NCBI RefSeq assembly: GCF_007859865.1 | Contig: NZ_SJPI01000001.1 | Location: 3,357,241-3,421,240 of the forward strand | DNA length: 64,000 bases | Reading direction: 5' to 3' | DNA from: Rubripirellula amarantea | Lineage (GTDB): Bacteria > Planctomycetota > Planctomycetia > Pirellulales > Pirellulaceae | Notes under the pieces: generated by a model | Seen by the model: the letters and a program-made list of their open reading frames with translations, nothing else | Database searches by the model: none | Told to the model about the DNA's origin: nothing | Translations under genes and position numbers: made by a program | Shown: positions 1-64,000 of the stretch, piece by piece | How positions within the stretch are numbered: the stretch's first letter is position 1 | Layout of the letters: each line of letters opens with the position of its first letter

Positions 1-1463
1 GAGATCGTCAGCGTGCCACCGTTGTTGAACACGCCGCCGCCGCCATCGTCGGCGCCGTCACCCGATGCGGTGTTGCCGCTGATCATGGTTCCCGAGACGA
101 TCATCTCGCCGCTGCCGTTCCAAAGTCCACCACCTTCAAGTGCCGCTGTGTTGCCATTGACCGTGCCGCCAGTGATCGTCGCATCACCGTCGCCAGTGAT
201 GTGAAGTCCACCGCCGTTGCCGGGGGACGCAAATCCGGATGGACCGGCAACATTGTTGTCGAGCGTCACTCCCGAGAGTGTGAGTGTGCCACGATTAGAT
301 TCGATTCCGCCGCCGGCTCGGCTGGCAATGTTTGACGCGATAGTGGAGTCAGTTACCGTCAAAGTACCGTCGTTGTTGAAGATACCGCCGCCGCTGCCCA
401 TCGTTGCTGGAAAGGAAATTTGACCTCTGACTTCGCCCGATGGATTGTCGGTGCTGTGGACATTAATGTAGGCGTTGCCGGCAAGCAGGTCGTTAAGGCT
501 CTCGCTCGGGAAATCGACGTCATTCAATCGCAAGCGAATACCGCCAGACTCGCTAACGAAATTGTTGGAATCCAGGTTGACGACAACCGGGCCGTTTACG
601 CCCACGGCTCCAATATGAATATGGGCACCCGTAACTTCCGGCAAAGTAGCATCGTTGTCGTCAGTCTCTATCCCTGTCACGAACAGGTCAATTTGAAATT
701 GATCAGTGACTGGGTCGTAGACAAACAAGGCCTGCCCTGTTGCCAGAGTGGTCACGGCTGGGTTTTCTTGATCCCCCGTCAAGGCAATTGATGCAGACGC
801 TGCGGCTTGGTTCGATGAGATCATCGAATTCACAATGTTAACATCACCGCCATCGTTAAAGATTGCACCACCACCGCTGGATGCACCGGAGCCTGTCGCG
901 ACATTCCCGGTGAGAGTGACGGAATCTAGATTCAGCGTTTGGCCGGATGCAACAAAGATCGCTCCCCCGGAATCTGCGATTCCATCGGTGAGTGTTAAGC
1001 CAGCGAGGGACACGACTGCTGGGCCATCGCCGGATGCTTCAATGGAAAAGATTCGCGTGGCATTGGATCCGCTGATGATTTGCGAGGAAGCGTCACCGAG
1101 CGATATCGCCAAGGAATCAGTTACCGTTAATGCAGATCCCAGGTTGATTTGCGATAGACCGTCGGCGAACGAGATCGTGTCGGTGGCGGTGCTACCAGAC
1201 TCACCTGCAACCGTGTCTGCGTTGACTACCGCATTGGTATTCGCCGCTTGAATCGCCTCTCTAAGGCTCAACATCCCATCCTCGGCGACAATGTCGATAT
1301 CCGTATCAACCACATAGCTGGCAAGCACGCGACGGTCTTCGAGTCGCTCGCCAATCAATCGAGTCAGGTGCGTACGGCGGCGTTTGATTCCGGCAGATGC
1401 GCGAACGCGCGAGGACTTGGGTGAACGGTTTGTGAGCAACTTGGTTCGGATGAGGTCAATCAT
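1..1463 (-). CDS. Large secreted surface protein, N-terminal part (LEDRRVLA motif, polymorphic-repeat and CHRD domains), cut by window edge
   Basis: The minus strand is open from an ATG at 1463 to base 1, giving at least 487 residues. Residues 41-48 are LEDRRVLA, an N-terminal motif that recurs in large planctomycete surface proteins. A CSLREA-like stretch follows (about 59-72, DGMLSLREAIQAAN). Residues about 160-220 and 355-487 hold repeated GGGIFN/GGAIF and SGNTA units like those of polymorphic outer-membrane/parallel-beta-helix proteins. Between them, about 225-350, sits a CHRD-type domain (VTGAHIHIG, later NVHSTDNPSGEVRGQI). The strong strand bias in GGC/GGT codons for the Gly repeats supports this frame over the plus-strand open frames, which read as Pro/Ala-rich low-complexity sequence. 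Function is probably adhesion or matrix at the cell surface; the C-terminus and any anchor are not visible. Confidence 0.88.
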   Translation of the reverse strand, partial: MIDLIRTKLLTNRSPKSSRVRASAGIKRRRTHLTRLIGERLEDRRVLASYVVDTDIDIVAEDGMLSLREAIQAANTNAVVNADTVAGESGSTATDTISFADGLSQINLGSALTVTDSLAISLGDASSQIISGSNATRIFSIEASGDGPAVVSLAGLTLTDGIADSGGAIFVASGQTLNLDSVTLTGNVATGSGASSGGGAIFNDGGDVNIVNSMISSNQAAASASIALTGDQENPAVTTLATGQALFVYDPVTDQFQIDLFVTGIETDDNDATLPEVTGAHIHIGAVGVNGPVVVNLDSNNFVSESGGIRLRLNDVDFPSESLNDLLAGNAYINVHSTDNPSGEVRGQISFPATMGSGGGIFNNDGTLTVTDSTIASNIASRAGGGIESNRGTLTLSGVTLDNNVAGPSGFASPGNGGGLHITGDGDATITGGTVNGNTAALEGGGLWNGSGEMIVSGTMISGNTASGDGADDGGGGVFNNGGTLTI

Positions 1464-1882
1464 GAAGGTTCCTGGTGTGGGAGGCGTATCCGAGTACGTT
1501 TCGACTAGCACATCCAGATTCCCAAATCTGCTGACTTGACCGACAAAACTGAGTTGTCACAGGAGAGAAACCGCCGAACTGTCGGAAGCAGGCCGGTAGT
1601 GAACGCAAGTGCCGTGCCGCTGAGGTCTCTTGCGAGTGATCGACGCGTTGACGATGACGGTAATATGCGTTTGCGATTTGCAGCGATTTTGGATTTTTTT
1701 TTGGCGGGTTATTGCCAGCACCGAAGGAACGTTTTCACCCGGAAAATGCGAACAGAATTGAACGTTTCCCTCGTTGATTCTTAGTTCCTCTCGGTTCCTC
1801 CCTGGACGCGAGGGCTTGATTGAGCACAATAGTGTTTCATTCCCACCCCGCCACTTCTGGCGACCCTTAGCGACCTTTCGAC
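1464..1882. promoter_or_regulatory. Divergent intergenic region
   Basis: This 419-base gap separates the start of the minus-strand surface protein from the start of the plus-strand efflux operon, so promoters for both must lie here. It contains a run of nine T around 1694-1702. Short open frames on both strands show no recognisable protein pattern. No clear -35/-10 pair or operator was identified by eye. Confidence 0.4.
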
Positions 1883-3097
1883 ATGAAGCTCTTGGCTCAA
1901 GCCATTGTTCGTTTAATCATTCCTTTGGCCATTCTTGCCGGAGGTGGATATGGGTATACCCTCCTTTCGGTCGAGGTCGATGACGGAAAAAGCAGGCCCA
2001 CCAAAGAAGAAGCCGTCCGCAGTCGTGTTCAATCGCTGCATGTCAGTGACTATGACGTCAAGATTGAAACGCACGGCGTCGTTGGGCCGCACAACCGAGT
2101 GACCTTGAGCGCGGAAGTTACCGGCACGATCCGGTCTACTGAGCGTGCTTTTGAAGTCGGCTCGTACTTCAAATCGGGCGAGCTGTTGTTGCAGATGGAT
2201 AGCCTCGATTACCAGACGGCATTGATCGTCGCTCGTGAGCAACATCAACTCGCCAAAGCGACTCTGAAGCTTGCCGAAACGGCTCACGAAAGAATGAAGT
2301 CGCTTTCCAATCGCAATAGCGCTTCGGATTCCGAGCGAGACAGTACATTCGCTGCATTGGTTCAGGCGCAGTCGCAAGTCGAAATCGCAGCGGCAGCGGT
2401 CGATCAAGCAAACCGCGACTTGCAGCGTACAAAGATCTACGCTCCTTTTGACGGACGCGTCGCGTCGAAGTTGATCGGAGTGGGGCAATTAGTTAGCTCC
2501 GGCACGGTTCTTGGTGAAGTCTTTGCCATTGACTACGCCGAAGTTCGCTTGCCAATTGCGAATCGAGAGCTCCGGCATTTGAAGCTTCCGGAGATGGAAG
2601 GCGACCCGACCGTAAGTGTGGAATTGCGAGACGCAATCGACAGTGACTCTGAAGCCGTATGGGATGCGAAGATCGTTCGCACCGAAGGCGCGCTGGATCC
2701 CGATTCGTTAGAGCTGTTCGCGATCGCTCGAATCGACGATCCATTTGCACTTAAATCTGACCATCGCATCCTGCGGATCGGACAACCCGTAGTCGCGAAA
2801 ATACAAGGCGAAACCCTCCATGATGTGGTCGCGATTCCACGAGGTGCCGTTCGTCGTTTGGACATGATCTACTTGATCGACGGCAAAGAGCGAACGCTGC
2901 GATCGTTGTCGGTAGATCCCCTGTGGACCGACTCGGACAATGTTGTTGTTCCGGGAGGGTTGCTGCGTGAGGGCGAATTGTTGGCCACCACGACTCTCGT
3001 TTATGCACCCGAGGGTAGTGTTGTGGAGATCATTCCGGACGTTGACAGTGGGAACGCCTTTGCTGGTGAGCCGGCAGAATTGGAACCGACGCCATGA
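1883..3097 (+). CDS. RND efflux periplasmic adaptor (HlyD/MFP family)
   Basis: This 404-residue protein fits the usual length of an RND membrane-fusion adaptor. A single N-terminal hydrophobic segment (about residues 7-26) would anchor it in the inner membrane facing the periplasm. Then come a beta/lipoyl-like segment (about 60-110), a helical hairpin rich in Ala/Gln/Glu (about 110-180), the lipoyl return strand with the typical YAPFDGRVA motif, and a beta-barrel region. Adaptors of this family link an inner-membrane RND pump to an outer-membrane channel. The pump gene starts inside the stop codon of this gene (ATGA overlap), so the two are translated as a pair. No TolC-type channel gene lies nearby. 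The substrate cannot be told from the sequence. Confidence 0.9.
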   Translation: MKLLAQAIVRLIIPLAILAGGGYGYTLLSVEVDDGKSRPTKEEAVRSRVQSLHVSDYDVKIETHGVVGPHNRVTLSAEVTGTIRSTERAFEVGSYFKSGELLLQMDSLDYQTALIVAREQHQLAKATLKLAETAHERMKSLSNRNSASDSERDSTFAALVQAQSQVEIAAAAVDQANRDLQRTKIYAPFDGRVASKLIGVGQLVSSGTVLGEVFAIDYAEVRLPIANRELRHLKLPEMEGDPTVSVELRDAIDSDSEAVWDAKIVRTEGALDPDSLELFAIARIDDPFALKSDHRILRIGQPVVAKIQGETLHDVVAIPRGAVRRLDMIYLIDGKERTLRSLSVDPLWTDSDNVVVPGGLLREGELLATTTLVYAPEGSVVEIIPDVDSGNAFAGEPAELEPTP

Positions 3098-6000
3098 TTC
3101 GTTGGTTCACCGTCAACGGAATCGCTGCTAATTTCTTGATGATCGCGATCATGGTCGCCGGCGGATACGTCGCGCTCAACCATGTTCCGCTGGAAGTGAC
3201 TCCCGCACTAAGTTGGGACACGGTGATCGTCGAGATGTCTTATCGCGGGGGAACAGCGAAGGACGTCGAGCGGGCCATTTTGATTCCGATCGAGGAAGCT
3301 CTAGAAGGCGTCGACGGTATTGAATCGATTAATGCTGATGGGTCTCGCGGCGGTGCAAGATTCCACTTGGACGCTCGTCGAGGCAAGGATCTTCGCGAAT
3401 TGATGGACGATGTCAAAGCTCGCATCGACACCATCACCACCTTTCCTGCGGAAACGGAACCTCCGCGAGTTTTCATCCCAGAGTCCGCGAACTATTTCGA
3501 CATCTTAGAAATCGCGGTCATGGGCGACTTGTCGCCTCACGAAATGCGACGAGCAGCGCGGCGAGTTCAACGAGATCTGTTGGAGATGCCCGGAATCAGT
3601 CGCGTTGATATTGAGGGCGCGAAAGACGCCGAGGTATCGATCGAGGTGAACGTCGAAAAACTGTTGGCCTACAACCTAACCTTTCAAGATTTGGCCGACG
3701 CGATTCGCGGTTTTTCTTTGGACTTGCCCGCCGGTGCCATCGACAGCGACAGTGGCACGTTCGTCGTCCGCACGCGAGGCCAAGCTTATTCGGAATCTGA
3801 ATACGCTGAGATTCCGATTCGTTCGTCCGCGGGCGCCGAAGTGCGACTCGGAGAAGTAGCCACGGTACGCGACGGGTTTGTGGAAGGCGACCAGAAGCTA
3901 CTGTTCAATGGCAAGCCCGCACTGATCGTTCCGGTAATGCGAGTCGGTGGTGAAAGTGCAATCGACATTGCCGATAAAGTGCATGAGTACGTTCGCACAG
4001 CATCCACGCGTTTTCCGCCGGGGATCGAACTGAAAATCTGGGACGATGAATCGGTGGCCATTCGGCATCGGCTCAGCACGCTCGCATGGTCGCTGCTGCA
4101 AGGCGGTTTTTTTGTCTTGCTAATCTTGGGATTGTTCATTCGACCCGCTTTGGCGTTTTGGATCGTCATTGGAATTCCAGTTAGCTTCGCCGGTGCGGTG
4201 TTGTTCATGCCCTGGTTTGGGTTGACCGCCAACGTGATGAGTTTGTTCGGCTTCATCATCGTGATGGGCATCGTCGTCGATGATGCGATCGTTACCGGCG
4301 AGAATGTCTATTCAAAGATAATGGACGGTGTTCCACCACTCGAAGCCGCCGTGGAAGGAACTCGTGAAGTCGCTACTCCCGTAACCTTTGGTGCTCTCAC
4401 CACGGTAGTGGCATTCCTGCCGCTGATGTTCTTCGACGGTACCTGGGGCGATTACGCTCGTCAGGTCCCGCCTGTCGTGGCACCGGTGCTTTTGTTTTCG
4501 CTGCTAGAGTCCAAGTGGATTTTGCCGGCTCACTTGAAGCACCTTCGAAAGGAAACGGGGAAGGGTTGGTTTTCAAGATTTCAAGCGGGCATCGCGAAGG
4601 GGCTTGAGCGAGCTATCGCGACGTTCTATCAGCCAGTTCTTCGTATGGCGGTGAGATTTCGCTACGCCGTGATAGCTGGGTTCATTGCTGTAGCAATGTT
4701 GATGGCCGGGTACTGCGTTGGTGGTCGATTGGGTTTTGTTGCGTTCCCGACGGTCGACAACACACGAATTAGTGCGTACCTGGATTTGCCCAACGACACG
4801 CCACTGGAAGTCACCGATCGCTATGTGGATCGCATTGAAAAAGCGCTGGACGAATTACGAGCCGAGTTTGTCGATCCAGGCAACGGACGCTCGATGGTGG
4901 GGAACGTCGTCCGGCTAACCGGCGCACGTCGGCCAGGTTCTGGATTTGATAAGTCACGCGGTTACATGGCGTTCGAAGTGTTGCCGCCGGACCAGCGGAC
5001 CGTGCCAGGACCAAAGAATAGCGAGCTTGCGACACGATGGAGCGACCTGGTGGGCGAGATCCCCGAAGCGAGCCAATTCAAGACTCGCTCGGAAGACAAG
5101 CTTGTTCGCGATCGCGGCTATGACGACGAAGAACTAAACATCGAATTACGAGGTCCCGCGTCGCCTGAGAAACGCAAGGTCGCTCGCCAAATTAAAGCGT
5201 TGTTAGAAGGCTATGATGGGCTCAAGGATCAATGGGCGAGTATCAACGACGGGCAAGATGAACTGGAAATCAGTCTGAAGCCTCGTGCGGCTGAACTTGG
5301 TCTTACCCAAGCGATCTTGGCTAGCCAAATCCGCCAGGCGTTCTTTGGCGAGGAAGCGCAGCGCTTGCAACGAGGCGTCGATGATATTCGAGTGATGCTG
5401 CGATTGCCGCTCGAAGATCGTCGCTCGCTTCATACGCTAGATCGGTTGAAGATACGAACGCCCATTGGTGCTCAAGTGCCTTTGGATACCGTGGCAGAGA
5501 TCAACTTTGTCAAATCCCCTTCGCACGTCGAACGCAACGACAAAGCTGAAATCCTTCGCTTAGGAGCCTCGCCAATCGACGAGGCCGTTGACGTGATGGG
5601 AATTGCGAAAGAGCTGAACCCGAAGCTTGATGCACTTTGCAGTGAAGCGGGCCTGACCTACCGATACCTGGGCTACGTCGCCGAAGCGGAACAAACCAAA
5701 CGCCAAACGATCATCGGATCCACGCTGCTTCTGTTGACCTTGTACGGGTTGCTTGCGGTCGCGTTAAAATCGTTGGTTCAACCGCTGTATGTTTTGTTGG
5801 CAGTTCCCTTTGCGATCATCGGCGCTCTTTTGGGGCACATCTTTTTGGATTTGACACCTTCGTACTTGTCGATCTTTGGCATGTTGGCGTTGGCGGGGAT
5901 CGCGGTGAACGACACGCTCGTGATGGTCGACTTTATCAATCGCAAACAGGCGACCGGCGTATCGCTGCTTGACGCTGCCCTTGAAGCGGGTGGCAAACGC

Positions 6001-6276
6001 TTTCGGCCCATCTTCTTGACCTCGATCACTACTTTCGTCGGTTTATTGCCGTTGATGATGGACGATTCAATCCAGGCTCAGTTCTTGATTCCTATGGCTG
6101 TATCGCTGGCCTTTGGCGTCCTGTTTGCCACCGGAATCACGTTGTTCCTGGTGCCGTGCGCCGTCATGGCGGGCGATGACGTAGGACGCCGGATCAAAGC
6201 GATTGCTAGGTGGTACATGTCGCCTCTCTCCGGTCGTTCCAACACCGCAACCAAAGCGGCGGAAGCTCAGAACTAG
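3094..6276 (+). CDS. RND family efflux pump, inner-membrane transporter (AcrB/HAE-type)
   Basis: The 1060-residue length and layout match AcrB-type pumps: one N-terminal membrane helix (about 10-30), a periplasmic porter domain, a bundle of helices around residues 335-480, a second helix near 525-545, a second porter domain and a last helix bundle (about 870-1035). The paired aspartates of the proton relay are present in helix 4 (GIVVDDAIV, D396 and D397), and the matching repeat half reads GIAVNDTLVMVDF. It overlaps the adaptor gene by 4 bases (ATGA). The pump would export a small molecule using the proton gradient; whether that is a drug, a lipid or a metabolite is unknown. The family call is firm, the substrate is not. 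Confidence 0.92.
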   Translation: MIRWFTVNGIAANFLMIAIMVAGGYVALNHVPLEVTPALSWDTVIVEMSYRGGTAKDVERAILIPIEEALEGVDGIESINADGSRGGARFHLDARRGKDLRELMDDVKARIDTITTFPAETEPPRVFIPESANYFDILEIAVMGDLSPHEMRRAARRVQRDLLEMPGISRVDIEGAKDAEVSIEVNVEKLLAYNLTFQDLADAIRGFSLDLPAGAIDSDSGTFVVRTRGQAYSESEYAEIPIRSSAGAEVRLGEVATVRDGFVEGDQKLLFNGKPALIVPVMRVGGESAIDIADKVHEYVRTASTRFPPGIELKIWDDESVAIRHRLSTLAWSLLQGGFFVLLILGLFIRPALAFWIVIGIPVSFAGAVLFMPWFGLTANVMSLFGFIIVMGIVVDDAIVTGENVYSKIMDGVPPLEAAVEGTREVATPVTFGALTTVVAFLPLMFFDGTWGDYARQVPPVVAPVLLFSLLESKWILPAHLKHLRKETGKGWFSRFQAGIAKGLERAIATFYQPVLRMAVRFRYAVIAGFIAVAMLMAGYCVGGRLGFVAFPTVDNTRISAYLDLPNDTPLEVTDRYVDRIEKALDELRAEFVDPGNGRSMVGNVVRLTGARRPGSGFDKSRGYMAFEVLPPDQRTVPGPKNSELATRWSDLVGEIPEASQFKTRSEDKLVRDRGYDDEELNIELRGPASPEKRKVARQIKALLEGYDGLKDQWASINDGQDELEISLKPRAAELGLTQAILASQIRQAFFGEEAQRLQRGVDDIRVMLRLPLEDRRSLHTLDRLKIRTPIGAQVPLDTVAEINFVKSPSHVERNDKAEILRLGASPIDEAVDVMGIAKELNPKLDALCSEAGLTYRYLGYVAEAEQTKRQTIIGSTLLLLTLYGLLAVALKSLVQPLYVLLAVPFAIIGALLGHIFLDLTPSYLSIFGMLALAGIAVNDTLVMVDFINRKQATGVSLLDAALEAGGKRFRPIFLTSITTFVGLLPLMMDDSIQAQFLIPMAVSLAFGVLFATGITLFLVPCAVMAGDDVGRRIKAIARWYMSPLSGRSNTATKAAEAQN

Positions 6277-6358
6277 TCAAGCAACTCCGGTCAAGCAGGG
6301 TCGGTGTAGCAGCGCCGGTCAAGGAGCGTTGGTGGAGCAGCGCCGGGTAGCAACGTTA
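6275..6358. repeat. Degenerate 14-bp tandem repeat, six units
   Basis: Six consecutive 14-base units begin at the stop codon of the RND pump: AGTCAAGCAACTCC, GGTCAAGCAGGGTC, GGTGTAGCAGCGCC, GGTCAAGGAGCGTT, GGTGGAGCAGCGCC, GGGTAGCAACGTTA. The approximate consensus is GGTCAAGCAGCGCC. The array fills much of the space between two convergent genes. It has no spacer structure, so it is not a CRISPR array. Confidence 0.8.
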
Positions 6359-6435
6359 GTCAAGTACGAAACGGTGCTGTCGGTCAGTGCGTTCGCTTCA
6401 TTGAACCCGTTGGTTTGTTGGCGACATTCTTGCGA

Positions 6436-7653
6436 TCAGTGCGTGAGCCAACCTTTCAGGTACAAATACGTAAGCAGGCTTCCGGCCATTGACGCCATCA
6501 GCAGAAGTGCGAACGGATAGCCAAAAGCCCAACTCAGTTCAGGCATGTTGAACTGAGAAATGTTGCTGTCGAAGTTCATCCCGTAGACGCCAGCAACAGC
6601 GCCGATCGGCATGAACACGGTGGCAATGATGGTGAGAACTTTCGAAACGTCGTTGTTCTTTTCACCCAAGATGGCGAAGTAGAGTTCACGCAGTTCGCCG
6701 CACGTTTCGCGGTCCGTGTCGGCGGCTTCCATCAATCGCTGCAGGTGGTCTTGGCAGTCGCGAAAGTAGAACGATGTATCGGCCGCAATGAATCCTTCAC
6801 CTTCGCGAACAAGGTCGTTGATAGCTTTGTGATGCTGGTTGACCGTCTTGCGAATCGACAACAAGTCAGCGCGAATTTCGTGCAGGTGCAGTGGTAGACT
6901 TCGGCTTTCAGTTCCTTCGAGTCGATGTGAGATCTCATCTAACTCAACTCCATAACGTTCCAACACTGGAAAGTAGGAATCGACAACCGCATCAATGATC
7001 GCGTAGGTCAGGTAGTCAGCGCCTCGACTTCGAATTCGTCCAAGGCTATTCGAGATCCGGTTTCGCAGTCCGTCGAAACAATCGCCAGGTTTTTCTTGAA
7101 TCGTGATCACGACGTCGTCGAGCAAGAAGATGCTGACTTGTTCGGTTTCAAATTGTTGGTTACCCGTTGGCATCCTAACGACGAAGAACAGCGACTCGCC
7201 GTAACATTCCAGTTTCGCATGTTGATAGACATTGGCGGCATCTTCGAGAGCCAAGGGGTGGATGTCAAAGCGTTTGGCCAGTTCCTTTAGCGTGGTCACA
7301 TCGCCGACACCATCGATGTTGATCCATGTTACTGGCCGCGAGTTCGTCATCTTGGGTTTGCTGGTTTCGACGCCTGCGACATTGTCAGGTTCGACTCGTC
7401 GCGGCTTGACCTTGGCTTCACCGATAAGGTCATCGAGTTGGTCGACGGAATTCACGGTCTGGTCGGTATGGCTGCGTCGCTCGTATTGGATGACGCGAAT
7501 CTTTCCGCGCGCCACGCCCTCACGCTCGACCAATGTGCCCGGTACGGTGCCGACAACGACCGAGGGGCGCTTGCGACTGCGACGACGGGGCAAGAACGAT
7601 TTTGAGAAAAACGGCAAGAGACACCAACGCAAAGGTAAGAGACGATTTGCCAC
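6436..7653 (-). CDS. corA: CorA-type magnesium/cobalt transport channel
   Basis: This 405-residue protein carries the CorA signature YGMNF near the C-terminus (GMN at 358-360), between two predicted membrane helices (about 340-357 and 380-400). It ends in a short positively charged tail, as CorA proteins do. The long N-terminal part (about 60-335) matches the cytoplasmic funnel, including a long helix region rich in Glu/Arg/His. CorA forms a homopentameric channel for Mg2+ and sometimes Co2+ or Ni2+. The first roughly 50 residues are Arg/Pro-rich and extend beyond the usual CorA start. No later Met lies before the conserved part, so this start is kept. It is transcribed towards the RND pump and separated from it by the 14-bp repeat. 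Confidence 0.92.
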   Translation of the reverse strand: MANRLLPLRWCLLPFFSKSFLPRRRSRKRPSVVVGTVPGTLVEREGVARGKIRVIQYERRSHTDQTVNSVDQLDDLIGEAKVKPRRVEPDNVAGVETSKPKMTNSRPVTWINIDGVGDVTTLKELAKRFDIHPLALEDAANVYQHAKLECYGESLFFVVRMPTGNQQFETEQVSIFLLDDVVITIQEKPGDCFDGLRNRISNSLGRIRSRGADYLTYAIIDAVVDSYFPVLERYGVELDEISHRLEGTESRSLPLHLHEIRADLLSIRKTVNQHHKAINDLVREGEGFIAADTSFYFRDCQDHLQRLMEAADTDRETCGELRELYFAILGEKNNDVSKVLTIIATVFMPIGAVAGVYGMNFDSNISQFNMPELSWAFGYPFALLLMASMAGSLLTYLYLKGWLTH

Positions 7654-7955
7654 GAACCCTTTCGGGGGTTCGCCAAGAAAGTTAATACGCTGCCAGCGAA
7701 CCGCGAGGCAAGGGCTTTCTCGTTTGGCTGTGATCCGGGCGAGTGAAACTCGTTGCGCCCACGATAGGGACCGCCGTGTCGCGGAAAGCTCGGACCTGCT
7801 GGACGCTCGGACCTGCTGAGCACTCGGACCTGCTGAACGGGCGCGAAACTGACGAGGAAAACTTTGGATGCCACTATTCAGTTGGTCAACGGCTACTAGA
7901 ATGCGCCGATTCTGTTCGATTCCGTGTCACCGATTGAGGTTATCTCTACCCGTCT
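7654..7955. other. Intergenic region between divergent corA and antiporter genes
   Basis: About 300 bases with no supported gene. It should hold the promoters of both flanking transport genes. Its only clear structure is a three-unit 17-bp tandem repeat at 7788-7838. Confidence 0.4.
7788..7838. repeat. 17-bp tandem repeat, three units
   Basis: Three adjacent 17-base units: GCTCGGACCTGCTGGAC, GCTCGGACCTGCTGAGC and ACTCGGACCTGCTGAAC. The core CTCGGACCTGCTG is identical in all three, and changes are confined to the last three bases and the first base. It lies in the corA/antiporter divergent region. Confidence 0.9.
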
Positions 7956-9044
7956 ATGGTTTACCTTTGGCTGCTGCTTGGTTTGGTGGTGTTGGTTGTG
8001 GGAGCGGAGTTGTTGGTGAGAGGTGCGGTCACCCTTGCTGAGGTAGCCAGGATCTCGCCGCTGGTGATAGGGCTGACCGTTGTTGCGTTTGGAACAAGCG
8101 CGCCGGAGTTGGCTGTTTCGACCGTTTCGAGTCTGAAGGGCGATTCGGCGATTGCGTTGGGCAACGTCGTTGGCAGCAATCTGTTTAACGTTTTGCTGAT
8201 CCTTGGAATATCGTCCGTGATCGTTCCCTTGTCGGTTTCGTCCCAGCTCGTTCGTCTCGATGTGCCAATCATGATCGGTGTGTCGGTATTGGCATGGCTG
8301 GCGGCTCTCAACGGAAAGATCGAACGTTGGGAAGGAATCGGCATGCTGCTGATATTCGCGGGTTACACCGGATGGCTGATTCGTTCGGGGCGGAACGAAT
8401 CGCATTCCGCAAACCCTGATTCAGAGCCAGCGGCACGTGTGACTTGGACGAAGCTGGTTGCAAACGTCGCGTTGTTGGCAATCGGATTGGCGATGCTCGT
8501 TTGGGGCGCTAAGTTATTGGTCGATTCGGCAACGGCCATTGCACGAGCGTTTGGCGTTAGCGACATCGTGATCGGTTTGACGATTGTGGCCGCCGGAACT
8601 TCGCTGCCGGAATTGGCGACATCAATCGTGGCGGCCGCTAAGGGGCAGCGAGACATTGCGGTCGGCAATGTGGTTGGCAGTAACGTGTTTAACTTGTTGA
8701 TGGTGCTTGCGACGGCCTCGGTGGTATCCGGGACGGGCGTGCCCGTAGCGTCACAAGTCATTTGGTTTGACTTCGTGGTAATGGTGATGAGCGCCTGCCT
8801 GTGTTGGCCGATGTTCTTTAGCCACGCGACGGTCAGCCGCACCGAAGGCCTGTTGTTGGTTACGCTCTATCTAGCCTACACGTTACTCTTGATCGCGGAA
8901 TCGCAGTCATGGCCTGGGGTGGCGAACGCGAAAGCAGGCTTTGCGTTCGGCGTGTTTCCGATCGTTTGCATCATAGTCTCGGTGTTGGCTTGGCGGAGTC
9001 GCGGCGATCGAATCGAGCCCGGGGCCAAGCTGGAAACATCATGA
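7956..9044 (+). CDS. Calcium/sodium (cation) antiporter, CaCA family, YrbG-like
   Basis: The protein has 362 residues with about ten hydrophobic segments. It is made of two related halves, each with the CaCA alpha-repeat: VVAFGTSAPELAVS followed by GNVVGSNLFN in the first half, and VAAGTSLPELATS followed by GNVVGSNVFN in the second. The acidic residue of each GTSxPE motif binds the cation in this family. It would exchange Ca2+ (or K+/Na+) across the inner membrane. The stop codon overlaps the start of the next transporter gene (ATGA), suggesting one operon. Length is normal for YrbG-like proteins. Confidence 0.93.
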   Translation: MVYLWLLLGLVVLVVGAELLVRGAVTLAEVARISPLVIGLTVVAFGTSAPELAVSTVSSLKGDSAIALGNVVGSNLFNVLLILGISSVIVPLSVSSQLVRLDVPIMIGVSVLAWLAALNGKIERWEGIGMLLIFAGYTGWLIRSGRNESHSANPDSEPAARVTWTKLVANVALLAIGLAMLVWGAKLLVDSATAIARAFGVSDIVIGLTIVAAGTSLPELATSIVAAAKGQRDIAVGNVVGSNVFNLLMVLATASVVSGTGVPVASQVIWFDFVVMVMSACLCWPMFFSHATVSRTEGLLLVTLYLAYTLLLIAESQSWPGVANAKAGFAFGVFPIVCIIVSVLAWRSRGDRIEPGAKLETS

Positions 9045-10816
9045 ACTACGAAGCTTGGTTGACGCTTAGCGTTGTCGGCGTGTTGCTGCTGGCGCTATTG
9101 AAGAATTTAGCGCCCACCGACGTTTTGTTTGTGGCCGCGACTACCATCCTTGCCGTCGCGGGCATCATTTCACCGGAAGAAGCGTTCGCAGGGTTTAGCA
9201 ATTCGGGAGTGTTGACCGTCGCATTTCTATTTGTGGTGGTGGCGGGTCTGCGCGAAACCGGCGTTCTGGATCATGTGGGGCACCATGTTCTTGGGAAGGC
9301 GAAGTCGCGAGGACAGGCGTTCTTTCGTTTGTCGGTGGCGGTGATGCCGATGTCCGCGTTGCTCAACAACACGCCCATCGTTGCGATGTTCGTGCCAATC
9401 GTCATGGACTGGTGCCGCCGCAACCAAGTCTCTCCGTCAAAGCTGTTGATTCCTCTTTCCTACCTAACCATTTTGGGCGGAACGTGCACAGTGATCGGTA
9501 CGTCGACCAACCTCGTCGTCAACGGACTGATGATTGAAAACGGGTTACCCGGAATGGGCATGCTTGAACTGGGGAAAATCGGTGTGCCTTATGCGATTGT
9601 GGGGGCTTTGTATCTATTTTTCCTCGGCGGGAAGTTGTTGCCCGATCGTGCTGAACTGTTGGAACAGCTAGGCGAAGCGAGACGAGATTACGTGATCGAA
9701 ATGAGCGTTGAATCGAACTGCCGATTGGTTGGCAAAACGGTTGAGGACGCTGGCCTAAGACAATTGCCTGGCCTATTTCTGATTGAAATCGAACGCAACA
9801 GCGAAGCGATCACTCCGGTCCGTCCCGAGGACCGAATTGAATCGGGCGACCAATTGATTTTCGCGGGAGTGGTTTCGGGGATTATCGAACTAGAAAAGAT
9901 CGCTGGGCTCGTCCCCGTTGCCGAATCAAGTGTCGAGCTTTCGGTGAGCGAACGACGCAATCGCCGGATGTGCGAAGTGGTCGTGTCCCAGAACTCGTCG
10001 CTTAATGGCATGACGATTCGGGATGCGGAGTTTCGATCTCGATTCGGTGCGGTGGTCTTGGCGGTGCATCGTTTTGAACGAAGACTCGAAGGAAAGTTGG
10101 GCGACATCCAGCTTCAGCCCGGTGACACACTCCTGATGCAAACTCAGCCTGACTTTGTCCAGGCTCATCGACACGACCCCGCGTTTTACCTCGTCAGTAT
10201 GGTCGATCAGTGGCGTCCGGTTCGTCGCGACCGGGCCTGGATCGCCTTGACGGTGTTCATGATTCTGATCGTGTTGATGGTTACCAATTGGATTCCTATT
10301 TCGATTGCTACTGGTTTGGCCGCAGTGATGATGGTGGCTTTGCGCTGCTTGTCATCCGATGGGGCTCGTCAGAGCATCGAGTGGCAATTGCTGATAACCA
10401 TTGCAGCGTCTTTCGGCGTTGGAGTGGCGCTTCAAAATTCCGGTGCCGCGTCTGGGATTGCGAACGTAATCGTAGAAAACACTCAGACCCTGGGCCCACT
10501 AGCAGCGTTGGTGATGCTGTACTGCTCCGCCTCGATATTGACCGAAGTGATCACCAACAACGCCGCTGCCGTCTTGTTATTTCCTTTTTGCCTCGAGTTA
10601 GCAAAGCTCTACTGCGTTGACGCGCGACCGTTTTTAATTGCTCTTACGCTCGCCGCATCCGCAAGTTTTATGACACCCATCGGGTACCAAACCAACATGA
10701 TGGTTTATGGTCCGGGCGGTTATCGGTTTGCAGACTTTTTGCGAATCGGAGCACCGCTGAACGTGGTGCTCGGAATCGTTGCCGTGATTTTGGTGCCTTG
10801 GTTCTGGCCGTTTTGA
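9041..10816 (+). CDS. SLC13-family permease with central RCK_C (TrkA-C) domains
   Basis: The ATG at 9041 is chosen because it overlaps the antiporter stop codon in the usual ATGA way and starts a hydrophobic segment; the open frame itself reaches back to 8909. The resulting protein has 591 residues. Membrane helices fill about 1-190 and 390-590, with the typical paired hairpins LLNNTPIVAMFVP and ITNNAAAVLLFPF. Two soluble RCK_C/TrkA-C-like domains lie between them (about 205-370), with the recurring pattern of conserved NGMTIRDAEFRSRFGAVVLAV and GDTLL. Proteins of this architecture are annotated as anion or dicarboxylate/sulfate permeases. Sulfate import or export is conceivable here given the sulfatases in the same window, but this is inference. 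The substrate is unknown. Confidence 0.88.
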   Translation: MNYEAWLTLSVVGVLLLALLKNLAPTDVLFVAATTILAVAGIISPEEAFAGFSNSGVLTVAFLFVVVAGLRETGVLDHVGHHVLGKAKSRGQAFFRLSVAVMPMSALLNNTPIVAMFVPIVMDWCRRNQVSPSKLLIPLSYLTILGGTCTVIGTSTNLVVNGLMIENGLPGMGMLELGKIGVPYAIVGALYLFFLGGKLLPDRAELLEQLGEARRDYVIEMSVESNCRLVGKTVEDAGLRQLPGLFLIEIERNSEAITPVRPEDRIESGDQLIFAGVVSGIIELEKIAGLVPVAESSVELSVSERRNRRMCEVVVSQNSSLNGMTIRDAEFRSRFGAVVLAVHRFERRLEGKLGDIQLQPGDTLLMQTQPDFVQAHRHDPAFYLVSMVDQWRPVRRDRAWIALTVFMILIVLMVTNWIPISIATGLAAVMMVALRCLSSDGARQSIEWQLLITIAASFGVGVALQNSGAASGIANVIVENTQTLGPLAALVMLYCSASILTEVITNNAAAVLLFPFCLELAKLYCVDARPFLIALTLAASASFMTPIGYQTNMMVYGPGGYRFADFLRIGAPLNVVLGIVAVILVPWFWPF

Positions 10817-10868
10817 TCGCCTCCGGCGAGCTTGCCGCACTACGCGAGTGCTAACAAGTTTTCGTCAA

Positions 10869-10898
10869 GGAATCGGCGTCGTTTGGGACGCCGATTCC
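10869..10898. terminator. Perfect 12-bp inverted repeat between convergent genes
   Basis: GGAATCGGCGTC (10869-10880) and its exact reverse complement (10887-10898) flank a 6-base loop. The hairpin lies between the plus-strand permease and the minus-strand TPR-like gene, where a bidirectional terminator is expected. Neither side has a strong T-run, so the mechanism is uncertain. Confidence 0.6.
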
Positions 10899-10933
10899 AC
10901 ATGACGTTCGGGATTCGAGAGCCCGTCAAAGTG

Positions 10934-11566
10934 CTAAGCTGCCATCTTCAGCGACGCTTTGCGAGGCTTGCTGGGGCCTGCGGGGTTGGGCAATTCCACA
11001 CTGAAGTCAAACTCGCCCGGTTCGAAATCGAGCTTGATATGACACTTCGACGGTTCAACGCCGTTAAGTTTCCAGTCGAGCCAACGAAGCCAAGACAACG
11101 ATTTTTCCCACTGGGAAATGGCCGAGTGAAGCCTCACCGCCATGATGTGATCTGGGTCTCGGGTTGCTGCCAGGACTGACAACGCTCCACTTGGAAACCC
11201 CTTCATCAGCAAGGCCGTCGCAAAATTGCGTTTGCATGCGTTGCTCACTTCGACTCGTTCGATCAACGTTCCTGGCATTAGGACGAATGATCGGAACACA
11301 TCGACCGCAGGATCAACACGTCCAAGTCGCATCAGGCAAACGCCCAACGCGTTTCGAACTTGAGTATCACGACCGGCTGACGATAGCAGGTTCGCCGCGG
11401 CGGTATATTCGCCTCGGTGGATCAAGTGCCATGCTTTTTGCAGGGCGGGATGGATTGCCGAAGGGGATTCGCCGTGAGATGGATTACCCTCGGCTGACTT
11501 TGAATTGGTTGGTTGTTTCGTAACATTCTTAGAGTGATTGCGCGCAGACATCGTAGTGACTTTCAT
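10934..11566 (-). CDS. Hypothetical TPR-like protein
   Basis: This 210-residue protein is not assigned to a named family. Residues about 40-130 read as helical pairs with tetratricopeptide-like spacing (HPALQKAWHLIHRGEYTAAANLL, then NALGVCLMRLGRVDPAVDVFRSF, then NFATALLMKGFPSGALSVL). Such repeats normally bind protein partners. The N-terminal 35 residues are polar and probably disordered. The C-terminal segment (about 160-210) contains a short acidic/hydrophobic stretch and a basic tail. No signal peptide is visible, so it is probably cytoplasmic. It is convergent with the SLC13 permease and lies about 370 bases downstream of a small exported-protein gene's start. The function is unknown. Confidence 0.65.
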   Translation of the reverse strand: MKVTTMSARNHSKNVTKQPTNSKSAEGNPSHGESPSAIHPALQKAWHLIHRGEYTAAANLLSSAGRDTQVRNALGVCLMRLGRVDPAVDVFRSFVLMPGTLIERVEVSNACKRNFATALLMKGFPSGALSVLAATRDPDHIMAVRLHSAISQWEKSLSWLRWLDWKLNGVEPSKCHIKLDFEPGEFDFSVELPNPAGPSKPRKASLKMAA

Positions 11567-11616
11567 AATTCACGGGAAACGTAGAGATTGAGATTTGTTT
11601 GAGACGCGGCGCGCTC

Positions 11617-12033
11617 TCAAATCTGCAATCGCACGTTCATGGTCACCAGAGTCGTAAGGCAACGATGGGGTTGGGCAATGAAACCCAACCGCTCATAGAA
11701 AGAAAGGCTGGTTAAGCCGGTCGAACAGTAGGCCGACGCTATCCAGCTCAAAGAGCTAGGGAAAACACGAGCATCGGGTCGGCTTACCGGGGCCGTTACG
11801 TTGGGCGGCGTGACCCATCGCTCAATCGCATGCGAGGACGCGGTCAGTTCCGCAGTTACGCTTGCATCAGAAAGACAGTGCAGCCCATTGGCATGCGCCG
11901 AGCCAGCCGGAACGACCTGAACCAACGCAGCCAAGAGGACCAAGAAGGTCAGTAGCCGACTTGATACGAACCATCGCCGACGAGCAAAAAGCCTCGGAGT
12001 CGAGAAGCGTTGGGAGAAGTCGCAGCGGGCCAT
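11617..12033 (-). CDS. Small hypothetical exported protein
   Basis: The frame encodes 138 residues. The N-terminus is basic (RLFARRRWF) and is followed by a hydrophobic segment LLTFLVLLAALVQVVPA and a likely signal-peptidase site after about residue 47 (SAHA). The remainder has three or four cysteines (for example NGLHC, SAYCSTG, PHRC), which could form disulfides outside the cytoplasm. No family was recognised. It sits in the same orientation between the TPR-like gene and the beta-lactamase-fold gene. The signal peptide argues that the frame is real, but the rest of the sequence gives little further support. Confidence 0.45.
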   Translation of the reverse strand: MARCDFSQRFSTPRLFARRRWFVSSRLLTFLVLLAALVQVVPAGSAHANGLHCLSDASVTAELTASSHAIERWVTPPNVTAPVSRPDARVFPSSLSWIASAYCSTGLTSLSFYERLGFIAQPHRCLTTLVTMNVRLQI

Positions 12034-12158
12034 GGTTTCGCGAAGTATGCGGTAGTAGCATTTGATCTATCGTCAAACACAACACCGATCAATTAAATTA
12101 TCTCTTGCTATGCAACGGCGGCAAGTCCATTCCCTGGGGAATGTTGAAAAGGGCATCG

Positions 12159-13460
12159 CTAGCGCGCCGCAGGACTGTCTTTCCGAAGCGGTCGCCAACC
12201 AAGGATCGGGTCCATCCAATCCTTTTTAAGTGTTTGCTGCCAGCTCGCCGCGTCCTTCGCGATCACCTTCTCGGATTCCGGGATCGCTTCGCCACTGCTG
12301 TAACGCTGTTGAGTAACGATGATCCCGATGGTGTCCGTGGAACGATCCAACCAGAACATCGTTCCGCTCGATCCGGTATGCAGAATCCAAGTTGCCAAGA
12401 CTCCGTTTTCGTTCTCAATGACTTCCGATTCGGAATCGCTCGCCGCCATCCTATTCGCTGGTCCTAGGGTAAAGCCGATGCCATAGTAAGCACCGGGTCG
12501 CTTGCGTCGGTATTGATCTAGCAACGCTTCCGGCTTCGTCCATGGTTTTCCGTCGACCCTCCCGCCGTTGCGATGCATCAACATGAACTTGGCCAAGTCG
12601 TCCGCTGTGGTCACGATCCCGCCGCCGACCGAGGCGTACTTGCCCGGTGAAACGATTCGGTCATCGAGTTGTCGACGGAAGAATCCATCGCTTCGCCAAC
12701 GCCAATAAAAGCTGGCCATTTGCTCGCATTGTTCCGAGCTGGCGTAGTACGTCGTACTTGTCATGCCGAGCGGTTGGCAAAGCCGTTCTTGCAGGACTTC
12801 TTCCAACAATTTTCCGGTGACGACTTCGACAATGCGTCCGGCAATGTCGTAGCCGATTCCGCTGTAGGCAAACTTGGAACCGGGTTGCCGAGCCAGCGGC
12901 ATTCTTAGCTCTAACTCAACGGCTTCCTCTAGCGTCATGTCTTGGGTGCGGAATTCAAGCCAAGGCCGTCCACCGGGCTCTTCGTCGGCGATGAAGCCTC
13001 CGGTGTGATGCAGGCACTCACGAAGCGTAGGCATTCGCGTAGCAGGTTGTGAGTCCGACATTGAAAGTTGACTTGCCATCGGCAAGTACGCGTCGATCGG
13101 TTGATCCAAATCCAGCGAGCCGTCTGCATCGAGTGCCACCACCAGAGTCGAAATGATTGACTTCGACAGCGACGCCGCATGAAAAGGAGTGTCCAATTCA
13201 AAAGGCAGTTGGCGTTTGATGTGCCGATAGCCAAACGATTCCTTCAACACGACTTCGCCCTGATGGATGACGATGACGATCCCGCCGGGGACGGATTCGT
13301 CTTCGACACTGGCGGCGAGATAGGTCTGCAACTGATCTCGTGATTTGAGCGAAAACCCATGTTGTTCCCAGCTTCCCAATGGCATGTCTTGTCCGTTCAA
13401 AGTCGAAACCGAACACAAGAGTGCCAGGAAGGTCTGTAATAGTCGAAGATGATTCATCAC
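12159..13460 (-). CDS. Exported serine hydrolase of the beta-lactamase class C / EstB fold
   Basis: The protein is 433 residues with an N-terminal hydrophobic signal (about 1-23). The nucleophile motif SxxK is SLSK (S97-K100) within FHAASLSKSIIST, and a C-terminal HTGSSG corresponds to the third motif of the fold. The second motif position reads YSGIGY (Y199), where many relatives have YxN; the Asn is replaced by Gly. This fold includes beta-lactamases, D-aminopeptidases, esterases and penicillin-binding proteins. A periplasmic esterase or peptidase role is as likely as beta-lactamase activity. The gene stands alone, divergent from the pgs cluster, with a 7-bp tandem repeat just upstream of its start. 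Confidence 0.85.
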   Translation of the reverse strand: MMNHLRLLQTFLALLCSVSTLNGQDMPLGSWEQHGFSLKSRDQLQTYLAASVEDESVPGGIVIVIHQGEVVLKESFGYRHIKRQLPFELDTPFHAASLSKSIISTLVVALDADGSLDLDQPIDAYLPMASQLSMSDSQPATRMPTLRECLHHTGGFIADEEPGGRPWLEFRTQDMTLEEAVELELRMPLARQPGSKFAYSGIGYDIAGRIVEVVTGKLLEEVLQERLCQPLGMTSTTYYASSEQCEQMASFYWRWRSDGFFRRQLDDRIVSPGKYASVGGGIVTTADDLAKFMLMHRNGGRVDGKPWTKPEALLDQYRRKRPGAYYGIGFTLGPANRMAASDSESEVIENENGVLATWILHTGSSGTMFWLDRSTDTIGIIVTQQRYSSGEAIPESEKVIAKDAASWQQTLKKDWMDPILGWRPLRKDSPAAR

Positions 13461-13473
13461 CGGAGTTTAGTCA

Positions 13474-13504
13474 GTGACAGGTGACAGGTGACAGGTGACA
13501 GGTG
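13474..13504. repeat. 7-bp microsatellite GTGACAG x4
   Basis: Four exact copies of GTGACAG plus a partial GTG lie 13 bases upstream of the start codon of the beta-lactamase-fold gene, in its 5' region. Copy number in such an array can vary by slippage. Confidence 0.95.
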
Positions 13505-13683
13505 CGGGGCAAGGATGCGAGAGGGCGATCGAGGAGAGCTGCCAATGATGAGGTGAGGGTTGCTTCAACGAGAGACCCTTGATCCCCCCTTGGCAAAGTG
13601 CTGGGCATCAGTTCACACTTCGGATCTACTCTTCTGAACTTCTCGCTTGCGTTTCGCAATCTAACTCAACCCCTCCATACTGC

Positions 13684-14880
13684 ATGACCGCAGAACTTGC
13701 CCTTCTTGGGACCGCTGGCGCGGTGATCGCCGGTGGATTGATGGAATCACTATCACACCGTCGACGTTTGGAAAAGATTCCGATTCGGATCCACGTCAAT
13801 GGCACACGTGGAAAGTCTAGCGTCGCTCGCTTGATTGCTGCGGGAATGCGTGCAGGCGGAATTCGCACCTGTTGCAAGACCACCGGAACGCTGCCTCGGA
13901 TGATCTTGCCCGACGGTACTGAGTATCCGGTCTTTCGGCCTTCCCGAGCAAACGTGATCGAACAAGTTCGGATCGTAAAGACAGCAGTCGAATTTGAATC
14001 CGAAGCATTGGTGCTTGAGTGCATGGCGTTGATTCCTTATCTGCAGTGGCTTTGTGAAGACAAGCTCGTCCGAGCGACTCATGGCGTCATCACGAATGCC
14101 CGCGAAGATCACCTTGATGTGATGGGACCTAGTGAGCGGGACGTCGCTTGGGCACTAGCCGGTATGGTTCCGGTCAATGGGAAGTTCTTTACGGCCGAAC
14201 GAGATCACATCGACGTATTCGATCACGCCGTTAAGGATCGCGGTTCTGAGATGATTGCGATTACCGAAGCAGACGTTGGAAAGGTGACGCCACTCGACCT
14301 AGCCGGGTTCTCGTACGTGGAACATGCCGAGAACGTTGCTCTTGCACTGCGAGTTTGCTCGGACGTCGGCGTGGAACGTAGCGTGGCACTGCGAGGGATG
14401 TGGGAGGCCAAGCCGGACCCGGGCGCGATGGTCGCTTATGAGATGGATTTCTTTCATCGACAAATCAACTTCGTCAACGGCTTTGCCGCGAATGATCCCG
14501 AATCGACTCAACGAATATGGAAGATGGCGTTAGAACGCTATCCGGATGTCGAAAAGAAGATCGCGATCTTCAATTGTCGCGCTGACCGTCCAGACCGCAG
14601 CGATCAACTCGGCGGCGTGATTAAAGATTGGCCGGAAGCGGATAGCTACCTGTTGATCGGAACCGGAACGTACATTTTTGCTCGTGCGGCCACGAACGCT
14701 GGGATCGACCCGTTGAAGTTGGTGTTCGCCGAAGAGCAAAGCGTTGATCAAATTTTTGAAATGATCGTCGAGCTTTCCGAAGGCAGCAGCTTGGTCATGG
14801 GCATGGCCAACATTGCTGGAGTCGGACTGGATCTCGTTCGCTATTTCGCCAATCGAAGTCGCCGTCGCGCGTTCAAGTAA
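13684..14880 (+). CDS. pgsB: Poly-gamma-glutamate synthase PgsB/CapB
   Basis: The ATG at 13684 is preferred over the upstream extension because it starts directly with a hydrophobic N-terminal segment as in PgsB proteins. The product has 398 residues. The ATP-binding loop GTRGKSS (40-46) and the following Mur-ligase-like patterns (TTGTLPRM; LECMALIPYLQWLCEDKL; GVITNAREDHLDVMGPS) are characteristic of PgsB/CapB, the amide ligase that adds glutamate to the growing poly-gamma-glutamate chain at the inner membrane. It is followed by pgsC and a pgsW-type gene in the same direction. The 123-base gap to pgsC is longer than in tight operons but holds no other gene. Confidence 0.93.
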   Translation: MTAELALLGTAGAVIAGGLMESLSHRRRLEKIPIRIHVNGTRGKSSVARLIAAGMRAGGIRTCCKTTGTLPRMILPDGTEYPVFRPSRANVIEQVRIVKTAVEFESEALVLECMALIPYLQWLCEDKLVRATHGVITNAREDHLDVMGPSERDVAWALAGMVPVNGKFFTAERDHIDVFDHAVKDRGSEMIAITEADVGKVTPLDLAGFSYVEHAENVALALRVCSDVGVERSVALRGMWEAKPDPGAMVAYEMDFFHRQINFVNGFAANDPESTQRIWKMALERYPDVEKKIAIFNCRADRPDRSDQLGGVIKDWPEADSYLLIGTGTYIFARAATNAGIDPLKLVFAEEQSVDQIFEMIVELSEGSSLVMGMANIAGVGLDLVRYFANRSRRRAFK

Positions 14881-14991
14881 CCGACGGCAAACACCATTCA
14901 CTTTAGTTGTTTCTGGTGCTTTACCCAAACCAACCGCTGTGGCTCGGGTCGAGTCACGCAGCTACCCAACAAAAATCTCTCATCTAACTCT

Positions 14992-15001
14992 CAAGGAAAT
15001 G
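14992..15001 (+). promoter_or_regulatory. Ribosome binding site of pgsC
   Basis: AAGGAA lies a few bases before the ATG at 15004 (sequence CTCTCAAGGAAATGACATG). It is one of the better Shine-Dalgarno matches in the window and supports the chosen start. Confidence 0.6.
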
Positions 15002-15003
15002 AC

Positions 15004-15495
15004 ATGAACCCAACGGACATGGCGGACCAAATGATGGTCGCCGTCGGCGTGGGGCTGGTCATCAGTCTCATCTTTTCGGAACTCTTCGGCCTAGCGGCGG
15101 GCGGGATGGTCGTGCCCGGATTCATCGCCTTGAATCTCGGTCGTCCGTTCGATGTTTTGCTGACTCTCTTTGCCGCGGGGATCACGTACCTCATCGTTCA
15201 TGCATTGGGCACCTTTATCATCATCTACGGCCGTCGTCGAACGGTCCTGATGATTTTGGTCGGATACCTGATACGTCTGTTGATGGACTTCATTCCATTT
15301 TCCGAGCTAGGCTCGATTGAATTCTTAGCAACGGGCGAGGCAAACTTCATGGTCATCGGATACATCATTCCGGGATTGATCGCAATTTGGATGGACCGGC
15401 AAGGCTGGCTCGAAACCATGTGCGCCTTGCTTACTGCATCGGTGGCAATCCGCATGATCCTGGTCATCATTTACGGAATGGCACTCATCAAATGA
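15004..15495 (+). CDS. pgsC: Poly-gamma-glutamate biosynthesis membrane protein PgsC/CapC
   Basis: The product is 163 residues, the usual size of PgsC/CapC. It consists almost entirely of four or five membrane helices. The conserved pattern ELFGLAAGGMVVPGFIALNLGRP near residues 27-50 is typical. PgsC works with PgsB as the membrane part of the synthase that makes and exports poly-gamma-glutamate. The last codon overlaps the start of the pgsW gene (ATGA), which ties both to one transcript. Confidence 0.93.
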   Translation: MNPTDMADQMMVAVGVGLVISLIFSELFGLAAGGMVVPGFIALNLGRPFDVLLTLFAAGITYLIVHALGTFIIIYGRRRTVLMILVGYLIRLLMDFIPFSELGSIEFLATGEANFMVIGYIIPGLIAIWMDRQGWLETMCALLTASVAIRMILVIIYGMALIK

Positions 15496-16637
15496 AAAAA
15501 GTTTACTGGCGTCCCAAGGCTGTCTCACGCACCGGCCTCGTTCTGATTGCGTTTACCGCCTTGGTTGGTTTGATCATGGTGGAATCCGTGAAGGTCAAAC
15601 GACTGCAACCTCACTACGAAGAGAAGTTAGCCGCGACCGAATTAGCGGCGGAGGCTTACGATGCGATCAGTGATGCGCGGATGCGGCTTGGTTACGAAGT
15701 CGACGAGACAATGGACCTTACGCTTAGCGGAGTGCTGGGCGTGGCGATGTCGGATGTGACCAGTTTGGCGGGCGATGTTACCGCGAAACGTACCGCGATC
15801 AATCCGAATTTTGCGGCCGTCACCGTGCAAATGCTTTACGACGCTGGAGTCGAAAAAGGTGACGTGGTTGCGATCGGCGTCAGCGGTTCATTCCCCGGCA
15901 TCAACACATGCGTTTACGCGGCCGCGGAAACAATGGGGCTTGAGCCCATTGTGATCGGCAGCGGTGCGGCGTCTCAGTGGGGTGCCAACTTGCCCGACTT
16001 GTTGTGGCTCGACATGGAACGCATTTTGGTGGAGGAAAACCTGTTCAAAACGCGAGCCATCGCGGCGTCGATTGGCGGCTTCGAAGACCGTGGGTTGGGA
16101 CTTTCCGAAGCGGGGCTTAAAGCGATTGACGAAGGGATCAAACGAAATGGGCTATCGAAATTGAAGGCCGAATCGTTTGAAGATGCCGTGGAAGAACGCA
16201 TGGCGTTGTACGACAAGAAGGCCGGCGGCAAACCTATCAAAGCGTACATCAACGTTGGTGCGGGCACCGTGTCAGTGGGGCGAACGCTCGGCAAAACGAT
16301 GTTTTCGCCAGGCCTCAACTTGCAGCCGCCTGATCGAATTCGCCAGACCGACGGGATCATGCCGCGCTTCATTCTAAGAGGCGTACCGGTGATTCACTTC
16401 GCTCAGATCGCCGACATTGCCGAACAAAATGGTTTGCCAGTCCCGCCGCTCACACCACCTACCCCCGGCGACGCGGCAGTGTTTGAAGCGGTGGATTACA
16501 GCAAGTTGCTAGCCGCAAGTGTCTTGGGCTTGTTGACACTCATGCTTTACGGCTTTGTCCGCAGCGACATTGGGTTGCGATTGCTGAAGTTGTCCAAGGC
16601 TCCCAAAAAGGATGTCACACCTGAAGCAATGGTCTAA
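15492..16637 (+). CDS. pgsW: Poly-gamma-glutamate system protein, PgsW type
   Basis: The ATG at 15492 overlaps the pgsC stop and starts a normal N-terminal membrane anchor (about residues 12-31), giving 381 residues. A second hydrophobic segment lies near the C-terminus (about 336-353), so most of the protein is probably periplasmic. Motifs such as VVAIGVSGSFPGINTCVYAA, GSGAASQWGANLPDLLWLDME and NVGAGTVSVG fit my memory of the PgsW family (poly-gamma-glutamate system protein), found next to pgsB and pgsC where the PgsA/CapA protein of Bacillus is missing. No pgsA, pgsE or PGA hydrolase is seen in the window. Its exact role is not established. Confidence 0.8.
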   Translation: MKKVYWRPKAVSRTGLVLIAFTALVGLIMVESVKVKRLQPHYEEKLAATELAAEAYDAISDARMRLGYEVDETMDLTLSGVLGVAMSDVTSLAGDVTAKRTAINPNFAAVTVQMLYDAGVEKGDVVAIGVSGSFPGINTCVYAAAETMGLEPIVIGSGAASQWGANLPDLLWLDMERILVEENLFKTRAIAASIGGFEDRGLGLSEAGLKAIDEGIKRNGLSKLKAESFEDAVEERMALYDKKAGGKPIKAYINVGAGTVSVGRTLGKTMFSPGLNLQPPDRIRQTDGIMPRFILRGVPVIHFAQIADIAEQNGLPVPPLTPPTPGDAAVFEAVDYSKLLAASVLGLLTLMLYGFVRSDIGLRLLKLSKAPKKDVTPEAMV

Positions 16638-16704
16638 GGACTTGGGTTGAGGTGAACAAATACTCCGGTGCCTAGAGCGAACTGCGATCGCAAAAAGGGT
16701 TTAG

Positions 16705-16740
16705 AATACGTCCACGCTATCCAAATGGCGTGGACGTATT
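16705..16740 (+). terminator. Strong hairpin terminator after the pgs cluster
   Basis: AATACGTCCACGC (16705-16717) is followed by a 10-base loop and its exact reverse complement (16728-16740), then TCTTAC. The 13-bp perfect stem ends in TATT and runs into T-rich sequence, which fits intrinsic termination of pgsBCW. It ends 35 bases before the next gene. Confidence 0.75.
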
Positions 16741-16775
16741 TCTTACTAACCCGCGTGAGAGTTTAGGCACGGACC

Positions 16776-17663
16776 ATGAATCGAAAACAAGCAAACGAAT
16801 TCAAACAAGAAGTCCTCGATCTTTACGACGACTATGCGCACGGTCGTCTCAATCGTCGTGATTACGTGACCCGGCTTGCGGCCTTTGCGGTCGGCGGGGT
16901 GACCGTCGAAACGCTACTTGAAAATCTGAGCCCCAACTACGCATGGGCCCAGCAAGTCGAGCCATCAGATCCTCGCATCAAGACCGAAACAATTACTTAT
17001 TCGTCGCCGCAGGGTGCGGGCGAAATGAAAGGCCTGCTCGCTTGGCCTGCTGAGGGTGAGAAATTTCCGGCGGTGTTGGTCGTCCATGAAAACCGTGGGC
17101 TCAATCCTTACATCGCCGATGTCGCTCGACGTTTGGCAGTAGACGGTTTCGTTGCTTTGGCTCCAGATGCCTTGACACCGCTTGGTGGTTATCCGGGCAA
17201 CGATGATGAAGGTCGGGCCATGCAATCGAAACGCGACCGTGAAGAAATGACTGAGGATTTCATCGCCGCAGCAAAGCTGCTTGATACTCATCCACGATCC
17301 ACGGGCAAAGTTGGCGTGGTTGGGTTTTGTTTCGGTGGCGGAGTTGTCAATCAACTTGCCGTACGAATTCCCGAAGTGATTGACGCGGGAGTACCGTTCT
17401 ATGGCAGCCAACCAGATTCGGAAGATGTGGCGAAAATCAAAGCACCGCTATTGATTCAAAACGCCGAGCTAGATCGACGAATCCTTGCGGGAGCTCCCGC
17501 GTTCGAGAAAGCTTTGAAAGAAAACAATGTTCCTTTTGAAGCGCATGTGTATCCCAACGTCAATCACGGTTTTCACAACGACACAACGCCTCGCTACGAT
17601 GAGCCCGCTGCCAAACTTGCTTGGGAAAGAACCATTGCTTGGTTCAAGAAATACCTCGCCTGA
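16776..17663 (+). CDS. Dienelactone hydrolase family protein, probably Tat-exported
   Basis: The 295-residue protein has an alpha/beta-hydrolase core with a cysteine nucleophile in GFCFGGG (C185), an aspartate at about D233 (NAELDRR) and a histidine in NVNHGFH (H264). This is the Cys-Asp-His triad of dienelactone hydrolases. The N-terminal 60 residues form an extension with [15 protein letters not shown] (about 27-41) before an AWAQ sequence, resembling a Tat signal preceded by a helical leader as in YghX-like proteins. It probably hydrolyses an ester or lactone in the periplasm; the substrate is unknown. It lies directly after the pgs terminator, so it likely has its own promoter. Confidence 0.85.
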
Positions 17664-17763
17664 GTTCTACCATTGATGCACCCATGAACGGTGCGAAGTG
17701 CGGTCTCGTCGTGAGGCTGTATGGACAGCCACTGGCCGCCTTTCCCAACACTCGTGAATCACA

Positions 17764-18933
17764 TTGAACGAAAAGACAATCGCGTCGTCGCCCACCGAGT
17801 CGTCAACAGAGTCGCCCACCGAGTCGTCAACGGAAGTTCCAGCAAAGACAGAGCGTGTGCTATCGATTGATGCACTTCGTGGGTTCGATATGTTTTGGAT
17901 CATCGGTGGTGACGCGATTGCTCGCGAGTTGTTTGCGAGTGATGACCCACAGCGTTGGACCAATCGGGTGGCCGAGCAGTTTGAACATGTGGCGTGGGAA
18001 GGGTTTCGGTTTTACGACCTGATCTTTCCCTTGTTCATTTTTCTTGTGGGATGCGTATTGCCGTATTCGCTACGGAAGTATGCGGGGAATCCAAGGGTTG
18101 TTTACGGTCGCATTATCCGTCGCGGTTTGTTCCTGGTGCTGCTGGGCTTACTGGTCAACGGTGTGTTGCAATTTGATTTTGCCAACATGCGTTTCGCTCA
18201 TGTGCTCGAGCGAATTGGGATCGCTTACGTGGTCGCGGCGCTGTTGTACTTGCACACGACTTGGCGAGGACAAGCTGTCGCGGCCGCTGCGATCCTGCTG
18301 GGCTATTGGGCGATCTTTGAATTCATTCCACCGCCGGGAGGCGTCGCGGGCGACTATTCCATCGAAGGGAATTTGGCGGGATACATTGACCGAAACTATT
18401 TGCCGGGAATCATCTTGGAAAAGTACTACGGATACGGTGACAACGAAGGCTATCTGTCCACGATCCCTGCGCCTGCGACCGCCTTATTAGGCTTGCTGGC
18501 AGGTACGTTCTTGCAGTCGACCGCCAAGCCGTGGCGAAAGGTGTTTTGGCTAGCGTCAGCAGGATTGGTGTGCTTGGTCGTGGGGAACCTATGGGGATTG
18601 TCGTTCCCGATCATTAAGAATCTCTGGACAAGCAGTTTTGTTTTGGTCGCCGGAGGATGGAGCCTTCTGCTGCTAAGCTTGTTCTATGCAATCGTGGATG
18701 TTCTGGGACTGCACCGACTGGCGTTCTTTTGGGTGGTGATTGGAATGAATGCCATCACGATTTATGTGGGCCAAAGGATCGTCGATTTCGGTGAGATCTC
18801 AAACTTTTTCTTCGGTGGCATCGCCCGCTTGTCAGGCTCGTCATCTACCTTGGTACTTCTGCTAGGCGTCATCGCGTTGAAATGGGGCTTACTGTACTTC
18901 CTTTATCGTCACCGAATCTTCTTGCGAGTGTAG
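17764..18933 (+). CDS. Membrane acyltransferase of the HGSNAT/DUF5009 type
   Basis: The 389-residue protein is read from a TTG at 17764, because no ATG lies upstream of the conserved start of the domain in this frame. A Ser/Thr/Glu-rich leader (residues about 8-25) is encoded by a 24-bp duplication. The domain begins VLSIDALRGFDMFWIIGG, the hallmark of the DUF5009/heparan-alpha-glucosaminide N-acetyltransferase-like and YeiB-related families. About ten membrane helices follow, and a conserved HVLERIGIAYVVAALL. Animal HGSNAT acetylates heparan sulfate glucosamine using acetyl-CoA across a membrane. A bacterial homologue in a sulfated-glycan neighbourhood could acetylate sugars, but the substrate is unproven. 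Confidence 0.82.
   Translation: MNEKTIASSPTESSTESPTESSTEVPAKTERVLSIDALRGFDMFWIIGGDAIARELFASDDPQRWTNRVAEQFEHVAWEGFRFYDLIFPLFIFLVGCVLPYSLRKYAGNPRVVYGRIIRRGLFLVLLGLLVNGVLQFDFANMRFAHVLERIGIAYVVAALLYLHTTWRGQAVAAAAILLGYWAIFEFIPPPGGVAGDYSIEGNLAGYIDRNYLPGIILEKYYGYGDNEGYLSTIPAPATALLGLLAGTFLQSTAKPWRKVFWLASAGLVCLVVGNLWGLSFPIIKNLWTSSFVLVAGGWSLLLLSLFYAIVDVLGLHRLAFFWVVIGMNAITIYVGQRIVDFGEISNFFFGGIARLSGSSSTLVLLLGVIALKWGLLYFLYRHRIFLRV
17787..17834 (+). repeat. 24-bp tandem duplication inside a coding region
   Basis: Two adjacent 24-base copies (17787-17810 and 17811-17834) differ at one base (ACAGA versus ACGGA). They encode SPTESSTE twice in the N-terminal leader of the acyltransferase. Being a multiple of three, the duplication keeps the frame. 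Confidence 0.9.
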
Positions 18934-18993
18934 GTGTTTGGCGAAAGCCAACGCTTGTTGATGTTCGCGCAATCTCGTGAAGGCACTGCTTTG

Positions 18994-21519
18994 ATGAATG
19001 TGTTTACCAATTTCACCAAGTCATCGCGAATCAGCATGACCAAGTGTTTTGCAATGTTCTGCGTTATTGCAATGTTCAGCGCGTTAGCGTTGTGCAGTAC
19101 CACCATCGCCGTTGAGCCTCCTTCGGTGCTCGATCACGATTGGCAGATTGAGTTGATTGCTTCGGAACCGGGTTTGGTCACACCGACTGGATGTTGTTTT
19201 GATGATCAAGGTCGCTTGCTGGTAATCGAGTGTCACACTCACTTTCCGCCGGACGATTACAGCGGTCCCAAAACAGATCGGATCTACCGCTTTGACGATA
19301 GCGATGGGGATGGGGTTCTGGATCGCCAGAGTTTGTTCTACGAAGGTGGAACGGCGACAATGAACATGGTCCATCTGGGTGACGGTGCGTTTGCAGTTGC
19401 TACACGCAGCGAAGTGTATCGCTTGGCGGATTCGGATGACGATGGAACCGCAGAAACGAAGTCCGTTCTTCTAAAGCACGAAACGAGTGCGTCGTATCCC
19501 CACAACGGGTTGGCCGGTTTAACGTTGGGGCCAGACGGTTGGTTGTACGTGGGGCAAGGCGAAAATTTCGGCGAGCCCTATCAATTGATAGGGACTGACG
19601 GCTCGCAACAAAGGGGGGGCGGTGAAGGAGGCAACGTGTTTCGATGTCGGCCTGATGGTTCGCAGGTCAGTCGCGTCGCCACCGGTTTCTGGAATCCGTT
19701 TGGCTTGTGCTTCGATGCGGCGAAGCGTCTTTGGGCGGTTGGCAACGATCCAGATTCCATGCCGCCTAATCGTTTGATGCATGTAGTGGACACAGCCGAT
19801 TTCGGATTCCAGTTTCGGTTTGGTCGTGCTGGTACACACCCCTTGTTGTGTTGGAACGGGGAACTGCCGGGAACCTTGCCAATGGTCGCGGGTACAGGGG
19901 AAGCGGTTTGCGCGGTGATCGTCAATAACGACCATCTGCTGGCAACGAGTTGGGGCGACAATCGAATCGAGCGATACGACTTGCAGCCGCGCGGGGCATC
20001 GTGGACGAGTCAAACTCAGGTCATCGTCCAGGGCAACGCTAATTTTCGTCCCGTTGGAATGGCGACTGCGCCCGATGGTTCCATTTATGTTACCGACTGG
20101 GTGGATCGAAGTTATCCGGTGCACGGCAAAGGTCGATTGTGGCGACTCACCCAAAAGAATTCGGGTCCTCAAGAACGCTATCCATCGAGTGACCTGACGC
20201 CACAAGAAATTGAGGCTCAAACGCTTGCCAGAAGTTCAGGTGCATCGAGCAGGCAGCGGCTCGCGTCGCTGCAAGATGCCGACCCCTTCATTCGACAGGC
20301 GGCGATCGCCGGGTTGGTTCACGACAATCAAGTTCAAGCGATTGATGTCCTCCGGTTGTCATCGGCTGACCAAATCGTGGGAGTCTTGACGGCAATGAGG
20401 TGGCAAGAACTTACGTCTCCGGATTCGGTTGCCGAAGTTGATCGCGACCTTGTACTCGCTTGGGCGTTAAAGCACCCTGCCGAATCAGTGCAATTGACGG
20501 CACTGCGCTGGTCGGCCGAGCGAGAGTGCAAGACTTTACTACCGGCGATCGAAGCTTTGCTGCGGAAAGATGACTTGTCGCCTCGAACCTTTGCCGCGGT
20601 GATTGCGGCGATAGCCTATATCGAGACGGGATCGGCGTCGGGCCGCGATCGAGATCCCGCTACTGAAAAACTGCTTGTTGGCTTTGCCAGTGATCCTATG
20701 CGATCCAGTAAGTTGCGTAGCCTTGCGATCCGCCGTTTACCTCCTAATATCGAATCGCTTGATTCAGCGAAGCTGAATTCGTGGCTCGATTCGAACGAGG
20801 ATCGTGATTTCGCTTCCGAAGTTGTGCGATTTTTGTCTGCTCGAGGAGATCAACCGGCCATGGCTGCGTTAGCCGAAATCGCGCTGAATCAATCAAGGGA
20901 AGAGCAGACGCGAGCGGACGCATTGTCGGCGCTTTCGGTTGATCGTCAGGCGTTTGAGCTCGTTGCAAAGCAACTCGCCAATTCTTCGAGCGAAGTGTTG
21001 AAAACTGAGTTGGATCGACTCGATGCTAGTTCCTCGCGAAGTGACGAATCGATTCCGTCCAGCGAAGATTTGTCAGCTTGGACGACATTGGTTGGCGATC
21101 AGGGGAACGCGGACGCGGGGCGCCGAGTCTTCTATCGAACTCAATGCGTTTCGTGCCACGTTCACTCGGGGCGAGGTTCAAGAACGGGGCCTGACCTGAC
21201 GACGTTGGGCGGAACAATGACTCGGCAACGCATCATTGAATCGATCCTGTTACCCAGCAAGGAAGTGGGACCGCTCTACGTGCCGTGGAAAGTGTTAACG
21301 ATCGACGGCACGGTTCACGTCGGATTGAAAATGAACGAGTCGGGTGTTGGGGGCCGAATCAAGTATCAAGCCGCTGATGGCAAGACGTTTGAAATTGCCC
21401 TTGAAGACATTGAAACGCAACAACCGGTAGACCAGTCGATTATGCCTACGGGCCTAGAGAAAACGATGTCTGTGACTGAGTTTCGGGATTTGATCGCGTT
21501 CTTAGCCAGGCCAATTTAA
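18994..21519 (+). CDS. PVC-type haem-binding protein: beta-propeller (TIGR02604), HEAT repeats and C-terminal cytochrome domain
   Basis: The ATG at 18994 has AAGG about 10 bases upstream and gives 841 residues with a signal peptide (hydrophobic stretch at about 19-35). A later ATG at 19036 is the alternative. Residues about 45-390 form a sorbosone-dehydrogenase-like beta-propeller (PTGCCFDDQGRLLVIE, HNGLAGLTLGPDGWLYVGQG, GFWNPFGLCFDAAKRLW). Residues about 415-660 are HEAT-like helical repeats. The C-terminal part has one CxxCH haem site (CVSCH, from C718) in a Pirellula/Verrucomicrobium-type haem-binding domain. Proteins of this build are called putative membrane-bound dehydrogenases. A periplasmic sugar or alcohol oxidation role is likely but unproven. 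It starts 60 bases after the acyltransferase stop. Confidence 0.87.
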   Translation: MNVFTNFTKSSRISMTKCFAMFCVIAMFSALALCSTTIAVEPPSVLDHDWQIELIASEPGLVTPTGCCFDDQGRLLVIECHTHFPPDDYSGPKTDRIYRFDDSDGDGVLDRQSLFYEGGTATMNMVHLGDGAFAVATRSEVYRLADSDDDGTAETKSVLLKHETSASYPHNGLAGLTLGPDGWLYVGQGENFGEPYQLIGTDGSQQRGGGEGGNVFRCRPDGSQVSRVATGFWNPFGLCFDAAKRLWAVGNDPDSMPPNRLMHVVDTADFGFQFRFGRAGTHPLLCWNGELPGTLPMVAGTGEAVCAVIVNNDHLLATSWGDNRIERYDLQPRGASWTSQTQVIVQGNANFRPVGMATAPDGSIYVTDWVDRSYPVHGKGRLWRLTQKNSGPQERYPSSDLTPQEIEAQTLARSSGASSRQRLASLQDADPFIRQAAIAGLVHDNQVQAIDVLRLSSADQIVGVLTAMRWQELTSPDSVAEVDRDLVLAWALKHPAESVQLTALRWSAERECKTLLPAIEALLRKDDLSPRTFAAVIAAIAYIETGSASGRDRDPATEKLLVGFASDPMRSSKLRSLAIRRLPPNIESLDSAKLNSWLDSNEDRDFASEVVRFLSARGDQPAMAALAEIALNQSREEQTRADALSALSVDRQAFELVAKQLANSSSEVLKTELDRLDASSSRSDESIPSSEDLSAWTTLVGDQGNADAGRRVFYRTQCVSCHVHSGRGSRTGPDLTTLGGTMTRQRIIESILLPSKEVGPLYVPWKVLTIDGTVHVGLKMNESGVGGRIKYQAADGKTFEIALEDIETQQPVDQSIMPTGLEKTMSVTEFRDLIAFLARPI

Positions 21520-21592
21520 GTCATGTAGCGCCGCGAGCTAGCTGTTATAATGGGTGTCCCTCCTATTGCTCCACCTAAAAATCCCACCCTAC

Positions 21593-24169
21593 ATGAGCAA
21601 ACTCGTCTGTTTACGCGCGCTTCTGATGAGCGGCCTTTGTTTCTTGCTGCCTCACGCATTGAGGGCCGGTGACTCATCCCTGCTGCTTTCTCGTTTGCAA
21701 GAAAGCTGCATCGATTGCCATAGCGGGACCGACCCCGAGGGTGGACTCGATTTGTCGCCGCTAGTGGAAAAACTTGTCGAAAAGAGCGAGCCCGCCGAGT
21801 CGGACATGGCAACTTGGATCAAAGTCCACGACCGTGTTAAGGCTGGTGAAATGCCGCCCGAGGAAGGTTTGGACGAAGAGGCGAAGCGATCATTTCTTAA
21901 GCCATTGCATCAGCGATTGATACAACTCGACCGAAGCCATATCGATGTCGAAGGACGGGCGGTGTGGCGACGAATGAACCGCTTTGAATACGAGAACAGC
22001 GTCAGGGATTTACTTCACGCACCATGGTTGCAGTTAGCAAACATGTTGCCCGAAGATGGAGAATTGCATCGGTTCAACAAGTTGGGCGACGCTCTTGATG
22101 TCTCGCATGTGAACCTCGCGCGATACATGAATGCCGCCGACTATGCGTTGCGTGAAGTTGTGGCGAGAACCACTGATCGGCCGAAGCAGAAAATCGTTCG
22201 CTACTATGCGCGCGAGCAAGGTGACATGTATCGACGCGTTCACTACACCGAGTTCAACCGCAGCCCAGAGCGGGCAACGTTTCCTTTAATCGGATACGAC
22301 GCTGATGTCGATGTGCTTCGCGATCCAAAGCATCCGTTTACGGTGGGCGAAAACGATCCTGTGAAGCGTGAACAAGAAGCGTTTGGCGTGGTCGCTAGCA
22401 GTTACGAACCGATCGAGATTCGATTCGGATCTTTCAAGGCCAAGACGTCCGGTCGCTACAAACTAAGGTTTCGCGGGTATACATTTTGGGCCGCGGGCGA
22501 AGAAAAGAACTGGTGGCGTCCTGATCGTGAAAAGACTTCACGCGGAAGGCGATCCGAACCGGTTGCGATCTATTCGCGAGCTGAACCACGGCAATTGCGA
22601 CGGCTTGGCGATTTTGATTTTCAGATTGAACCGAGTGTGCAAGAGCTTGATGTTTGGCTGCTTGAGGGTGAAACGATTCAGCCGGACGCGGTTCGTTTGT
22701 TTCGGTCGCGACCTCCCGCGTGGCACAATCCATTGGCAGAGAAAGACGGAATGCCGGGAGTAGCGTTTCAATGGATGGAGGTCGAAGGTCCCTTCACGGC
22801 TCAATGGCCGTCACGGGGGCATCAACTCTTGTTCGATGATCTGCCGTTGCGTCAAGAAGGAAAGACGGTTGTCGTGGAATCGGAGCGACCGTTGCACGAT
22901 GCGCGAAGATTGATGCAGCGGTTTTTGCAAACGGCCTACCCACGGCCTCATCAAACCGACGATGTGGATCGCTTTGTCAGCGTGGTCGAGGCGGCATTGC
23001 AAGAAGGAATGGCATTCGCGGATGCCATGATCGCTGGCTACACCGCCGTTTTGTGTTCGCCTGGTTTCATTTGTCTGGAAGAACAACCCGGAAACCTTGA
23101 TGACGACGCTCTAGCGAATCGCCTTAGTCTGTTCCTCTGGAATACGTCACCCGACGCGAAGCTTCGCACCCTTGCGAGTAAGCACGAGCTGCACCATCCC
23201 GAAGTACTCAGTCAGCAAGTCGATCGTCTGCTCGACGATCCAAATTCACAGCGGTTCGTCAATGCGTTCCTGGACTATTGGCTAGATCTGCGAAAGATCT
23301 CAGACACTTCTCCGGATGAATTGCTGTATCCGGATTACTACCTGGACGATGCATTGGTTGATGCTGCGCTTGAAGAAACGCGATTGTTCTTTGCCGAACT
23401 GATCCGTGAGAATCTTCCCGCAAAGAATTTGATCGAATCTGATTTCACGTTTGTGAATGAACGCCTAGCCAAGCACTACGGGTTGCCACCGTTTGAAAGC
23501 TCGCAATTGCGACGGGTAGAGCTTCCGAGCGACAGTGTTCGAGGAGGATTGTTGACTCAAGCCAGCGTATTGAAAGTCACCGCGAATGGGACCACAACTT
23601 CGCCGGTGGTTCGAGGCGCATGGGTGAATGAACGAATCCTTGGTGTCGAAATTCCTCCGCCACCGGCAAGTGTGCCTGCGATCGAGCCGGATACACGCGG
23701 GGCGGTCACTATCCGAGACCAACTGCAGCGACACCGCGCCGATGATAGTTGCAATGTTTGTCACAAAATCATTGACCCGGCCGGGTTTGCGCTCGAAAGT
23801 TTTGATGTCGCTGGTGGATGGCGTGATAGCTATCGCAGCTTCAAAGAGGGTGAACCGATCGCGGGCTATGGGAAAAACGGCCAGCCCTTCACGTTCACCC
23901 AAGGGCCCAGTGTCGATGCCTCAGGCGAACTCCCCAATGGTCGCACCTTCGCGGACGTGAACGAGTTAAAGCAATGGCTGCTGGCCGACGAACGTTCGGT
24001 AGCCAGGAACCTAGTGGTCAAGCTGTTGACCTATGCGACAGGCGCTTCCCCTCGCTTCAGTGACCGAGAAGCTATTGAAACGATTCTTGACCGTTATGCC
24101 GATCAGGGATATCCCATTCGATCGATCATCGTTGCTATTGCAACCAATCCATTGTTCTTGAACAAGTAA
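21593..24169 (+). CDS. DUF1592/DUF1588-type planctomycete cytochrome protein (first copy)
   Basis: The ATG at 21593 starts a signal peptide (residues 1-25) and gives 858 residues. A c-type haem site CIDCH (C39-H43) begins the planctomycete cytochrome domain. It is followed by a DUF1587-like helical segment (RRMNRFEYENSVRDLL), a beta-rich part (about 250-430), DUF1595/DUF1592 segments (NRLSLFLWNTSPDAKLR and later), a DUF1588 segment (RGGLLTQASVLKVTANGTTTSPVVRGAWV) and a DUF1585 end. A second haem motif CNVCH (from C720) lies near the C-terminus. These proteins are always exported and almost always adjacent to a DUF1552 gene, as here (6-base gap). Their reaction is not known; electron transfer from an oxidised substrate is the usual guess. 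Confidence 0.93.
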   Translation: MSKLVCLRALLMSGLCFLLPHALRAGDSSLLLSRLQESCIDCHSGTDPEGGLDLSPLVEKLVEKSEPAESDMATWIKVHDRVKAGEMPPEEGLDEEAKRSFLKPLHQRLIQLDRSHIDVEGRAVWRRMNRFEYENSVRDLLHAPWLQLANMLPEDGELHRFNKLGDALDVSHVNLARYMNAADYALREVVARTTDRPKQKIVRYYAREQGDMYRRVHYTEFNRSPERATFPLIGYDADVDVLRDPKHPFTVGENDPVKREQEAFGVVASSYEPIEIRFGSFKAKTSGRYKLRFRGYTFWAAGEEKNWWRPDREKTSRGRRSEPVAIYSRAEPRQLRRLGDFDFQIEPSVQELDVWLLEGETIQPDAVRLFRSRPPAWHNPLAEKDGMPGVAFQWMEVEGPFTAQWPSRGHQLLFDDLPLRQEGKTVVVESERPLHDARRLMQRFLQTAYPRPHQTDDVDRFVSVVEAALQEGMAFADAMIAGYTAVLCSPGFICLEEQPGNLDDDALANRLSLFLWNTSPDAKLRTLASKHELHHPEVLSQQVDRLLDDPNSQRFVNAFLDYWLDLRKISDTSPDELLYPDYYLDDALVDAALEETRLFFAELIRENLPAKNLIESDFTFVNERLAKHYGLPPFESSQLRRVELPSDSVRGGLLTQASVLKVTANGTTTSPVVRGAWVNERILGVEIPPPPASVPAIEPDTRGAVTIRDQLQRHRADDSCNVCHKIIDPAGFALESFDVAGGWRDSYRSFKEGEPIAGYGKNGQPFTFTQGPSVDASGELPNGRTFADVNELKQWLLADERSVARNLVVKLLTYATGASPRFSDREAIETILDRYADQGYPIRSIIVAIATNPLFLNK

Positions 24170-24175
24170 ATCAAG

Positions 24176-25489
24176 ATGCCCATCCTGCTAAAAAACAATG
24201 CACTTCCTCGTCGGACGTTTCTTCGTGGATTAGGCGTAGGCTTGTCGCTTCCGTTGCTTGATGCAATGCGTCCCGCCGTGTTGTCCGCCGCTGAGCGATC
24301 AGCGGCTGAAACCGTTCCACGACGTATGCTGGGCGTCTGTAACAATTTGGGTTTGCTGCCCGAAAAGTTTTTCCCCACGGATTCCGGTGCGAACTATACG
24401 TTGTCGCCGTACCTGAAGAACCTGGAAAAGCACCGAGACGACTTTAGCGTCTTCAGCGGTGTTTGGCATCCTGACGTCGACGGAGGGCACCCGGCTGATA
24501 ATTGTTTCTTAACCGCCGCGCCTCATCCAGGAAGTGGTGGGTTTCGAAACACGATATCGCTGGACCAGCACATTGCCGAACACGTCGGGCATCTCACGCG
24601 GTTTCCATCGATGACCCTTGGCGTGAATGTTCAAAGAGGGCTGCGCAGTTTGTCATGGACGGGGGCGGGGGTGTTGATTCCGTGCGAAGAGAATCCTCGT
24701 ACGGTCTATGAGCAATTGTTTCTTCAAGGGTCACCCGATGAGGTCAACGCCCAAGTCGCAAAGCTAAGTGTCGGGCAGAGTATCATGGATGCGGTTGCAG
24801 GTCAGACCAAAGCGTTGCAGCGAAAGTTAGGGAAGAAGGACCGCAATCGCGTGGACCAATACTTGACCGGTGTTCGAGAATTGGAACAACGTCTCGAGGC
24901 GGCAAAAGAATGGGAGCATGTGCCCAAACCCAAACCTCGAGGTGAAACGCCGCTGAACCCGGAAGATCCCAAAGCATACATGGACAAGGTCCGCTTGATG
25001 TATGACATGGCAAGACTTGCTTTTGAAACCGATTCAACCAGAGCGGTCACGTTGATGCTCGATAGCGTCAATTCACCGGCGATTGATGTCGATGGAATTC
25101 AGATCACCGATGGTTATCATAACCTTTCGCACCATGGAAAGAACGAAGCCAAGATCAAACAACTAGAAGCCATCGATGTTTGGCACATGCGATTGTTAGA
25201 CGAGCTATTTACGAAGCTCAAGAACGTGGAAGAAGGTTCGGATTCGTTATTGGATCGAACCATGATTGTTTATGGAAGCAACCTCGGAAACGCCAATACT
25301 CACGTCACCACGAATCTGCCAGTGCTGCTTGCCGGTGGCGGATTTCGCCATGGCAGCCACTTGGCATTTGATACCGAAAACAACTACCCGCTGCCAAATT
25401 TATTCGTCTCGATGCTCCAACGATTTGGTATTGAAACCGATAAGTTTGCCACCAGCACGGGAACGTTCCGCGGTTTGCAGTTGGCTTAG
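24176..25489 (+). CDS. DUF1552 Tat-exported protein (first copy)
   Basis: The 437-residue protein starts with a Tat-type signal ([21 protein letters not shown]). It carries DUF1552 patterns: [56 protein letters not shown], and near the end [25 protein letters not shown]. It follows the DUF1592 gene by 6 bases, so the two are cotranscribed and probably act together in the periplasm. The DUF1552 fold is thought to be related to the alkaline phosphatase/sulfatase superfamily, but no activity has been shown to my knowledge. A second DUF1552 copy lies at 41352. Confidence 0.92.
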
Positions 25490-25523
25490 AATTCACCAAG
25501 CCTACTTCTACTGCGCCTAACGG

Positions 25524-26846
25524 TTACGGTTGAGTGATGCAGTAAACTTTGGTTAGCGTGCGGATGAACAACTTGCCGTCGGCGACGCTGGGTGTCGCGA
25601 TGCAAAGTTCGTCGAGTGGATTGGTCGCTAGGATGTTAAATTTCTCGCCCGCTTCGATGACATAGGTCAGGCCGTCTTCGCTGAGGCAAAATACCTTGCC
25701 GTCGTACGCCCAAGGTGACGCAGTGAATGAACCCTTAGGCGAAAAACGTTGTTTGCCATAGACCACATCGCCGGTCAACGCATTGTGGCAGGTCATGAAT
25801 CCTTGGTCGTAGAGCGTGTACAAGTAATCGCCATACACAAGTGGCGTTGTGTTGTACGGCGAGGCAGTCGGTTGGTACCACTCGATGAATTTGTTTTGTT
25901 GAAATCCGCTTTCGGTGTCAAGCTTTCCCGACGCACCAGGACGAAGTGCGAACGTCGGTCGGTGAGCGTCGCCGACGTATCCCGACGACATGTACAGCAT
26001 GCCGTGAGCGGCAAAGGGCGATGGAATTACGAGAACCGACATGTCACCGTCGAAGTTCCATAGTTCCTTACCGTCAAGTGAGTAGCTGCGATTGAGTCGT
26101 TGTCCCGGGACGACGATCTCGGTTCGTTGGTCGTTTTCCCAAACAAAGGGTGTTGCCCAGGACATCACCTCATCGCGTGGCGTTCGCCAGCGAGGATGAC
26201 CGGATTCTGCGTCAAATGATGCAATCCAGGATTCCTCTTTATTGTCATAGACCACGATTACTTGCCCGTCATGCACCACCGGTGAAGCGGCTGCACCGTA
26301 GTCCATATTCGTCTTTTTCGGATCGATCATCTGTGACCAAAGCAGTTCGCCATCCAGGCGGTAGGCATACAAACCCAAATCGCCAAACAGCACAAACAAT
26401 CGTTCACCATCAGTCGTTGGTGTTTCCGCTGCGTATGAACTCTTGGGGTGCCGCGGCACGACGGGGCGACCGGTGTGAGCTTCGTGCTTCCAAATCGTTT
26501 CACCGCTATCGATATCAAGACAGTAAACCATCCAGTGATGAATCCCCTTCGCAGGATCGCGAACACCTTCGCCAAGATAGAGGCCGCCTTGAGGTTTGAT
26601 GTTCGCTTCGTCAGCGACAACGGAAGAGACGAACAAACGATTGCCCACAACAATGGGGCTGCCCCAGCCTTGACCAGGAACATCTGCTACCCAGGCGACA
26701 TTTTTGGATTCGTCCCACTGCGTCGGTAGGCGGGGATGGTCGGCCACGACGCCGGTCGCGTCCGCTCCACGAAAGCGAGTGAAGTCGTCAGCGACTGCCA
26801 ACACCGTAGGCGAAATCAAAGCGAGCAGAACGAAATAGAAACGCAT
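25524..26846 (-). CDS. Exported PQQ-like beta-propeller protein (BamB-like repeats)
   Basis: The 440-residue protein has a signal peptide (MRFYFVLLALISPTVLAVA). It then shows repeated blades with Trp-containing pyrrolo-quinoline-quinone-type motifs (GWGSPIVVGNRLFV, YCLDIDSGETIWKHE, ASPVVHDGQVIVVYDN, CHNALTGDVVYGKQ). Such propellers occur in BamB and in PQQ dehydrogenases. The length and the lack of a cytochrome or dehydrogenase end argue for a non-enzymatic or BamB-like scaffold, common in planctomycetes. It is the distal gene of a minus-strand set with the redoxin-cytochrome gene, with a 33-base gap, so the two are probably one operon. Confidence 0.88.
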   Translation of the reverse strand: MRFYFVLLALISPTVLAVADDFTRFRGADATGVVADHPRLPTQWDESKNVAWVADVPGQGWGSPIVVGNRLFVSSVVADEANIKPQGGLYLGEGVRDPAKGIHHWMVYCLDIDSGETIWKHEAHTGRPVVPRHPKSSYAAETPTTDGERLFVLFGDLGLYAYRLDGELLWSQMIDPKKTNMDYGAAASPVVHDGQVIVVYDNKEESWIASFDAESGHPRWRTPRDEVMSWATPFVWENDQRTEIVVPGQRLNRSYSLDGKELWNFDGDMSVLVIPSPFAAHGMLYMSSGYVGDAHRPTFALRPGASGKLDTESGFQQNKFIEWYQPTASPYNTTPLVYGDYLYTLYDQGFMTCHNALTGDVVYGKQRFSPKGSFTASPWAYDGKVFCLSEDGLTYVIEAGEKFNILATNPLDELCIATPSVADGKLFIRTLTKVYCITQP

Positions 26847-26879
26847 CGTTGTGATCCAAGAGGGAGTCGATCGGTCAGC

Positions 26880-28619
26880 TTAAAATTCATCTTCAACAGG
26901 CACGGTTTCCATGAAGCCGATCATCATCTCTTCAAAACTTTGATCGCCCCAGCGAACCGGGACGGTCGGGTCAGGATTCGTCACATTCCCAAGACTGTTG
27001 TCGAACACCGCGGTACACATGACCTTGGTGCCCTTCGGCAACGTGATTGGTTGTTCGAGGATGTATTTCAACTGCCAATTGAAATCGTACTGGGGGACAT
27101 TCAAAAGCGTTTCTTCGCGTCCATCGGGAAACAGAGCATCGAACCGGAATGACTTTCCTCGTAAATGCATGTGGGGTGACATGCTGATCAAACTCTCATT
27201 GGCCTTCGAGACGTAGCTAGCCGTCACCGTGTGGTTGACTGCTCCAGCCGGGATTTCAAACTCGTGATTGAGTGCCGCTCGCCCTTGAAGACGCTTTCGG
27301 ACCTTTGACTTTTCGGTGAATCGAATCCCGATGTAGCTGAGGTCGTCCACCTGAGAACCGTTGGGCGTGTAGTGCATTTCGAACATTAGCTTGCTGCCAG
27401 CTTTCACCTCCATTGCTATTCCATCATGCAAATCAAGTGGAGGAGTGCCGGGAGCATAGCCAGCCAGTACTTGTTGGAAGTCGCGTCGGTTGTCACCAGG
27501 TGGGATCACGTAAACCAAGATGTGGTGCACGACGCTCTGCTGGTCAGGACGAGCTTCCGAAGCCACGATGTACTTGTCTTCGGTCCAGCCTGGATCAACA
27601 ACGAAGTGCTGGTAGTCGACAACGCCTTCCGCCGGGACCGAAAACGGCTTGTCATTCATTTTTATAATTTGATCAGGTTGTGGCATTTGCCAACCAACCG
27701 CAAACCGTGGCGATGCCGGTAGGTCCTCGACATCGCCTTCGGGCATTCCGTTGTCGACCCAAGTGGTAATGAGTTCACGTTGGTGGTCGGTCAGTCTCGC
27801 GTCATTGGCGAACGATCCATGTGCCGGATCGGCGTACCATGGCGGCATGCGGTTATCCGCGATGACCTCCAAAATAGTGTCTTCCCAGCCGAGCACATCC
27901 TCGTACCGTGACAGAACGAACGGTGCGATCTCGCCTTCTCGATGGCAGTTGACACACTTCGCATTGAAGATAGGGGCGATGTCTTTGGTGAATGTCACAT
28001 CGCCGATCGGTTCAACATCTTTGACTCGTCCGATATGACAACCGACCACCTCGGTTGTCGGTGTAGCGATTGGGGATCCAGCTAGTAGCGCTTCGATTGC
28101 GAGTGATAGTTCGGGTTCTGGTGCACGTTCTTTTGAGTAGCCGACTCCGTATTGATCGTCGATGCGTCCGTGGTAGCGGACTGTATAGTCGCGATCGAGA
28201 AGAAATGCTTCCGGAGTTCGCTGAGCGTTCATGGCATCAGCAACACGGTTGGCCGGATCCTTGAGCATGGGAAACGTGATCTCATGTCGATGCACGTACG
28301 CCACCACTTCGGACAAACTGTCTTGCTTGTTGGAATTGATCCCTATGACTTGCAAACCGCGATCAGCATATTGCCTCTGGATCTCATTGAGTCGCGGTCC
28401 ATACAGCTTTGCGAGTGGGCATTCCGTCCCCAGGAATACGATTACGATCGCCGAGGACGATTCAAAGTCGCTTAACGTCACCGGTTTGCCGTAGCAGTTA
28501 TCGAGCGTGAACGATTCGATTCGCTTGCCAAGGGAGGGTTCAGCCGATCCGCTGGCGGACCCTAGAGACGCCGTTGCAAGTAAAAAACCGACCCAGATGA
28601 CTCGACTCGTAATTCCCAT
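26880..28619 (-). CDS. Exported redoxin - cytochrome - copper-monooxygenase-like fusion protein
   Basis: The product is 579 residues with a signal peptide (about 1-25). Residues about 30-180 are an AhpC/TSA-type redoxin with one cysteine in the active-site loop (LGTECPLA, C67). Then comes a CxxCH haem motif (CVNCH, C222-H226) in a cytochrome-like segment (TKDIAPIFNAKCVNCHREGEIAPF). The last 280 residues resemble copper type II ascorbate-dependent monooxygenases, with HxT (FEMHYTP, about 406) and HMH (H483-H485) metal-ligand candidates. This arrangement recurs in planctomycetes. It could couple electron delivery to oxidation of a periplasmic substrate. It precedes the propeller gene in an apparent operon. 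Confidence 0.85.
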   Translation of the reverse strand: MGITSRVIWVGFLLATASLGSASGSAEPSLGKRIESFTLDNCYGKPVTLSDFESSSAIVIVFLGTECPLAKLYGPRLNEIQRQYADRGLQVIGINSNKQDSLSEVVAYVHRHEITFPMLKDPANRVADAMNAQRTPEAFLLDRDYTVRYHGRIDDQYGVGYSKERAPEPELSLAIEALLAGSPIATPTTEVVGCHIGRVKDVEPIGDVTFTKDIAPIFNAKCVNCHREGEIAPFVLSRYEDVLGWEDTILEVIADNRMPPWYADPAHGSFANDARLTDHQRELITTWVDNGMPEGDVEDLPASPRFAVGWQMPQPDQIIKMNDKPFSVPAEGVVDYQHFVVDPGWTEDKYIVASEARPDQQSVVHHILVYVIPPGDNRRDFQQVLAGYAPGTPPLDLHDGIAMEVKAGSKLMFEMHYTPNGSQVDDLSYIGIRFTEKSKVRKRLQGRAALNHEFEIPAGAVNHTVTASYVSKANESLISMSPHMHLRGKSFRFDALFPDGREETLLNVPQYDFNWQLKYILEQPITLPKGTKVMCTAVFDNSLGNVTNPDPTVPVRWGDQSFEEMMIGFMETVPVEDEF

Positions 28620-28829
28620 CGCTCGCCTTCACTTGAGTTTCCGCACGCCTCGGCACCCGCCGCTGCATCGCATTGTACATTCAAGGTAGCAGACCGTAGT
28701 CATTCGGACGGGCTGAATTGTCGCGGCGTTCTTGTTGGTCCGGACGCTGTGCATCCTCCAGACGCTCTCATTCACGCAGACGCTAGCGTCAGGACCTCAA
28801 CATCACCGTCGTCAAGCAGAACGTTGGGG
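28620..28829. other. Intergenic region downstream of the FecR-like gene
   Basis: A 210-base gap between two minus-strand genes, and so the likely promoter region of the redoxin gene. It includes a perfect 12-base palindrome GACGCTAGCGTC (28779-28790) and three weakly related 18-base units starting with GGACGCT or AGACGCT (28742-28795). Confidence 0.4.
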
Positions 28830-30515
28830 TTACTTGAAAGTATCGTCGTGTAAAGGATCCGCTGCGAAAACCTTCAAGTCGCGAGGTTTCGTGATTCGGG
28901 CAATAGAGGCATCCGATCCTGCATTTGGTTCACCGCTTTGCAGGTGCCCTGCTGTCACTGAACTCCACGTTTTGCCAATACGAATTGAGTCTATCTCGAT
29001 AGGCGTGGTGTCTTTGGCAACGATTCGAATTTCGTCGAAACGGCTGTCGTCATACATGGGCGGTGTTGAAAAAAGCCAAGTCAAGGGTTCCACAGTTCCG
29101 AGCGAATCTTCGGGACCGTAAATCTGGACGAACACCTGGTCTTCCGATTCTTGTTGAGCCAAGATCTTGGCAACGAATAAGTAGGCGATGTCGTTCGTAA
29201 GTTTCTTTGACAGGTTGGCGGTGCTACCGTTGTGGATCACCTTGGGAGGACCTCGCATTCCCTTGGGCGAAATCGCAATCTTGTGTCCATGGGAGTCTCG
29301 CAGTGTTACGAATGTCCAATTTCTTGGCGATTCCGGTTCAGCAAAAGGAAGTTGGCGGACCAGCATGCTGACGTAATATGCAGCGTCGGCATCCATGCGA
29401 ATCGGCTCACTTAATGTTCGGCTTAGCGCTACATCACCGCTAATGATCAAGCGGTTCCCGCTTTGGCTCTCGATAGTTGAATTCCATTTCATCGAGTTCG
29501 GTGTCAGTGTGTAACCAGACTTGGTTGATTCGCCAAGTCTGCGGTCTTGCCAGGGAGCAACCCAGCCGATCTCGCCGCTGTTGAGACTTAGCGATTCAGT
29601 TTGGTCGTCAAACGACTCCGAGTACATCAAGCTCTGGTCCTGACTTGCCGATTGAACGGCCTTACGAGCAAAGCGATCTGAAGCAAGCGGGATGATTTGG
29701 TCATCGCCGTTCGCAAGGATTCGTCTCGCTTGACCAGCTTCCAGGTGGGTTGAAGCATCGCCGGGCTGCTTAGTTCTGCATTCGATGCTGCCATCAAAGA
29801 CATGCACTTCCATCGCGTGCCCATTGGAATCAACAACGACGGCGTACTCGGTGCCATAGTCTTGGATCTTGGAAAGGGGCGTTTCGAGCGTGAAACTATC
29901 GAGATCGGTCATTCCACTGAATACGACTTTGCCCGCATGTAGCATCGCTCGATCCACACCCAATAAATCAAGGCGAGCAGGGCCTTCGACCGTCAAACTT
30001 ACGTCGCTGTCAAATCGGATGACTGCGATCCCAGATTCTAAGTCCAACGAATCATTGGACAATCGCTGACCCTCGAAGTGCGACGCACGCCGAGACGACC
30101 AGCGACAGTTCACTGCGGAACTCAGCGTTGCGATCGCGTGCGATTTAATTCCCGTGACAGATGCTAACTTTGCTCTCGTGGAATAACTTGATCGTGATAG
30201 CCCCATGCCAGCAAACGTTCCCACGATCAGGCTGATACAAACAGCCGTCGCTAACCACGCCATTGCATCGGCAGGCCAAAATCGAGTGCTTGTTTCGGTC
30301 GGTGAAAGCATGAGGGATGGCGAGCTCAGTTCGGTTGCACCTTGTTGCCGGTGCAGCATCGTGTGCAGGTCCACCGTCTCTACGTATTTCGCGAGAGCAG
30401 CCGGTTCGTTGCTTAGAATCGATTCGAGTTCTCGCAATTCGTCCGGATCAATTTCATCGTCGCAGACTCGGCCGATCAATTCGTTGAGTCGACCATATGG
30501 TTCAGGACTGTTCAT
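28830..30515 (-). CDS. FecR-like anti-sigma factor with outer lectin-like domain
   Basis: The 561-residue protein has a cytoplasmic N-terminal region (1-84) containing an anti-sigma-like acidic helix pattern (RVCDDEIDPDELRELESILSNEP). One membrane helix follows (about 85-105), then a FecR domain (about 155-270; ESGIAVIRFDSDVSLTVEGPARL, DYGTEYAVVV). From about 290 to 540 it is beta-rich and resembles a laminin-G/concanavalin-like sugar-binding domain (FDDQTESLSLNSGEIGW ... DSRFDEIRIV). It overlaps the stop of the ECF sigma gene by 4 bases, the standard sigma/anti-sigma pairing. I infer that the outer domain senses an extracellular ligand and releases the sigma factor. The ligand may be a glycan. 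Confidence 0.85.
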   Translation of the reverse strand: MNSPEPYGRLNELIGRVCDDEIDPDELRELESILSNEPAALAKYVETVDLHTMLHRQQGATELSSPSLMLSPTETSTRFWPADAMAWLATAVCISLIVGTFAGMGLSRSSYSTRAKLASVTGIKSHAIATLSSAVNCRWSSRRASHFEGQRLSNDSLDLESGIAVIRFDSDVSLTVEGPARLDLLGVDRAMLHAGKVVFSGMTDLDSFTLETPLSKIQDYGTEYAVVVDSNGHAMEVHVFDGSIECRTKQPGDASTHLEAGQARRILANGDDQIIPLASDRFARKAVQSASQDQSLMYSESFDDQTESLSLNSGEIGWVAPWQDRRLGESTKSGYTLTPNSMKWNSTIESQSGNRLIISGDVALSRTLSEPIRMDADAAYYVSMLVRQLPFAEPESPRNWTFVTLRDSHGHKIAISPKGMRGPPKVIHNGSTANLSKKLTNDIAYLFVAKILAQQESEDQVFVQIYGPEDSLGTVEPLTWLFSTPPMYDDSRFDEIRIVAKDTTPIEIDSIRIGKTWSSVTAGHLQSGEPNAGSDASIARITKPRDLKVFAADPLHDDTFK

Positions 30516-31060
30516 CCGAGACTTCCTTCAGTCTGCAGTGATTGACGAATGCACGAAAGCAGGTGCTGACGAATACGATTAAGAGACTTGTAGATCGAGT
30601 CGACGCTGCGATCGAGTTGACGAGCGGTTTCTTTGGGCGAATTTTCGGCGTAGTATCGCAACCGAATGATCTCACGATCATTCTCTCGGAGCTTTTTCAG
30701 ACACCCCTGTAGTGCTTCCGCTCTGGCTGAACTTGAAGGGGAAAGTCGTTCAGTGGTTTCGGCAATTTGAACCATCATCGGTTCGCTGAACATGACTTTG
30801 CTGGAATGCATTTTTCGACGGTAGCTAAGTACCTTGTACCGAGCGATTGAGATTCCCCACGCGGTGAAGTTCGTACCTGCTTCAAATTCATCGTGCTTGC
30901 GCCACATCGTTGAACAAGTCTCTTGCAACAAATCTTCCGCATCGGACATGTGCGGCACAAGAGACAAGATGAAGCCCAGGATTCGGCGTTCTGATTGTAA
31001 GAACGACCGCATGAAGGCTTCTTCTTTGTCGACGTCAATTCTTTGATCGGGTTCGCTCAT
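30512..31060 (-). CDS. ECF sigma factor, Rhodopirellula/Verrucomicrobium family
   Basis: The product is 182 residues. Region 2 contains the RNA-polymerase-binding pattern (FILSLVPHMSDAEDLLQETCSTMWRKHDEF) and region 4 a helix-turn-helix (ENDREIIRLRYYAENSPKETARQLDRSVDSIYKSLNRIRQHLLSCI). This matches the ECF type expanded in planctomycetes (TIGR02989). The gene overlaps its FecR-like partner (ATGA), so their amounts are coupled. It reads away from the Gfo/Idh/MocA-sulfatase block across a shared 418-base intergenic region, a plausible place for a promoter under its control. Regulation of the sulfatase block is inference. Confidence 0.92.
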   Translation of the reverse strand: MSEPDQRIDVDKEEAFMRSFLQSERRILGFILSLVPHMSDAEDLLQETCSTMWRKHDEFEAGTNFTAWGISIARYKVLSYRRKMHSSKVMFSEPMMVQIAETTERLSPSSSARAEALQGCLKKLRENDREIIRLRYYAENSPKETARQLDRSVDSIYKSLNRIRQHLLSCIRQSLQTEGSLG

Positions 31061-31478
31061 CGTGTCCTTCCAAAAGCAATCAATTCTTGCTCGACACTTG
31101 CTTACGAGGTTGCCATTCTGCTGATAGCGGATTTTGCATGGTCAAGCGTACGAGGCCATAGGGAATCGCATCGAGAGCCGTAGATTGGACGCAGATTTCC
31201 CGAGATTCACAAAGTATTCGGTTTTAAGTTCAAAACTTTCAATAAATGCGTCCAAAAACGATGGTGAGCAGCGATTACCTACCCACGAACGTTTGTTCCA
31301 TTCCAATGATTTGCGTGCACAGTGGGTTTCGGTCAAATTTGCGTTTCGGTCAAATTTGCGTTTCGGGCAAGTTTGCGTATCGGGCACGTTCGTGTGACGA
31401 GCACGTTCGAGTAGCGTTTCTCGTCAATGCCGACCCTGACGCGACATCGTTTTTCTTTCTCAATCATAGGTCCAATTA
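31061..31478. promoter_or_regulatory. Divergent regulatory region between the ECF sigma gene and the sulfatase-block start
   Basis: A 418-base gap with no supported gene. It lies between the start of the ECF sigma operon and the first oxidoreductase gene of the polysaccharide block, so both promoters should be inside. It contains the five-unit 17-bp repeat at 31326-31410. Confidence 0.45.
31326..31410. repeat. 17-bp tandem repeat, five units
   Basis: Five head-to-tail 17-base units: GTTTCGGTCAAATTTGC twice exactly, then GTTTCGGGCAAGTTTGC, GTATCGGGCACGTTCGT and GTGACGAGCACGTTCGA, so divergence rises towards the gene. It ends 68 bases before the start codon of the first oxidoreductase gene. 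It has no spacers. Confidence 0.92.
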
Positions 31479-32846
31479 ATGAGCGACGCTCCCCGCGCAT
31501 TGTCCTCTCGCCGTCAATTCCTGGCGACAACTGCCGCCGCGACTATGGCTGCCTCCGTTCCCTATACGTTCACCGCTTCACGAGCATCGGCGCAATCAAG
31601 TGCCAAGCCGCTTCGTTTTGCGCTGATTGGCGTCGGTGGAAATGGTACCCGGACATCGCCCGTTGGAAAGAAATTTGCGGACTTGGTTGCGCTTTGTGAC
31701 GTCGATGCAAACCACTTGGCCGATGGCAATGAATTGCTATGCGATGGAAAGGCAGACTTGTACGCCGATTATCGCGAAGTGCTCGATCGCGATGACATCG
31801 ACCTCGTGCAAATTTCAACGCCGGATCATTGGCACACCAAAATCTTGATCGAAGCCATGCGTGCCGGCAAAGACGCCTACTGCGAAAAGCCTTTAACGCT
31901 CACGATCGACGAAGGCAAGATGATTCGCAAGGTGCAACAGGAAACGGGACGCGTCGTTCAGGTCGGAACTCAGCAGCGAAGTAGTTTCAACCTATTCAAC
32001 AAAGCGTTGGCCGTGATTTCCGATGGGCGAATCGGAAAGCTAAAGAAAATCACAGTCGGCATTGACGCAGGCGGTTGGAGTCCCGAGATCCCCACCGCGG
32101 AAGTCCCAGAAGGACTCGATTGGGATCGGTGGTTGGGGCCTACGCCTAAGATGCAGTTTCGATACCTAGCAGACGCAAAGCGGAACTACACCAACGGTCA
32201 CACTCACTTTCGTTGGTGGTACGAACATAGCGGCGGTAAATTGACCGACTGGGGCGCTCACCACATCGACATTGCGATGCTGGGGATCGAAGCTGCCGGG
32301 CAAAATAGTGATCCCATTTCCGTAGGCGGTACGGCAAAGCATGACGTTGAGTTTAAAGACGGTATGCCATTGCAGCATGATCGCTACAACACTGCTCGCG
32401 CTTTCGATCTGAACGTTCATTTCGCCGACGGGGATGTGGTTATGAATGTCCGGCACGATGTCGACAATGGGATCTTATTTGAAGGTGAACTCGGTCGCAT
32501 TTTCGTTAATCGTGGCAAGCTGACCGGCAAGGCGATCGAAGAGCTCAAAGCCAATCCTTTGCCAGAGGAAGCAATTGCAAAGGTCTATCGCGGGATGCCA
32601 ATGGTTGGCAACGATCGAGATGCTCACTGGGCTAACCTCATTCACTCGATCGAACATCGTACGTTGCCCATCTCGGACGTCCATTCCCACATGAAAATGC
32701 TGAATGTTTGCCACCTCGCGGGGATTTGTTGTCGTCTGGGGAGAACAATCCATTGGGACCAAGCAACCGAGCAAATCACGGGGGACGATTTGGCAGCGAG
32801 TATGATGAGCCGCCCCTACCGAGAAGGCTACGAGATCGGGTCGTAG
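31479..32846 (+). CDS. Tat-exported Gfo/Idh/MocA family oxidoreductase (first copy)
   Basis: The 455-residue protein begins with a Tat signal (SSRRQFLATTAAATMAASV, RR at 11-12). A Rossmann NAD(P) site follows (LIGVGGNGTR, about 49-58), then the family motifs TPDHWH (114-119) and CEKPLTLTI (from 135). The C-terminal substrate domain includes GLDWDRWLGPTP and LTDWGAHHIDIA. Exported members such as glucose-fructose oxidoreductase hold the cofactor tightly. A sugar C-H or C-OH oxidation in the periplasm is likely; which sugar is unknown. It is the first gene of the sulfatase block, 98 bases before the first sulfatase. A paralogue lies at 50400. Confidence 0.92.
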   Translation: MSDAPRALSSRRQFLATTAAATMAASVPYTFTASRASAQSSAKPLRFALIGVGGNGTRTSPVGKKFADLVALCDVDANHLADGNELLCDGKADLYADYREVLDRDDIDLVQISTPDHWHTKILIEAMRAGKDAYCEKPLTLTIDEGKMIRKVQQETGRVVQVGTQQRSSFNLFNKALAVISDGRIGKLKKITVGIDAGGWSPEIPTAEVPEGLDWDRWLGPTPKMQFRYLADAKRNYTNGHTHFRWWYEHSGGKLTDWGAHHIDIAMLGIEAAGQNSDPISVGGTAKHDVEFKDGMPLQHDRYNTARAFDLNVHFADGDVVMNVRHDVDNGILFEGELGRIFVNRGKLTGKAIEELKANPLPEEAIAKVYRGMPMVGNDRDAHWANLIHSIEHRTLPISDVHSHMKMLNVCHLAGICCRLGRTIHWDQATEQITGDDLAASMMSRPYREGYEIGS

Positions 32847-32944
32847 TGCGAGTCGTCGAAATACTTTATCCATAGTCGAGCCGGTATTGTTGCGTTCTGG
32901 TCTCTGCGCACACGTAGCTTTTCTTTATTCGTTCCCGAGTTCTC

Positions 32945-34729
32945 ATGTTCAATCGCACGATTCGATTCTGCTGTTCATGTTGGTTGCTATTCGCGATCTG
33001 CGTGTCGTTCGCCAGCGATGTGCCGGCTGAGCAGCCCAATGTTGTTCTGATTTTGATCGATGACCTGAGTCACTATGGCGTGACAGCCTACGGTGCTGAC
33101 CGGATCAGCGAAGAGAATGGGAAGTTTACGAATCAGCGTTTCGAAACGCCGAAGATCGATCGACTTGCCCAAACTGGGCTTCGCTGTGACAACGCGTTTG
33201 CTTATCCATTATGCGAACCGACGCGGATTGCCTTGATGTCCGGTCAGTACAACTCGCGGAACTTTCTGCAGTGCAAGGCACAACACGCTTCCGAGATCAC
33301 TTTCGGCGACACGTTCAGCGCAGCGGGGTACGCGACGGGGATCTTTGGAAAGTGGAAGCAGACGCGGGGAACTAAGCTAGTTCACGCCAAGGATTACATC
33401 TTCGAGTTCGGATGGGATGAGTTCTGTTGCTTCGATGTTGTTGGCGAGAGCCAGCGGTATATCAATCCGAGCCTCGTTATTAATGGCGAGATACATAATT
33501 ACGTCGGTCGCGAGGACATTGATCCGCAAACAGGTCGACGTTGGTATGGCCCCGACATCTGCAATCGCCATGCACTTCAATTCATCGACAAGCATAAAGA
33601 TGAGCCATTCTTTTTGTACTATCCGATGCTGCTAGTTCATGACGAACACAAGCCAACGCCGGACACCCAGCCACATTCGTTGTTTGATCAGTTCGATGAA
33701 ACCAAGCACAACAAGGACGGCCACTCCGGCGACGACAAGCGGTTTTTCCCCGATATGCTTGCGTACATGGACAAGCTAATAGGTAAGGTAGTCGACAAGC
33801 TCGATCAGCACGGGTTACGTGACGACACAATCATTGTGGTGATGGGCGACAACGGAACGAAGGAACCGTTCATCCATCACTTGCCTGATGGAACAAGCTA
33901 TCCCGGCGGTAAGGGAGGAAACGTTGACAATGGGCTTCATGTGCCATTGATTCTGAATTGTCCCGGAAAGATCACGGGCGGTAAAGAGAATGACTTCCGC
34001 AGCTACGATGGCTTGGTCGATGTGACGGATATCTACCCGACCATGTGTGAGGCGGTAGGCATCGAATTGCAAACTCCACAAAACATTGACGGGATCAGTT
34101 TCTGGCCGCAGGTGCTTGGCGAATCCGGCGAGCCGAGAAAGAACATCTACACGTGGTACAACGGCAACAAGCCGGCGAGCGACACGTCCACAGTACTACG
34201 ATACGCGTTCAACAAAGACTTCAAACGCTACGCACCCCATGCGAATTTTCCCAACGGTCGATTTTTTGACCTGAGAACCGATCGACTCGAATTGGCTGAT
34301 GAGTTTGATCATACGGTTCGTGTTGCGTGGGCGCACTATCATCGCAGCGGGCTCGATCCGGAAAACCTGGATGCCGAGCAACGGGCGGCTTACGAGTCGC
34401 TCGGTGCGACCATTAAACAGCACGAGTATGTGCCCGTCAGTGGACTACTCATCACAAACGACAACACCACGCTTAGTAAGGGGACATCGATCGGATTAAA
34501 CTGTCTCATCACGCCGTCCCATGCGACTCGTCAGAACCTGATTTGGGAATCGAGTGATCCGTCCATCGCCTCGGTCAACAAGTTTGGCGTGGTCAGTGCA
34601 AAGGAGGTTGGATCGGCATCAATCACGGTGTATTCATGGGACGACGCGACTCCGTTGGCCGCCGGCAAGAAGAGCACCTTTTCACGCGATGGTATCCATT
34701 ACACCTTGAAGTTCGAAGTGGTTCCGTAG
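32945..34729 (+). CDS. Secreted sulfatase with C-terminal bacterial Ig-like (BIG2) domain
   Basis: The 594-residue protein has a signal peptide (about 1-25). The formylglycine motif is C90-E-P-T-R, within AYPLCEPTRIALMSG, and the metal-site start PNVVLILIDD is present. Residues about 505-585 form a BIG2-like domain (PVSGLLITNDNTTLSKGTSIGL ... IWESSDPSIASVNKFGVVSAKEVGSASITVYSWDD), probably a spacer or carbohydrate-contact module. Sulfatases of family S1 remove sulfate esters from sugars; this one acts outside the cytoplasm. It stands 98 bases after the oxidoreductase gene and 44 bases before the next sulfatase. Confidence 0.93.
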   Translation: MFNRTIRFCCSCWLLFAICVSFASDVPAEQPNVVLILIDDLSHYGVTAYGADRISEENGKFTNQRFETPKIDRLAQTGLRCDNAFAYPLCEPTRIALMSGQYNSRNFLQCKAQHASEITFGDTFSAAGYATGIFGKWKQTRGTKLVHAKDYIFEFGWDEFCCFDVVGESQRYINPSLVINGEIHNYVGREDIDPQTGRRWYGPDICNRHALQFIDKHKDEPFFLYYPMLLVHDEHKPTPDTQPHSLFDQFDETKHNKDGHSGDDKRFFPDMLAYMDKLIGKVVDKLDQHGLRDDTIIVVMGDNGTKEPFIHHLPDGTSYPGGKGGNVDNGLHVPLILNCPGKITGGKENDFRSYDGLVDVTDIYPTMCEAVGIELQTPQNIDGISFWPQVLGESGEPRKNIYTWYNGNKPASDTSTVLRYAFNKDFKRYAPHANFPNGRFFDLRTDRLELADEFDHTVRVAWAHYHRSGLDPENLDAEQRAAYESLGATIKQHEYVPVSGLLITNDNTTLSKGTSIGLNCLITPSHATRQNLIWESSDPSIASVNKFGVVSAKEVGSASITVYSWDDATPLAAGKKSTFSRDGIHYTLKFEVVP

Positions 34730-34773
34730 ACGGACACTACTGGCTCAAAAAGATTATTCCCAAGTTTGAAGTT

Positions 34774-37197
34774 ATGAATAGATTCCGTCTCGTTAGGTTC
34801 GTCATCGTCTTCGCAGTCACATGGCTTGTGTTCGGTGGCGTCGATGCGATTGCTGAACGCCCCAGCATTTTGTGGATTTATGTAGATGACATGAGTGATT
34901 GGATGGGATGCTATGGCGATCCGATTGCCCAGACTCCCCACATCGATAGTCTTGCGCAGGAAGGCGTCCTGTTTGAAAACGCCTTCATGCCAGCGCCAGT
35001 TTGTTCGACGACTCGATCAGCGCTGATTACCGGAACGATGCAAACAACGTATGGGTTGCACCAGCACCGAACGATGATCAAAAAGCCGCTCCCCAATGGG
35101 GTCGTGACGGTGCCAGAATTATTTCGCGAGGCGGGTTACCTGACGTTCAATGAAGCGAAGGATGATTACAACTTCGAGCGTGACCGAAACCTGATGTATT
35201 CGTCGGAGTTTACTCGGCCCACTCGCAAGCAAGTGAACGCGCATATGATCGGTCGCGAAGTGTCTTGGCTAAAGCAATTGCAGGGCAAGCCGTTCTTTGG
35301 CCAAATTCAGCTTAAGGGAGGAAAGATCGAAGGCGAAACGGGATCAAAGTTTCCCGCAAAGAGTCGTGTTCCGGACGATCAGGTTGCGGTTCCACCTCAG
35401 TACCCCGACCATCCCGTGTTTCGAAATGCCATCGCTCGTCACTACGAACAAATTGCGGAAACGGACGCTCAAGTGGGCGCGATCATTGCGGGGTTGAAGG
35501 AGTTCGGTTTGTGGGACAACACGATTGTGTTTTTCTTTACCGATCATGGTAGTCCTTTGCCCCGAGCTAAACAGTTCCTCTACGAAGACGGTACCAAAGT
35601 GCCGCTAATTGTACGTTGGCCAAAGAGCATGCAACTTCCCCGTGGAAAATCTCGCTCGGACCTCGTCAGCGGAATCGACATCACTGCAAGTTCACTCGGC
35701 TTAGCTGGAATGTCCGTGCCCCCATTCATGGAAGGACGCGATCTGTTTTCAGAGGATTATGAGCCGCAGGAATACGTGATATCGGCTCGCGATCGAATGG
35801 GCAACGCGATTGATCGCAACCGTACCGTTCGGTCAGCAACGTTTCGATATATCCGCAACTACAAAACGGATCGAGCGTTGTATCAACCCCAGTATCGAGA
35901 CAAGTATGCAACCTTCAAGACGCTACGGCAATTGCTCGCTCAAGGAAAGCTGACTCCGCTGCAAGCATCGTACCACGACGCAGCGCAACGTCCGGAAGAA
36001 GAATTGTACGACCTCGTGAACGATCCTCACCAAACCGTCAACTTAGCGGATGATCCAGAATACGCATCGGTGCTGAAGGGACACCGCGATTATCTCCAGC
36101 AGTGGGAAGAGGCCACTGATGACCAGGGTCGCTATCCCGAAAGCGAGGAGTCGCTACGGTTGGTGTACGAATCGGTTACGGGCGATTGTGTTTCACCCGA
36201 GTATGACTTTCTGAAAATTCGCAAGACAAATGACAACGGCAGCGAAGCGAATGATGGTGCTGGCGACACGACGTCTCTGCAACCGAAAGCTGAAAAGCCG
36301 AAGTCAAAGCCGAAGATCATCCAGTACCCGGATGCTCTCGTATGGACCGACGCAAAGTTGGCGGCGAAGGAGTTTCCAGGTTTCGAGTTCATCGGCGAGT
36401 ACTCCCAAGGAAATCGCTTTTTGCAAGCGACACCATCGGGCAAAAGGTTCTACCTTTCCATCTATCAGGGCGGCTTGCCAGGAACAGGTTGGGATGGCAG
36501 TCGGGTTGATCACGAGTGGGTCGAGCTGGATGCGATGAAGAGTCGCTTGCAAGGTTGGGAAAAGATCGATCGCAGCAAGAACGTGGTAGGTAAGCAACCG
36601 CCCGATAACGCCGTCGTTTTGTTCGATGGATCGGACGTGAGCGCCTGGAAGAATGCAAAGATCGACAACGGAACGCTTCAGGCGGGAGCGGCGACGAAAC
36701 GCAGCTTTCGAGATTTCACGTTGTACCTGGAATTCATGTTGCCGCTGAAGCCGGAGCCCGAGATCAGTCACCCGCACCGCGGAAACAGTGGCGTCTTCGC
36801 GGTCGGAGCATACGAGGTGCAGATCGCTGACACGTTCGGAATCGATCCTGATCCACTAGCATGGCAAGAAATAGATCTGCTCAAACCAGTCGACACATGG
36901 TGCGGTAGCATCTATGGAATCCGAGCAGCAAAGTTCAACATGTGCTTGCCGCCACTGACTTGGCAAAGCATGGAGATCGAGTTCAAGGCGGCACGTTTCG
37001 AAAACTCCGTCAAGGTTTCCGACGCCGAGATTTCCGTGATCCACAACGGCGTGAAGGTTCACGACCAATTCCATGTTCCCCAAGGCACCGGTGGTGGGCC
37101 GGCCGGACCGCGACCCGAAGTGGCTGAAGGCCCGATCTATCTGCAAAACCATGGCAATCCCAATCGGTTTCGTAACATTTGGATTGTGACGAGGTAG
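34774..37197 (+). CDS. Sulfatase - DUF1080 fusion with unusual active-site motif
   Basis: The ATG at 34774 starts a signal peptide (1-28) and gives 807 residues. Residues about 29-490 form an S1-type sulfatase domain (SILWIYVDDM, and FFTDHGSPLPRAK). The FGly-motif position reads C77-S-T-T-R: the residue two after Cys is Thr, where the consensus C-x-(P/A)-x-R has Pro or Ala. After a charged linker (about 495-600), residues about 612-807 form a DUF1080 domain (VVLFDGSDVSAWKNAKIDNGTL, RGNSGVFAVGAYEVQIADT, GPIYLQNHGNPNRFRNIWIV), the family that includes 3-keto-disaccharide hydrolases. The fusion joins desulfation and keto-glycoside cleavage in one exported protein; activity is inferred only from the domains. 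Confidence 0.9.
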   Translation: MNRFRLVRFVIVFAVTWLVFGGVDAIAERPSILWIYVDDMSDWMGCYGDPIAQTPHIDSLAQEGVLFENAFMPAPVCSTTRSALITGTMQTTYGLHQHRTMIKKPLPNGVVTVPELFREAGYLTFNEAKDDYNFERDRNLMYSSEFTRPTRKQVNAHMIGREVSWLKQLQGKPFFGQIQLKGGKIEGETGSKFPAKSRVPDDQVAVPPQYPDHPVFRNAIARHYEQIAETDAQVGAIIAGLKEFGLWDNTIVFFFTDHGSPLPRAKQFLYEDGTKVPLIVRWPKSMQLPRGKSRSDLVSGIDITASSLGLAGMSVPPFMEGRDLFSEDYEPQEYVISARDRMGNAIDRNRTVRSATFRYIRNYKTDRALYQPQYRDKYATFKTLRQLLAQGKLTPLQASYHDAAQRPEEELYDLVNDPHQTVNLADDPEYASVLKGHRDYLQQWEEATDDQGRYPESEESLRLVYESVTGDCVSPEYDFLKIRKTNDNGSEANDGAGDTTSLQPKAEKPKSKPKIIQYPDALVWTDAKLAAKEFPGFEFIGEYSQGNRFLQATPSGKRFYLSIYQGGLPGTGWDGSRVDHEWVELDAMKSRLQGWEKIDRSKNVVGKQPPDNAVVLFDGSDVSAWKNAKIDNGTLQAGAATKRSFRDFTLYLEFMLPLKPEPEISHPHRGNSGVFAVGAYEVQIADTFGIDPDPLAWQEIDLLKPVDTWCGSIYGIRAAKFNMCLPPLTWQSMEIEFKAARFENSVKVSDAEISVIHNGVKVHDQFHVPQGTGGGPAGPRPEVAEGPIYLQNHGNPNRFRNIWIVTR

Positions 37198-37668
37198 TGC
37201 TCGATCACCTACCGGATCGTGCTGTTTTCTTAAGATTGCCACCGAGGTCTGTTGATGTTTAGAATCGTACTGTTTTGTGCCAGATTAGTGTTGCCACGTG
37301 ATCCGCAGAACAGAATCGAGAATCCGGATTGGTTCCGAAGATGGTTTCGATGCCACAACGGAGATGGATCTGGACACTCTTCGTTTTGGTGCGTCGCAAG
37401 AGGTGGACTATGGTCGCGGTTGCAAGGTCATCACATCGGAGGCGCATCCCGATGGATTGGTCTTGGTCTTTGATGGCGAAGGCAATGGAATTACCCAGCA
37501 TGATTTCGCTGCCAAGCTGATCGGTCGAACCATATCAGGAGAGCTGATTGTCGGGTTTTCGAAGCTGACGAATTTTCAGCTACCTTAGTTCTTTAAGATA
37601 CGTGTCCTGGCCCGTTCATTTTTGATCCTTTCAACCAAATCTTTTTCCCCTTTGCCATTGGTAATCGT
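37198..37668. other. Intergenic region with a degraded coding remnant
   Basis: A 471-base gap between two sulfatase genes. Its only supported content is the remnant at 37298-37588. The rest shows no gene, hairpin or clear repeat. Confidence 0.4.
37298..37588 (+). pseudogene. Remnant of the C-terminal domain of a secreted carbohydrate-related protein
   Basis: The frame gives about 96 residues without a proper start. The residues look like genuine conserved protein: SEDGFDATTEMDLDTLRFGAS, then GRGCKV, then LVLVFDGEGNGITQHDFAAK followed by LIG. This pattern resembles C-terminal domains attached to planctomycete sulfatases and other secreted enzymes, as far as I can recall. No signal peptide, catalytic domain or ribosome site precedes it, so it is probably what is left after deletion of the upstream part. 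A small intact protein of this domain alone is the alternative. Confidence 0.5.
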
Positions 37669-39192
37669 ATGACTAAATCTGCTTTTCTTCTAAGCCTTTT
37701 TGTGTTCGCATGGTCTGTATCTTGCGTTGCCGAAGAGCGGCCGAATATTGTGCTGATCATGGCCGATGACTTGGGCCTTGGTGACGTCAACTATTACCAA
37801 GAAAAGTTCCAAGGCCATAAGTCTCAGGTGCCTACTCCTGCGATGGACGCGCTTGCTCGCGATGGCATGTGGTTCACCGACGCTCATTCCGCCACGTCGC
37901 TGTGTTCACCGACTCGTTACTGCGTCATGAGCGGCAACATGAATTACCGCAGCTATGCTCCGTGGGGTGTATGGGGTTCGTTTCGGGCAAGTCCTTTCAA
38001 GCCGGGCGAAGCGACACTGGGAAGCGTGGCTAAGTCAGCGGGGTACTCGACCGGATTTATCGGCAAGTGGCATCTCGGCGGTGACTTCTTGGATTCAGAA
38101 ACTGGCCAGATTTATCGAAAGAACGAACGCAACGAACCGGGGGCAACAGTTGACTTGACTCGAATGGTCGGCGGTGGTCCTCAATCGGTTGGTTTCGACT
38201 ACAGCCTCACGTTGCCTTGTGGAATCCAGGGGCCAACCTACACGGCTTACGAAAATGGCGATTGGTTGCCACTGAACGAAGATTCGGAAATCATCTTCCT
38301 CGACAAGACGACCGCGATTGATCCCAAGTTTGTTTCGGATAAGGGGCCCGGACTTGGTGACTCGCATTGGAACGCTCGCGAGATCGGAAAATTGCTGTCA
38401 GCTAAGGCGGTGGACTTCGTCGACAAGCGGGCCGGTAAGGAGCCGTTCTTTCTGTGCTACTGGAGTCCGCACGTTCACTTGCCGCACACGCCGACCGATG
38501 AGTTTGACGGTCTGAAGATTGCCGGCACGACACCGACGAACCATCTTGATACGCTGCGAGATCTCGATCAACAAGTCGCTCGCATTGTGCAGTCGCTCAA
38601 AGCAAACAAGGTCTACGACAACACCTTGATCATCTTTACCTCCGACAACGGTGGATTAGGGATCAAAGCGACTGTCGAAGCCGGGCATGATTCCAGCGGC
38701 GAATGGCGCGGGTTCAAAAATTCACCGCATGAAGGCGGTCACCGAGTACCTTTCGTCGCCGTATGGCCAGGGCATATTGAACCCGGCAGCGTGAGCGATG
38801 ATACGGTGATCAATCAGGACACGTTGGCGACGATGGCTAGCTTGTTGAACGTGAAAGTTCCCGCTGACCAAGCGAAGGACTCATTGGACCTGATGCCCTT
38901 GCTAACCGGGACCGGCAGTTTTCAGCCTCGCGAGTATCTGATGATGCAGGCGGGAAGTCAGAACGAAGTGATGTTCCGAAAGGACGGTTGGAAGCTCATC
39001 CTAAAAAGCGATCATAAAGTTTCGAAATTCGAACCCATCGCATTGTTCAATTTGAATGATAATCCGACCGAAAATGAGGCGGAAAACAAAGTGGATGACC
39101 CCGCCCAGGCCGATCGCGTGAAGCGGCTGCGTGAGGAGTATTTGCGGATTCGAAACAGTGGCGAGCGAACGACACCGGTGATTGGAGCTTGA
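37669..39192 (+). CDS. Secreted sulfatase (arylsulfatase A-like)
   Basis: The 507-residue protein has a signal peptide (about 1-21). The conserved start is [16 protein letters not shown], with the FGly motif C79-S-P-T-R in SLCSPTRYCVMSGN. Further S1-family motifs are GKWHLGG and FTSDNGGLG. This is a complete S1 sulfatase with all usual elements. Its substrate cannot be assigned from the sequence alone; expressed next to the other sulfatases it probably handles one linkage type of a mixed sulfated polysaccharide. A stretch of imperfect 16-17-base repeats lies just downstream. Confidence 0.94.
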   Translation: MTKSAFLLSLFVFAWSVSCVAEERPNIVLIMADDLGLGDVNYYQEKFQGHKSQVPTPAMDALARDGMWFTDAHSATSLCSPTRYCVMSGNMNYRSYAPWGVWGSFRASPFKPGEATLGSVAKSAGYSTGFIGKWHLGGDFLDSETGQIYRKNERNEPGATVDLTRMVGGGPQSVGFDYSLTLPCGIQGPTYTAYENGDWLPLNEDSEIIFLDKTTAIDPKFVSDKGPGLGDSHWNAREIGKLLSAKAVDFVDKRAGKEPFFLCYWSPHVHLPHTPTDEFDGLKIAGTTPTNHLDTLRDLDQQVARIVQSLKANKVYDNTLIIFTSDNGGLGIKATVEAGHDSSGEWRGFKNSPHEGGHRVPFVAVWPGHIEPGSVSDDTVINQDTLATMASLLNVKVPADQAKDSLDLMPLLTGTGSFQPREYLMMQAGSQNEVMFRKDGWKLILKSDHKVSKFEPIALFNLNDNPTENEAENKVDDPAQADRVKRLREEYLRIRNSGERTTPVIGA

Positions 39193-39199
39193 AACAATT

Positions 39200-39263
39200 C
39201 GGATTCTGAGACGAACGGAGCCTGAGATGATTCGGGCTTTACGCAAACGGGGGCTGAGGCGAT
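39200..39263. repeat. Weak 16-17-bp tandem repetition
   Basis: Sequence 39200-39263 reads as about four degenerate units starting CGG and most containing CTGAG (CGGATTCTGAGACGAA, CGGAGCCTGAGATGATT, CGGGCTTTACGCAAA, CGGGGGCTGAGGCGAT). The repetition is imperfect and could partly be chance. Confidence 0.4.
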
Positions 39264-39477
39264 CGAGTTGCACACCGAGCACCACGTTTTGGTCGTTCTC
39301 GCAGAATTGTGCAGAAAAGTTTCCAATTTGGGCGAGTGGGTGCGATTACCTAGTCGTATCACCACGCGACCACTCGCGTTTTCAATGCTTGGCACGGCCT
39401 AGCCTCGAAGATTTCAGCCGTTTGGCGAAGTCGAACGCGGTGAAATGTCGAGTATCCCCCTTTGCCACCCCGCCTCA

Positions 39478-41307
39478 ATGAAACTCGCCTTCGCACTTGC
39501 TCTGATTCCGTTTGCCGCGGCAACCTATTCTCGAGCTGTCGCCGACGAACCGCAACAACGTCCCAACGTGTTGTGGATTTTGACGGACGATCAACGGTAT
39601 GACTCCATTCGAGCTTTTAACCAGATTCTGCATCAACGCGATCAAAGCGAATTGGGATACGTGGAGTCGCCTAATGTTGATGAGTTGGCGGCTAAAGGGA
39701 CGACCTTCATCAACACCTATTGCCACGCCCAGGGATGTGCCCCGTCCCGCGCTTCGATGCACCTGGGCCGATATCCGCATCACAGCGGCATCTACGAATT
39801 TGAGTACTTCAACAATAAAGCCGACCATTGGAAGCCATCATTGCCAGAATGCATGCAGCAGCTTGGCTACCAAACCATGCACGTTGGCAAACTGGGCGTT
39901 CGAATCCGTACGCTGCAACGCGGCAAGCCTAGGAAGTTGGAGCTTTATCAAACGAATATCGACTTCAAAAAGAGTGCCGCCGAAGGTTTAACCGATTGGA
40001 CAAAAGGCCCGATCGCTGAAATTGCGGGAGTCGATATCAAGAGTGAAGGCATCGAAGGCGATTTCTTTTTTTCACCCGACGGGACTGTGGAAAACACCAG
40101 CGGTGACCTCGCCCGCGTGAAAGGTTTTGAGAATCACAGTGAGCAGATCGATGCGAAGTACGATCTGCTCCGAATGTACAACAGCAAGAAGCCCAAACGA
40201 TTCGGTGCGGGAGAGATTATTGGTGGTGTCAGTTCGCAGCCCGCCGGAAAAACTCGAGATGGCTACTATACGGCTCAGTTGAAAGACTACTTGCAGAACC
40301 CTAACAAGCCTTTGGCCGCTGGCTCGCAGCATTTTGTTGGAGTCGACCCGTCTCGGCCACTCTTCGCTCACATCGGCTTCGACTTTCCCCATACTCCAGT
40401 ACTGCCTCCGCATTCGTTTCGATCGCGATTTGCAGACCGCACCTATCAGGTTCCTGAATTCGACAAGGAAGAATTGGCGTCGCTGCCGCCACAGTTGAAG
40501 AAGCTGATAACGATCAATCATTCCGATCACTACACCGAGGCTGAGAAGCAGCAAATGGTTCGCGACTACTATGCGTTCTGCGCCTACGGCGACCATTTGG
40601 TGGGTGAAGCAGCCGACGCGTTTGTTCAATACAGCGAACAGCATCGTCAACCTTGGATGGTCGTTTACGTCTGCGGCGATCATGGATGGAAGCTAAACGA
40701 GCATGGTGCAATAGCGAAGTTTTCACCTTGGAAAATGGATAGCCTCGATCCCATCATTGTGGTTTCGTCAGATAAGGAGTCATTCCCCGCCGGAAAAGTT
40801 GTCACTGACTTCACCGAGTTTGTTGACATCATGCCCACCATCCTTGCGGCTGCTGGTGCTGATCTGCGTGCTAAGGAGTTTGGATTTCTAGATGGTTATG
40901 ACCTCGCCAAGGTCGCATCGGGAGAATTGGAACCGCGCGACTACGTCGTTGGTGAAAGCCACGCGGTTACGGGGCCACGAGCAACGATTCGCACCAAGGA
41001 TTTCATGTTCTCCATCAAGTCGCGACCGGATAAGAAACGCGGCCAGAACATGGACTGGGCGATGAACGCAAGCTACGAAGAGTTAGAACCGGTGCTCTAT
41101 CAACTCTCATCGGATCCAGCCGAGCTTCATAATCTCGCGTATGACAAGTCGTACCAGTCTGTGGCTCAAGGTTTGCGCAACAAACTACTCAATATTGTCA
41201 TCGGCGACGGTCGTGTTGAAGTCGACTGGGGACCCAAAGCCACGGGGACCAAGTCGGTGATCAGCGATTTTGCCATCGGAGCTGACGACAAACGACTGAA
41301 GTTGTAA
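39478..41307 (+). CDS. Secreted sulfatase
   Basis: The ATG at 39478 starts a signal peptide (1-22) directly and is preferred to the ATG at 39445. The product has 609 residues. Its S1 start is PNVLWILTDDQRYDSI and its FGly motif C87-A-P-S-R in GCAPSRASMHLGRYPHHSG. The later VVYVCGDHGWKLNEHGAIAKFSPW motif matches the iduronate-2-sulfatase-like branch, as I recall it, and differs from the other seven sulfatases here. It is followed at 45 bases by the second DUF1552 gene, which probably shares its transcript. Confidence 0.92.
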   Translation: MKLAFALALIPFAAATYSRAVADEPQQRPNVLWILTDDQRYDSIRAFNQILHQRDQSELGYVESPNVDELAAKGTTFINTYCHAQGCAPSRASMHLGRYPHHSGIYEFEYFNNKADHWKPSLPECMQQLGYQTMHVGKLGVRIRTLQRGKPRKLELYQTNIDFKKSAAEGLTDWTKGPIAEIAGVDIKSEGIEGDFFFSPDGTVENTSGDLARVKGFENHSEQIDAKYDLLRMYNSKKPKRFGAGEIIGGVSSQPAGKTRDGYYTAQLKDYLQNPNKPLAAGSQHFVGVDPSRPLFAHIGFDFPHTPVLPPHSFRSRFADRTYQVPEFDKEELASLPPQLKKLITINHSDHYTEAEKQQMVRDYYAFCAYGDHLVGEAADAFVQYSEQHRQPWMVVYVCGDHGWKLNEHGAIAKFSPWKMDSLDPIIVVSSDKESFPAGKVVTDFTEFVDIMPTILAAAGADLRAKEFGFLDGYDLAKVASGELEPRDYVVGESHAVTGPRATIRTKDFMFSIKSRPDKKRGQNMDWAMNASYEELEPVLYQLSSDPAELHNLAYDKSYQSVAQGLRNKLLNIVIGDGRVEVDWGPKATGTKSVISDFAIGADDKRLKL

Positions 41308-41351
41308 TCGTCGACTTATTACGAACTCTCTTACTTGATCTTAGGTCATCT

Positions 41352-42662
41352 ATGAACGCGAATCGTCGCCGCGTAAGCCGGCGGAACTGCTTCAAAGCGG
41401 CCGGCGTGTCATTGTCGCTGCCGTTCCTTGAGTCCTTGCCAGTTCATGCTCAAAAACCAAAACGATCGGGCAAGGATGCGGAGGTTGCCTATAGCGATCA
41501 ACCAGCCAGTAGTGCTGCGCGTTTGGTTTGCATCGGTGTTGCATTAGGCATGTATCCCGGGGAATGGAATCCATCACAAGAAGGACGCGATTACCGGGCG
41601 CCTCGCTTGATCGAGCCGCTCAACGAATTGCGAAACGATTTCACGTTGCTGTCCAATATCGACCACCCCGGCGTGGGCGGCGGACACAAAGGTACGCCAG
41701 CATTCCTGTCCGGTGTTTACAAGCCAGAGTTTGTCGGTCAGGCGATTGTCGTTCGTAACCAGATCACGCTCGATCAGTTTGCAGCCCAACACTTGGGAAA
41801 CGGCACTCGATTCTCGTCGTTGCAGCTCAGTGCTGCCGAGCTTGGCGAGTTCGACGCCCTTTCTTGGAACGAAAAGGGAACTCCGCTACCTTCGCAATCG
41901 GATCCGAGCAAAGTATTCAACGCTTTGTTCGTTCCGGATGCCAAGGACGAAGCCACCGCGATGAAGCTTGGGCAAAGTGTCCTGGACTTGATTCATGAAG
42001 ATGCGACCGCATTCCAACGAGAGATCTCACGCAACGATCGTGATCGTATGGATCAGTACATGTCTTCGGTTCGCGATGTCGAAAAAAGAATCCAACGACA
42101 ATTGCAGTGGACCGAAAAGCCCAAGCCTCACGCACCGCCGCTGGCTGAGCGTCCGACAACGTATCATGAGAACTTGGACTTAATCTTGGAACTCGCCGCG
42201 ATCGCACTGCAGACCGATTCAACACGTGTGGTCTCGGTTTCGTTGCCCGGTCAAGGCTTGCCAATCGAGACGAACAATCTTCGCACGGCGAACTATCACA
42301 ACCTGTCGCATCATGGGATGGCCGCCGACGCGGTTCGTGATTTGATCGAAGTCGAGTCGATGCATTCTCGGTCACTCGCAAAATTTCTGAAGCGTTTGAA
42401 ATCCGTTCGAGCTGGTGACGGGACGCTTCTGGATCACACCCAGGTTCTATTTGGTAGCGGACTTGGTAACGCGAGTTCACATTCCAATCGCGATCTTCCC
42501 GTCCTGATCGCCGGTGGCGGATATAAGCACGGACAACATGTTCGTCTTGAAGAGGGCACACCGCTTTGCAACCTATTTGTCACGATGCTGCAGCGAATGG
42601 GAATGGAAGTGGATTCGTTTGCTGGAAGCCGTGGCAACGCCAACCAATGGTTGGGGGTGTGA
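41352..42662 (+). CDS. DUF1552 Tat-exported protein (second copy)
   Basis: The 436-residue protein starts with a Tat-type leader (NRRRVSRRNCFKAAGVSLSLPFL). It shows the same DUF1552 blocks as the copy at 24176 (FTLLSNIDHPGVGGGHKGTPAFLSGV, FGSGLGNASSHSNRDLPVLIAGGGYKHG). The ALQTDSTRVVSVSLPGQGLP block is also shared. It precedes its DUF1592 partner, overlapping it by one base (TGATG), whereas in the other pair DUF1592 comes first. The pair is embedded within the sulfatase block, which supports a role in handling the same substrate. Activity is unknown. Confidence 0.92.
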   Translation: MNANRRRVSRRNCFKAAGVSLSLPFLESLPVHAQKPKRSGKDAEVAYSDQPASSAARLVCIGVALGMYPGEWNPSQEGRDYRAPRLIEPLNELRNDFTLLSNIDHPGVGGGHKGTPAFLSGVYKPEFVGQAIVVRNQITLDQFAAQHLGNGTRFSSLQLSAAELGEFDALSWNEKGTPLPSQSDPSKVFNALFVPDAKDEATAMKLGQSVLDLIHEDATAFQREISRNDRDRMDQYMSSVRDVEKRIQRQLQWTEKPKPHAPPLAERPTTYHENLDLILELAAIALQTDSTRVVSVSLPGQGLPIETNNLRTANYHNLSHHGMAADAVRDLIEVESMHSRSLAKFLKRLKSVRAGDGTLLDHTQVLFGSGLGNASSHSNRDLPVLIAGGGYKHGQHVRLEEGTPLCNLFVTMLQRMGMEVDSFAGSRGNANQWLGV

Positions 42663-45127
42663 TGAAAGGTGTTCTTTTTTTAGCGATGATCGCGTTAACG
42701 ACCGAGGCTGTCGTCGCGGATTCGGATCAAACTTTCCCGTCGCAAGTCGATCCTTTTGTGTCAACGTACTGCTATCAGTGCCACGATGCACGCGAAGAGC
42801 AAGGTGATTTCCGACTCGACATCCTCAGTCGCGATATCGGCGATGCCGCAACCGCGATCGCGTGGCAAGATGCCATCGACTTGATCAAGCTGGGCGAAAT
42901 GCCACCGCCCGATGAGCCTCAGCCAGCTTCCGAAGAGTTGGAAGCGTTCTTAACAGCGGTAGAGGTGGCGATTCAACAAGCGACAGCCGCTTCTTCGAAA
43001 CCGCAGTCGGGCATAAGACGCCTAAGTCAGTCGGCGCTTCAAAACACAGTACAGGATTTGATCGGCACCGGTCTTAGCATTACTAAGGACTTGCCGCCCG
43101 ACGCCGAAATCGGTGGCTTCAATAACTTGGGCCAGGGTCTTGAGTTGACCGATACGTTCATGAGTGTGCTGCAAGTCAATGCACGACGTATCGCCAGGAA
43201 CATCATCGCTCCTGCGGATCAGGCCGACCCACGAATGGCTCTCATTAATGAAGTTGAACAACTCGGGCATGGCAAAAGAGTGATCAAACAGGATGATGAA
43301 CTCCTGGTTTGCAGTAGTCGCAGTGAAGCCGACCGAGTCTGGCTTAGTGGTTTTTCGGCACCCTGGACTGGTGTGTACCGGATTCGAATCGAAGCGTGCC
43401 AGTATGACAATCGTGATGAATTGGATGCGGCGGGAAAAAGCTATGTGGCTGCGAACGCGAAATCGGCATTGAACCAGGGCAACTTTGAACGATTCAGGAT
43501 TCCAGCGCAACGTCCTCGAATGGTGGCGATCAAAGCTGAGTCGTCGAACGTTTTGGGGGCGGAACGAAGGAGAGCGACGCCAGGTCGGGAATTAACGAAG
43601 ATCGCGGTGTCAGATCACTATGATTCCTACGAAGTCGAATGTGTTCTCGAGAAAGGCGAAAACGTATTTGTGCAGGCAGTGGATTGCTTGCGCACCGGAA
43701 ACACACCACTGGCACTGGTCGATGGCGACGAAATGCTGGTGGGTGAAATATGCCGTGTTCGAGAAATGAAAATCGAAGGACCTTTGGTTGAGTCTTGGCC
43801 TTCGGAATTGCAGCAATCCTTATTAGCACGCGATTCAAGTTCATCAAACTCAGATTCAATAATTGGTTTGTCGCTGAAGGAAAAGAAACTCGACGGATTG
43901 CACGCGTTTCTCACCCGTGCCTTTCGCCGTCCCGTTGAATCAGCATTGGTCCAACGCTACCAGAGTATCTATGACCTAGGCATCGAGTCCGGCTTAGACA
44001 GTGACGCGGCGATGCGAAACGTCGTTGAAGCGGTGCTTTGTTCTCCACGGTTTCTGTACAACTCAATCATGCATCAGGGTGCGGATGATGCCTGGGGATT
44101 GGCGAGTCGTCTTTCGTACTTCCTGTGGAATTCGATGCCGGACGATGAACTACTTCAACTCGCTGATTCCGGGGACCTGCTCGACGAAAACGTTTTGGAA
44201 GAGCAAGTGCGCAGAATGCTTGACGACCCAAAATCCCAGCGATTCGTTGTTGACTTTTGCGGACAGTGGTTGGGCCTGCGGCGCGTGGGAGCGATGCTGC
44301 CCGATCCCAAACTCTATCCGAACTACGATCCTGTTCTCGAACAGTCGATCCGTGGCGAGACGGAAAGCTTGTTTCGCGAGATCCTTGCTAAGGACCTTCC
44401 TATCACCGACTTCCTAACGCCAGACTACGCGATGCTGAACGATCGTTTGGCGCGGCATTATGGCATCGAGGGAGTGGTGGGACGGAACTTTCGCCCAGTT
44501 CCGTTGCCGAGCGATCATCCACGGGGAGGATTGCTTGGCCACGCCAGCATGCTGACCCTAACGTCCAACGGAACTCGGACTTCGCCGGTGGTGCGTGGCG
44601 TTTGGGTATTGGAAAATCTACTCGATTCACCTCCGGCCCCACCGCCGCCAGATGTGGAACCGATCGAACCCGACGTGCGTGGTGCGACGACCATACGAGA
44701 GATGCTTGCCAAACATAGCGAGTCGGAAACCTGCAACACATGCCACCGTCGGATTGATCCTTGGGGGTTCGGGTTGGAAAACTTCGACGCGATTGGTGAG
44801 TGGCGTGATCACTACGCCGGTCAATCCAACAAGAAAAAGAACGGCAAGCGAACCGCCACGAAGGGGAAGCCAGTCGATGCCTCTGGAACGCTCGCCGATG
44901 GCGGTACGTTTGAAGGAGTCATTGGTCTGCGCAACGCTCTATTGTCCAAACAAGATCGTTTTGCACACGCACTGACGTCGAAGTTATGGACGCACGCGTT
45001 GGGTCGTCCACCTGATATCACTGACCGAGTGGCGATTGATCAAATTGTCGCGAAGAACAAAGTACAGGGTAGTCGGTTGGCTGATCTGATATCCCTGATT
45101 TGCACCTCTCCATCGTTTCGAGAGTAG
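42662..45127 (+). CDS. DUF1592/DUF1588-type planctomycete cytochrome protein (second copy)
   Basis: The ATG at 42662 shares a base with the DUF1552 stop codon and starts a signal peptide, giving 821 residues. The first haem site is CYQCH (C37-H41) and the second CNTCH (from C691). Between them come the DUF1587-like start (LSQSALQNTVQDLIGTG), a beta-rich part (about 210-400), DUF1592 (SRLSYFLWNSMPDDELL), DUF1588 (RGGLLGHASMLTLTSNGTRTSPVVRG) and DUF1585. Compared with the copy at 21593, the middle part differs most, so the two are old paralogues rather than a recent duplication. It is translationally coupled to its DUF1552 partner. Confidence 0.93.
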   Translation: MKGVLFLAMIALTTEAVVADSDQTFPSQVDPFVSTYCYQCHDAREEQGDFRLDILSRDIGDAATAIAWQDAIDLIKLGEMPPPDEPQPASEELEAFLTAVEVAIQQATAASSKPQSGIRRLSQSALQNTVQDLIGTGLSITKDLPPDAEIGGFNNLGQGLELTDTFMSVLQVNARRIARNIIAPADQADPRMALINEVEQLGHGKRVIKQDDELLVCSSRSEADRVWLSGFSAPWTGVYRIRIEACQYDNRDELDAAGKSYVAANAKSALNQGNFERFRIPAQRPRMVAIKAESSNVLGAERRRATPGRELTKIAVSDHYDSYEVECVLEKGENVFVQAVDCLRTGNTPLALVDGDEMLVGEICRVREMKIEGPLVESWPSELQQSLLARDSSSSNSDSIIGLSLKEKKLDGLHAFLTRAFRRPVESALVQRYQSIYDLGIESGLDSDAAMRNVVEAVLCSPRFLYNSIMHQGADDAWGLASRLSYFLWNSMPDDELLQLADSGDLLDENVLEEQVRRMLDDPKSQRFVVDFCGQWLGLRRVGAMLPDPKLYPNYDPVLEQSIRGETESLFREILAKDLPITDFLTPDYAMLNDRLARHYGIEGVVGRNFRPVPLPSDHPRGGLLGHASMLTLTSNGTRTSPVVRGVWVLENLLDSPPAPPPPDVEPIEPDVRGATTIREMLAKHSESETCNTCHRRIDPWGFGLENFDAIGEWRDHYAGQSNKKKNGKRTATKGKPVDASGTLADGGTFEGVIGLRNALLSKQDRFAHALTSKLWTHALGRPPDITDRVAIDQIVAKNKVQGSRLADLISLICTSPSFRE

Positions 45128-45164
45128 GCTGTTAAGCCTTGCTTGAATCTTCCGGTGATCTGAC

Positions 45165-45194
45165 GTGTTCAGATCTATCGCGTTCAAATCTATC
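45165..45194. repeat. 15-bp direct repeat, two units
   Basis: GTGTTCAGATCTATC is followed directly by GCGTTCAAATCTATC (13 of 15 bases alike), in the space between the cytochrome gene and the next sulfatase. Its centre includes two copies of ATCTATC. Confidence 0.7.
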
Positions 45195-45249
45195 AGCTAT
45201 CGATACCGAAGCGTTCGGTCGTTACTACCCAATGGATGTCTTGAATTCT

Positions 45250-46917
45250 ATGAACCAGAAAATTGTCAGTGTGTTGACGTTGGCCATCGCACTTGTTTGC
45301 ATACTCGGTGGACCAGTGAAGGCCCAACCGAATGATCGTCCTAACTTTGTCTTCGTGCTGACGGATGATCAGTCTTATGGAATGATGGGATGCGATGGGA
45401 ACGAGGTCACCAAGACACCGCATCTCGATCAGCTAGCTAGGGACGGCGTATACTTCGATCGTGCATACGTCACTAGTGCGATTTGCACTCCGAGTCGAAT
45501 TTCGATTCTGCTTAGTCAGTTTGAGCGAAAGCATGGCGTGAACTTCAATTCTGGCACGAGTGTTGCGCCGCAGGCATGGGCCAAGTCATATCCGGTCATG
45601 ATGCGAGAACATGGTTACTACACCGGCTACGTCGGCAAGAACCATGCGCCCATTGGTGATGGTGGTTACACCAGCGGCTTGATGGAAAAGTCATTTGACT
45701 ATTTCTATGCCGGCCATGGTCACATCAAGTTTTACCCGAAAGACCTTCACGAGATTTTTAAGCACGCAGAAGCGGATACCCAGGTAGAGATTGTCGGTGA
45801 AAGTGCGACGGATTTCCTTTCCGATCAACATCGACTCGAAGGCGCAATCCGATTTCTTGAATCTCGTCCCTCGGGCAAGCCGTTCTGCCTGAGTATCTGT
45901 TTGAACCTGCCACATGATGCAGGTACCAGCACGATGCAGATGCGACAGAGTGATGACGAAATCTATAAATCGCTTTATCGTGACGTCGAAATTCCTTTGC
46001 CTGACCACTACGTCGCAAAGGAGGACATCAAGAATCCTAAGCTACCGCCGGACTTGTTGAAAACAAAGGAACGTCAGACGGGATACGATTGGGTCGACAA
46101 TCCCGAGACCTGCATCGAGCGAATCACACGTCAGATGCAAGCGTTGACTGGCATCGACCGAATGGTCGGCGATATTCGCGAGAAGCTGGCCAAGGAAGGT
46201 GTTGATCAGAACACGATTATCGTATTCAGTAGCGATCATGGGCAATTCCAAGGGCAACACGGTTTGGGTGGCAAAGCACTTTGTTATGAGCAAACAACTC
46301 ATGTTCCGATGATCGTCTTTGATCCTAAGGCGCCTCACGCAGAATCAGGACGCCGGATCTCGGACTTGGTCCAGAGTATCGATATCGCCCCCACGATGTT
46401 GGACTACGCCGGGATTGATGCTCCGATTGAGTTCCAGGGAAAAAGCCTTCGCGGGTTGATCGACGGCAACGCAGGCCCGGTTCACGAATTCATTTTTACC
46501 GAGAACCTGTGGTCAACGCATTTTGGTAATCCTCGCATTGAAGCGGTTCAAGACAAGCGATGGAAATACATTCGCTACTACAAGAATGACACCTTTCCGG
46601 CGTCCGAGAAGATTCTTGTTGCGAAGCAGTTAAATATTCCTGTCGGCAAGATGCTTTACAATGTGCACGATGATGGAATCGCGGTTTACCGTCACTATGT
46701 TGAATCGCCACTGCAGGGCGAGGAACCTGTTTACGAGGAACTTTATGACATTGAAAATGATCCTGCTGAAGTTAACAACTTGATCGACCAAGATCAGCAC
46801 AGCGAAGTTCTCGAGCGTTTGAAAGCTGCATGGAAGCAAAAGCTGATAGAAGCAAGAGGGACGGGAGTTCCGAAGGTGATTCGCTACACTGCCGACAATG
46901 GCGCCAAGCCGGGGTGA
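45250..46917 (+). CDS. Secreted sulfatase
   Basis: The ATG at 45250 starts a classical signal peptide (MNQKIVSVLTLAIALVC) and gives 555 residues; an ATG at 45232 adds six residues and is the alternative. S1 features are PNFVFVLTDDQSYGMMGCDGN, the FGly motif C79-T-P-S-R (AICTPSRISILLSQ) and FSSDHGQFQGQHGLGGK. The LLSQ after the FGly motif replaces the common LTGR, seen in only some S1 members. It is followed at 58 bases by another sulfatase. Its substrate is unknown. Confidence 0.92.
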   Translation: MNQKIVSVLTLAIALVCILGGPVKAQPNDRPNFVFVLTDDQSYGMMGCDGNEVTKTPHLDQLARDGVYFDRAYVTSAICTPSRISILLSQFERKHGVNFNSGTSVAPQAWAKSYPVMMREHGYYTGYVGKNHAPIGDGGYTSGLMEKSFDYFYAGHGHIKFYPKDLHEIFKHAEADTQVEIVGESATDFLSDQHRLEGAIRFLESRPSGKPFCLSICLNLPHDAGTSTMQMRQSDDEIYKSLYRDVEIPLPDHYVAKEDIKNPKLPPDLLKTKERQTGYDWVDNPETCIERITRQMQALTGIDRMVGDIREKLAKEGVDQNTIIVFSSDHGQFQGQHGLGGKALCYEQTTHVPMIVFDPKAPHAESGRRISDLVQSIDIAPTMLDYAGIDAPIEFQGKSLRGLIDGNAGPVHEFIFTENLWSTHFGNPRIEAVQDKRWKYIRYYKNDTFPASEKILVAKQLNIPVGKMLYNVHDDGIAVYRHYVESPLQGEEPVYEELYDIENDPAEVNNLIDQDQHSEVLERLKAAWKQKLIEARGTGVPKVIRYTADNGAKPG

Positions 46918-46975
46918 TAATGTCGGTCTCGAGTTTGGTCCGCCACCCATGTTTTGTCTTCCTAGGGACTTTCCC

Positions 46976-48397
46976 ATGAATCGTTTCTCACTGTTTCTCG
47001 CCGCGATCGTTGCGCTCAACTTCGGTTGGTCAGCCGCTGGCGTTGCTGATCACCGACCTAATGTTGTGCTCATAGTCGCGGATGACCTGGGTTACAGTGA
47101 TGTTGGATTTAATGGTTGCAAAGAGATACCGACTCCGCACTTAGACGCGTTGGCAAAACATGGCGTGGTGTTCGAGTGTGGCTACGCTTCGCATCCGTAT
47201 TGCAGTCCGAGTCGCGCAGGGTTGTTAACTGGGCGATACCAACAGCGTTTTGGGCATGAGTGCAATCCCGAGCCTGACGCGCGTTTAGTGGACGATCAGG
47301 CACCCGGTTTGCCGTTGTCGGAAACGACGTTGGCCAACGTGATGAAGGACTCGGGCTACGTGACCGGCGCGATTGGAAAGTGGCATTTGGGTGACGCACC
47401 CCAGTACTGGCCCAATCGACGCGGCTTCGACGAATGGTTCGGCTTTAGTGCCGGTGGTCTGAGTTACTGGGGTGACCTCGGAAAAAAGCCTGTCGGATTG
47501 GGAGTGCATCGAGGTGATGAACCAGTCGATCCAGAAACGTTGACCTACCTTACCGATGACTTTTCAAACGAAGCGGTACGTTTCATTGATCGGCACCAGA
47601 ACGAATCGTTCTTTCTCTATCTCGCCTACAATGCACCCCACGCACCTGATCAGGCGACTAAGAAGCACTTGTCCAAGACGCAGCACATCGAATATGGCGG
47701 AAGAGCAGTTTACGGCGCGATGGTGGCTGGAATGGATGAAGGCATCGGTCGCGTGATTGCCAAGTTGAAGGAAGCAAAGATAGATGACAACACTCTCGTG
47801 ATCTTTTACAGCGACAACGGAGGGCGAAAAGAACACGCGGTGAACTTTCCTTATCGTGGTCACAAGGGAATGCTATTCGAGGGTGGGATCCGTGTACCGT
47901 TCTTAATGACTTGGCCTGGAAGAATTCCGGCCGGAATAACGCACTCGTCGCCAATTTCCGCGTTGGACATTTTCCCCACTGTACTGCAGGCTGCTGGAAT
48001 TACACCCAATGACAGACCGGAACTCGATGGCATCGACGTCATGCCTTCAATTGCCGCTGACGAACGGGATACGCTAGGAAACTCGCGGCGGCTTTTCTGG
48101 CGTTATGCGATGGGCGACGGTCAGTACGGTTTCGCGGTGCGCGACGGCAATATGAAATTGGTTCGAAGTGCCTATAAGAACAAAGATCTGCTATTCGATC
48201 TTTCGAGTGATCCGTGGGAACGAAACGACTTGGCGGCGGAGCGGCCCGAGACGGTTGATCGTCTCAAACGATTGATTCAACAATGGGACGCGCAAAACGT
48301 ATCACCAAAATGGATCGACAAGCATGGACCCAATGTGCTTAGCGAGGAAGCGGCACGACAGAAGTTAATCAATGCGGCCGCACGCGGCGAACGGTAA
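46976..48397 (+). CDS. Secreted sulfatase, paralogue of the one at 54876
   Basis: The ATG at 46976 starts a signal peptide (about 1-25) and gives 473 residues. S1 features are PNVVLIVADDLGYSDVGFNG, the FGly motif C76-S-P-S-R in [28 protein letters not shown] and FYSDNGGRKEHAVN. The stretch around the FGly motif closely matches the sulfatase at 54876 ([21 protein letters not shown]), so these two belong to the same subfamily. It is followed 21 bases later by the esterase/GH43-like gene, suggesting cotranscription and action on the same oligosaccharide. Confidence 0.94.
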   Translation: MNRFSLFLAAIVALNFGWSAAGVADHRPNVVLIVADDLGYSDVGFNGCKEIPTPHLDALAKHGVVFECGYASHPYCSPSRAGLLTGRYQQRFGHECNPEPDARLVDDQAPGLPLSETTLANVMKDSGYVTGAIGKWHLGDAPQYWPNRRGFDEWFGFSAGGLSYWGDLGKKPVGLGVHRGDEPVDPETLTYLTDDFSNEAVRFIDRHQNESFFLYLAYNAPHAPDQATKKHLSKTQHIEYGGRAVYGAMVAGMDEGIGRVIAKLKEAKIDDNTLVIFYSDNGGRKEHAVNFPYRGHKGMLFEGGIRVPFLMTWPGRIPAGITHSSPISALDIFPTVLQAAGITPNDRPELDGIDVMPSIAADERDTLGNSRRLFWRYAMGDGQYGFAVRDGNMKLVRSAYKNKDLLFDLSSDPWERNDLAAERPETVDRLKRLIQQWDAQNVSPKWIDKHGPNVLSEEAARQKLINAAARGER

Positions 48398-48418
48398 GTA
48401 CGAAAGAGAATCTATCAG

Positions 48419-50410
48419 ATGACGAATTTTAAGTTGTTTGAGCGAATCGCGTTTCCTGTGATCTTTCTTCCCATGTCATTGGTCGTAGCTGAGGACATTC
48501 GGATAGACAAGTTTGCCTCGCAATCACTTGCGGTGCCTGAGCTTTCCGACGGTGTTCCTGCAGCCGGCAAGCGTGTTGCCGTGACGCCACCGGAATATGA
48601 GGGCACAGACGTCTTCCATACGCTCTACCTTCCCGCGACCTGGAAACCGGACGGCAAGCAGCTGCCGATCATTTTCGAGTACACCGGAAACTTCTTTGCG
48701 AAGTCGGGGTCAACCGGCAAGCCTGAAGACGCCGCCTTAGGCTTTGGGCTGTCCGCTGGTCAGTATATTTGGGTTTCGCTTCCGTACATCAACAAGACCG
48801 GTGATGGCAACGAAGTGACTTGGTGGGGCGATGAGGACGCGACCGTTGAATATGCAAAGCGAAATGTCCCTCGGATTATTCAGCAATACGGTGCTGATCC
48901 ATCAGCGGTGATTCTGTGCGGGTTCTCGCGAGGTGCGATTGGCGTCAACTATCTCGGTTTACACGATGACGAAATATCTGGATTATGGACTGCGTTTTTG
49001 ACGCACGATCATTTCGATGGAGTGAAGGAATGGGGAACCAAGTGGGGATCGCCATTGGATCGTTACCGAGCCGACGCGACAACACGTTTGCAGCGAGTTG
49101 GGAATCGACCGTACTGGGTTAGTCAAAATGGAAGCGATCAATCGTCTGAGCAATTCATTCGTTCGTCGGTGACTGACGCCAGTTCGTTCACGTTCGGGCA
49201 TGTGAATACGTCTAGCATTCTTGGACCGTTTCCCAACAATTTTGCGAAGGCTGCGCATACGGACCGCTGGATGCTGAAACCGAGCGAGTATCGCAATCAG
49301 ATTTGGAATTGGATGAATGGTGTGACTGGGGGAACGGCCGCGCGTTTAACAAGCGAACGCAGTCTTGATGCAAACCCCGGATCTGAATTGGATTTTAAGT
49401 CAATGATTGGGCGAGTGCTGGAGTCAGCAAAGTTCATTGACGAAGACTTCTACATTTGGGGTGGAAGCATGGTGCGAGACGCCGACGGTAAGTGCCACTT
49501 GCTGTATAGCCGATGGCTTCGTGAGCTTGGACACAACGCGTGGGTTACGCATTCCGAAATTGCTCACGCCGTTGCTGATGAGCCGCTTGGCCCTTACCAA
49601 CATGTTGACGTCGCCCTTCCCGCGCGAGGACCTGAGTACTGGGATGGCATGTGCACTCATAACCCCACGGTGCACGAGTTCGATGGCAAGTACTACCTTT
49701 ACTACATGGGGAACTTTGGCGACGGCAACGCTACTAAGAAACTCAATTCGATCCATCGCAATAACCAACGCATCGGTGTTGCGGTCGCCGATCATCCGTC
49801 TGGACCTTGGAAACGTTTTGATAAGCCGCTGATCGATATTACGCCCGAACCTGGCGCTCATGACGAGCTTATGACGAGCAACCCGTCGATACTGCGACGG
49901 TCCGATGGAATGTACGTCCTGATCTACAAAGCGGTCGGAACGAAAGGACCGCTTCCGTTCGGTGGACCCGTCATTCACTTAGCGGCAACATCCATGTCAC
50001 CGACGGGGCCGTTCGTCAAAGAAATGAAGCCACTGTTTACGGCGCCGGGCGTAAAGTTTCCCGCCGAGGATCCTTACGTTTGGTCGGATGGAGAACGATG
50101 TTGGGCGATCGTCAACGACCACAAAGGTCATTTCAACCAAACCGGTGAAGATTCGCTAGCACTATTCACGTCCCCGGATGGTTTAGACTGGGACGTTGCG
50201 TCGAATCCGTGGGTGTTACAGCGGAAGTTAACCTGGGCCGATGGAACCGAACAATCGTTTCATCGCCTCGAACGTCCGCAGCTTTGGCTAGAAGACGGTG
50301 TGCCGAGCGTATTGTTCTGTGCTGCCGAGGAAACCAAAGAGATGGCTCATTCATTCAACGTACACATTCCACTCCTTCCCAAGAATTCGGATCCGAAAAA
50401 TGGCAATTGA
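48419..50410 (+). CDS. Exported esterase / GH43-like glycosidase fusion
   Basis: The 663-residue protein has an N-terminal signal-like hydrophobic segment (about 8-24). Residues about 45-310 are an alpha/beta-hydrolase with a GxSxG-type nucleophile elbow ([10 protein letters not shown]170). Residues about 335-660 form a five-bladed propeller of the GH43/GH117-like clan ([66 protein letters not shown]). I infer that the first domain removes ester groups and the second cleaves the bared glycoside; the second half alone resembles glycosidases common in marine bacteria. It overlaps the next oxidoreductase gene by 11 bases. The GH family number cannot be fixed by eye. Confidence 0.82.
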
Positions 50411-51896
50411 TAATGTTCAAAGCGTTTCGACAACGTCCGCCACACTAGCGGGAACAGCAGACTCGCGACGTCGGTTTTTGAAGCAGGCTGCCGTCGCCGG
50501 CGCCGCTGTGATGAATCCGTATGTCTGGACCAGCCATTCCGCCAGGGCAGCGGACGCCAATAGTAAACCGACCATTGCCGCGATTGGCGTCGGCGGCAGT
50601 CGTGGTCGTTACAACCAAGGCCGTGCAATCGCGAACAGCGCATCGAAGTACGGGCAGATGATCGCGGTATGTGACGTCGATGCGTTGCACAACGACGAAT
50701 TCAACGCCGCTTACGATGGAAAGCTCAACAGGTACCAGGATTACCGCAAACTATTCGAGAAGGAAAAGCCTGATGTCGTCACGATTGGTACTCCCGATCA
50801 CTGGCACGTTCCCATCGCCTTGCACGCGTTGGCGCACGGCGCAGACGTGTATTGCGAAAAGCCACTTACGTTGACCATTGAAGAGGGGGAATTGATTCGC
50901 AAAGCGGCAGAGGAATCTGATCGCGTGTTTCAGGTTGGCACGATGCAACGGAGTTGGGACCTCTTCATGTATGCAACCGCAATCGTCCGAAGCGGACGGA
51001 TCGGGCAGGATGTGAAGGCTCATTGTGCGATTGATCCGGCTCCAACCGGCGGGCCGTTTGATACTGCGGCGGTTCCCGAAGGTCTGGATTGGGATCTATG
51101 GTTAGGCCCAACCGCGAAAAAGGACTACTGCGAGGAACGCCGTCGTTTCTTTCGCTGGTATCTCGAATATTCCGGCGGCAAGATGACCGATTGGGGCGCT
51201 CACCATGTTGATATCGCACAATGGGCATTGGGGCTTGATCACACTCCTGTCGAGCGTGTGTCGGGTTCTGGAAAAATGACGCCGATCGTTCCTGACGACT
51301 TCAATTGGAAGAAGTTCCTTGACGGCGAAGCTGATCTACCCAACGGCTATAACGCTGCTACGGAATTCCACATCAATCTGGACTTCGAAGGTGGGCGAGC
51401 GATTTCGGTCAATCATGAATACGAGTCAGGGACTACTAAGTTCGGCAACGGAATTCTGTTTGAAGGCGACAAGGGAAGGATCTTTGTCAATCGTGCCAAA
51501 CTACAAGGGTCACCGATCAAAGATATCTTTGGCGACAACCTAGAGAAGAAGTATCAGGCGGATGGTTCCGCTACGGACAATTTTCAGGAGTGCTTCGCCC
51601 GAGTGGACGATGCGACACGAGATGAGTTCACGGCAGCTTTTACCAAGCTCAACAAGGGCAAGCCAGTTACGAATCATATGAAAAACTTCTTCACCTGCAT
51701 CGAAGATCGATCGGAACCCATGTCTGACGTCTCCAGTCACGTCAATTCGATGAACTCGCTGCACATGTGCAACATCATGTTGATGCTGGGGCGTGACCTG
51801 AAGTGGGATGGTAAGACACGCGACTTTGGAAGCGATGATCAAGCCAATGCATTGATGGGGCGAAAGCGTCGCAAAGGTTTCGAGTTGAACGCTTGA
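50400..51896 (+). CDS. Tat-exported Gfo/Idh/MocA family oxidoreductase (second copy)
   Basis: The ATG at 50400, inside the end of the preceding gene, gives 498 residues and puts a Tat signal near the N-terminus ([21 protein letters not shown] at 23-25). The Rossmann site ([13 protein letters not shown]), [16 protein letters not shown] and [17 protein letters not shown] motifs parallel the copy at 31479. An insertion near residue 285-300 ([18 protein letters not shown]) and a longer C-terminal region separate the two. Both are exported and bracket the sulfatase block. The gene is translationally coupled to the esterase/GH43-like gene, so it probably acts on the same sugar. Confidence 0.92.
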
Positions 51897-52271
51897 TCGC
51901 TTCGTCTGCGGCTATTTAATAAGCCAAATCGGTTTGGCTAAGTTTGTATTGCAGGTCGACGTGATTTCGCTGTTCGTCGTTTTTGTATCTGGACAGGGCG
52001 GTTGTAATCTGTGTTGACCTTCGTCGGCAGCGATGAGGAAAGAGAACGCGATCGGCAGTTCACATCACCGAGAGCAACTTTTGCTCACTTGCAGAAGTTC
52101 TAAGATCGCTTGGTCTCCGATCCGAGCTAGCGGACCATTGATGCAAGGTTAGACATCGATCACTCACTTCCTTTGCCCATCGACTTTCTGTGCGCACCGG
52201 TTATCGGTGTGCGTCGAACATCGGGAACCGTACCCTCGGTTCTCAACTACTACTTTGAACAAACCATCATT
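51897..52271. other. Intergenic region before the sulfatase at 52272
   Basis: A 375-base gap without a supported gene. It starts with a hairpin (51922-51939) and otherwise shows no repeat. The promoter of the following sulfatase should be here. Confidence 0.4.
51922..51939 (+). terminator. Possible terminator hairpin
   Basis: AGCCAAA and its exact reverse complement TTTGGCT flank a TCGG tetraloop, 25 bases after the stop of the second oxidoreductase. A modest T-rich run (AAGTTTGTATT) follows. The stem is short, so the call is tentative. Confidence 0.45.
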
Positions 52272-54569
52272 ATGAAAATAGTTCTTTACTTCGCGATGAT
52301 CATCACCGCGACGGTTGCCTCGCAAGCTCACGCGTTGGATCGTCCCAACATCATTCTCGTTTTCGCCGATGATATCAGTGCACGAGAACTGCCGTTGTAT
52401 GGTTCATCGGTCTGGAGTCCTCCCACTGGTGGCAACACCTCGGATGTCGCCTTTCGAGCCAACACTCCAGCATTGGACCAGATGGCAAATGAAGGCTGCT
52501 GGGTTGAGACGGCTTGGGCGTCGGTCGTTTGTTCGCCCAGTCGCGCCATGATGATGACTGGTCGCTATGCACATCGACATAAATGGTGGAATAACAAAGA
52601 TAAGGGACGCTACCTCGATGCCAAAGGGAAGCCCACAGTATGGCCACTCTACGAAAGTTCTCCCGTTCTTATTGGTCATGTCGCCCAGCGTGCTGGCTAT
52701 GCGACGTATTGGGCGGGAAAAACTCAAATGGCCGGTGACCTTCGTAGGTTTGGTTTTGATCAGGGCTGCTTCACGCCCGGTGAACTTTCGGACAAAGACA
52801 ACCCGTACACCGACTTCAAGATGTACGAAAAGAAGGTTGATGGAACGAAGTTGCTATTCAATTCGGACACGGATCAGCAGATTGACAGCTACCTGCAACA
52901 CGGTTGGTATTGGAAACCCCACGTTCGTTTGATGAAGCATGCTGGAAACAGGAATGGATTTCAGTGGTGGCCTCATACTTTGGAATCCCAAGCAGAATTT
53001 GGTTTGAACACTTACGGTCCCGACGTTGAACTCGATTTCATTTTCGACTTTATGGAACGTCAACAAGCCGATGGCAAGCCGTTCTTCATCTACCACACTT
53101 CGCACCTCGGGCACGATGCCTTCGATTGGCTGCATCCGGAATCTAAATCCAAATGGCCCGGGACTCCCGTGGTTCACTGGGATGGGAAAGGCTACACGCG
53201 GGATCAGCCAAGTGTCACAGGCGACGAGGGCGTGTACGACGATCATGGCACCATCACAAGTCCTGGGATTCACCACCATGTGAATTACCTGGACTATCAA
53301 ATGTGGCTCTACCGCAACAAGCTGACGGAAATGGGGATCGCCGATAACACAGTGTTGATCTTCTGCGCTGATAATGGCACTAGCGGATACGGAAAGAACA
53401 GTTCGGATCGTCAGAAAGGAACGCACGTACCGCTGATCATTCTAGCGCCCGGCATGACAAAGCAAGGCCGGCAGGATGTGTTGGTCAATATGTCCGATAT
53501 GCTTCCCACGATCGCGGAAATGACGGGCGGGAACGTCCCTAGCGACTACGAGGTCAATGGTGAAAGTCTCGTCCCATTCTTGTACACCGATAAGTCGTCG
53601 CATCGTGAATGGGTGTACGGGTACAACGGCGACGACCAAATCATTCGAGGCGACTTGGTGATGAAAGATGGCAAAGGAAAATGGTGGGACGTTTCAACTC
53701 AGCCTGACGACCTGATCAGCTTCCCTGAAATAAAAGACTGGTCCGAAGTAAGCGAAGCTCATCGGACCCAACGTGATGAATTGCTGGCCGTATTGCCGCA
53801 GTTCGATTTGCATGCGAGCGAACATGATGCTCCGGGGATTGAGTTGCCAGCTTTGGCAGCCAAGCCGAAGAAACAGAGGTCGAGAACGAAGAATCCCGCT
53901 GGCAAGGCATCAAAAGCCAAAGTTTCAAGCGGCGCCGGCGAGCGGAAATCATTGTTCTCGGACAATTTCGATGGACGCGAACTTCCGGGGGACGACTACA
54001 CAATCGCGAGGAGTGCCGAGGGAGCGTGGACGATCAGTGATGGCGTGCTCTACGGTCGCCAAACCAACGACGACCACGGCGCGGTGATACGCAAACACAT
54101 GGACTTTAAGGATATCGATATCGAATTCGACTTCCGGTTTAACGGGGGAACTCGCTTCAATTTTGTGCTCGACGATCAAAACGAAAAGTCAGTGCACGCT
54201 GGTCACATTTGTCGGGTATCCCTGACGCCCAAGAGAATCTCGATCAGTGACGACAAAAATGGCTCGATGAACCTTGAAGTGCGAAAGCAACGCCAAGACA
54301 AGAATTTGAACGCCGATGCGAAAGCCAGCTTGCAGACAGTCCTCGCTGCGACTCAGGCTTCTGCGGCTGTTCAACTCGACGAAGGAAAATGGCATCACGC
54401 CAGAATTCAGTTGAAAGGCGACACCTTGTCGGCGTTTATTGACGGAAGCGAAATCACTCGATTGAAGTCGCCTGGGATCGACCATCCCACAAAAACGAAA
54501 TTCGGAATGACCGTCAATGGATCGTCCATCGACTTTGACAATCTCAATGCCTTCTTAGTGCCGCGTTGA
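52272..54569 (+). CDS. Secreted sulfatase with C-terminal lectin/DUF1080-like domain
   Basis: The ATG at 52272 starts a signal peptide (1-22) and gives 765 residues. S1 features are PNIILVFADDISARELPLYG, the FGly motif C87-S-P-S-R (VVCSPSRAMMMTGRYAHRHKWW), and FCADNGTSGYGKN. After residue about 555 (start of a Lys/Ser-rich linker KKQRSRTKNPAGKASKAK), residues about 575-765 form a beta-sandwich like the DUF1080/LamG group (FSDNFDGRELPGDDYTI, IEFDFRFNGGTRFNFVLDD, WHHARIQLKGDTLSAFIDGSEI). It is the second sulfatase here with such an appended domain; this one keeps a normal FGly motif. Confidence 0.92.
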   Translation: MKIVLYFAMIITATVASQAHALDRPNIILVFADDISARELPLYGSSVWSPPTGGNTSDVAFRANTPALDQMANEGCWVETAWASVVCSPSRAMMMTGRYAHRHKWWNNKDKGRYLDAKGKPTVWPLYESSPVLIGHVAQRAGYATYWAGKTQMAGDLRRFGFDQGCFTPGELSDKDNPYTDFKMYEKKVDGTKLLFNSDTDQQIDSYLQHGWYWKPHVRLMKHAGNRNGFQWWPHTLESQAEFGLNTYGPDVELDFIFDFMERQQADGKPFFIYHTSHLGHDAFDWLHPESKSKWPGTPVVHWDGKGYTRDQPSVTGDEGVYDDHGTITSPGIHHHVNYLDYQMWLYRNKLTEMGIADNTVLIFCADNGTSGYGKNSSDRQKGTHVPLIILAPGMTKQGRQDVLVNMSDMLPTIAEMTGGNVPSDYEVNGESLVPFLYTDKSSHREWVYGYNGDDQIIRGDLVMKDGKGKWWDVSTQPDDLISFPEIKDWSEVSEAHRTQRDELLAVLPQFDLHASEHDAPGIELPALAAKPKKQRSRTKNPAGKASKAKVSSGAGERKSLFSDNFDGRELPGDDYTIARSAEGAWTISDGVLYGRQTNDDHGAVIRKHMDFKDIDIEFDFRFNGGTRFNFVLDDQNEKSVHAGHICRVSLTPKRISISDDKNGSMNLEVRKQRQDKNLNADAKASLQTVLAATQASAAVQLDEGKWHHARIQLKGDTLSAFIDGSEITRLKSPGIDHPTKTKFGMTVNGSSIDFDNLNAFLVPR

Positions 54570-54875
54570 TAGTTTGCGGTGATGCGAGATGGGTTGTGCG
54601 TGAGAAGCTTGGTGTTACCGCAATTGGTGCTTTCGTCGCTCGTGAAGAAAGAAGCGGTACTTGGTGAACGACTGTTGCTGGATTCAATTCGTTCTGCATG
54701 AAGTTGGAAAGGCTCTTGTTGTCTATTGAGATCTTGATTCAACGTGATGCGATGCGATGCGATGCTGCGAGCTTGATTACCGAACGCTAAAACGAAGAGG
54801 CGTCACGCTGCGTCTTTCGGTGATGACCCTATATTGGCCCCCATGACATTCCCTAATCATTTCATAAGCGAACTC
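54570..54875. other. Intergenic region with a GATGC microsatellite
   Basis: A 306-base gap with no supported gene, between two sulfatase genes. Its only clear repeat is the pentamer array at 54746-54765; the promoter of the last sulfatase is expected here. Confidence 0.4.
54746..54765. repeat. GATGC x4 microsatellite
   Basis: Four exact tandem copies of GATGC lie 110 bases upstream of the sulfatase at 54876. Confidence 0.95.
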
Positions 54876-56321
54876 ATGAAAGTTATCCTCGCACTCCTTT
54901 TCGCTTTGGCAATTGTCGCGGTCGATTGTTGGGCCAGCGAGCGGCCTAACATCGTCTTGATCATGGCCGATGACATGGGTTACGCCGATACCGGGTTCAC
55001 CGGCGCTACGGACATTGAAACTCCCAACCTTGATGCACTCGCCGCATCCGGGGTCACGTTTACCAACGGGTACGTGACGCATCCCTATTGCGGTCCCAGT
55101 CGAGCTGGATTGCTATCTGGTCGTTATCAGCAACGATTTGGATTCGAGACCAATCCGGCGTATGACCCTAGCAACCCATACGTGGGCATTGATCCAAGCG
55201 AGACTTTGTTTCCCGCTAAGTTGCAAAAGGCAGGTTATCGAACGGGAATCATTGGGAAGTGGCACCTCGGCGCTGCGACTCCTTTTCATCCCAACCATCG
55301 CGGTTTCGATTACTTCTACGGGTTTCTGGGTGGTGGTCACGATTACTTCAAAATTGATCTTCGACAACCCGTTAAAGAAGGGTACTTGCAGGCCCTTGAA
55401 CGCAACGGGAAGCCGGCCGAGTTTGATGGCTATCTGACGACCGCACTTTGCGACGATGCGGTCGACTTCATTGAGTCCAGCAAAGGCGACCCATTTTTTT
55501 TGTATCTCGCGTTTAACGCCCCCCATGCACCGCTTCAGGCGCCAGCCGAGGCGATTGCTAAGTACTCCACGATCAAGGATCGCAAACGACGACTTTACGC
55601 GGCGATGGTTGATGTGATGGATGCGGGAATAGGAAAGGTGATCGAAGCCCTTGAGGCGAATGACGTCCGAGAAAACACGCTCGTATTCTTCCTTAGCGAT
55701 AACGGTGGCCCTCAATCTAGCAAGCAGCAACCTGGCAAATGGAATGGGTCATCCAATGCGCCGTTCCGCGATGGCAAAGGAAGTCTCTATGACGGCGGTG
55801 TCCACGTACCCTTCATTGCGTCGTGGCCGCGGCGAATCGAAAAAGGGACCGTGTATAACCAGCCAGTGATTTCGCTCGACATCGCTGCGACGGCTGTTGC
55901 GCTCGCAAGCGACCGCCTTACGGCAATGGAAAACATGGAAGGCGTTAATCTGATTCCTCGGTTAACGGGCGACGACAACGCAAGCTCTCGTGAGTTCCTT
56001 TACTGGCGAGAAAGCGGTGTCCGCTGGTCCATTTTGAATGCCAACCGAACCAAGCACGTTCTAGAATCGCCTAACGGAAAGCCAGAGATGTTCCATCTGC
56101 CTGCCGATCGATCAGAGCAAAACGATCGAGCTGATGTCGAAAAGGAACTGGCGCTTCAACTGCATGAGCAATGGTTAGCGTGGAACAAGTTGAATGTGGA
56201 CAGTCGCATAGAGAGCTACAGGAAGTACCACGAGGTACGCGATCAATTCTTCCTCGATTCGATTCCTGAAAAGGCCAAAGAACAAGGCTATTCGCCAACG
56301 CCAATACGAACGTTGAAGTAG
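54876..56321 (+). CDS. Secreted sulfatase, paralogue of the one at 46976
   Basis: The ATG at 54876 starts a signal peptide ([18 protein letters not shown]) and gives 481 residues; upstream in-frame starts at 54834 and 54843 would place a polar leader before it. S1 features are [20 protein letters not shown], the FGly motif C72-G-P-S-R in [48 protein letters not shown] and [13 protein letters not shown]. This is the closest relative in the window of the sulfatase at 46976. It ends the plus-strand sulfatase run, 56 bases before a gene on the other strand. Confidence 0.94.
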
Positions 56322-56377
56322 TGGTTGGTCGCGACGGGTGCATCGAAGCAACGGCAAAAAACCTGCCTTGGACTCGC

Positions 56378-57250
56378 TTAAGGCACCGTTACCGGTTGCG
56401 GCTGATTTTGAGTGTCTTGTGAGATACTGACATGCGTTTGATTAACGATTTGCCGGACAAATTGTGGCCGATTTGTCGTGATGGAGTCCACGCTGAATTC
56501 CACCGCCAACACGACGTCTTTTGAATCGTCCACCGTCCAGACGTGGAATTCGAACCCGGATTCTTTGATGTCATCAACCAATGATCGGCTGAGCGCGCCG
56601 ACATTGAACTGGGACCCAAGGCCAGTCGCGTGTGACCTGCTAAGCGTGTCAAGCAGCACGTGCGTGGTTGGGCGAAAGTCCAGTTCGTCGTCGTCTCGTT
56701 TGAAGCTAGTCAGCCAATTGGCTTTGTATTGCGGCATCATTTCTCGCGTCGCTTTCACAACCTCCTCATCGAAAGAGATGATCACAATCTGCTCGGATGC
56801 AAGATTGCTTCGTTCTAGCTCGGATTTCAGAGAGGGAACAATCTCAACGCCGCATTTTATTTCGACGAAGATTCGCTTCCCCTTAGGAACCGTCGCCATG
56901 ACATCTGCCAAAGTGGGGATGCGTTCTCGCCAGAATTCTTTCGCTTTCCAGCTACCGACGTCCAGCGATTGAAGCTGTGAGAGTGTGGATTGCGAAACAT
57001 TCAATGAAGGTGATTGTGGGCAGACACGTTCCGTTGTCTTGTCATGAATGCAGACGATGTGGTGATCCGCTGTCAGATAAAAGTCGCCCTCGATCGCATC
57101 AGCCCCTTCTTCCCAAGCGAGTTCAAATGCCGCGAGTGTGTTCTCGGGAGCTGCATGAGACGCACCGCGGTGAGCGACGATGTCCTGCGAGTGAACTTGA
57201 CCCGTCATCGCGACGACGCAACCGACGATCACCGACGTTAAGTTTTTCAT
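56378..57250 (-). CDS. Exported glycerophosphodiester phosphodiesterase (GDPD family)
   Basis: The 290-residue protein has a signal peptide (about 1-22) followed at once by the GDPD motif AHRGASHAAPENT (H27, R28), EGDFYLTADHHIVCIHD with E54, D56 and H69, and FVEIKCG. These carry the metal-binding and catalytic residues of the TIM-barrel GDPD family, which splits glycerophosphodiesters to glycerol-3-phosphate and an alcohol. Being exported, it could recover phosphate or carbon from lipid head groups outside the cytoplasm. It is convergent with the last sulfatase and shows no operon link to it. Confidence 0.93.
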   Translation of the reverse strand: MKNLTSVIVGCVVAMTGQVHSQDIVAHRGASHAAPENTLAAFELAWEEGADAIEGDFYLTADHHIVCIHDKTTERVCPQSPSLNVSQSTLSQLQSLDVGSWKAKEFWRERIPTLADVMATVPKGKRIFVEIKCGVEIVPSLKSELERSNLASEQIVIISFDEEVVKATREMMPQYKANWLTSFKRDDDELDFRPTTHVLLDTLSRSHATGLGSQFNVGALSRSLVDDIKESGFEFHVWTVDDSKDVVLAVEFSVDSITTNRPQFVRQIVNQTHVSISQDTQNQPQPVTVP

Positions 57251-57606
57251 AGTGATGGATGCAACGCCGCAGGCTGAGTACCAAAAGAAAACGTCAGCTA
57301 TAGCGACGTAAGATCGCTGCCGTTCGAAGACGATAGCAAGAATAATCGCTCTTAGGGTTGCGTACCATCACGTCACGGAACGTTGGATTGCGTTCTTAGC
57401 AAATAGCACGCGTTGGCAGCGTAGTGGTTGGCAGCATAGTGGACGTCGCATTGAAGCGAAGTTCTTGGCGGCAACTGAGGTTAGCAATCGCTATCCGTAC
57501 AGTCTCATGTTCACCGGTGCGGCAGTAGAAGCATACCGCTAGCCAACCACTGAAATATATCGGCTATGAAATGGGGCCAAGGTTCGCACTCGTCGCGAAT
57601 CAACCA
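57251..57606. other. Intergenic region, no gene seen
   Basis: A 356-base gap between the start of the minus-strand GDPD gene and the end of the small membrane-protein gene. It holds a 15-bp direct repeat at 57412-57441 and no supported gene or tRNA. Confidence 0.4.
57412..57441. repeat. 15-bp direct repeat, two units
   Basis: GTTGGCAGCGTAGTG is followed directly by GTTGGCAGCATAGTG; the units differ at one base. Confidence 0.9.
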
Positions 57607-57876
57607 CTAGACACCTCGAGCTGAAAAGCCAGGATGAGTGGTGGCCTTGGGTGGTAGTTCCCGACCACATTCGACGGTCCTGACGATCTCGTCAGCAGTG
57701 AACCCGCGCGCCGACAAATCCAGCTTCAATTCGGTGTCGTTTCGATTGCACATAACCTTCGTGATAGCTTCTGATATCGCTACCACGATCTGCCAAATGA
57801 GCGCTCCCATGATGGCTGCGATGGGAATGCCAAACGGCGTCATGAAAACTTGCCAGGGAAATTCTGCGAAGATCAT
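57607..57876 (-). CDS. Small membrane protein with C-terminal helical segment, hypothetical
   Basis: The product is 89 residues. One hydrophobic segment lies near the N-terminus (about residues 9-36, MTPFGIPIAAIMGALIWQIVVAISEAI). It is followed by a polar part with NRNDTELKLDLSARGFTADEIVRTVECGREL, which resembles the C-terminal part of small planctomycete membrane proteins whose role is unknown. Helix composition and a Glu/Lys/Arg-rich pattern argue for a real gene rather than a chance frame. It has no close neighbour on its strand. No function is proposed. Confidence 0.65.
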   Translation of the reverse strand: MIFAEFPWQVFMTPFGIPIAAIMGALIWQIVVAISEAITKVMCNRNDTELKLDLSARGFTADEIVRTVECGRELPPKATTHPGFSARGV

Positions 57877-58144
57877 TTCTCGGTTCAGTAGTTGGAGGAA
57901 CGGACTAAATGGAGCTTGAACGACAGTTTAAGAATGCTGGCATGTTCTGAGTTAGAAGCAGACTTCTCGGAGTGATTCGGTTGGTGCCAAACGATCTTGG
58001 TAGCCTTGCCGAATAAACTCGAAAAATTCGGCTGGATAGTCTTTCTTGCTCAGACGCCCCCTGTGCCAGGAATGGGGTGTTCTGCCGAACAATGCGGTTT
58101 TCGGGCGATTCTGCAAAACCAACGTTTCCGCTGCCTCACATCCG

Positions 58145-58163
58145 CATGATACAAATCATTATC
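58145..58163 (+). promoter_or_regulatory. Possible Fur-box-like site
   Basis: CATGATACAAATCATTATC matches the classic 19-base Fur-box consensus (GATAATGATAATCATTATC) at 14 positions, with the right half ATCATTATC exact. It lies 125 bases before the cytochrome gene start. Chance similarity in A/T-rich sequence is possible. Confidence 0.2.
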
Positions 58164-58279
58164 ATCGTAACGCATATTGTCCTCGACAAGCGGTTCTGTG
58201 CTTAACAACATTGATAATATGGGACTGCCGAGCCAAAGTCTTCCGTGCCGCAGTTCAACCGTTAGTTGTCACTTTCAAC

Positions 58280-58286
58280 GGAGAAG
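58280..58286 (+). promoter_or_regulatory. Ribosome binding site selecting a GTG start
   Basis: GGAGAAG lies with a 5-base gap between GGAG and a GTG at 58289. It supports that GTG over the ATG at 58319, although both would give a plausible signal peptide. Confidence 0.55.
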
Positions 58287-58288
58287 TA

Positions 58289-61200
58289 GTGAGCCATTCT
58301 CGCACGTCCCGCTCTCGCATGGTCCATCCGGTCAACACCTTGTTCATAGGGTTTGTGATGGTTGCGACGGCAATCATTGGTCGAACCACCCACGCTGCGG
58401 AACTTAGTCCGACATCGGATGAACTAGAGTTCTTTGAAAAAGAAGTGCGGCCTGTTTTGGCGGAGCATTGCTATTCCTGTCACAGCGTCGACGCAAAGAA
58501 AGTTCAAGCAGGATTGTTGGTCGATAGTCGCGCTTCGCTTATCCGTGGTGGCGACTCTGGTGAGGCGCTAGTGCCGGGCGATGCCGACGCAAGTTTGTTG
58601 ATCGAAGCAGTTCGCTATGACTCATACGAGATGCCACCCAAGGGAAAGCTGCCTGACCAGGACATCGAGGCGTTAGAACGTTGGGTCGAAATGGGGGCGC
58701 CATGGCCCGTTGAGGATGCACCGTCGGGCGAAGCGGCCTTGCCTGAATTTGATTTGCTGCAGCGGAAGTCTGATCATTGGGCATGGCAACCCATCAAATC
58801 ATCGGCCGTTCCCAGCGTTGAAAATGAATCTTGGCCGCGCGATGACTTGGATCACTTTGTTCTTGCCAAGTTGGAACAAGCCAATCTGCAGCCTGCGGGG
58901 GATGTCGATCGAGCGGCGATCCTGCGACGTTTGTACTTTGACTTGATCGGATTGCCGCCGACACCCGAACAAACCGCTGCGTTTCTAAACGACACTGCTC
59001 CTGGATCGACAAAGCGATTGGTTGACGAATTGCTCGACTCGCCGCATTTCGGTGAACGTTGGGGTCGGCATTGGTTGGACCTGGTTCGATACGCAGAATC
59101 CAGAGGTCACGAGTTTGATAATGACGCACCCAATGCCTATCAATATCGTGATTACGTGATCCGAGGTTTGAATGCCGATGTGCCCTATGATCAATGGGTT
59201 CGTGAACACATCGCCGGTGACTTGCTGGCTCATCCGCGTTTGAATCCAGACAAGGGATTCAATGAGTCGATCTTGGGGACGGGCTTCTGGTTTCTCGGCG
59301 AGTGGGTGCATTCGCCAGTCGATATTCGCAAGGATGAATCCGATCGTTTTGACAATATGATCGATGTGATGTCCAAAACGTTCCTGGGAGTCACGGTCGC
59401 CTGCGCTCGTTGTCACGATCACAAGTTCGACGCGATCTCCACCGCCGATTACTACTCGTTGTCGGGCTTTTTGCAGAGCAGCGATTATTGCCAAGTTCGT
59501 TTTGAATCGCTTGAACACAATCAGGAAATCGCTGACGAGCTTGCGACGCTCGACCAATCGTATCAAAACGAAATCACAGCTTTGCTCGCGAAGTCAGGCG
59601 TCGAGGAACCAAGTGTTCCTTCGCTGGCCGATGAGGCCGCATCGTATGTGGTCGTGGATTTTGGATCGATCACTGCCAACGATTACCTGCAGCAGGGATT
59701 CGCCTTTGGGAAACGGGCTCGGTTGGCTGGCGAGCCTTATCTTGCCATGGACGTCGAGTCGCCAGCGCTGCGATTTTCGCAGCACTCGGCCGCCGTCAGT
59801 GATTGGTTTTGGGATGGGTTAGAATCTCTATCGCAAGAGAGTATTGCAGAGCGAAATCGACTTCAAACGCTCCCAAGTTCGGGGCGAACGCTGCGCACAC
59901 CAACCTTTGAACTCACCCATGGCGACGTCTATTGTCGAGTTCGAGGCAAAGGGCACGTCGTCGCTTGCGTGGATTCCCATCGTTTGGTTGCCGGACCGCT
60001 GCACGGTGAAACGGTAAAACCAATCAAGGAAGGCGAACCTTGGGTGCACATGAAGCTCAAGCGTTACGTCGGACATCGTCTGCACCTGGAATTTGTCCCA
60101 GATCAGGACAGTCAACTGCAAGTGTCGTTGGTTACACAAGGGACGAACTCCGCGATCCGAGCCCAAATCGCCAAGCGTGAAGATGCGGTCGCTGAGATCA
60201 TCAGGGGCTATGAAGAAGCAGCACGAAAAGCACTCGGCGATCAAGAGGCGATGCTTGTTCAATCCTGGGCTGACGCGAGAGCGAAATTGGGAACTCGTGT
60301 GAAGCGACGTTCGCATTTGGCGATGGCGATGATAGATGGTACTGGCGAAGACGACCGTATTTTGATTCGTGGGAATTCGTCAAAGCCAGGTGATGTTGAG
60401 CCTCGCCACTTTCTCACCGCGATCAATGGCAACCAACCGATGGCGATACCGACGGGCAGTGGTCGATTGGAATTGGCTGAACAGATCAATGATCCCAATA
60501 ACCCTTTGACGTCGCGTGTCATCGTCAACCGGATTTGGCATCATTTGATGGGACGTGGAATTGTTCCTACCACCGATGACTTCGGTGTACTTGGCCAACG
60601 CCCTACGCATCCCGAGTTGTTGGACCATTTGGCCATTCGTTTTGTTGACGACGGTCGCAGCATTAAACGAATGATTAGGACGATCGCACTTTCGCGTTCT
60701 TATCAGATGTCCAGTCAAGCAGATCCCATCGCGGTTGAAGCAGACCCCAATAATTTGCTTTGGCACCACCGGCCTCCAAAGCGCTTGGAAGGTGAAGTGA
60801 TTCGCGACGCGCTGTTGGCACTTTCGGGTCGGCTCGCTCGTCAGCCATTTGGACCGTCTGTTCCAATTCACCTCACAGACTTTATGGACGGCCGAGGCAA
60901 ACCGAACGTCAGTGGGCCAATGGACGGTGATGGTCGCCGATCCATCTACGTTGCTGTTCGTCGTAATTTTCTTTCGCCATTCATGTTGGCGTTCGACACT
61001 CCGTCACCTTTTAGCACGATGGGGCGTCGCAATGTTTCCAACGTGCCAGCTCAATCGTTGATCTTAATGAACGATCCGTTTGTGGTGAAGCAAGCAAAGG
61101 GTTGGGCGGATCGGGCAATTGAGCAACGAGACAACGAGCTCGAGCGAATCCAATGGATGTATGAGTCCGCATTGGCTCGCAAGCCGACGGACCGGGAACT

Positions 61201-61312
61201 GCAATTCGCTCGTGCGTTCCTGGGGTCCGGCAATAGCGAATCAGAACAAGCAGCATGGCAAGATTTTGCTCATGCGATTATCAATACCAAGGAGTTCATC
61301 TTTTTACGATGA
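58289..61312 (+). CDS. DUF1549/DUF1553 planctomycete cytochrome protein
   Basis: From the GTG at 58289 the protein has 1007 residues; an ATG at 58319 is the alternative. A signal segment (about 13-37) leads into the planctomycete cytochrome domain with CYSCH (C61-H65). Next comes DUF1549 (from about 170: DLDHFVLAKLEQANLQPAG, RRLYFDLIGLPPTPEQ, FGERWGRHWLDLVRYAESRG). A second CxxCH, CARCH, starts at C372. The C-terminal DUF1553 part begins near 730 (RLELAEQINDPNNPLTSRVIVNRIWH) and ends in the usual LARKPTDREL pattern. These proteins are typically paired with DUF1501 proteins, as here by a 4-base overlap (ATGA). Function is unknown; exported electron-transfer or oxidation machinery is the common guess. 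Confidence 0.94.
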   Translation: MSHSRTSRSRMVHPVNTLFIGFVMVATAIIGRTTHAAELSPTSDELEFFEKEVRPVLAEHCYSCHSVDAKKVQAGLLVDSRASLIRGGDSGEALVPGDADASLLIEAVRYDSYEMPPKGKLPDQDIEALERWVEMGAPWPVEDAPSGEAALPEFDLLQRKSDHWAWQPIKSSAVPSVENESWPRDDLDHFVLAKLEQANLQPAGDVDRAAILRRLYFDLIGLPPTPEQTAAFLNDTAPGSTKRLVDELLDSPHFGERWGRHWLDLVRYAESRGHEFDNDAPNAYQYRDYVIRGLNADVPYDQWVREHIAGDLLAHPRLNPDKGFNESILGTGFWFLGEWVHSPVDIRKDESDRFDNMIDVMSKTFLGVTVACARCHDHKFDAISTADYYSLSGFLQSSDYCQVRFESLEHNQEIADELATLDQSYQNEITALLAKSGVEEPSVPSLADEAASYVVVDFGSITANDYLQQGFAFGKRARLAGEPYLAMDVESPALRFSQHSAAVSDWFWDGLESLSQESIAERNRLQTLPSSGRTLRTPTFELTHGDVYCRVRGKGHVVACVDSHRLVAGPLHGETVKPIKEGEPWVHMKLKRYVGHRLHLEFVPDQDSQLQVSLVTQGTNSAIRAQIAKREDAVAEIIRGYEEAARKALGDQEAMLVQSWADARAKLGTRVKRRSHLAMAMIDGTGEDDRILIRGNSSKPGDVEPRHFLTAINGNQPMAIPTGSGRLELAEQINDPNNPLTSRVIVNRIWHHLMGRGIVPTTDDFGVLGQRPTHPELLDHLAIRFVDDGRSIKRMIRTIALSRSYQMSSQADPIAVEADPNNLLWHHRPPKRLEGEVIRDALLALSGRLARQPFGPSVPIHLTDFMDGRGKPNVSGPMDGDGRRSIYVAVRRNFLSPFMLAFDTPSPFSTMGRRNVSNVPAQSLILMNDPFVVKQAKGWADRAIEQRDNELERIQWMYESALARKPTDRELQFARAFLGSGNSESEQAAWQDFAHAIINTKEFIFLR

Positions 61313-62745
61313 CGCACTTCAATCCTTTTCCATGTCAGCGATACCAGTCTGCTCCGACGACACGACGCGACATGCTTCGTCGATGTGGCAGTGGGTTTGG
61401 TGCAGTGGCGCTTGCTGCCCTCGGTAGCGACCGAGCGTTTGCCGATGGTGGCCTTGCAGGACACGGCCCCCATCATCAAGTCCGAGCCAAGAATGTGATC
61501 TTCTTGTACATGGACGGTGGACCATCGCAGGTTGATACGTTCGATCCCAAGCCGTTGCTTGAAAAATTCAACGGAAAAGATCCTTCACAATTATTCGACG
61601 TTGAGCCGACTCAGTTCAACAACAACGGTACGGTGCTAGCGAGTCCGTGGAAGTTCAAGCAATACGGTGAATCGGGTATCCCCGTTAGCGATCTGTTTCC
61701 CCATGTCGCAACATGCGTCGACGAATTGGCTCTAATTCGCTCGATGGTTTCTGAGTTTCCTGAGCATACGTTCGCAAATTACTTTCTGCACACCGGTAGC
61801 GGACTGCAGGGGCGTCCCAGCATGGGTGCTTGGGCGAATTATGGGCTGGGCAGTGAATGCAAGGACTTGCCGGGGTTTGTCGTCATCAATGGTGGATTGA
61901 TACCGCCCGGCGGACTCGATTGCTTTGGCAGCGGTTTTCTTCCCGCAAGCTACCAGGGTTCGGTTTTCAAGCCGTCAGGAACAGGTGTCGCCAACATCAG
62001 CCGCAACGAACCAACCGACGAGGATCAGCGGCGAAAGCTACAGTTGATCAACCAACTCGATGGCTTGGCTACCGAACAATTTGGTAATCACGATAGCCTT
62101 GAATCGGCGATTCGGAACTACGAGTTGGCCTATGCGATGCAGATGGCTGTCCCTGAGGTGATGTCGTTGACCGACGAACCCAAACACTTGAAAAAGATGT
62201 ATGGAATGGAGTCGAAGTACGGACCCACTCGAACTTACGCGGCCCAATGCCTGATCGCGAGACGAATGATCGAAAAAGGCGTTAGGTTCATTGAACTGAC
62301 TTGCCCGGCGGTCGGCGGCGATCGCTGGGATCAACATGGTGGGCTCAAACAGGGCCACGAGAACAATGCTCGCGCCGTAGATCAACCCATTGCAGCGCTT
62401 CTGAAGGATCTTAGGCAAAGAGGTTTGCTTGACGAAACTTTGGTGGTATGGGCGGGTGAATTCGGGCGAACGCCGTTCGCTCAAGGTGCCGATGGCCGCG
62501 ATCACAATCAGTTCGGTTTTACTGTTTGGATGGCCGGTGGCGGAGTAAAGCCGGGCTCGATCTACGGCGCGACCGACGAATGGGGCTACAAAGCGATTGA
62601 AAATCGAGTTGAGATCCACGACTTGCATGCCACGATGTTGCACTTGATGGGAGTTGACCATACACGCAGCACGTTTCGCTTTGGTGGTCGCGATATGCGG
62701 TTGACGGATGTAAAAGGGCATGTGGTAAACGATATTATTGCCTAG
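61309..62745 (+). CDS. DUF1501 Tat-exported protein
   Basis: The ATG at 61309 overlaps the stop of the DUF1553 gene and gives 478 residues. A twin-arginine leader (TTRRDMLRRCGSGFGAVALAAL) is followed by the DUF1501 patterns NVIFLYMDGGPSQVDTFDPKP, FANYFLHTGSGLQGRPSMGAWANYGLG, ARRMIEKGVRFIELTCPAVGGDRWDQHGGLKQGHENNAR and WAGEFGRTPFAQGADGRDHNQFGFTVWMAGGGVKPG. DUF1501 belongs to the alkaline-phosphatase-like superfamily. It is the exported partner of the cytochrome gene before it and is analogous in position to the DUF1552 partners elsewhere in the window. Confidence 0.93.
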   Translation: MTHFNPFPCQRYQSAPTTRRDMLRRCGSGFGAVALAALGSDRAFADGGLAGHGPHHQVRAKNVIFLYMDGGPSQVDTFDPKPLLEKFNGKDPSQLFDVEPTQFNNNGTVLASPWKFKQYGESGIPVSDLFPHVATCVDELALIRSMVSEFPEHTFANYFLHTGSGLQGRPSMGAWANYGLGSECKDLPGFVVINGGLIPPGGLDCFGSGFLPASYQGSVFKPSGTGVANISRNEPTDEDQRRKLQLINQLDGLATEQFGNHDSLESAIRNYELAYAMQMAVPEVMSLTDEPKHLKKMYGMESKYGPTRTYAAQCLIARRMIEKGVRFIELTCPAVGGDRWDQHGGLKQGHENNARAVDQPIAALLKDLRQRGLLDETLVVWAGEFGRTPFAQGADGRDHNQFGFTVWMAGGGVKPGSIYGATDEWGYKAIENRVEIHDLHATMLHLMGVDHTRSTFRFGGRDMRLTDVKGHVVNDIIA

Positions 62746-62790
62746 ACTTATCGCATCTCCGATTGTCCCACCCAGAACGTCGCATCCTTC

Positions 62791-64000
62791 ATGACCGCTC
62801 AAAAGATCACGATCACTTCCGCCGAGGTGATTGACCTACGTGTTCCGACTTCGGATGCGATGCTCGGTTCAGATCCCTTTCACAAAATGCCGGACTACTC
62901 ATCTGCTGTTTTGCATTTGGAAACCGACGGCGGGTTGCGAGGGGTATCCGTTGTGTTCACAGTCGGTGCGGGAACCGATTGGATTTGCCACGGTATCAAT
63001 GACCTTTGTCAATTAATCATTGGCACCACGCTCGAAGATTTTGCAACAGCACCGGTCCACTTGTATCGTCGCTTGATTGACCATCACCAACTGCGCTGGT
63101 TGCACGACGGCGTGTTCCGGATGGCTGCGGGTGCGGTCATTAATGCGATGTGGGATTTATGGGCAAAGTCACTCGACAAGCCTCTTTGGAAGTTGCTGGT
63201 TGACCTTGAGCCCGAGTTTGTTGCCGACTGCATTGATTGGCGAAATATCAGCGATGCGTTGACGCGAGACGAAGCGATCGCGATGTTGCAAGATCGTCGT
63301 GCAAACGTAGGCAAGCGTGAGCTCGAAATGTCAGAACTCGGGCCCAAAGCGTACTGCACTGCCGGTTGGCTGGGTTTGACGAACGACCAAATCCTAGCAA
63401 CCATTCGCAAACTTCAAGATCAAGGTTTTGATTCGTTCAAGTTAAAAGTCGGCCAGGATTCACAGCGAGATGTTGAACGCATCCAGTTTATGCGAGATGC
63501 GATTGGACCTGATTGCAATCTGATGGTTGACGCCAATCAGTACTGGGGGGTTGAGGAAGCGAAGCGTCACGTCGAGGCTTATCGTTCCTTCGGATTGAAA
63601 TGGGTTGAAGAGCCCATCGCTCGTGATGACGTTCTTGGGTACATCGAACTGGCATCGACGTTCGCTGATGCCGACTTCGGTTTCGCTTGTGGCGAGCACG
63701 CTGCATCGCCGGTGATTTTCAAGCAATTGCTTAAGAGTGGTGCGATCAAGTACTGCCAAATTGATGCGGTCCGGGTGGCCGGAGTGAACGACGTAATGGC
63801 GATCATCTTGATGGCCGCGAAGTACGGCGTACCCGTTTGCCCGCATGGTGGCGGAATCGCTCTCTGCAACATGATCCAGCATTATGGGATGTGGGACCAG
63901 ATCGCGGTCGCGGGGCATTCCGATACGCAATTGGTCGAGTACATTGACTTCTTGCAGGAAGCGGTCGAGAGTCCGGTAGCGACCAAAGCCGGTTGTTACG
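62791..64000 (+). CDS. L-fuconate dehydratase-like enolase-superfamily enzyme, cut by window edge
   Basis: The frame is open from the ATG at 62791 to the window end (403 codons). The first residues (SAEVIDLRVPTSDAMLGSDPFHKMPDYSSAVLHLETDGGLRG) closely follow the L-fuconate dehydratase/ENOSF1 pattern, as do INAMWDLWAKSLDKPLWKLLVDLEP, FDSFKLKVGQD with the catalytic KxK, MVDANQYWG, WVEEPIARDD, ACGEH and VCPHGGGIALC. These enzymes convert L-fuconate to 2-keto-3-deoxy-L-fuconate in oxidative fucose breakdown, in the cytoplasm. No signal peptide is seen. About 30-40 residues of the C-terminus are probably missing. It lies 45 bases after the DUF1501 gene and may belong to the same transcript. Confidence in the subfamily is lower than in the superfamily. 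Confidence 0.87.
   Translation, partial: MTAQKITITSAEVIDLRVPTSDAMLGSDPFHKMPDYSSAVLHLETDGGLRGVSVVFTVGAGTDWICHGINDLCQLIIGTTLEDFATAPVHLYRRLIDHHQLRWLHDGVFRMAAGAVINAMWDLWAKSLDKPLWKLLVDLEPEFVADCIDWRNISDALTRDEAIAMLQDRRANVGKRELEMSELGPKAYCTAGWLGLTNDQILATIRKLQDQGFDSFKLKVGQDSQRDVERIQFMRDAIGPDCNLMVDANQYWGVEEAKRHVEAYRSFGLKWVEEPIARDDVLGYIELASTFADADFGFACGEHAASPVIFKQLLKSGAIKYCQIDAVRVAGVNDVMAIILMAAKYGVPVCPHGGGIALCNMIQHYGMWDQIAVAGHSDTQLVEYIDFLQEAVESPVATKAGCY

Follow-up and report, generated by a model that had tools for sequence, protein, structure and literature searches.

Introduction

In Bacteroides, the work of Nasseri in 2024 and of Kastner in 2024 is said to have described a glycoside 3-oxidation/beta-elimination pathway for the BT2156-BT2159 region. 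The Rubripirellula amarantea locus analysed here resembles that pathway in that its Gfo/Idh/MocA dehydrogenase has 8tdf/8tdh as nearest structures and is accompanied by a DUF1080 partner which keeps the conserved His, but differs from it in its sulfatase setting, in the Tat-export of its Gfo and in the shuffling of DUF1080 among fusion partners; the full four-gene set of the Bacteroides pathway was not recognised at the R. amarantea locus. According to the accessible text of PMC11501099, deletion of BT2157 or BT2158 caused no growth defect on raffinose-family sugars. In Caulobacter, the accessible part of PMC9007349 describes LacABC together with DUF1080, and proposes a periplasmic 3-ketolactose hydrolase for lactose use. 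As far as that part goes, both systems combine a secreted DUF1080 protein with extracytoplasmic oxidation at C3, whereas the Caulobacter dehydrogenase is the membrane-bound LacABC and that of R. amarantea a soluble, Tat-exported Gfo; no sulfatases are reported there for the LacABC system.

Carrageenan/agar degradation loci carry S1_19 sulfatases and GH117. The R. amarantea locus shares with them a sulfatase near the carrageenan sulfatases and a GH117-like propeller, but has an oxidative pair in place of a recognised carrageenase or agarase (31-56 kb region). Binding modules of the CBM66/LamG type have the fold common to both DUF1080-related domains of the locus, of which one (D1080*) keeps the DUF1080 residues, while the other (the C-terminal domain of sulfatase S7) is without them and may be such a module. 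In the open-access literature on planctomycete DUF1080/Gfo-sulfatase sets we found no account of the R. amarantea locus. The 3-keto chemistry is already known from Bacteroides, and what is new is its tie to sulfatases together with the domain shuffling.

Results

Organisation of the locus

The window, which is the whole stretch of DNA analysed, comprises 64,000 nt of R. amarantea (GCF_007859865.1, NZ_SJPI01000001.1, 3,357,241-3,421,240, forward strand). A profile search of the window placed eight sulfatase-domain genes within 32945-56321 (Table 1), and the sulfatase run described in an earlier note on this DNA is real. Across its 6.95 Mb the genome gave 76 sulfatase matches (some genes counted twice), 36 Gfo matches and 23 DUF1080 matches; to our knowledge most of these genes have no assigned role, and part of this repertoire would gain one if the oxidative route discussed below is true. 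With 76 sulfatase matches genome-wide, eight sulfatases in 24 kb form a cluster beyond chance. A sulfatase and a PF06439 match share one frame in only two of the 23 PF06439 matches, those of S2 and S7, as judged by place and frame length.

The same note had two Tat-exported Gfo/Idh/MocA enzymes opening and closing the run. Both do carry a twin-arginine motif (SRRQFL in GFO1, SRRRFLK in GFO2) and GFO1 opens the run, but GFO2 is not the last gene, as S7 and S8 follow. The divergent ECF sigma factor and FecR-like gene are likely regulators of the locus; this pair also adjoins GFO1 in three other loci (L052, L144, L147), and in a fourth (L138) with S5 between. Gene sets related to the R. amarantea sulfatase locus were found again in other genomes.

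Table 1. Positions, within the window, of the genes and domains of the R. amarantea sulfatase locus.
Feature	Position	Strand	Remarks
ECF sigma factor (30512-31060) and FecR-like gene (28830-30515), divergent	28830-31060	-	likely regulators
GFO1, Tat-signal Gfo/Idh/MocA, candidate glycoside 3-dehydrogenase	31479-32846	+	PF01408, PF19051, 8tdf/8tdh, NF058561
S1, sulfatase with Big_2 domain	32945-34729	+	motif CEPTR
S2, sulfatase-DUF1080 fusion	34774-37197	+	PF00884 134.7 bits, PF06439 117.4 bits
D1080*, DUF1080 module of S2	36301-37197	+	His275-equivalent = residue 793 (37150-37152)
S3, sulfatase	37669-39192	+	fused to D1080* in genome G208
S4, sulfatase	39445-41307	+	fused to GH117-like domain in genomes G208, G199, G187
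DUF1552 and DUF1592/cytochrome-type genes	41352-45127		inside sulfatase run
S5, sulfatase	45139-46917	+	best PDB chain 6hr5
S6, sulfatase near iota-/kappa-carrageenan sulfatases	46898-48397	+	6bia, 6prm, 6b0k
Esterase-like N-terminal part with GH43/GH117-like five-bladed propeller	48419-50410	+	PF04616 36.4 bits
GFO2, second Tat-signal Gfo/Idh/MocA	50400-51896	+	PF01408 70.5 bits
S7, sulfatase with C-terminal lectin/LamG-like domain	52272-54569 (domain 53937-54566)	+	DUF1080 residues absent
S8, sulfatase	54834-56321	+	74% identity in genome G001

GFO1 and D1080* keep the residues expected of a 3-keto system

GFO1 has the Rossmann and C-terminal domains of Gfo/Idh/MocA proteins (PF01408, 61.8 bits; PF19051, 52.9 bits), with E-K-P and D-x-x-x-H type motifs which we take to be the catalytic-type motifs of this family. 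In the alignment, E-K-P and T-D-W-G-A-H-H were invariant in 28/28 rows and both Arg of the twin-arginine motif were likewise kept in 28/28, while a stricter Tat pattern was found in 22/27. The best PDB chains among the matches listed were 8tdf and 8tdh. For both GFO1 and GFO2 the best NCBIfam model was the glycoside 3-dehydrogenase of BT_2158 type, far under its cut-off; with GFO1 this model (NF058561, BT_2158_fam), the best of nine listed, scored 132.8 bits and did not reach the cut-off of 750. These data support GFO1 as a candidate glycoside 3-dehydrogenase which keeps the residues expected for that function. No chain named alpha-N-acetylgalactosaminidase stands among the 45 PDB matches listed for GFO1, which may nonetheless have a glycosidase role.

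The fusion of a sulfatase to DUF1080 at the S2 gene, also claimed in the earlier note, was borne out. D1080* is a full C-terminal PF06439 domain, passing the cut-off of 26.8 bits by a wide margin and spanning profile positions 2-186 of 187 and residues 613-804 of 807 of S2, which was itself matched over its full length in genome G001 at 76% identity. The conserved Glu, Gln and His of D1080* were invariant in the alignment of 24/24 genomes, so that the putative catalytic residues, whose absence from DUF1080 had been raised as a case against the oxidative route, are present. Mapping through chain ranges and an ungapped C-terminal alignment placed His793 on His275 of the B. thetaiotaomicron 3-keto-glycoside lyase (3osd/8rr2), the H275N variant of which is deficient in hydration according to the accessible text of PMC13273386. 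From their conservation we infer that the Glu and Gln may be catalytic; a figure in PMC9765024 marks where the active site of the family is putatively located, and the accessible text leaves the residues unnamed. PDB structures titled 3-keto-glycoside eliminase/hydratase are relatives of DUF1080, and those DUF1080 structures with a named activity are either 3-keto-glycoside eliminase/hydratase or 3-keto-2-hydroxy-glucal hydratase. D1080* is thus supported, at the level of sequence, as a candidate 3-keto-glycoside eliminase/hydratase with the expected residues. The sulfatase part of S2 fails the formylglycine S1 sulfatase motif C/S-x-P/A-x-R, though it scores 134.7 bits as a sulfatase domain; its motif is CSTTR in the window and in genomes G001 and G027, and CSAAR in G003 and G012.

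GFO1 and D1080* are inherited together

GFO1 and D1080* are inherited together across the family and within genera. In a screen of 241 family genomes, which scored at most nine or at most six candidates per genome and may therefore miss matches, D1080* was found in 24, the GFO1 clade in 27 and both in 21, leaving three genomes with D1080* and no GFO1 and six with GFO1 and no D1080*; within three genera the association had P = 3e-7. The two lay no more than 5 kb apart in 12 of the 21 genomes holding both, and in 10 they were directly adjacent and in the same orientation. D1080* stood alone in 15/24 genomes, often directly behind GFO1, and was fused to varied partners in 8/24, five of these partners being sulfatases of four makes and some partners belonging to the same gene set. 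On the D1080* tree, the outgroup branches of which are long, fusion labels clustered no better than shuffled labels, and because of this we claim only that the fusion is labile, and no number of events. Beyond the family, among 392 phylum-sampled genomes with at most six candidates scored in each, D1080* was recovered at E 1e-90 only from its own genome. A contig scan with two short peptide patterns, which may miss matches, gave eight loci, all titled as planctomycetes.

Conservation of the other genes was counted at 50% identity or more in fetched genome pieces of the 23 other D1080* genomes. GFO2 had a match in 0/23; the second Gfo is not conserved with the locus and is unsupported as its conserved partner. 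The DUF1552/DUF1592-type genes were likewise found in 0/23 of these pieces and were dropped as candidate electron acceptors. S5 was present in 11/23, S6 in 8/23 and the GH part of the propeller gene in 10/23.

The second sulfatase fusion is probably lectin-like

The second fusion, that of S7, holds as a sulfatase-fused domain which passes PF06439 weakly (48 bits against 26.8), but not as a 3-keto enzyme. At the DUF1080 N-S-G, Glu, Gln and His columns it has R-F-N, Ile, Arg and Asn, and a fold search returned lectin-type folds, with DUF1080 structures among them and none above. With the conserved residues missing and a fold of lectin type, a 3-keto role was rejected, and the domain is probably a lectin-like module. 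It was kept in 16/23 of the other D1080* genomes, and the sulfatase part of S7 in 11/23.

Substrate hints

The best PDB match of S6 was 6bia (E 2.9e-94), and 6bia, 6prm, 6b0k and 9hh3 (S1-19) were its top hits among the 45 matches listed; its nearest solved relatives among these are carrageenan sulfatases, and S6 is a candidate member of S1_19. PDB entries 5ta7 (E 5.9e-9) and 4ak5 (E 4.7e-8) each matched some 70 residues of the GH117-like part, the best aligned stretch being residues 87-157 of 344, and we read the N-terminal part of the same protein as esterase-like. The 31-56 kb region held neither a recognisable carrageenase nor a recognisable agarase. The carrageenan-sulfatase-like S6 and the GH117-like protein together hint at a sulfated galactan, and we propose, with low confidence, that the substrate is carrageenan-like or a related sulfated galactan.

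Discussion

We consider it about an even chance that the locus encodes exported enzymes for breaking down sulfated glycans, with a partly oxidative cleavage step. GFO1 and D1080* seem to work as a pair, suggesting that some sulfated sugars are cut by oxidation, and not by ordinary hydrolysis, in these bacteria; most likely they would be a Tat-exported glycoside 3-dehydrogenase and a 3-keto-glycoside eliminase/hydratase, with desulfated oligosaccharides as substrates. Sulfates would be removed first by the sulfatases. GFO1, having folded in the cytoplasm with its nicotinamide cofactor bound and then been exported via Tat, would oxidise the free C3 hydroxyl on the terminal sugar of the desulfated oligosaccharide, and D1080* would break the glycosidic bond by beta-elimination and re-add water, releasing a 3-keto sugar. 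Reduction of this sugar by GFO1, by another Gfo (e.g. GFO2) or by a cytoplasmic enzyme would recover the hydride, and a D1080*-sulfatase fusion would couple desulfation to cleavage. The oxidative 3-keto route of the earlier note is supported in part, by the co-inheritance and kept residues of GFO1 and the S2 DUF1080, and loses the second fusion and the second Gfo. If it is true, it shows how sugars freed of their sulfates may be cut when the glycosidase one would expect is missing, and a recently found oxidative glycan route would reach marine sulfated polysaccharides.

The main rival to the oxidative route, which we think unlikely though worth serious weight, is that D1080* is a lectin/CBM66-type carbohydrate-binding module docking sulfatases and glycosidases on the polymer, with GFO1 in some other role within the same pathway. 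In the fold search with D1080*, CBM66-type rows scored level with enzyme rows. Against a docking module stand the free-standing copies of the domain, often right behind GFO1, and a Glu, Gln and His that never vary when the more module-like S7 domain has lost them. Decidedly less probable is that D1080* is an ordinary glycosidase on unoxidised polymer, with GFO1 acting on the released monosaccharide and no 3-keto-glycoside formed. The accessible text of PMC5673643 proposes, from transcriptomics, DUF1080 glycosidases on the xanthan backbone, and Gfo folds hold many activities (at least 45 PDB sequences match GFO1 at E 1e-5 or better); but every named activity of the DUF1080 structures is on the 3-keto side, D1080* retains the His275 equivalent, and the Gfo structures nearest to GFO1 among the matches listed are 8tdf/8tdh. 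We give slightly less credence still to GFO1 and D1080* forming a 3-keto system whose target is some common glycoside without sulfate, beside sulfatases with no shared pathway. With so many sulfatase matches in the genome such neighbours are common, and in the pieces of two genomes (G106, G194) none of the set's sulfatases has a match reaching 50% identity; against mere neighbourhood stand the sulfatase fusions of D1080* in 5/24 genomes and the recurrence of S5 and the S7 sulfatase, each beside D1080* in 11/23.

A more specific form of the oxidative route, which we regard as speculative and rather doubtful, is that in Pirellulaceae a Gfo exported by Tat together with its nicotinamide oxidises C3 of a terminal galactose and gives the same hydride back to the freed 3-keto sugar, the shuffled DUF1080 replacing a beta-galactosidase in the extracytoplasmic breakdown of sulfated galactan. 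The DUF1080 eliminase/hydratase would here be joined, where required, to a sulfatase or to a GH117-like enzyme. The GFO1-D1080* pair also occurs in loci titled Rhodopirellula europaea 6C, and the route should therefore be testable in a cultured organism.

Gene organisation of the locus

The window (C1:3357241-3421240 of a 6.95 Mb genome) carries eight sulfatase genes, S1 to S8, in a plus-strand run with two Gfo/Idh/MocA oxidoreductases, GFO1 and GFO2. The earlier note had proposed an oxidative 3-keto route for sulfated glycans here; the sulfatase fusions S2 and S7 lie where it placed them, and both Gfo proteins, which it called Tat-exported, bear N-terminal twin-arginine motifs. Planctomycete cytochrome-type genes are paired with DUF1552 or DUF1501 genes three times around or within the sulfatase cluster.

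Locations of features in the window, in the same genome (C1) and in related loci (L)
Feature	Location	Strand	Content
Sigma factor/FecR-like pair	28830-31060		divergent; precedes plus-strand run
GFO1		+	oxidoreductase
S1		+	sulfatase + Big_2
S2	34774-37197	+	sulfatase + DUF1080 (D1080*)
S3, S4		+	sulfatases
DUF1552 gene, DUF1592-type gene, S5, S6		+	follow S4
Esterase-like/GH43-GH117-like protein	48419-50410	+	follows S6
GFO2	start 50400	+	oxidoreductase; best start by our reading, overlapping end of preceding gene
S7	52272-54569	+	sulfatase + second domain
S8		+	sulfatase
Cytochrome-type + DUF1552/DUF1501 genes	21554-25489; 41352-45127; 58046-62745
Cluster A	C1:1608152-1620828		DUF1080 + sulfatase, Gfo match
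Cluster B	C1:1933395-1941943		DUF1080 + sulfatase
L053 (G012)	7930-9507		GH2 N-terminal sugar-binding domain, then D1080*
L131 (G195)	9511-13863	-	two sulfatase domains + D1080* in a single 1451-residue open frame
L132 (G194)	4788-7937		truncated GH2, then GFO1, one frame
L153 (G203)	9192-10644		GFO1 adjoining LamG-like domain gene; relatives carry D1080* in between

For both GFO1 and GFO2 the best PDB chains by sequence were 8tdf and 8tdh, which we take to be structures from the work of Nasseri (2024), and the best NCBIfam model among those listed was the BT_2158 glycoside 3-dehydrogenase, whose cut-off of 750 bits lies far above the scores of 132.8 (GFO1) and 133.8 (GFO2). In an alignment of 28 GFO1 rows (the window and 27 from 26 other genomes, identity at least 65%), both Tat arginines, E-K-P and T-D-W-G-A-H-H were invariant, and a stricter Tat pattern was matched in 22 of 27 rows. 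The usual CxPxR motif is absent from S2 and its homologues in L051, L052, L054 and L056, which have CSTTR (window, G001 and G027) or CSAAR (G003 and G012); the S2-like sulfatases of L058, L059, L061 and L062 have CSTSR.

Co-inheritance of GFO1 and D1080*

Across 241 Pirellulaceae genomes, D1080*, the DUF1080 module (PF06439) of S2, was matched once in each of 24 genomes, with E values no higher than 1.6e-132, and the GFO1 clade comprised 28 matches spread over 27 genomes, with at least 69% identity, each set apart from the rest by a wide gap (next 1.1e-72 and 60%). Both occurred together in 21 genomes, D1080* without GFO1 in three (G195, G183, G184) and GFO1 without D1080* in six (G209, G203, G165, G188, G032, G189), a co-occurrence for which Fisher's test, with kinship ignored, gave 7e-22. 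Within genera g1 (each in 4 of 22, the identical four genomes), g79 (D1080* in 8 and GFO1 in 10 of 13, overlap 8) and g43 (each in 1 of 15, the identical genome), chosen because all their members were visible in the tables, the overlap had P 3e-7 when genomes were treated as independent; omitted were g76 (6 and 7, overlap 4), g77 (2 and 1, overlap 1), g12 (1 and 2, overlap 1), g14 and g72 (1 and 1, same).

By match positions, GFO1 lay within 5 kb of D1080* in 12 of the 21 genomes holding both (G000, G003, G211, G201, G200, G202, G205, G194, G159, G187, G180, G067), directly adjoining its frame on the same strand in 10 of these, and in the other nine the two were at least 45 kb apart or on different contigs. 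Counting Gfo genes of every type, at least one was found in 15 of the 24 pieces around D1080*. G203 retains the gene order of its relatives, yet has no D1080* match, which looks like a loss.

The neighbourhood of D1080* in the 23 other genomes was surveyed in pieces no longer than 20 kb, or 35 kb in the case of G001, at 50% identity or more over half of the query; because several pieces stop early at contig ends, the counts are lower bounds. The lectin/LamG-like domain of S7 was found in at least 16, GFO1, S5 and the S7 sulfatase in at least 11 each, the GH117-like domain in at least 10, S6 in at least eight, S3 and the esterase-like part in at least three each, S8 in at least two and the S2 sulfatase part in at least one. 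S1, S4, GFO2, DUF1552 and the DUF1592-type gene had no match at 50% identity or more in these pieces, several of them short.

Fusion partners of D1080*

Of the 24 genomes with D1080*, 15 have it as the sole domain of its frame and eight have it fused to S2 (G000, G001), S3 (G208), an S6-like sulfatase (G185), S7 plus an S6-like sulfatase (G195), a GH117-like domain (G179), a propeller-like domain (G187, by our reading; Pfam gives DUF1080 alone) or a GH2 N-terminal domain (G012). In G199 it is preceded by an N-terminal stretch of 180 residues with weak likeness to the S3 end (36%), and in G003 it comes immediately after a sulfatase gene, with a stop codon and what looks like a signal sequence of its own in between. 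The GH117-like domain has fusion partners of its own, namely S4 (three genomes) and S6 (four: G200, G202, G203 and, in part, G201). The GH2 remnants in L053 and L132 give the appearance of a beta-galactosidase truncated next to the pair.

Possible substrate and relation to known systems

S6 most resembles carrageenan sulfatases of the iota and kappa types (E 3e-94), and the propeller end of the esterase-like protein most resembles GH117-type anhydro-galactosidases (E 6e-9, over about 70 residues). S5 is nearest to 6hr5, a sulfatase that by its description belongs to a GH78 rhamnosidase protein, and does not point to a sulfated galactan. From these similarities a sulfated galactan may, tentatively, be the simplest common reading of the substrate. 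Galactose in such chains is linked through C3, so that a C3 hydroxyl would be free only at the non-reducing end once the neighbour is removed; on these carbohydrate-chemistry grounds, the GFO1/D1080* pair would work as an exo-acting step.

The chemistry proposed for the pair is the same as that of the Bacteroides pathway and the Caulobacter lactose route. Passages of PMC9007349 propose a DUF1080 protein as the periplasmic 3-ketolactose hydrolase of the latter, and passages of PMC5673643 describe DUF1080 as over-represented in planctomycetes and propose a role on xanthan. We found no description of DUF1080-sulfatase fusions or of the GFO1-D1080* pair in the open-access literature; given the known chemistry, the pair thus appears to be a variation on it, with predicted activities.

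Genome-wide, the sulfatase model gave 76 matches (some genes counted twice), the Gfo model 36 and DUF1080 23, two of the latter in the same frame as a sulfatase, both within the window. Clusters A and B each include a frame with two sulfatase matches, of 1065 and 978 residues, respectively.
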